Below, one piece after another: positions 1 to 20,298 of a stretch of DNA of 20,298 nt. How positions within the stretch are numbered: position 1 is the stretch's first letter; each line of letters starts with the position of its first letter. This stretch comes from a virus, in IMG/VR virus record IMGVR_UViG_3300030294_000187, positions 1-20,298 of that record. The stretch is one strand, 5' to 3'. The notes beneath the pieces are model-generated. The model was given only the letters and a program-made list of their open reading frames with translations. It ran no database searches and was not told the origin of the DNA. A program made the translations under genes and the position numbers.

Positions 1-303
1 GCGAAGCGGTAACATGGACTGAAAACCAGTACAGTTTTCAACTAGTTAAATTACAAAGTTATAAACTTTTCGGGTAATCAGCACACTTGTCCCGTTTTTT
101 TCGGGAAGTCTCCGCTTCGCTCAGACGTTTAATTGGCAAATCCAATCGTGTAAATTTTATCATACGAATCGTGTAAATTTAACTATTTACACGATTTTTG
201 TTTGTAATAAGATAAATGTACGTTTGTGTCGTAAATTGGGTAAGAATGGATTTGTTTGAATGCATGCCGGGAGAGCTGGCGATGTGTTAATTTTTGGAAT
301 GTG
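1..303. other. Gene-free left flank, likely containing the phage left end
   Basis: No credible open reading frame. A 9-base inverted repeat joins 1-9 (gcgaagcgg) with 112-120 (ccgcttcgc), and a small hairpin at 90-106 has seven Ts in its loop. From 144 onward there are repeated 12-base motifs, annotated separately. In Mu-like phages the repressor gene lies just inside the left end, so the end is expected here. Bases before about 135 could be host DNA. The exact junction cannot be fixed without the right end or an empty site. Confidence 0.5.
144..196. repeat. Three copies of AATCGTGTAAAT, candidate transposase end-binding sites
   Basis: Copy 1 (144-157) and copy 2 (167-180) are identical over 14 bases, in direct orientation and 23 bases apart. 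Copy 3 (185-196) is an exact 12-base inverted copy. Copies 2 and 3 together form a perfect 12-base stem with a 6-base loop followed by Ts, so a terminator is an alternative reading. In Mu, the left end carries several transposase sites outside the repressor gene. The position and repetition here fit that role by inference. Confidence 0.5.
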
Positions 304-999
304 CTACTCTAACCAGATACCACCGACTACAATAGCGATAGAATGCACATCTGTCTTTGGGATGTAAAAGGGTGGGTAAGCCTCGTTATCACTCACTAAC
401 AGCCATGAATCATCTTTGTCAGACTTCAGTACCCGCTTCACCATTGCGCCCTGGGTAGTGCTTAGAACATGAACCTTATTCCATTGAATGAATGTATCAA
501 GTGGTAGCTTCTTACAGGCTATTACATCCCCTGAATTGTACTTTGGATACATGCTGTTACCTTTCACACGTATCATAAAATCAACATCTGTAAAGTCCGG
601 AACGACATACCGATCGGTAATGTCATAATCCATCACCCTCACATCACCGGCTCCAAAGCCGGCCATTGCTTCAATTGGTATTAATGGAATACCTTCATCA
701 GAATGTATTCCTTCATGTTTTTCTTCAGGCTTAGGTTCTGAAGTGTGACTTGGTTGATCAGGTGTATTGTTATAGGTTTTGAAGCGATTTAATAAATCAT
801 TATGATTTATTTTAAATTCAGTGCATAACTTCATAGTAAACTTCTCAGACGCTCCCCTGTCACCATTCACAATACTATTGAGATACTGAGGCTTTACATC
901 CAATTTTTTCGCTATTTCAACCTTAGAAAGCCCGCCTTTTTCCAGCAATTCAATTTGCTGGATAAACCATTCTTTTCGTATCTCTGAAATATTTTCCAT
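304..999 (-). CDS. S24-type self-cleaving phage repressor (CI/LexA-like)
   Basis: Maintains lysogeny by repressing the early operon. Residues 1-73 form a helix-turn-helix DNA-binding domain (KVEIAKKLDVKPQYLNSIV). A charged linker at about 75-105 leads to an S24/LexA peptidase domain. The catalytic serine is S149 in VKGNSMYPKY and the likely lysine is K188 in GAMVKRVL. The likely self-cleavage bond is A113-G114 in EAMAGFG. This arrangement predicts induction through RecA during DNA damage. The gene is divergent from the early operon, as in Mu. The ATG at 999 is the natural start. Its own coding sequence contains a copy of the operator palindrome (791-811), which suggests autoregulation. The family call is firm; the specific promoter targets are inferred. 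Confidence 0.9.
   Translation of the reverse strand: MENISEIRKEWFIQQIELLEKGGLSKVEIAKKLDVKPQYLNSIVNGDRGASEKFTMKLCTEFKINHNDLLNRFKTYNNTPDQPSHTSEPKPEEKHEGIHSDEGIPLIPIEAMAGFGAGDVRVMDYDITDRYVVPDFTDVDFMIRVKGNSMYPKYNSGDVIACKKLPLDTFIQWNKVHVLSTTQGAMVKRVLKSDKDDSWLLVSDNEAYPPFYIPKTDVHSIAIVVGGIWLE
791..811. promoter_or_regulatory. Second operator-like palindrome inside the repressor gene
   Basis: The perfect palindrome AATAAATCA-TTA-TGATTTATT has the same 8-base arms (ATAAATCA / TGATTTAT) and the same 3-base spacing as the palindrome in the early promoter at 1034-1052. It overlaps codons for the stretch INHNDLLN in the repressor. A bound repressor here could act as a roadblock or loop with the promoter operator 241 bases away. 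The match is visible in the sequence; the binding is inferred. Confidence 0.6.
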
Positions 1000-1025
1000 T
1001 TATAATGCAAAAATGTTTATTTATA

Positions 1026-1057
1026 TTTGCGTAATAAATCAAAATGATTTATATTTG
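1026..1057 (+). promoter_or_regulatory. Early promoter (Bacteroidota -33/-7 type)
   Basis: TTTG at 1026-1029, a 20-base spacer, then TATATTTG at 1050-1057 match the Bacteroidota consensus (TTTG, 19-21 bases, TAnnTTTG). Transcription should start near 1062, about 28 bases before the ner-like ATG. The -33 element itself lies in an identical upstream TATATTTG (1022-1029). The operator palindrome fills the spacer, so repressor binding would block the promoter. Confidence 0.75.
1034..1052. promoter_or_regulatory. Main operator palindrome in the early promoter
   Basis: ATAAATCA-AAA-TGATTTAT is a perfect 8-base-arm palindrome lying between the -33 and -7 elements of the early promoter. The same arms and spacing recur inside the repressor gene, which supports a repressor or Ner-type binding site rather than chance. 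Which of the two regulators binds is not decided by the sequence. Confidence 0.65.
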
Positions 1058-1072
1058 CACCGTTCAACGATA

Positions 1073-1105
1073 CAAAAGTATAAAAAAATATGAATGCACA
1101 ACAAA
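1073..1105 (-). promoter_or_regulatory. Possible repressor promoter, overlapping the ner-like gene start
   Basis: On the reverse strand, TTTG (1105-1102), a 21-base spacer and TACTTTTG (1080-1073) match the Bacteroidota promoter form. It would start transcription near 1066-1069, about 68 bases before the repressor ATG. It faces the early promoter, so the two transcripts overlap head-on, and the ner-like product's promoter and gene start would interfere with it. Confidence 0.45.
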
Positions 1106-1287
1106 TTATCGAAAAAAAACAACATGGAGATAGTTTACGAATCATGAAAATTGCTAATAAACTTGCAGTAGAACGGGGATTAAAAGAATATTCAGAAACT
1201 ACTATCCGTCAGCAATTAAATGGTACCAGGAAGATGAAACCCATTGTTGAAGAAGCTGCTACATTGTATTATGATATGATTCAATAA
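1090..1287 (+). CDS. Small Ner/Cro-like DNA-binding protein
   Basis: This 65-residue protein is the first gene of the early operon and divergent from the repressor, the position of ner in Mu. It is basic and helical; KIANKLAVERGLKEYSETTI followed by RQQLNG (about residues 20-46) looks like a helix-turn-helix. In Mu, Ner shuts down both the repressor promoter and, later, the early promoter to commit the phage to lytic growth. A matching role is inferred from size, position and fold. The ATG lies about 28 bases after the predicted transcription start. The family call is by context; sequence similarity to Mu Ner is not evident by eye. Confidence 0.6.
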   Translation: MNAQQIIEKKQHGDSLRIMKIANKLAVERGLKEYSETTIRQQLNGTRKMKPIVEEAATLYYDMIQ

Positions 1288-1305
1288 CTTAAATTCATAT
1301 AAATC

Positions 1306-1497
1306 ATGAATAAATTCTTTTTATACGGTCAAAAAACCGTAATCATAATTCTTTGTGTGGTTGATATTATCACTTTTTATGGAGTAATCACTACCGGCGA
1401 ATGGCACTTATGGATAATAATAATTATGGTTACCACATTAGCAGCTTCACTCTATCGCGATCTTAAGCGAGAAAATTCAAAACACAAATCAATTTAA
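1306..1497 (+). CDS. Small two-helix inner-membrane protein
   Basis: A 63-residue protein with two hydrophobic segments at about residues 9-28 (TVIIILCVVDIITFYGVI) and 33-51 (HLWIIIIMVTTLAASLY), and a basic tail (RDLKRENSKHK) likely facing the cytoplasm. It lies 18 bases after the ner-like gene and 11 before the ATPase gene, so it belongs to the early operon. No family is recognised. Small membrane proteins in early phage operons often act in superinfection exclusion, but nothing in the sequence proves that. Confidence 0.6.
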   Translation: MNKFFLYGQKTVIIILCVVDIITFYGVITTGEWHLWIIIIMVTTLAASLYRDLKRENSKHKSI

Positions 1498-1510
1498 ATA
1501 GCATTTAAAT
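1492..1510. repeat. RTTTAAAY-N3-RTTTAAAY motif, copy 1 (overlaps a start codon)
   Basis: ATTTAAAT-AGC-ATTTAAAT: two 8-base half-sites with an 11-base period. Its last two bases are the first two of the ATPase start codon (ATG 1509-1511), the same register as the near copy at 6978-6996. This copy is also a perfect inverted repeat. Confidence 0.7.
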
Positions 1511-2102
1511 GAAAACAATGTCACCGTCTCAAATTACTGAACGAGTAGTTGAAGTCTATCCGTTTGAAGGCGATTTTAAAAAGGTGCTTGGCGAACCGGA
1601 TATACGCTTTTCTACACTAATACGTGGTGAAGCTAAATCGGGTAAGTCAACGTATGCTGCTTTATTCGCGCAATACATCAGCCAATTTGGCAAAACACTC
1701 TACGTATCAGCTGAGGAGCGTTTGAACTCGAAAACGCTTCAAAATCGCATTAAACAATGTGGTGTTGTCTCTGACAAAGTACGATTTGTACATACTAAAA
1801 ACATTGCTGAGATTGAAAAATTAGTTCAAACAGGTGGTTATCGGTTCGTGATTATTGATTCAATACAACATGTGCAAATGAGTTACAATGAATTTGAAGC
1901 TTTGCGTTTCAAATTTCGCCGGAGAAAACTATCCTGGCATTTGATAATGCAGATGGGTGAATCAATTGTCAAATGGAAACATGAGGTTGATGTTCTCATT
2001 GAAGTGAAACAAGGCCGTGCTTATGCCCATGGTCGCTACGGAAAAGCAGATTCTATTAAAGTATTGAATTCAAACAACGCTCAAACTGAATTATTTGAAT
2101 AA
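1509..2102 (+). CDS. RecA-fold ATPase resembling RadA/DnaB-type cores
   Basis: A 197-residue soluble protein. The Walker A motif is GEAKSGKST at about residues 40-48 and the Walker B strand is FVIIDSIQ at about 113-120. The C-terminal stretch (HEVDVLIEVKQGRAYAHGRYGK, in two parts around residues 157-178) resembles the end of the RadA/Sms ATPase core, where a glycine-rich basic turn follows a 'VDV-I-V' strand. The N-terminal zinc finger and C-terminal Lon-like domain of RadA are absent, so this is a bare core. It is not MuB, which is encoded separately at 5382. A role in replication or recombination of phage DNA is inferred. The start codon overlaps the 19-base repeat; the ATG at 1518 is an alternative start. 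Confidence 0.65.
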   Translation: MKTMSPSQITERVVEVYPFEGDFKKVLGEPDIRFSTLIRGEAKSGKSTYAALFAQYISQFGKTLYVSAEERLNSKTLQNRIKQCGVVSDKVRFVHTKNIAEIEKLVQTGGYRFVIIDSIQHVQMSYNEFEALRFKFRRRKLSWHLIMQMGESIVKWKHEVDVLIEVKQGRAYAHGRYGKADSIKVLNSNNAQTELFE

Positions 2103-2103
2103 T

Positions 2104-2304
2104 ATGGAAACTAACGACCTTAAAATCAATACAACCTACCAATACAAATGTGGTGAAGAACCTGTAAAGGTAGTTTACATAGGAGAAAACAAGAAGTATA
2201 AAAACACCTATTCATTCAAAGCCCTGGAAGGTAAATGCAAAGGTGTAAAAGACACATTGTCTGCAAAATCAGTAGAGAACTTCATAAAGCAAATAGAACA
2301 ATGA
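2104..2304 (+). CDS. Hypothetical small early protein
   Basis: 66 residues starting at the ATG at 2104, one base after the preceding stop. An upstream TTG at 2095 is less likely because it would overlap the ATPase gene. The protein is rich in lysine and predicted beta strands (TYQYKCGEEPVKVVYIGENK), which suggests a small beta-barrel, but no family is recognised. Its stop overlaps the next start (ATGA), so the two are probably translationally coupled. Confidence 0.55.
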   Translation: METNDLKINTTYQYKCGEEPVKVVYIGENKKYKNTYSFKALEGKCKGVKDTLSAKSVENFIKQIEQ

Positions 2305-2675
2305 ACAAACCCACAAAAACAACCCAACTGCCAACCTTCGACACAGTAGAGCAACTAATGTCAGACACCTTCTTGTTAAACTTAATAGCTGAGCATATCA
2401 CTGAATTTGTTTCAAAACGTAATGAAATATCAGAAGGTGGTAAAATAAAGCTTAAACGCAACCCTATTGACTTCCTGATTGAAATGAACAAGTTAAATGA
2501 AAACAGCATAGCCACTGAATATATTGAAATTCACTACAAACGATCAGTATTATCCGGTTCAGTTCGTGAATTCATATCCTACCTAGTTATTGAATGTATT
2601 GGTAAAACCTTTCAACATTACGATGTCCTTTATAAAAAACAGAATAAGAAACAATCTAAAATAAAAAAATCATGA
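2301..2675 (+). CDS. Hypothetical early protein, 124 residues
   Basis: The start is placed at ATG 2301, overlapping the previous stop by four bases (ATGA). The frame is open further upstream, but that extension lies inside the previous gene. The protein is soluble and mostly helical, with a lysine-rich tail (KKQNKKQSKIKKS). No known domain is recognised. It sits in the run of small genes between the ATPase and the transposase, and its end overlaps the next start in the same ATGA manner. Confidence 0.55.
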   Translation: MNKPTKTTQLPTFDTVEQLMSDTFLLNLIAEHITEFVSKRNEISEGGKIKLKRNPIDFLIEMNKLNENSIATEYIEIHYKRSVLSGSVREFISYLVIECIGKTFQHYDVLYKKQNKKQSKIKKS

Positions 2676-2881
2676 ATGTACTAGACAAATCACAAGCTAT
2701 TGACATCATTTCAAGACAAAATAGTGTGCAAGTATCCTTCAATGTTCCTGTAACTGATAATTATTCAAACTGCTACGACATTTTAATCCATAAATCGAAT
2801 GCTACTACCATCAATGATCTGATAAAGGCAGGATTTAGCCTAAGTATGTCAGATAAAGGATTATCAGTAAATAAACATTAA
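2672..2881 (+). CDS. Hypothetical small early protein, 69 residues
   Basis: Starts at ATG 2672, overlapping the preceding stop (ATGA). It is soluble, with alternating strand and helix character (SVQVSFNVPVTDNYSNCYDI, then a helical TINDLIKAGFSLSM). No family recognised. It is the last small gene before the transposase, from which it is separated by a tRNA-like stretch. Confidence 0.5.
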   Translation: MNVLDKSQAIDIISRQNSVQVSFNVPVTDNYSNCYDILIHKSNATTINDLIKAGFSLSMSDKGLSVNKH

Positions 2882-2882
2882 C

Positions 2883-2929
2883 TCCTAAACGGTTTATCAA
2901 TCCGGGGTTCGATTCCCTGGATAGGAACA
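2883..2929 (+). other. tRNA-like 3' half (T-arm plus acceptor), probable relic
   Basis: Bases 2902-2920 form a T-arm with stem CCGGGG/CCCTGG and loop TTCGATT, containing the exact GGTTCGATTCC signature of a tRNA T-arm. It is followed directly by an acceptor-like strand (GATAGGA, 2920-2926), an A and CA. TCCTA at 2883-2887 pairs with TAGGA at 2922-2926. Only 14 bases lie where the D-arm and anticodon arm should be, so no working tRNA is encoded. It fills the 64-base gap before the transposase. Confidence 0.5.
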
Positions 2930-2945
2930 AGTCAAATTACATTCT

Positions 2946-4994
2946 ATGCCAATTTACAGTAATAACATTCTCAGCTTAACAGTACCTGAACTCGAACAAA
3001 TCGGGCTATCGGTCAACTACCTGAAAAGGGCGTTATCCGGTCAGCGGTCAGGACAAGTTTACTGTTGGGAACACCATAAGATTGGCCGTCAAATATTCAT
3101 TCATTACGACTCTTTACTGCCAAAATACAAAATACTTATTACCAATGTCCTTTGTGCAGGAGTAGAACCTGAAGTGTATTTATGCGATAAAGAAACAAAC
3201 AAAAACAGCACGGTTCTAAATGCCGTAGCTGATCAATTACCTGGACTTGTAACAGCTTACCCTGACGATCTTAAATTACTTATGGAAACTCACCTTTATT
3301 CACCTACAGAAGCACATCAACTGGCAAGAGCTGCTGGTTGGTTGCGTTTGCTGAATGAATATGATGTTCGACGAGTTCGTTCATTGGGTTACCGTTCAAT
3401 TGTTGAGTTCCATGAATCAGTATTTAAATGCTGTTTAAACGAACAAAGCATGAACGTTCCATTGATCAAATGGAAAAAAGGAACTATTACCAACATGCGT
3501 GTACTTGTTCGCAATGCCGTGGAATACAAACGCAAGGGTATTGAAAGCTTAATACACAAAGGAGTTGGAAACGTAAACCGCGAAATGGCCGATGCTCAGG
3601 TACACGCTAAAATGATTGAACTGGCATCAAATCGTGTAAAATATAGCTGGGAAGATGTAGCCATGTTATACAATGATTGGGCTATTGAAAACGAAAAGCC
3701 GGAAATGACAACATCAGCTGTAAAATCATACCTCTATATTCCTAAAATTAAAAAAGTATGGTATTATGCACGTCATGGTAAATTAGCAGGAGACAACGAT
3801 TTACAACCACTTATTCAACGCAAAAAACCATCGTTCCCTGATGCATTATGGTCGATTGATGGCACCACCACTCAGCTATATTATTTAGATGATAAAGGTA
3901 AGATTCAAAGCGACCTGTATGCTTATTTCGTTACCGATTCAAACACCGGTGCTATCATTGGCCACTCCATCGCATTTGCTGAGACATCCGGAATGGTTAC
4001 AGAAGCGTTGAAAAATGCAACCGACACCTGGGGAAACAAACCATATCAAATACAATACGATAATTCATCAGCTAATGTAAGTTATGCAGTACAGGCATTG
4101 ATGAGCAACATGAGTCGCGTACATTTCCCATGCGAACCTTATAAAGGCCGTAGCAAGTACGTGGAGTCAATTATCGGACACTTCCAACAAAGAGTTCTCC
4201 GCAAACGTGAATTCTTTAAAGGTGGAAATATAGATACTAAAAGCCTTAATTCAAAGGCAAATCCGGAACTACTAAAGGAACTAAGCAAAAACCCTGAACG
4301 ACTATTTAATCGTGAAGGAATTATTAAAGAATTCGATGAAGCCGTAAATGAATGGAATAACCGTGGTGAAGCACGTGACTCATTCGGTAGGTTCGTTGGT
4401 GACAGTAAAATATACCGGTATGAAACCATACAACACGAAAAACGCGCAAAACTAAACTACTTCGATAAACTTAGCCTCTTTGTTTTCCAACTCAAAGAAT
4501 CATACAAATACAGCACACAAGGCATTCAGATTGAAATATCCAAAAAGAAATACAACTTCATAGTTCCTGATCCTGACAGCATTGGTGACTTCATGTTTGC
4601 CAACGAACACCTGGGTGAAAAGTTCGAAGTACGTATTGATATGGCCAAACCTGAAATGTGCACCCTATTGCAATCCGGAGTAGTTGTGGCTCATGCCTAT
4701 GAAAAGGAACGATATTCCGCTTGTGTAGCCGACCTTAAAGAGGGTGAAAACAGCAAGAAAATAGCTTTTAAGACAAAACAAACCGAGTTTGGTATAAACT
4801 ATTCAATCACAGAATTAGAACGTCAAATGTCTATCCTGGGCGAATTAAAAGCAACCGGCACCGATGGACTTGGTTGGTGGGATACTACAAAATCGAATGA
4901 AAACGCACGCAACAATCAGAACGAAGATAAACGCAATGGTATAGGCGATGGATATACTGAAATTGAACGTAAACTTTTAAATATAGGACGATGA
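2946..4994 (+). CDS. MuA-like DDE transposase
   Basis: This 682-residue protein matches the size of MuA (663). It carries out strand transfer of the phage ends during integration and replicative transposition. Residues 1-70 form a winged-helix-like DNA-binding region. Residues about 100-290 are further helical end-binding domains. The catalytic RNase H-fold core runs from about 300 to 425, with D305 (LWSIDGTT), D372 (QIQYDNSS) and E407 (SKYVESIIG). A beta-barrel domain follows, and the C-terminal tail from about 620 is where MuA contacts MuB. D305 to D372 is 67 residues, as in MuA, but D372 to E407 is only 35, shorter than the 56 of MuA. It overlaps the next gene by four bases. Confidence 0.9.
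   Translation: MPIYSNNILSLTVPELEQIGLSVNYLKRALSGQRSGQVYCWEHHKIGRQIFIHYDSLLPKYKILITNVLCAGVEPEVYLCDKETNKNSTVLNAVADQLPGLVTAYPDDLKLLMETHLYSPTEAHQLARAAGWLRLLNEYDVRRVRSLGYRSIVEFHESVFKCCLNEQSMNVPLIKWKKGTITNMRVLVRNAVEYKRKGIESLIHKGVGNVNREMADAQVHAKMIELASNRVKYSWEDVAMLYNDWAIENEKPEMTTSAVKSYLYIPKIKKVWYYARHGKLAGDNDLQPLIQRKKPSFPDALWSIDGTTTQLYYLDDKGKIQSDLYAYFVTDSNTGAIIGHSIAFAETSGMVTEALKNATDTWGNKPYQIQYDNSSANVSYAVQALMSNMSRVHFPCEPYKGRSKYVESIIGHFQQRVLRKREFFKGGNIDTKSLNSKANPELLKELSKNPERLFNREGIIKEFDEAVNEWNNRGEARDSFGRFVGDSKIYRYETIQHEKRAKLNYFDKLSLFVFQLKESYKYSTQGIQIEISKKKYNFIVPDPDSIGDFMFANEHLGEKFEVRIDMAKPEMCTLLQSGVVVAHAYEKERYSACVADLKEGENSKKIAFKTKQTEFGINYSITELERQMSILGELKATGTDGLGWWDTTKSNENARNNQNEDKRNGIGDGYTEIERKLLNIGR
3422..3440. 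repeat. RTTTAAAY-N3-RTTTAAAY motif, copy 2 (inside transposase)
   Basis: ATTTAAAT-GCT-GTTTAAAC, with an 11-base period. It encodes VFKCCLN (residues about 159-165) of the transposase. It is the only exact copy far from a gene start. Confidence 0.65.
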
Positions 4995-5305
4995 ATACAA
5001 TTAAAATCATTTCTGAAGCGTATTCAGAAGCATACTGGAAATTCGGTGTAAGTATCGGAAAGTCAGAATTGCAAAAAATTATCAGAAAATCAATCCACGA
5101 ATCTCAAGCATGGTATAAGGTTAAAGAACATACCGCTGAAGAAATAGAAGAACTCGGTGAGGTATTGATTAAAGATAGTTACGGTGAAATAGACCTAGCA
5201 AAATTAGTAAGTAGAGATGGTTTGTGGATATGGGAAGTAAAGAATCCTAACACAGACATTGATCTTGATGACATATTTAGTTTCAGATCAATTGAACTAA
5301 AATAA
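4991..5305 (+). CDS. Hypothetical protein between transposase and MuB-like genes
   Basis: A 104-residue acidic soluble protein whose ATG overlaps the transposase stop (ATGA), so it is likely coupled to transposase translation. The N-terminal half is helical (SEAYWKFGVSIGKSELQKII) and the C-terminal half acidic (NPNTDIDLDDIFSF). No domain recognised. Its position between the two transposition genes suggests, but does not show, a role in transposition. Confidence 0.55.
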   Translation: MNTIKIISEAYSEAYWKFGVSIGKSELQKIIRKSIHESQAWYKVKEHTAEEIEELGEVLIKDSYGEIDLAKLVSRDGLWIWEVKNPNTDIDLDDIFSFRSIELK

Positions 5306-5318
5306 TTATAAAATAACC

Positions 5319-5363
5319 GAGCCCCACATACAGCTGTCTCAAAACTAACTGCATATAGGGCTC
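5319..5363 (+). other. Hairpin in the leader of the MuB-like gene
   Basis: GAGCCC (5319-5324) pairs with GGGCTC (5358-5363) around a 33-base loop that contains a cagctg palindrome. It lies 19 bases before the MuB-like start in one of the few gaps in the early operon. It is not followed by a T-run, so it is more likely a processing or translation-control element than a terminator. Confidence 0.35.
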
Positions 5364-5381
5364 ATAAAAGAAAACAAAGAT

Positions 5382-6326
5382 ATGAAAGAATTCTCATTTG
5401 AACAAAAACAAACATTGCGCGATGCAATTATCAGCATGCAGGAAACATCCGGACTATCTGGGAACGAGTTTTCAATGAAACGCCTGGGATTTACCAATGG
5501 CAGTAAATTCAGTCATGTCCGGAACAACTGGGACAAAGCCGGCATGGTAGGTATTGACACCTGGGAAGCAATTGAAAAGTACATAGAATCATCAAACAAG
5601 TACAAAGGTGTAGCAACTGCCAACCTCAAAAAGGTATGGGAAAGCTGCGAACGTGCCTACGAACTCAAAAAAGCAATTGCCGTGGTTGGTGAAGGTGGAC
5701 TTGGAAAAACATTTGCCCTGGAAAGCTACAAACGTCACATCGAAAGCGAACAACGCTTTAAGGTTGTTTACTTCGACGCTTCCATGGTTCGCACCAACAA
5801 GCAATTTATAGCCGGATTAATGGAATCGTTGGATTGCTACAAGACTGGAACAATCAGCTCACAGTTAGTTGAAATGCGTAAACAGGTTACTAAAATGAAT
5901 CTGTTGATTTGCATTGATGAAGTTTCAAGTATGCAAGGTCATAACGTTACCATCATCAAGGACATTATGACTGCTTTTAAAGACCTTTGCGGCATTGTAT
6001 TCAGTGGAACACCCTACTTTGTCAACAACCTGAATAAAGGTGCAAGCCGCGACCGTCACTTATTCAGCGAAACCCGCGACCGCCTGTTTATGCTTCCTGA
6101 ATTTCTTGAAAAACCAACTGAAAAAGAAGCTGAAGCAATTTTCACAGCAAACGGGATCACTGATAAAGCAACCCTTGACATTGTAATGGGACGTAGCAAA
6201 CATAAAGAACTTATTGCACGCAGTTGGCTCACAAAAAAGACCTTCAGAGGTATCAAAGATTGTATCGACATGGTTCGCATGACTGAAATGGGTAGCAAAA
6301 TCAATTACAACAATTTAAATCTTTAA
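5382..6326 (+). CDS. MuB-like AAA+ ATPase (target-DNA activator)
   Basis: A 314-residue protein, close to MuB (312). In Mu, MuB binds target DNA with ATP, stimulates MuA and protects phage DNA from self-insertion. Residues 1-75 hold a helix-turn-helix-like region (GLSGNEFSMKRLGFTNG). The Walker A motif is GEGGLGKT at 103-110 and Walker B is LLICIDE at 174-180, with D179 and E180. A sensor-like segment (GIVFSGTPYF) follows at about 205-214. It lies downstream of the transposase as in Mu, separated by one small gene and a 76-base gap with a hairpin. The same fold also occurs in TniB/IstB-type helpers, but the context makes MuB the best reading. Confidence 0.85.
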   Translation: MKEFSFEQKQTLRDAIISMQETSGLSGNEFSMKRLGFTNGSKFSHVRNNWDKAGMVGIDTWEAIEKYIESSNKYKGVATANLKKVWESCERAYELKKAIAVVGEGGLGKTFALESYKRHIESEQRFKVVYFDASMVRTNKQFIAGLMESLDCYKTGTISSQLVEMRKQVTKMNLLICIDEVSSMQGHNVTIIKDIMTAFKDLCGIVFSGTPYFVNNLNKGASRDRHLFSETRDRLFMLPEFLEKPTEKEAEAIFTANGITDKATLDIVMGRSKHKELIARSWLTKKTFRGIKDCIDMVRMTEMGSKINYNNLNL

Positions 6327-6330
6327 TATC

Positions 6331-6531
6331 ATGAATAAAGATGACCGCAATAAACTAACCAAAGCGGGTTTTACTATGCTCCGAACACATGAAAATCCGG
6401 AGTTGACAATTACTTACATGACCGGTTCACATGCATGGTCAACGTGGGGAAAATATGAAACCAAAGCAGCTATGCAACGCGAAATTAAAAGAGTGAATCA
6501 AAACGAACCATTCATCATTTTTGAAAACTAA
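6331..6531 (+). CDS. Hypothetical small early protein, 66 residues
   Basis: Starts four bases after the MuB-like stop. It is soluble and basic, with two tryptophan-containing turns (TGSHAWSTWGKYETK). It has the look of a small DNA-associated protein, but no family is recognised. It is co-directional and tightly packed with its neighbours. Confidence 0.55.
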   Translation: MNKDDRNKLTKAGFTMLRTHENPELTITYMTGSHAWSTWGKYETKAAMQREIKRVNQNEPFIIFEN

Positions 6532-6534
6532 ATC

Positions 6535-6720
6535 ATGACACAGCATCAGAATAAATTAGATGAAATTTCCAAACTTCAGACGCGTTATGACGAAATTGAA
6601 GAATGGTTGATTGATAACCCTTACATGCATCCTGAATGGGAAGTACACATGAAAGAACGTAATGACCTTGAATTACAAATTGAAGCTTTAAATGAAGCAA
6701 TTAAATACACCGTAAATTAA
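6535..6720 (+). CDS. Hypothetical small helical protein, 61 residues
   Basis: Almost entirely helical, with two heptad-like stretches (LDEISKLQTRYDEIEEWL and RNDLELQIEALNEAIK) separated by NPYMHPEW, so it probably folds as a helical hairpin. It lies three bases after the previous stop. No family recognised. Confidence 0.5.
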   Translation: MTQHQNKLDEISKLQTRYDEIEEWLIDNPYMHPEWEVHMKERNDLELQIEALNEAIKYTVN

Positions 6721-6727
6721 AAACATC

Positions 6728-6844
6728 ATGGAAACATTCAAATATGTACCCCTTTTTATAATCATTGCACTAATTATTATCCCTCGCTTATATCGACTAA
6801 CTTCAAAAATGAAATCTAAAAATGAAAACAAACGAAACACCTGA
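6728..6844 (+). CDS. Very small single-span membrane protein, 38 residues
   Basis: The ATG at 6728 opens a 38-codon frame with one hydrophobic segment (YVPLFIIIALIIIP, about residues 6-19) and a strongly basic tail (SKMKSKNENKR). This predicts an N-out, C-in topology. It starts seven bases after the previous stop and overlaps the next frame, which fits the packing of the operon. It is too short for family recognition. Confidence 0.5.
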   Translation: METFKYVPLFIIIALIIIPRLYRLTSKMKSKNENKRNT

Positions 6845-6983
6845 ATACGATCAGGACAACCAGTTCGATTATGATTTGGACTTTACCGGAATCAGATGCT
6901 TTATCTTTTTTATCGGGTCATTTTTTGGAGCCGGCTTAGCAGCTGTATCACTTGCAATTTACTACTTAATTATAAACTTTTAA
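6822..6983 (+). CDS. Small membrane protein, 53 residues
   Basis: The ATG at 6822 opens a frame with an acidic N-terminus (YDQDNQFDYDLDF) and a long hydrophobic C-terminal part (about residues 24-53, with IFFIGSFFGAGLAAVSLAIY), enough for one or two membrane passes. It overlaps the preceding 38-codon frame by 23 bases and ends 11 bases before the DUF3164-type gene. The opposite end charges of the two overlapping proteins suggest that they might pair in the membrane; this is speculation. Confidence 0.5.
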   Translation: MKTNETPEYDQDNQFDYDLDFTGIRCFIFFIGSFFGAGLAAVSLAIYYLIINF

Positions 6984-6996
6984 ACTCATTTTAAAT
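6978..6996. repeat. RTTTAAAY-N3-RTTTAAAY motif, near copy (overlaps a start codon)
   Basis: TTTTAAAC-TCA-TTTTAAAT keeps both TTTAAA cores and the 11-base period but has T instead of R at the start of each half. It overlaps ATG 6995-6997 in exactly the same register as copy 1 overlaps ATG 1509-1511. Confidence 0.5.
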
Positions 6997-7705
6997 GGAA
7001 ACAACGCAATCACCGGTTGATGTAAGCCTACTTACCCCGGAACAAATCGAATCACTGAAAAAACAAATTATCTATGCTGAAAAAGCAAAGAAACAAGCCA
7101 TTGAGGCTGAACGTGACACGTACAAAACAATAGTTGATGAAATGGTACAGGAGGTATTTAAACCGCTTGTAGGGCTTAGTAAACACATTATGAACATAAA
7201 GAAACTTGTGTTTGACAACTTTGAATCAGTAGTTGAAATGAAAGCAGACCTTTATGGGACAAAAGACAGTCAGCAAAGCCATACCTTCACTTCATTGGAT
7301 GGAACTATCAGTATTAAGATTGGACACCGCGTGACCGAATCGTTCGACGATACGCTTAGTGCAGGAATTGAAAAGGTAAAAACCTACATGGCTACACTGG
7401 CCAAGGATACTGAATCAGCCGCACTGGTTGAAACTATCATGGATTTACTCAAGAAGGATGCAAAAGGTAACCTAAAAGCTAATCGGGTCCTGGAACTTGG
7501 AAAACTGGCTAGCCGTGTAAAAAATGAAGATTTCAGCGACGGCATCAGCATTATCCAGGAATCATTTAAACCGGTTAAATCTTGCCAGTTCATTGAAGTA
7601 AAGTTTAAGGACGAACATGGCAAGGAACATGCGTTACCGCTTAGTATTTCAGCTTTTGGATTGGAGGACGAACCCGTAAAAGAAAAAGACAATGTACCAG
7701 GTTAA
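6995..7705 (+). CDS. DUF3164-type Mu-like phage protein
   Basis: A 236-residue soluble protein. The N-terminal third is helical and charged (about residues 20-75). A beta-rich core follows (HTFTSLDGTISIKIGHRVTE, about 96-115), then a long helical region and a C-terminal strand ending in an acidic tail. This layout, and the position a few genes after the MuB-like gene, matches the DUF3164 family found in many Mu-like phages. The function of that family is not established; its gene neighbourhood points to DNA metabolism or regulation. The start codon overlaps the near copy of the 19-base repeat. Confidence 0.65.
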   Translation: METTQSPVDVSLLTPEQIESLKKQIIYAEKAKKQAIEAERDTYKTIVDEMVQEVFKPLVGLSKHIMNIKKLVFDNFESVVEMKADLYGTKDSQQSHTFTSLDGTISIKIGHRVTESFDDTLSAGIEKVKTYMATLAKDTESAALVETIMDLLKKDAKGNLKANRVLELGKLASRVKNEDFSDGISIIQESFKPVKSCQFIEVKFKDEHGKEHALPLSISAFGLEDEPVKEKDNVPG

Positions 7706-7937
7706 ATACAAAGCACAAGTGATTGCACCTGAAGGTAGCCTTGTAAAATATAAACCATTAACGCAATCAGGTGTGTTTATTCCAAAAGGTAAGACTTGTA
7801 ATAAAGAAAAAATTGAGAAGCAATGTATTGACTTCATAACTCCTCAATTTAAAATACCTGAAGGAATGAATGTTATAGTAACTATTGTAAGCATTAAAAA
7901 ACTTCCTTCTGCTTTTATTTGCTGTGAAGATAAATAA
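7692..7937 (+). CDS. Hypothetical small protein, 81 residues
   Basis: Starts inside the end of the DUF3164-type gene (14-base overlap). It is beta-rich and soluble (YKAQVIAPEGSLVKYKPL; MNVIVTIVSIKKL), with four cysteines, two of them adjacent in FICCEDK. No family recognised. It is followed by a 58-base gap with a strong hairpin, the first real pause in the packing since the MuB-like leader. Confidence 0.5.
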   Translation: MYQVKYKAQVIAPEGSLVKYKPLTQSGVFIPKGKTCNKEKIEKQCIDFITPQFKIPEGMNVIVTIVSIKKLPSAFICCEDK

Positions 7938-7947
7938 ATTACCACTT

Positions 7948-7969
7948 ATGCCGGCTTGATCACCGGCAT
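7948..7969 (+). other. GC-rich hairpin between early genes
   Basis: ATGCCGG (7948-7954) and CCGGCAT (7963-7969) form a perfect 7-base stem with an 8-base loop (cttgatca). There is no T-run after it, so it is not a typical terminator. It precedes the ASCH-like gene and may mark a processing point or separate translation units. Confidence 0.4.
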
Positions 7970-7995
7970 TGAGTGCCAAACCGATAACCATAGAG

Positions 7996-8454
7996 ATGGC
8001 CGGTACATTTAAACACTATTTAAATAGATTAATTATGGTAATAGGTTATAAAAAACAAATCCCCTGGGGAAAACCAACTGATTTTAAGCGCAAAATTTTA
8101 GTTGATGTAAAAAGACATACTATGCGTGAAGATATTCATAATCGTTGGCATGCTGGTCGTAAAATACAGCATGCTCATGGAGTCAGAACAAAGTATTACA
8201 ATCAGTTTGCCGAAAACTTATGTACACGAACACAGCTTGTTTATATTGGAAAAACAAGTACTAAGAATGAAGATTTATGCTATAACTACAATGGTGTTAA
8301 CTTCGGTGTGATAGTAGACAAAAAACGCCTTACAAACTATCAAATTGGATATTTAGCTTTTTACGATGGATTTGACACTACAGATGACTTCTTTCATTGG
8401 TTCCAAAAAGGGTTTAAAGGTAAAATAATTCACTGGGCCGATTTACACTATTAA
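7996..8454 (+). CDS. ASCH-like domain protein
   Basis: The pattern KRHTMR...NRWHAGRKIQHAHGVRTKYYNQF (in parts, about residues 39-72) resembles ASCH-fold proteins, which use a small beta-barrel thought to bind RNA or modified nucleotides. A second half (NFGVIVDKKRLTNYQIGYLA, then FFHWFQKGFKGK) completes the fold. The start is uncertain. ATG 7996 gives 152 residues, MAGTFKHYLN, with the 19-base repeat placed as in the GemA-like gene. ATG 8035 gives 139 residues. A TTG at 7969 overlaps the hairpin and is unlikely. It ends one base before the next ATG. Substrate unknown. Confidence 0.5.
   Translation: MAGTFKHYLNRLIMVIGYKKQIPWGKPTDFKRKILVDVKRHTMREDIHNRWHAGRKIQHAHGVRTKYYNQFAENLCTRTQLVYIGKTSTKNEDLCYNYNGVNFGVIVDKKRLTNYQIGYLAFYDGFDTTDDFFHWFQKGFKGKIIHWADLHY
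8007..8025. repeat. RTTTAAAY-N3-RTTTAAAY motif, copy 3
   Basis: ATTTAAAC-ACT-ATTTAAAT, 11-base period. If translation starts at 7996 it encodes TFKHYLN and begins 11 bases after the A of the ATG, the same offset as copy 4 in the gene at 8739. If translation starts at 8035 it is in the leader. Confidence 0.7.
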
Positions 8455-8455
8455 C

Positions 8456-8737
8456 ATGACTTTTGAATACTTTTTCCAAAACCTAAAAGCACCTATCATT
8501 TGGAAACCGAATGGTTGGAATCATGTGAGAGACCTAGAAACAAATGAAATTATATCCTATGGAATGGTTTTCGATGACCGACAAAATCAACGAATTATAC
8601 GGTTCAGTTTTACAGTTAGTTCCGAAAGATTAGGAATTACAGAACGAACCAGGGTAAATGGAAAACCAAAATACAAAACTGTGTGTGATGTAAGAACTTT
8701 AGAAGAATTAAACCACTACATAACTAAAAACTATTGA
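8456..8737 (+). CDS. Hypothetical protein, 93 residues
   Basis: Starts one base after the previous stop and ends one base before the next start. It is beta-rich with aromatic residues (MTFEYFFQNLKAPIIWKPNG), then a basic segment (RTRVNGKPKYKTV). No family recognised. The tight spacing makes it a real member of the early operon. Confidence 0.55.
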   Translation: MTFEYFFQNLKAPIIWKPNGWNHVRDLETNEIISYGMVFDDRQNQRIIRFSFTVSSERLGITERTRVNGKPKYKTVCDVRTLEELNHYITKNY

Positions 8738-8738
8738 A

Positions 8739-9296
8739 ATGAAAAAGACATTTAAACAGCATTTAAACGTGCAAAACAATGAATCCAGGTTAAAGGATAA
8801 AAGACAACAATATCATAAGTTGCTTATTGCCCTGGGAGAAGAAAAGTATAAAGAAGTAATAATCGGTGGAACTTTCCCAGGCATTGAACACACCACTGAT
8901 CTAACAGAATCTCAAATTGACATTTTGATAACCGATGCTGAAAATAGAATGGGTCACAAAGGATTGCCAGTTCAGCGTATATCTATCGCACCGGCCAATA
9001 ATCCGGAAGAATATCAGATCAAACAACTCCGGAACAAATGCCTTCAGGTATTGACCGAACGTGGCATTAAAACGACTCCAAAAGACTGGAGTCAGGTAAA
9101 CAATGAACTGGCCGCTCCACGTTACCAATGGGTTCTTACTGACGAACAACGAGCTTCAGGGATGATTAACAAACGTGGTATTGGTACTTTCAACACGGTA
9201 GAATCATTGCGTAAGCTTTTCTATCAACTTTGTGCAATACGTGATAATCAAAAAGTGATTCAAACAAAGGTTACTGAACGAGCTGCACAAAACTAA
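8739..9296 (+). CDS. GemA/Gp16-like regulatory protein
   Basis: A 185-residue basic helical protein. Residues about 17-70 (KDKRQQYHKLLIALGEEKYK, then a segment ending in DLTESQIDILITDAENRMG) resemble the N-terminal half of Mu GemA/Gp16 (DUF1018): a helical pair followed by 'LTESQ...L'. The C-terminal half (QIKQLRNKCLQVLTERGIK ... LRKLFYQLCAIRDNQK) resembles its second helical unit. In Mu, GemA affects host gene expression and DNA supercoiling. The match is by overall pattern and position, so the family name is tentative. The 19-base repeat lies in codons 4-10 (TFKQHLN). Confidence 0.5.
   Translation: MKKTFKQHLNVQNNESRLKDKRQQYHKLLIALGEEKYKEVIIGGTFPGIEHTTDLTESQIDILITDAENRMGHKGLPVQRISIAPANNPEEYQIKQLRNKCLQVLTERGIKTTPKDWSQVNNELAAPRYQWVLTDEQRASGMINKRGIGTFNTVESLRKLFYQLCAIRDNQKVIQTKVTERAAQN
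8750..8768. repeat. RTTTAAAY-N3-RTTTAAAY motif, copy 4
   Basis: ATTTAAAC-AGC-ATTTAAAC, 11-base period, starting 11 bases after the A of ATG 8739 and encoding TFKQHLN. The offset from the start codon equals that of copy 3 relative to ATG 7996. Confidence 0.7.
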
Positions 9297-9297
9297 T

Positions 9298-9501
9298 ATG
9301 AAAACAAACCGATATTTACATCCAACCGTTGAACTTTGCCGGAACTGTGAAGGTTCCGGCCAGTTGATAAAGTTTCCACCTTGGGACATTTTACACCAAA
9401 CTGACGCAATAACTGAAACATGTCCGATATGTGAAGGAAGCGGACGAGTGGTTGTGAGTAAGAAAATTGAGGTAACAGTAGAACCGTTTAAAATCAAATA
9501 A
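9298..9501 (+). CDS. Small zinc-finger protein with DnaJ-type CxxCxGxG motifs
   Basis: A 67-residue protein with two CxxCxGxG motifs, CRNCEGSG and CPICEGSG, about 27 residues apart. Together they should bind one zinc ion, as in the central zinc domain of DnaJ. The J-domain and substrate domain are missing, so it is not a chaperone on its own. Similar short proteins occur in phage early regions, perhaps as adaptors for RNA polymerase or nucleic acid. It starts one base after the GemA-like stop. Confidence 0.6.
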   Translation: MKTNRYLHPTVELCRNCEGSGQLIKFPPWDILHQTDAITETCPICEGSGRVVVSKKIEVTVEPFKIK

Positions 9502-9503
9502 AT

Positions 9504-9698
9504 ATGGAACTTGATATTTTAGAAAAAAATGTATTGAAAGCTATTGAGATATCATCAATTTATCAAATTACACATATCAAAATAGTATATGAAAAATGCA
9601 AATCTTTTGATAAAACAATAAAAGTTTTGCGATTAGCTTCTGAACGACATATTCCTTTATCAGATGCACAAGATTGGCTTGGTTACAATCAACCATAA
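9504..9698 (+). CDS. Last gene of the early operon, hypothetical 64-residue protein
   Basis: Starts two bases after the zinc-finger gene. It is helical, with a helix-turn-helix-like layout (DILEKNVLKAIEISSIYQI ... IKVLRLASERHIPLSDAQ). No family recognised. In Mu the early or middle region ends with transcription activators (Mor, C). This protein is far shorter than those, so that assignment is not made. The intrinsic terminator begins 20 bases after its stop. Confidence 0.5.
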   Translation: MELDILEKNVLKAIEISSIYQITHIKIVYEKCKSFDKTIKVLRLASERHIPLSDAQDWLGYNQP

Positions 9699-9718
9699 GA
9701 CAGAATATAAAATAATAG

Positions 9719-9748
9719 GCTGATAATTATACGTTATCAGCTTTTTTT
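9719..9748 (+). terminator. Intrinsic terminator of the early operon
   Basis: The stem GCTGATAA (9719-9726) / TTATCAGC (9734-9741) with a 7-base loop is followed by seven Ts (9742-9748). It is in the right place to end the 8.6 kb rightward transcript. Confidence 0.85.
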
Positions 9749-9749
9749 G

Positions 9750-9757
9750 TACTTTTG
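9750..9757 (+). promoter_or_regulatory. -7 box of a separate promoter for the secreted-protein gene
   Basis: TACTTTTG matches the Bacteroidota -7 consensus TAnnTTTG. It begins two bases after the terminator T-run and would start transcription near 9762. No good TTTG -33 element is seen at 19-21 bases, so it may be weak or activator-dependent. Confidence 0.45.
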
Positions 9758-9785
9758 CAACATGTTAAATCAAAAACAAATTTCT

Positions 9786-10253
9786 ATGAAAACAAAATTT
9801 ACACTTTTATTCCTGGTACTTACATTCATTTGCACTGCTCAAACATCTCTAAAGTTCGTTTCTGGCAATAAAGGCGACATGCGTACACTGGCTGACAGTA
9901 TTGTTTTAAATGCTAAACACACATTTAAATATGCCAAAGAAGGTCAGATAAAAGAAAGTTCAGTTTACTTTTTCAAATATGTAAACATAACTGACACAAC
10001 CAATGTATTAGCTTTATATTACAATATTAAAATGAAAGGCGAAAATGTAGCATTGGAAGTAACCGGTACCCCTGAATACACTTTCTATGCTGCTAAAGGT
10101 AAGTTTTTAGACCTCTTTCCATTTTGGAAACGATATATAAACAGAAATGCTGATATTGCAAAAATATCCACCAGTCAGGATGATAAAACTATCAATGGTT
10201 CCCAGTTCTACCTTCAGGAAGATTCAGGGCAATGGAAATTATCCATGCATTAA
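9786..10253 (+). CDS. Secreted protein, candidate lysogenic-conversion (moron) gene
   Basis: A 155-residue exported protein of unknown family. Residues 1-18 form a signal peptide (MKTKFTLLFLVLTFICTA), with likely cleavage before QTS; the cysteine at 16 lacks a proper lipobox. The mature part is a small alpha/beta protein (helical DMRTLADSIVLNAKHTFKYA; strands NVLALYYNIKMKGENVALEV). The start at 9786 is chosen because the signal peptide begins there and the -7 box is about 30 bases upstream; ATG 9762 would add eight residues. It lies between two terminators with its own promoter, outside both main operons, the usual place for a gene expressed in the lysogen. Confidence 0.65.
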   Translation: MKTKFTLLFLVLTFICTAQTSLKFVSGNKGDMRTLADSIVLNAKHTFKYAKEGQIKESSVYFFKYVNITDTTNVLALYYNIKMKGENVALEVTGTPEYTFYAAKGKFLDLFPFWKRYINRNADIAKISTSQDDKTINGSQFYLQEDSGQWKLSMH

Positions 10254-10317
10254 ATAAAATATGGAGCCCTGGGAAAGGAACGAATAAAAATAGAATAAAC
10301 ATTATTACCGGAATAAC

Positions 10318-10344
10318 AAAAGGCAGCCAAATTGGCTGCCTTTT
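10318..10344. terminator. Bidirectional intrinsic terminator
   Basis: AGGCAGCC (10321-10328) pairs with GGCTGCCT (10334-10341) around AAATT, with AAA before and TTTTT after. The A and T tracts on both sides let it stop transcription from either direction: the secreted-protein gene from the left, and the small reverse-strand unit from the right. Confidence 0.85.
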
Positions 10345-10400
10345 TAGTTATTATGTAAAATAATTCAATCAAGTGGAACAGTTACTAAGTGTCCTCATCC

Positions 10401-10444
10401 AGGGGTAACTTTAGCCCACTTTGTGGAGTCAAACCATTTCCCCT
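10401..10444 (-). other. Nested hairpins downstream of the small reverse-strand frame
   Basis: AGGGG (10401-10405) pairs with CCCCT (10440-10444), enclosing CCAC-TTT-GTGG (10416-10426). This lies between the stop at 10460 and the terminator at 10341, in a stretch with no other gene. It could be a structured 3' region of a short transcript read leftwards. Confidence 0.35.
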
Positions 10445-10459
10445 AGCGAGATGTTGAGA

Positions 10460-10549
10460 TTAAAATTTCAACACTGTTATTAAAATAATAACCCATCTTA
10501 CGAGAGTTATTATTTTTTCAACGATCTCAATAGATATTTCTATTTTCAT
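10460..10549 (-). CDS. Possible 29-residue hydrophobic peptide
   Basis: The reverse-strand frame starting at ATG 10549 encodes a peptide with a charged start (MKIEISIEIVEK) and a hydrophobic segment (IITLVRWVIILITVL, about residues 13-27), enough to span a membrane once. A -7 box (TATATTTG) ends about 52 bases upstream, and a terminator lies about 120 bases downstream. The coding region contains the inverted repeat AAAATAATAAC / GTTATTATTTT (10482-10492 and 10506-10516) and TTGAGAT / ATCTCAA, so the RNA itself is probably folded. This may be a peptide gene, or a small RNA with a chance frame. Confidence 0.35.
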   Translation of the reverse strand: MKIEISIEIVEKIITLVRWVIILITVLKF

Positions 10550-10601
10550 GTCTTTAAATTTATTGGTTATTAATTTATTGACACCTGATTGAATTATACT
10601 G

Positions 10602-10633
10602 CAAATATACGATTAAATATTTCTTTTATACAA
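10602..10633 (-). promoter_or_regulatory. Possible promoter for the small reverse-strand unit
   Basis: On the reverse strand TATATTTG (10609-10602) fits the TAnnTTTG -7 box. A partial -33 element (TTGT, 10633-10630) lies 20 bases upstream, inside the end of the methyltransferase gene. Transcription would start near 10595. Confidence 0.35.
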
Positions 10634-11443
10634 CATTATATCCGTATAACCTGAATTATGGTTCATCCTAGCGCTCATCTCCTTCTTAGTTGCACCTTTA
10701 AACGGGTTCTCAGCCCCAAGGTTCTTTTCAATCCAGTCAGTCAACTCAATGATTGATGATTTATTTGAAGTGAAATAGAAGTAACTTGTACCCTTCAGGA
10801 CCGATAGCACATCCAAGTAATTAGCCAACTTCCAGTAATTAGAATACGTTGAAACGTCGGTTGATAAATATGGTGGATCAACCAGGAACACAACACCGGT
10901 TATATGCTTCCAACGGTCAAATAAAACCCTATAATCCATCTTTACTATATCTACGCTCTGAAGGTAATTATTAGCTGGCTCATAATCTGATTTACGTACA
11001 CAATTATACATCCCTTGTTTCTTCATCTCTTCATAGTTCATAGCATAGTTCATACTAAATAATAGGCTTGAACTTATAGTAATATAATCTACGTATCCAG
11101 TTACTTTTTCTTCGCGTTCAATTACCTTCAGGACGCGTTGTTTGGCCTCTTTACTTATAACCTTGTCAACCGGTTCATTCTGTAAGATAATGCGAAATTC
11201 AGCCAACAGTGCGTTTGTACGTTCGATATTAGCGATACGAAGATGATAATCATCGAAGTCATTATAAATAACATCGGCTCCTGGATACATTTGCTTCACC
11301 GTGTGAGCCAGTAAACCACTACCGCCGAACAAGTCGACAAACATTGGTGCATTTTTAAACTCCTTTAAAGCGATTTTAAACTCTGAAAGAAAACGCCGTT
11401 TTTGACCCTGAAACGGCAGCGGGGCTTGTGAAAATTGTTTCAT
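10613..11443 (-). CDS. D12-class adenine-N6 DNA methyltransferase (Dam-like)
   Basis: Transfers a methyl group from S-adenosylmethionine to adenine in DNA. The 276-residue protein has the N-terminal motif PLPFQGQKRRF (8-18), the SAM-binding motif FVDLFGGSG (35-43) and the catalytic motif DPPY (189-192). Its length is typical of Dam-type enzymes (about 270-280). No restriction enzyme lies next to it, so it is a solitary phage methyltransferase, probably protecting DNA against host restriction or timing phage events. In Mu the DNA-modification gene mom also lies beyond the tail-fibre genes. No clear promoter is seen directly upstream, and a strong hairpin separates it from the late operon, so it may rely on read-through. 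Confidence 0.9.
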   Translation of the reverse strand: MKQFSQAPLPFQGQKRRFLSEFKIALKEFKNAPMFVDLFGGSGLLAHTVKQMYPGADVIYNDFDDYHLRIANIERTNALLAEFRIILQNEPVDKVISKEAKQRVLKVIEREEKVTGYVDYITISSSLLFSMNYAMNYEEMKKQGMYNCVRKSDYEPANNYLQSVDIVKMDYRVLFDRWKHITGVVFLVDPPYLSTDVSTYSNYWKLANYLDVLSVLKGTSYFYFTSNKSSIIELTDWIEKNLGAENPFKGATKKEMSARMNHNSGYTDIMLYKRNI

Positions 11444-11451
11444 TTTGAAAA

Positions 11452-11482
11452 TTTGTTGTTTAATTTATTATTGTTACTTTTG
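11452..11482 (+). promoter_or_regulatory. Rightward promoter in the late-end intergenic region
   Basis: TTTG (11452-11455), a 19-base spacer and TACTTTTG (11475-11482) give a full match to the Bacteroidota promoter consensus. It points away from the methyltransferase and towards the hairpin locus, with transcription starting near 11486-11489. No protein-coding frame follows it on this strand. Confidence 0.5.
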
Positions 11483-11483
11483 T

Positions 11484-11617
11484 GGCCTCTCACAATCTCT
11501 ACATAAAAAAGGTGCAGACACACCCGATCAAAGGCATATGCCTCTGTCGTGGTGTGTCTGCACCTTAAATATTTGCACGGTGTGAGAGCCGTGTGAATGG
11601 CGATGGAGGTTTTTTTT
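11484..11617 (+). ncRNA. Candidate structured small RNA, about 130 bases
   Basis: Downstream of the rightward promoter, GGCCTCTCAC (11484-11493) can pair with GTGAGAGCC (11582-11590) with one bulge. This closes a domain that contains the 16-base perfect stem 11509-11524 / 11551-11566, whose loop holds the palindrome AGGCATATGCCT (11532-11543). Eight Ts at 11610-11617 could be the 3' end, though no strong stem touches them. The locus is non-coding and lies opposite the late transcript's 3' region. The alternative is that it is only the late terminator. Confidence 0.4.
11503..11566 (-). terminator. Strong hairpin with T-run, late-operon terminator
   Basis: Read on the reverse strand, the perfect 16-base stem AAGGTGCAGACACACC / GGTGTGTCTGCACCTT is followed by a run of six Ts (11510-11505). 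It lies 67 bases after the adhesin stop, where the late operon should end. The 26-base loop is unusually long for a terminator and contains a second small palindrome. Confidence 0.65.
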
Positions 11618-11632
11618 AATTACCTCTAATAA

Positions 11633-13501
11633 TTAGTTAATTGTTATTCCCCTTGCATTTGCATTCGTTTCAGACAAAGGATAAGTAGCTAGCAATCTTG
11701 CTTTATTTGTTGCACCTATTGTTATAACTTTCGTACCACTTACCACATTAATAATAGATTGGTTCAAAGAAGAAGCTGATATATTACTACTAACGACTGA
11801 ATCAAACCATAAAAAACTTGACGTGTAGTTGACAGGCAACTCAAAATCTGTAACATTAAGACAACCATCAAAAGGATTATTACCACTGTAAATATCCGCA
11901 GAGGTACACTGTATAATAATGCTATTTATACCCATCATTCCCGCAAAAGGAAAATAACTTCCCAATGAAGTGACTGAGGATGGTATAACTAAAGTTCCAC
12001 TAAATAAAGTACTTAAAAAGCCAAAACCTTCAACAATCTTTAACGTATTAGGAAGCACTAATTGTCCGGTTCTGATTGCGTTACGAAAACAGCTTCTCGA
12101 TATTGTTGTAGTATCAGGTCTTAATGTAAGTGTTCCAGCATAAAACCTTGCACCATAAATAGCTTTAACTTGTCCTGCCGTCCTTAAATCATATATCACA
12201 TTGTCATATACATTGAGTACAGAATTTCCACCTGATATTGAGTCGAAACCTGTAAGACAAAACATTTCACTTATTTCACCAACAATTGTTGATATATAGT
12301 TATTTAAAATAAGTGAACCTCTTAGACCTTTACAATTATAAAAGCAATATTCACCTAAAGTAGTCAGTGTATCGGGTAATGTTAAACCCCCTGTTATGCT
12401 TTCATTCCCATAAAAGCAATAAGGTTGAATTTCAGTAATACCCGGCATGAATGACATAGTCCCAGTATTATTTAGCATCGAAAAATTAGCTTGTATTTTT
12501 CCACTTATACTCGTATTGTATAACACATTATTGAAAATCGGAACTTTAACGGAATTTGATACCATTGACGTGTAACCTGTTCCAAAAAATGCCCTAACTC
12601 CTACTGAAACCATAGAGGATGGAATTTGCAATTGACCTGATAAACCCGTACAGTTTGCAAATAGACCATCTCCAATTGTTTGTATTCCGCTTCCCCAAAC
12701 TATACCCGTAATACCCGTCTTACCATTCAGATTTCCCCATGAGGTAGAACTGAATTTACCCGAACCTATTTCTTTTAAAGAGTTAGGGAAAGTAATAACA
12801 CCTTGAAAATTGCAACCGTTAAAGCCGTTATTCCCTAATAACTTTTCAACTCCTTCTTGAATAGTTATTTTAGTGATATTACCCGCATAACCAAAATCCC
12901 AATCCCAACAGGTAAATGTTTTCATTGATGCAGGAATAGTTAATCTCCCCACTAAATTATTGCTTCCGTAAAATGTTTGACCACTCCCAAAGTTAGTAAG
13001 CGACTGTAAATCTTGGAAATGAATATATTTGCAATTTTGATACGAAAGATAACCACCTGTAATACTATTTACCTTATTTCCGCAATATATCCATTCAGCC
13101 GTATTTGCTTCAATTAATTCATAGGTATCACCATCAGCACTTACTATTACATACCTCTTAGTTCCCTGCCATGAAATTGTTGTCCCACCAACTACATCAA
13201 AGTGATAATCTGTCCCATTTAAAGTATAGCCATACCTAAAAGCATTCCCACGTGACGGTATTGTTGTTAAATTAGTCGTAGTTATAGTATTTGGTACAGA
13301 ATAAATAAACTTGGCTTTAGAGTTGAATACTATGAATTCACTGAATAGTTTCACTATATCAACTTCTTGAGAAGCAACACTAAAATCATCAGGCGCAATG
13401 AATGGTTGCATGGGTAATATTACTACAGGAGCTGTGTTTCTATATGGGTCAATTAAATACATACTTCTTACTATATATTTCTTATTTGAATGAATAAACA
13501 T
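11633..13501 (-). CDS. BspA-type leucine-rich-repeat tail adhesin
   Basis: This 622-residue protein is the last gene of the tail-fibre module, so it is probably the receptor-binding tip. Residues 1-165 are a non-repeat attachment region. From about 170 to 560 there are roughly eight LRR_5/BspA-type repeats with 'LPDTLTTLGEYCFYNCKGL'-like units (also IPSSMVSVGVRAFFGT and LVIPSSVTSLGSYFPFAGM). The C-terminal 40 residues (VVSGTKVITIGATNKARLLA, then a tail ending GITIN) form a conserved-looking cap. BspA-type repeats are typical of surface adhesins of Bacteroidota and oral bacteria, so the phage may have taken the fold from its host. It starts three bases after the upstream gene's stop. Confidence 0.75.
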   Translation of the reverse strand: MFIHSNKKYIVRSMYLIDPYRNTAPVVILPMQPFIAPDDFSVASQEVDIVKLFSEFIVFNSKAKFIYSVPNTITTTNLTTIPSRGNAFRYGYTLNGTDYHFDVVGGTTISWQGTKRYVIVSADGDTYELIEANTAEWIYCGNKVNSITGGYLSYQNCKYIHFQDLQSLTNFGSGQTFYGSNNLVGRLTIPASMKTFTCWDWDFGYAGNITKITIQEGVEKLLGNNGFNGCNFQGVITFPNSLKEIGSGKFSSTSWGNLNGKTGITGIVWGSGIQTIGDGLFANCTGLSGQLQIPSSMVSVGVRAFFGTGYTSMVSNSVKVPIFNNVLYNTSISGKIQANFSMLNNTGTMSFMPGITEIQPYCFYGNESITGGLTLPDTLTTLGEYCFYNCKGLRGSLILNNYISTIVGEISEMFCLTGFDSISGGNSVLNVYDNVIYDLRTAGQVKAIYGARFYAGTLTLRPDTTTISRSCFRNAIRTGQLVLPNTLKIVEGFGFLSTLFSGTLVIPSSVTSLGSYFPFAGMMGINSIIIQCTSADIYSGNNPFDGCLNVTDFELPVNYTSSFLWFDSVVSSNISASSLNQSIINVVSGTKVITIGATNKARLLATYPLSETNANARGITIN

Positions 13502-13504
13502 AGC

Positions 13505-14143
13505 TTATGAATTGAAAGGGAATCCCTGAGCTGTAATATTATCATATTCCCAACCGGAGTCTAAATTTGGGATACCACCTGCATTGACGATATCAATCAA
13601 ATCAGAAGCGTTTCGTGCGTTCTGATTTGCTTTATTTGCAACCTCGATCAATCGATCTTCAACCGTTTGTAAATCCGGTGTAAGCGGAAGTAATTTTAAA
13701 TTGTAGGCTCTATTTACAGCAGCTTGCATCATTGTCAATTTATTTTGCTCTCCTTCGGATAATACACTTGAATTTGCAGCACTTTCCATTTGACGGATAG
13801 CAGTTATAATTTCAGCATTATCACGTCTTACAATACCGTATTCTGATAGATAAATACTGTAATTCGGATATTCTTCATCCTTAATCTGAGTTGGCCTTTT
13901 AGCTTCATTTTCCTTATAAATCCGGTAATCAACTCCTACCCTTACACCATCCGGTCTAAGTAACCATTCGTAGTTTTCAGCCCCTGGTGCTCCGGTAAAA
14001 TCAACAGGACTACCATCAGTAACAGGACATGCCATATTTGGATTGCGAATTTCGTAATCAATCCCCTCAATTAAATTGTTGTAATCACGTTCACCAATTG
14101 GTTTTAACCAGTAAATTAAAATTCCTTTGTTTAAATCAGTCAT
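13505..14143 (-). CDS. Tail-fibre-associated protein
   Basis: A 212-residue soluble protein between the lectin-like fibre and the adhesin. The N-terminal half has an extended beta region (GILIYWLKPIGERDYNNLIE; YEWLLRPDGVRVGVDYRIY). The C-terminal half is helical and coiled-coil-like (IITAIRQMESAANSS; TVEDRLIEVANKANQNARNA). The location suggests a fibre connector or assembly chaperone. No named family is recognised. The leader is A/T-rich and the gap to the upstream gene is 25 bases. Confidence 0.45.
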   Translation of the reverse strand: MTDLNKGILIYWLKPIGERDYNNLIEGIDYEIRNPNMACPVTDGSPVDFTGAPGAENYEWLLRPDGVRVGVDYRIYKENEAKRPTQIKDEEYPNYSIYLSEYGIVRRDNAEIITAIRQMESAANSSVLSEGEQNKLTMMQAAVNRAYNLKLLPLTPDLQTVEDRLIEVANKANQNARNASDLIDIVNAGGIPNLDSGWEYDNITAQGFPFNS

Positions 14144-14168
14144 TTTATTTTGTTTTTAAATTGTTATG

Positions 14169-15374
14169 TTACATTAAATAGATAGTCAATCCCTGTCCAG
14201 GTGTAATAGAACCTACACCTGTTACAAATACCTCGACATAGTCACCAATTGAAAAACTAATTGGATTAGTAGTTAAAACACAGGGTACAGTAGCCGTTCT
14301 TGTGGTACTTGAACCGCTATTAAATGTCATATTTGTTGAGAAAATAGATACTCCGTTTTTCTTTACAATTACTGTAAATGTTCCACCAACCGCCGGAACT
14401 ATCAATTCACCTATAAAATTCGTAAAGTTTTGTGCCGTTTGAAAAACATATCTATTTTTTCGTACAGTAGTCGATGCAGTTATATCTGTAGTCTCGTCAG
14501 AACAAACAAGCGGTATTGTATTAAGAATCTTTTTTTGATCTGAAGTCAAACCCTGGGCACTTATTCCTGTATCTATTCCACCAATCCACCAGTTACCATT
14601 ACCCCCAATATTTGGTGATATACCTGATACACCATTTGCACCATTGCGTACTGTATATGTAGAAGTTGAATTGTCTGAATATGTAATAGTATAAGTATCT
14701 ATCGTCCCAGCTGTACCATTACCTGATGTTCTAACGATTGAAGTAATACCTATACCATCAATCCCATCAGAACCTTTAATATCACTTAGCTTTTTTCCTG
14801 AACCTTTTATAAATTTTCCTGATTCATCAGAATACACTGCAATTTCGTCATAATCAGGTGTAGCCAATGAATTCTCAAAAGTCCAAACTTCAACAGTTCT
14901 GTATTGATTTGTTTTGAATTCTGATACAGGATACCCGGCACCAAAATTCACACAAAAGGCATGTGTTTCATCTACCTCAGTTGATGTCCAATACAATTCA
15001 GGATAAAAACCGCCTATGATATCTTTATTCGCACACAATTGCAAAAGCTGTGTTTCGGTAGGTAATAGCCCATCTGCTACAGCTTCCGGCCATAATTTTA
15101 AAACTTCAGAATATGAGTTATTTACTATTAATCCTTTTTGAACATTAACATCAAACCCCGGGTCTGTTGACTGTAAAATATATCCTACTTTTCCGCCTCT
15201 TACTGATTGGCCAAGTACATAAATAGATGGATTTATTACAGTTTCCACCTTCACATCAACAGCATCCAATATCGCAGCAGCTGCATCACCAACACGGATT
15301 GCACTATTTGCATTTTTCTCCTTTTCATTCCGTATTTGTAGCCATAATTGGCGTGCAATCGTTATTAAACTCAT
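14169..15374 (-). CDS. Tail fibre with Lcl/DUF1566-type lectin-like domain
   Basis: A 401-residue fibre protein. Residues 1-45 are a helical attachment region. Residues about 95-170 match the Lcl/DUF1566 pattern: LPTETQLLQL, then YWTSTEVDETHAFCVNFGAG, then YRTVEVWTF. This domain has a C-type-lectin-like fold. A glycine-rich, collagen-like or spacer region follows (GSDGIDGIGITS; NGANGVSGISPNIGGNGNWW, about 200-275), and then a C-terminal beta-sandwich (GTFTVIVKKNGVSIFS ... GDYVEVFVTG). Lectin-like domains in tail fibres typically bind cell-surface sugars or proteins, so this is a second receptor-binding candidate beside the LRR adhesin. No reverse transcriptase or variable repeat was found, so there is no sign of retroelement-driven diversification. 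Confidence 0.65.
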   Translation of the reverse strand: MSLITIARQLWLQIRNEKEKNANSAIRVGDAAAAILDAVDVKVETVINPSIYVLGQSVRGGKVGYILQSTDPGFDVNVQKGLIVNNSYSEVLKLWPEAVADGLLPTETQLLQLCANKDIIGGFYPELYWTSTEVDETHAFCVNFGAGYPVSEFKTNQYRTVEVWTFENSLATPDYDEIAVYSDESGKFIKGSGKKLSDIKGSDGIDGIGITSIVRTSGNGTAGTIDTYTITYSDNSTSTYTVRNGANGVSGISPNIGGNGNWWIGGIDTGISAQGLTSDQKKILNTIPLVCSDETTDITASTTVRKNRYVFQTAQNFTNFIGELIVPAVGGTFTVIVKKNGVSIFSTNMTFNSGSSTTRTATVPCVLTTNPISFSIGDYVEVFVTGVGSITPGQGLTIYLM

Positions 15375-15387
15375 AATCGTTTATTGA

Positions 15388-15681
15388 TTAAATTGGACAT
15401 GAGACATCATCATAAATTCGTGAACCATCAGCCGAAACCGTTAGTCCTGGATATTGCGATTGATAGTTAGCCTGCACATATGCAGCATAAGCCGTTGCGC
15501 GGGTGTTATAATCAGAAGTTGACATCTTAGCCAATTCATCAGCCGTAACAACCGGATATGTTATCCCCTGAGTGAACGTGGACATAAATGGCAATACATT
15601 AACTGATTGCTGAACTCCATTTAACTTTACTGTAACTGTAAGCGTTTTAAATCGCTTGTATCCATTATTTATGAATGCCAT
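15388..15681 (-). CDS. Small tail-module protein, 97 residues
   Basis: Its ATG overlaps the stop of the upstream Gp48-like gene by one base. The N-terminal half is beta-rich (RFKTLTVTVKLNGVQQSVNV) and the C-terminal half helical (STSDYNTRATAYAAYVQANY). No family recognised. The position between the baseplate and fibre genes suggests a fibre-attachment or baseplate-edge protein. Confidence 0.45.
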   Translation of the reverse strand: MAFINNGYKRFKTLTVTVKLNGVQQSVNVLPFMSTFTQGITYPVVTADELAKMSTSDYNTRATAYAAYVQANYQSQYPGLTVSADGSRIYDDVSCPI

Positions 15682-16424
15682 TATCGTTGTGGTGTTAATT
15701 CATTTTTATAATTATATGAGCTATCAGAAATAGGAGTAATACTTACTATTTCAGCACTTATTATTTCATAATCGCTTAAGAATGCTGCTGATTGTGAAGT
15801 CCCGATTGGCAACTCAAAATTATAATTGCCGTCAACTCCGGTATGTGCAATGCTTAGATATACAACTATAGTTACATTCGATGCAACCGTATAATCACTT
15901 TCAACATATGCTCCATATCCCGAAAAGAATACACGAATATTATTATCAATTGGTCCGACATCTGTTTTTTCGCAAACCGAATCAGTCCAGGAAGCTTCAT
16001 ACGTTATTCCGTTCAATTCACATACAGGGTCAGTCCAGGCAATTTCATAAGTTACTGTTGATTGTCCTATTGAATACCTTTTCCCCTTTAGCTTGTATTT
16101 TTCTAACAACGAAACAAGTAATTGACCATTGACTGTTATTCCGGAAGGTATGTTTACAATAAAATCAACCGTTAAGCCATCACCATCACTTATATAAATC
16201 GTTCTCAGAAAGTTCCCAAATAGCCGGTAATTTAATATCGCTTCAATATACATCACCTGGCATGTTATAGCGGCTTGTAACCTAATATTTGACTGCCATG
16301 ACTTGAATAGTACAAATTCAGTAACGAGTGGAGCAGATACAGCCGTATAGATTGCAGCCAAACTTGCTGAACGAAGAAAAGTAGGCATTAATAAATTCAG
16401 AAACTTATTAAAATCTATATTCAT
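15681..16424 (-). CDS. Gp48-like tail/baseplate protein
   Basis: The start is placed at ATG 16424, overlapping the baseplate J-like stop (ATGA), giving 247 residues; the longer open frame begins without a good start inside the J-like gene. In Mu, gene 48 (P2 I-type tail protein) follows gene 47 (J-type), and this is the same order. The N-terminal 90 residues are helical and hydrophobic (FLNLLMPTFLRSASLAAIYT). The middle has a duplicated element, TYEIAWTDPVCEL and TYEASWTDSVCEK. The C-terminal half is beta-rich. The family is inferred from position more than sequence. Confidence 0.45.
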   Translation of the reverse strand: MNIDFNKFLNLLMPTFLRSASLAAIYTAVSAPLVTEFVLFKSWQSNIRLQAAITCQVMYIEAILNYRLFGNFLRTIYISDGDGLTVDFIVNIPSGITVNGQLLVSLLEKYKLKGKRYSIGQSTVTYEIAWTDPVCELNGITYEASWTDSVCEKTDVGPIDNNIRVFFSGYGAYVESDYTVASNVTIVVYLSIAHTGVDGNYNFELPIGTSQSAAFLSDYEIISAEIVSITPISDSSYNYKNELTPQR

Positions 16425-17284
16425 ACTATATGAGGTTGATAAGTTGGTGTGATCACTCCCAGTTTGAACCATCCGTTTGTACTTTCAAATGTTCCCCATG
16501 TCTGCTTTTCCACTCCATTAATTTTAAAATCAGTAACGGAAACATCAACTACACCATCAACGAGCTGTATGGCATCCATGATTTTTGTAATATTCAGATT
16601 CCCGCCAAAGTCCACATCATTCAATTTTGTAATAAAATCAGTTAATGAATCAATTACAGGATAATTAGTACCAATGATCAACTTACCGGTTGAGTCCATG
16701 ACAAGCGGGTTATAATCAACTGTTATAGAAAAATCAACAATATCACCGTTACCTGATATCACCTGGATCAACACGCCTGCCGGTTTAATAACCGATGCGT
16801 AGGCTTCAAATAAATTTTTATCTTCAGCCAGTAAAGCAGATATCTCACCACCCGTTTCAGTAGCAACAAACAATTGAACTTTACATACACCATCTACATT
16901 TTGACGAACTGCTACCCGTTTGATGATTTGTTTTGTGATATCAATTGTCTGATATCCAAAAATAAATGTTGTGGTATTCATAACCAGTCCAATTCCTTTT
17001 TGAAATGCCATTGCTTGAGCGTGCCACCATGCTGAATTAGCAATATATGATGAGTCGACTTTTTCCTGTATTTCAGTTTTAAAAATGTCTAAAATCATTT
17101 CAAAACTCCATACTGCAAAAGCAAACGCATAAAACAATAAGCTTTCCATGCTTACCTTTGAAAAAATAACATTAAATCCCTGGGCAACATATCCCTGATT
17201 AAATCCGTATAATGTTTGAATTTCCGGTTGAGAAATATATGCGTTACCTATTTGAGTCTTAATGTCAGCTATTAGTCTTGCCAT
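16421..17284 (-). CDS. Baseplate J-like protein (Mu Gp47-like)
   Basis: Part of the baseplate wedge of the contractile tail. The 287-residue protein has the typical order: a helical N-terminal part (MARLIADIKTQIGNAYISQP ... ESLLFYAFAFAVWSFEMILD), then beta-rich domains (KRVAVRQNVDGVCKVQLFVA; GVLIQVISGNGDIVDFSITV) and a C-terminal segment ending at the next gene's start. The segment VDYNPLVMDSTGKLI followed by NYPVIDSLTDFITKLNDVDF is characteristic of Bacteroidota J-like proteins. It lies six bases after the LysM-like gene and overlaps the Gp48-like gene by four bases. Confidence 0.7.
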   Translation of the reverse strand: MARLIADIKTQIGNAYISQPEIQTLYGFNQGYVAQGFNVIFSKVSMESLLFYAFAFAVWSFEMILDIFKTEIQEKVDSSYIANSAWWHAQAMAFQKGIGLVMNTTTFIFGYQTIDITKQIIKRVAVRQNVDGVCKVQLFVATETGGEISALLAEDKNLFEAYASVIKPAGVLIQVISGNGDIVDFSITVDYNPLVMDSTGKLIIGTNYPVIDSLTDFITKLNDVDFGGNLNITKIMDAIQLVDGVVDVSVTDFKINGVEKQTWGTFESTNGWFKLGVITPTYQPHIV

Positions 17285-17290
17285 GTTTTA

Positions 17291-17839
17291 TTAATTAAAT
17301 ATAAAGTCAAATGTATAATCAAAGATGCCACTTTCAGAAGCATTTACCGTTACAATAGAAGTAGCCGGTTTAATTTGTTTTTCCTGGTAATAGGTAGAAA
17401 TTTGTTTATTAAAAATCCCTGCCTGTAAAAGATTTGTTCCAGGAGTAAGTTCATCCGTTATCCCGATCGAGTTGATTAATGCCATTTCAAATGCAGCTTC
17501 AGCACTTCCTGAAACCTGAATAGCGATATCGAAAAGAGTTTGCCCGGATACTGATTTTAGAACATTGTTCTGTGAAAATAAACTAATGCCAACCAACGAG
17601 ACCGGAACACCGCTTGTTTCAACCGCTCGTGCCCGACTCGTTACCGGCTTAATTTGTTTGTCCTGATAATAATTTAAAACAGTATCGTTCAATACATCCG
17701 ATAATGCCAGTTCGCTTATTGTATCTAAGTCATCAGTCATGTTTAACCCATTCAACAGAGCAAGTGCAAACGCTGCCTCAACAGAGCCGGCTGTTTGAAT
17801 AGCTATATCAAAAATAGATTGACCTTGTAATGCCTTCAT
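17291..17839 (-). CDS. Duplicated LysM-like tail protein
   Basis: A 182-residue protein built from two tandem copies of one module (about residues 1-70 and 94-163, offset 93). Each copy starts GQS/GQT-[IL]FDIAIQ, continues through GS-EAAF--AL-N, and ends YYQ[DE]KQIKP[VA]TS. The modules look like degenerate LysM domains, which in phages bind peptidoglycan or link tail-tube ends. The duplication is visible at DNA level too: near-identical stretches at about 17367-17400 and 17643-17677. It lies between the lysis genes and the baseplate J-like gene. It could be a baseplate hub or tail-tip component; that is inferred. Confidence 0.6.
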   Translation of the reverse strand: MKALQGQSIFDIAIQTAGSVEAAFALALLNGLNMTDDLDTISELALSDVLNDTVLNYYQDKQIKPVTSRARAVETSGVPVSLVGISLFSQNNVLKSVSGQTLFDIAIQVSGSAEAAFEMALINSIGITDELTPGTNLLQAGIFNKQISTYYQEKQIKPATSIVTVNASESGIFDYTFDFIFN

Positions 17840-17879
17840 GATACTTTTTTATTGTTTATTTGCTCGGTACCGGAAGATA

Positions 17880-18401
17880 TCACTTCAGAACATTATACTT
17901 TTTCAACAAATAGTAGATCAAACCTAATCCGGAAAAAATCAAAACTATTACACAGATCGTAATCCAACCAGGTGTTTTTGTTTTTGTTTCTTGAGTGTTG
18001 ATATTATTTGCTATGGAGTCTGATTTAAAGTCTGATTTATCAGCTAATTTTGTTTTACTAACATCATTGGTTTTGACATTTGATTCAGTATTTACATTAG
18101 CAACTTTATTTGTATTTTTAACCTGTTCTGTAACAGTTATTTTTTCGGCGAACTGTTTACCTGAACTATCCGGTTTTGACAACACAGTCTCAGTTACTTT
18201 AACTGACACATCTTCATTTGTTACTGATTTATCAACTGTCGACAGACTTGTTTCAGTTGACAGATTTGATTCATTCGACTGTTTTACGTTCAAATTAGCT
18301 TCTTTTTTTACTTCAGCTTTCGAGGTTGTAGTTTGCTTAACGGTACGGCAACTGAATGTGATCATCGCGAGTAGAACGATAAAAAGTAGTTTAGTTTTCA
18401 T
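17880..18401 (-). CDS. Putative one-piece spanin (u-spanin)
   Basis: Spanins fuse the inner and outer membranes in the last step of lysis. This 173-residue protein has a lipoprotein signal with the lipid cysteine at 18 (LLAMITFSC). An extended hydrophilic Thr/Ser/Lys/Val-rich middle (19-143) follows, and then a C-terminal membrane helix (WITICVIVLIFSGLGLIYYL, 146-165) with a basic end (KKYNVLK). Lipid anchor at one end and membrane helix at the other is the layout of unimolecular spanins such as phage T1 gp11. It directly follows the holin gene, overlapping it by 11 bases, and completes a lysozyme-holin-spanin cassette. No sequence similarity to T1 gp11 is claimed. Confidence 0.65.
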   Translation of the reverse strand: MKTKLLFIVLLAMITFSCRTVKQTTTSKAEVKKEANLNVKQSNESNLSTETSLSTVDKSVTNEDVSVKVTETVLSKPDSSGKQFAEKITVTEQVKNTNKVANVNTESNVKTNDVSKTKLADKSDFKSDSIANNINTQETKTKTPGWITICVIVLIFSGLGLIYYLLKKYNVLK

Positions 18402-18939
18402 TTTTTGTTGGCTTTATTTGATTTATTAAACCTGTCCATCCACCTTGAATGGCTTCAATTATTTGTGTTTTTGGTTTACCCTGTATAACTGCTATATTTT
18501 CAAAAATGGAAGTAATATATTCAACCAAAAACCCTGTCAATGAAACGACATATACAAAATTAAAGAAGGTATAAGCAGCAATCTGAATCAGGTTTGTTTG
18601 GTTTTCATATTCTTTTACAAATGCATGAATGATGTAAAGAATCAATAACCATATTCCAATTTTCAATACGCACCTAGAGAACTTAAATGATTCAAATTTA
18701 TGTCCTTGCTTCTTTGATGCCTTAATTCCGGTTACTACCTCAATGATGATAGCAATAAACATAGCAATGGCCAATGCAGGCTTCATTCCAAAAAAGTAGT
18801 TGACTGTTCCCGATATAAAGGATATCATCAGCATTAGCCCCTGAAGTTGATATTTAAAACTAGGGAAAAGCGACAATACAAACTCATTCAGTGAGCCATA
18901 TTCGTAGGATGAAAGGAATTTGTTTACGTAATTATTCAT
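18391..18939 (-). CDS. Phage holin, multi-span membrane protein
   Basis: Forms the membrane lesions that release lysozyme. The start is placed at ATG 18939, four bases after the lysozyme stop, giving 182 residues; a TTG at 18966 would overlap the lysozyme gene. Three or four hydrophobic spans lie at about residues 32-50, 54-71 (ALAIAMFIAIIIEVVTG), 92-108 (LKIGIWLLILYIIHAFV) and 117-138. The segment EVVTGIKASKKQGHKFESFK is typical of the TcdE/phage-holin-4 family, where a short basic loop follows a 'D/E-xx-TG' turn. Its position between lysozyme and spanin supports the call. Confidence 0.75.
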   Translation of the reverse strand: MNNYVNKFLSSYEYGSLNEFVLSLFPSFKYQLQGLMLMISFISGTVNYFFGMKPALAIAMFIAIIIEVVTGIKASKKQGHKFESFKFSRCVLKIGIWLLILYIIHAFVKEYENQTNLIQIAAYTFFNFVYVVSLTGFLVEYITSIFENIAVIQGKPKTQIIEAIQGGWTGLINQIKPTKNEN

Positions 18940-18943
18940 GACT

Positions 18944-19417
18944 TTATTTTGTAAAATATAATTCAACTTCAGCTTTACGTCTCTTTACAAGTCCTGGCAA
19001 TACTTTACCATCTCCATGAATCCAACTGTTAAACTGATTAGCAATTGCAAGATCATTTGGATTTGCCAATACTTTTTTCAAAAGCATACTATCACCCAGT
19101 CCTTCAGGTATAGTATCAATATCTATATCTGAACCACAGTTATATGCAAAGTCAACCAATGCATCAAACTGGTTTTGTGTCAGTTTTACGGACTTAGTAA
19201 GCATGGTTACATCAGCTTCAAAAGCTTTTAAATCCCACAAAAGCATCTCATCAGCTTTTGCTTGAGTAATTGCAGGATCTTTCATGGATACCCGGACTCC
19301 GTTTGTATATCGGGTGCTACCCCAACCAATGGTAGGAATACCGGCAGGACACAAATAAGGTTTTAATTTGCATCCTTCAAATTGTCTAACTAATAAAAAT
19401 GCTCTTAGTGATTTCAT
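18944..19417 (-). CDS. T4-type lysozyme (GH24 endolysin)
   Basis: Cuts the glycan strands of peptidoglycan at lysis. The 157-residue protein has the GH24 catalytic arrangement: E14 (FEGCK), C23 (YLCPAG, the T4 D20 position, where cysteine is a known natural variant) and T29 (IPTIGWG), spaced as in E-8-C-5-T. The segments QFDALVDFAYNCG and FNSWIHGDGKVLPGLVKRR are typical of the C-terminal helical lobe. No signal peptide is seen (the N-terminus MKSLRAFLLVRQFEG is part of the enzyme), so export should depend on the holin. It heads the lysis cassette. Confidence 0.9.
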   Translation of the reverse strand: MKSLRAFLLVRQFEGCKLKPYLCPAGIPTIGWGSTRYTNGVRVSMKDPAITQAKADEMLLWDLKAFEADVTMLTKSVKLTQNQFDALVDFAYNCGSDIDIDTIPEGLGDSMLLKKVLANPNDLAIANQFNSWIHGDGKVLPGLVKRRKAEVELYFTK

Positions 19418-19426
19418 AACTATATT

Positions 19427-19738
19427 TTATTTAATTGATGTTTGAATTCTGTCTTTATAATCATCATAATCAATGCCGGCACGTGTAAAATGCTGTTTAA
19501 TCACATTATCAATTTGCGACTTGTCATATTTACCCCGGATAAACTTTGTTAGTCCAGGACCAAGTAAAGGATCTTCTTTCAAATCGCCCTGGTGAAGATT
19601 CAATACGATCACCGCATCTTGATCAATAGAACTTCCAACTGTCATCCCTGACAGAATCATCCCATTTGAATCCCGAATTACGTTAATAGCCAGTTCAAAG
19701 CCATCAGTTAATAATATGCCTTTACGATTCTTATCCAT
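19427..19738 (-). CDS. Gp46/W-like baseplate protein
   Basis: A 103-residue soluble protein starting at ATG 19738, which overlaps the upstream stop by one base. It has an N-terminal beta part (KGILLTDGFELAINVIRDSN), a central motif (LNLHQGDLKEDPLLGPGL) and a helical C-terminus. In Mu the spike gene 45 is followed by gene 46, a small gp25/W-like wedge protein. Size, order and the acidic central loop fit that role, but the sequence match is not decisive. Related Bacteroidota proteins often carry no functional name. Confidence 0.5.
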   Translation of the reverse strand: MDKNRKGILLTDGFELAINVIRDSNGMILSGMTVGSSIDQDAVIVLNLHQGDLKEDPLLGPGLTKFIRGKYDKSQIDNVIKQHFTRAGIDYDDYKDRIQTSIK

Positions 19739-20253
19739 CAATGCGTTATTTTATCATTCTCAATATCACTATAATCACCAAGTTGTTTGCCGGTTATTGC
19801 TGCCTTTAATGCAATTTGCAACGCACTGGGTGAACCGTTGCCAGGCTCAGGTACTGGAGAACCTGAAAGAACTGTAATAATTGACTGAAGCAAAGAATTC
19901 GTTTTATTTAATTCTGTTACCAGTTTCGGTGTAATGGCCAATCCACCATTATCACCGCCATTGAACTCCATCAATTCAGCTTCTACTGCGTAAATTAGGA
20001 ATGCAACCGATTCCTGGCCTTCCAAAATTGCAATAAGGCAATCACTTTCTAAAGCCGGCTTAATGTCTACAGAACCGAATCCAAGAGCAACATCATAATA
20101 AGCCAGTTCGTCACTCATTCCTTCAGCTTCCATCGTCTTTTTATCCCAATCAACCGACTTGCATGTTACCCAACGTATCTGCGCTTGCATAGACCCGTTT
20201 AAATGCCGTTTAAATAACATCATAAATTCATCTGCCTCCGTTTGTAGACTCAT
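19738..20253 (-). CDS. Baseplate spike/assembly protein, Gp45-like
   Basis: A 171-residue protein starting at ATG 20253; the open frame extends to a TTG at 20268 that is less likely. After a helical N-terminus (TEADEFMMLFKRHLN) there is an OB-fold-like beta domain (QIRWVTCKSVDWDKKTMEAE ... DCLIAILEGQESVAFLIYAV), as in gpV/Gp45 spike proteins. A conserved-looking segment (FNGGDNGGLAITPKLVTELN) and a helical region follow. It is much shorter than Mu Gp45 with its long spike, so it may be a spike base. The 19-base repeat lies in codons 12-19 (LFKRHLN). Confidence 0.5.
   Translation of the reverse strand: MSLQTEADEFMMLFKRHLNGSMQAQIRWVTCKSVDWDKKTMEAEGMSDELAYYDVALGFGSVDIKPALESDCLIAILEGQESVAFLIYAVEAELMEFNGGDNGGLAITPKLVTELNKTNSLLQSIITVLSGSPVPEPGNGSPSALQIALKAAITGKQLGDYSDIENDKITH
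20197..20215. repeat. RTTTAAAY-N3-RTTTAAAY motif, copy 5
   Basis: GTTTAAAT-GCC-GTTTAAAT on the forward strand, 11-base period. On the coding strand it begins 38 bases after the A of ATG 20253 and encodes LFKRHLN, in the same reading phase (TTT AAA nnn nnn TTA AAy) as copies 2, 3 and 4. Confidence 0.65.
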
Positions 20254-20264
20254 AGCTGTAAAAT

Positions 20265-20297
20265 TCAATTTTCGCGCTTAAAATGCGTTATTATAAA
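20265..20297 (-). CDS. Possible 3' end of the next upstream late gene (partial)
   Basis: One reverse-strand frame is open from the window edge to a TGA at 20265, encoding FIITHFKREN. It would end 11 bases before the spike-like gene, matching the spacing of this operon. Ten codons are too few for any assignment, and another frame ends slightly earlier. Confidence 0.3.
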   Translation of the reverse strand, partial: FIITHFKREN

Positions 20298-20298
20298 T

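Follow-up and report, generated by a model that had tools for sequence, protein, structure and literature searches.

We analysed a stretch of viral DNA of 20,298 bp (hereafter the window), which is AT-rich with a G+C content of 36%. Besides a MuA-type transposase and a MuB-type ATPase (Table 1), it encodes a DUF3164 protein, a CI-like repressor and a protein whose family matches GemA, and judged by these gene products the window is a portion of a Mu-like transposable phage of Bacteroidota. Copies of a 19-base element, RTTTAAAY-N3-RTTTAAAY, are distributed among these genes.

Table 1. Genes and copies of the 19-base element in the window
Feature	Position	Strand	Remarks
Exact site	1492..1510	+	First core holds the TAA stop of ORF 1306-1497
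MuA-type transposase gene	2946..4994	+	phrog_310, E=2e-42
Exact site	3422..3440	+	Within the MuA-type transposase gene (+485); encodes FKCCLN
MuB-type ATPase gene	5382..6326	+	phrog_296, E=1.5e-20
Near copy, TTTTAAACTCATTTTAAAT	6978..6996	+	53-aa ORF on one side, DUF3164 gene on the other
Exact site	8007..8025	+	Start of the phrog_8581 gene
Exact site	8750..8768	+	Start of the GemA-like gene (8739-9296)
Degenerate relative	11363..11381	-	Adenine methyltransferase gene (10613-11443), +71
Exact site	20197..20215	-	In a minus-strand tail gene (19738-20253), close to its start; encodes FKRHLN

The five exact copies of the original prediction were all recovered, and chance is excluded as their source, with an expectation of 0.00 and a maximum of 0 in 100 dinucleotide shuffles. 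As had also been described, the near copy retains both TTTAAA cores and has two mismatches to the R/Y pattern, and the weaker relative retains both cores and differs in its inner flanks. TTTAAA by itself is not enriched in the window (45 seen versus 43 expected from its own 5-mers), and it is pairing at a fixed distance that stands out: seven TTTAAA pairs are spaced 11 bp apart, while any other spacing below 60 occurs at most once.

Several copies lie at gene boundaries. At 1492 the second box overlaps the ATG (1509) of a Sak4-like ATPase gene, and the site is kept at the equivalent place in relative G1 (1387); at the near copy, the first core is the stop of the 53-aa ORF and the ATG of the DUF3164 gene (6995) overlaps. 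The site at 8007 likely lies 9 nt upstream of the true start of its gene, ATG 8035; it is kept in G1 (7858), and the corresponding place is occupied in other relatives too. In relatives G1 and G6, too, the GemA-like gene has a site at its start. The methyltransferase-gene site is degenerate in all relatives (RTTTAAAG..CTTTAAAY type), and sites of the tail-gene class are close to the middle of the genome where relatives are near-complete. Two arguments previously drawn from the copies within genes lost their force. The shared phase and codons of the four intragenic copies are trivial and carry no independent weight. Because 11 mod 3 = 2, either of the remaining frames would put a TAA stop into one of the cores, and with a palindromic motif FKxxLN is forced in any gene on either strand. 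In addition, the distance of 11 bases from an ATG to the third and fourth exact copies is probably a start-codon artefact, because relatives of the 7996 gene begin MILGYKKQ, corresponding to ATG 8035, and the MKKTFKQHLN extension is absent from most GemA-like relatives, with a GTG directly after the fourth copy in the window.

Searches with MuA yielded additional phages and prophages, whose transposases share 61-82% identity with that of the window. Near-complete Bacteroidota Mu-like relatives carry 5-8 exact copies each and 5-10 sites per genome, and the gaps between sites range from about 0.5 to 18 kb, which rules out evenly spaced beacons. Positions kept within the clade are +485 in MuA, before the portal-type gene, directly after the gene G homologue (near the right end in the window's clade), and in or before the tail genes near mid-genome, and some conserved copies stand at convergent gene ends. 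Most near-complete relatives have one or two sites at 0.47-0.59 of the genome; an exact site near mid-genome is absent from relative G2. In prophage-bearing bacterial genomes nearly all copies are on phage contigs, and 98 other genomes of the host order contained six matches, with two of five loci in phage-like DNA. We therefore rejected a motif of the host, given its rarity in host genomes. Rarity in host chromosomes and retention at the same positions in related phages were the two points on which the original prediction could, by its own terms, have been refuted, and both held.

Comparison among relatives also bears on what is being selected. All 10 phages compared use the same TTT, AAA and TTA codons at the MuA site, and across their MuA genes a single codon is kept in 1 of 21 invariant leucines, 2 of 14 phenylalanines and 2 of 23 lysines. 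Codons are frozen likewise at the intragenic tail-gene site, and the motif is also kept at the neck/tail-completion junction, where it is translated in some phages and holds the stop codon in others. The frozen codons and this switch between coding and stop argue that selection acts on DNA, a conclusion that is strongly supported. The clustering at start codons is real: 51 of 72 copies from nine phage records lie within 50 nt of a start codon, compared with 13% of random positions. We rejected a promoter element, as the sites stand at very different distances from start codons and in some cases overlap the ATG.

From 139 distinct sites we derived an extended consensus, Y-RTTTAAAY-RSY-RTTTAAAY-R, which amounts to two YRTTTAAAYR decamers one base apart. 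Its orientation follows transcription. Read in the sense direction, copies on both strands favour A at the R positions and C at the Y positions, and a matrix trained on plus-gene sites called forward 28 of 31 held-out minus-gene sites, the members of one positional class being related, so that these are not 31 independent trials. With 72 clusters given equal weight, the downstream flank carries a phase-locked 11-bp AT/GC signal from +22 to +97 that none of 400 shifted controls reached; upstream there was no 11-bp phasing above controls (64 of 400 shifted controls reached the signal). The phased sequence thus spans roughly 75-100 bp on the downstream side only.

The exact form ATTTAAACASYATTTAAAC was found in 77 stretches when a collection of 2.9 million viral contigs was scanned for the motif only. 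Mu-like features were present in 29 of the 34 motif-selected contigs tested (18 with a Mu-type transposase, 11 more with a Mu-type portal), and their transposases, where detectable by BLAST, share 21-27% identity with that of the window, with one exception at 55%. MuA and MuB have diverged to about 20-25% identity, and the 12 core bases are unchanged. These contigs were chosen by one exact copy, so that further 11-bp pairs are independent evidence; nearly all have 2-12 such pairs, and neighbouring spacings mostly occur 0-2 times. The A/B junction recurs as a site in genomes G036, G060, G042 and G034, and Mu itself has pairs with one mismatch each at 3315-3344, at the same junction. Other places that recur in distant phages are the region before the portal gene and the position after G. 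Hankyphage carries 11-bp box arrays in the variant form RTTYRAAY, and in both Hankyphage and Peternella_1 box arrays lie near the genome ends. The motif was absent from the GC-rich Mu-like phages D3112, B3 and Mushu. A description of the element was not found in the limited library of literature searched. We give even odds that the sharply defined, oriented element YRTTTAAAYR-N-YRTTTAAAYR with its 11-bp-phased DNA is common to Mu-type phages of several bacterial phyla, keeps to conserved gene junctions in them and has a reader to which it has yet to be linked.

The known element that it most resembles is the strong gyrase site (SGS) of Mu, in which the right arm is reported to be essential, the repeats are bending and AT minor grooves face the GyrA C-terminal domain (PMC10052514, PMC11626157). 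In Mu the SGS lies between genes G and I and is single, and it is the strongest gyrase site studied; all reports of it come from Mu-like prophages, and it organises the prophage into a domain. We tentatively propose, with a probability of about 0.47, that the present element is a multi-copy counterpart of the SGS right arm that wraps DNA on host gyrase. Each copy would be the start of one wrapping arm: its flexible TA and YR steps, spaced at 11 bp, fall on the same face of the helix, and the phased AT/GC alternation comes next on the downstream side. DNA of this kind is expected to wrap readily around the GyrA C-terminal domain, the minor grooves of its AT stretches turned inward. Captured gyrase would then supercoil the prophage processively and would help to fold it into a domain and to bring its far ends together for replicative transposition, as with the central SGS of Mu; unlike in Mu, there would be several sites per phage, near mid-genome plus gene junctions in every operon. 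We infer both gyrase as the reader and its role in end pairing.

Host gyrase is the reader with the most support, on account of the one-sided phasing, the near-restriction to Mu-like phages, the position and the independence of any single phage regulator, and a motif that stays constant while the CI repressor type changes would suit a reader supplied by the host. In the G/I gap of two Vibrio Mu-like phages, which were not motif-selected, we found exact copies (ATTTAAACGGTGTTTAAAC and ATTTAAACAGTGTTTAAAC), and Bacillus BalMu-1 has a tandem box array at the corresponding place. The SGS right arms of Mu, D108 and SfMu read TTTAAA/TTTAAA/TTTAAC at distances of 21 and 12 bp, and the G/I gap of ZX4290 has three TTTAAA boxes 20 and 11 bp apart. 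Several observations count against the gyrase reading. There are 5-10 sites per genome as opposed to one SGS in Mu, and 12 sharply conserved bases as opposed to the known gyrase motif, which is degenerate and about 130 bp long. An AT-profile scan of Mu, with the profile built from the present sites, placed the SGS outside the top 8 and the A/B junction first, and the alignment of the Mu and ZX4290 G/I gaps is borderline (score 36, shuffled maximum 35). The clustering at start codons, which the gyrase model leaves unaccounted for, the lack of an exact mid-genome site in G2 and the absence of the motif from D3112, B3 and Mushu also weigh against it. As for what had been suggested earlier, a transposition-related signal is the best fit, given the near-confinement to Mu-type phages and the inferred match to the SGS arm of Mu; overall, the original interpretation is partly supported.

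The main rival, which we regard as unlikely, is a roadblock of the stoperator kind, in which a phage DNA-binding protein other than CI would sit on the tandem palindromes within the operons and stop or slow RNA polymerase, silencing or tuning lytic genes. Dispersed junction sites oriented with transcription on both strands are what stoperators have (PMC6550527), and tandem palindromes 11 bp apart would fit a dimer of dimers. However, neither the early promoter nor the divergent late promoter has sites, the same motif occurs in phages whose proteins are barely related, and a search for a conserved specific DNA-binding candidate found none. Stoperators also co-vary with their repressor, whereas here phages with at least four CI types share a single motif. 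On the same ground the site of a phage regulator, as proposed originally and taken here as the CI repressor, was rejected: the N-terminal DNA-binding domains of CI are of at least four kinds and the predicted operators vary, with differing palindromes near the CI genes (AATAAATCATTATGATTTATT for the window and further ones for G6, G8 and G11). The palindrome flanking the Hankyphage repressor is TCTAAG-N3-CTTAGA, yet this phage has its 11-bp box arrays in other places.

Somewhat less probable again is that the sites are bound by a phage protein of transposition or genome folding (MuA through its second DNA-binding domain, MuB, or a small protein that has escaped recognition), for instance in self-immunity or as an enhancer. 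The near-restriction to Mu-type phages speaks for it, as do the frequency with which the A/B junction and the left-end region carry sites and the arrays close to the genome ends of Hankyphage and Peternella_1. It leaves the orientation with transcription unexplained, the 12 core bases are the same in phages whose MuA and MuB are about 20-25% identical, and the presumed MuA end boxes differ in sequence. The MuA end-binding site was accordingly rejected as an identity for the element, the boxes at the phage ends being AATCGTGYAAATTT-like. Three further binders were considered and set aside: DUF3164, which is found also in phages where the motif was not found and has no convincing PDB relative; the small right-end protein (phrog_17154), whose confident four-helix model has no significant PDB match; and the GemA-like protein, a homologue of which was not detected in the motif-bearing Hankyphage and Peternella_1.

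An element acting in RNA near start codons, in translation control or mRNA processing, is improbable. The sense-strand bias and the clustering at start codons (51 of 72 sites) would suit it, but conserved copies at +485 in MuA and at convergent gene ends would not, and palindromic cores with helical 11-bp phasing fit double-stranded DNA. Pairing of the R/Y flanks as in a hairpin was absent (A.C in 23 of 67, C.A in 27 of 67), and with no compensatory pairing between the arms an RNA hairpin operator was rejected; of the earlier alternatives of selection on DNA or RNA, it is DNA that stood. Accidental repeats, for which the AT-rich composition (36% G+C) might speak, are refuted by the empty shuffles, the six matches in 98 related genomes and the background level of other spacings.

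The element is a conserved DNA element of transposable phages, and as such a practical marker of these phages in metagenomes. That it works like an arm of the Mu SGS is the likeliest reading and has, in our estimate, a little less than an even chance. The strength of a gyrase site has so far been described only as a degenerate wrapping preference. Dozens of natural copies, clear in both consensus and polarity, would make it a testable sequence rule. If the reader is gyrase, the motif would be a general sequence code for strong gyrase sites, with many copies per phage, and would suggest one shared mode of genome folding or supercoiling in transposable phages of Bacteroidota, Gammaproteobacteria and Bacillota. 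If it is not, the motif points to another conserved reader common to transposable phages.

Compared with known systems, the element resembles the Mu SGS in its phased TTTAAA-type boxes, its one-sided arm and its occurrence in Mu-like phages; the Vibrio relatives have it in the equivalent place, after G and before I, and in the window's clade a site comes directly after the gene G homologue. It differs in being multi-copy instead of a single site per genome, in its sharp 19-bp consensus and in the many copies at gene starts. The operators of the P1 (C1) and phiC31 repressors are likewise several and dispersed, and in phiC31 they are palindromic (conserved inverted repeats); each set serves one immunity repressor, whereas the sites here do not follow repressor type. 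Cluster A mycobacteriophage stoperators share the many dispersed sites oriented with transcription (PMC6550527), but they are asymmetric monomer sites of 13-14 bp, some of them in promoters, and co-vary with the repressor, in contrast to the constant palindromic tandem boxes here, none of which lies in the early promoter, between CI and the first early gene. The BIMEs of E. coli are also dispersed intergenic sequences preferentially bound by gyrase (PMC6379681), but their sequence is unrelated and they are chromosomal, not phage-borne. Given its several sites per genome and its independence of the repressor, the element is best regarded as a variant, and not a member, of either the SGS or the stoperators.

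The repeated AATCGTGTAAATTT boxes in the left phage end of the window have counterparts in the relatives and are likely to be the binding sites of the transposase at that end. Hankyphage and Peternella_1 carry, close to their genome ends, arrays of boxes spaced 11 bp apart, which adjoin the transposase end boxes. A further array lies in a Bacteroidota contig (contig 73 of genome G160), with no Mu-type gene recognised in the surrounding 14 kb.

The two palindromes of the AATAAATCA-N3-TGATTTATT type at the CI gene of the window are unrelated to the 19-base motif, and are probably operators of the CI repressor itself. A small conserved protein (phrog_17154), which has homologues, is encoded at the right end of a further record (L018) by a gene convergent with the tail-completion gene; its confident predicted structure model has a four-helix fold, for which there was no significant match in the PDB.

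Coordinates of boxes, palindromes and the small right-end protein gene
Feature	Record	Position	Context
Four-box 11-bp array	L256 (G160, contig 73)	9369-9409	
AATCGTGTAAATTT boxes, repeated	window	146-200	left phage end
Arrays of 3-4 boxes	L049 (Hankyphage p00)	141-170; about 42650-42690	near genome ends
Array of 3-4 boxes	L050 (Peternella_1)	39556-39592	near genome end
Palindromes, two copies	window	791-811; 1034-1052	within and upstream of CI gene
TCTAAG/CTTAGA-type palindromes	L049	1265; 1404; 1463	flanking RepC gene
phrog_17154 gene	L018	417-653	right end
Three-box near copy	L248 (Mu)	3315-3344	A/B junction
Three-box near copy	L248	29816-29845	gp46/gp47 junction

In Hankyphage p00, three palindromes flank the RepC gene; they are candidates for the operators of RepCHP, the published repressor. 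When phage Mu was scanned with the AT profile built from the motif sites of the clade, the top matches were the three-box near copies at the A/B (transposase/ATPase) and gp46/gp47 junctions.
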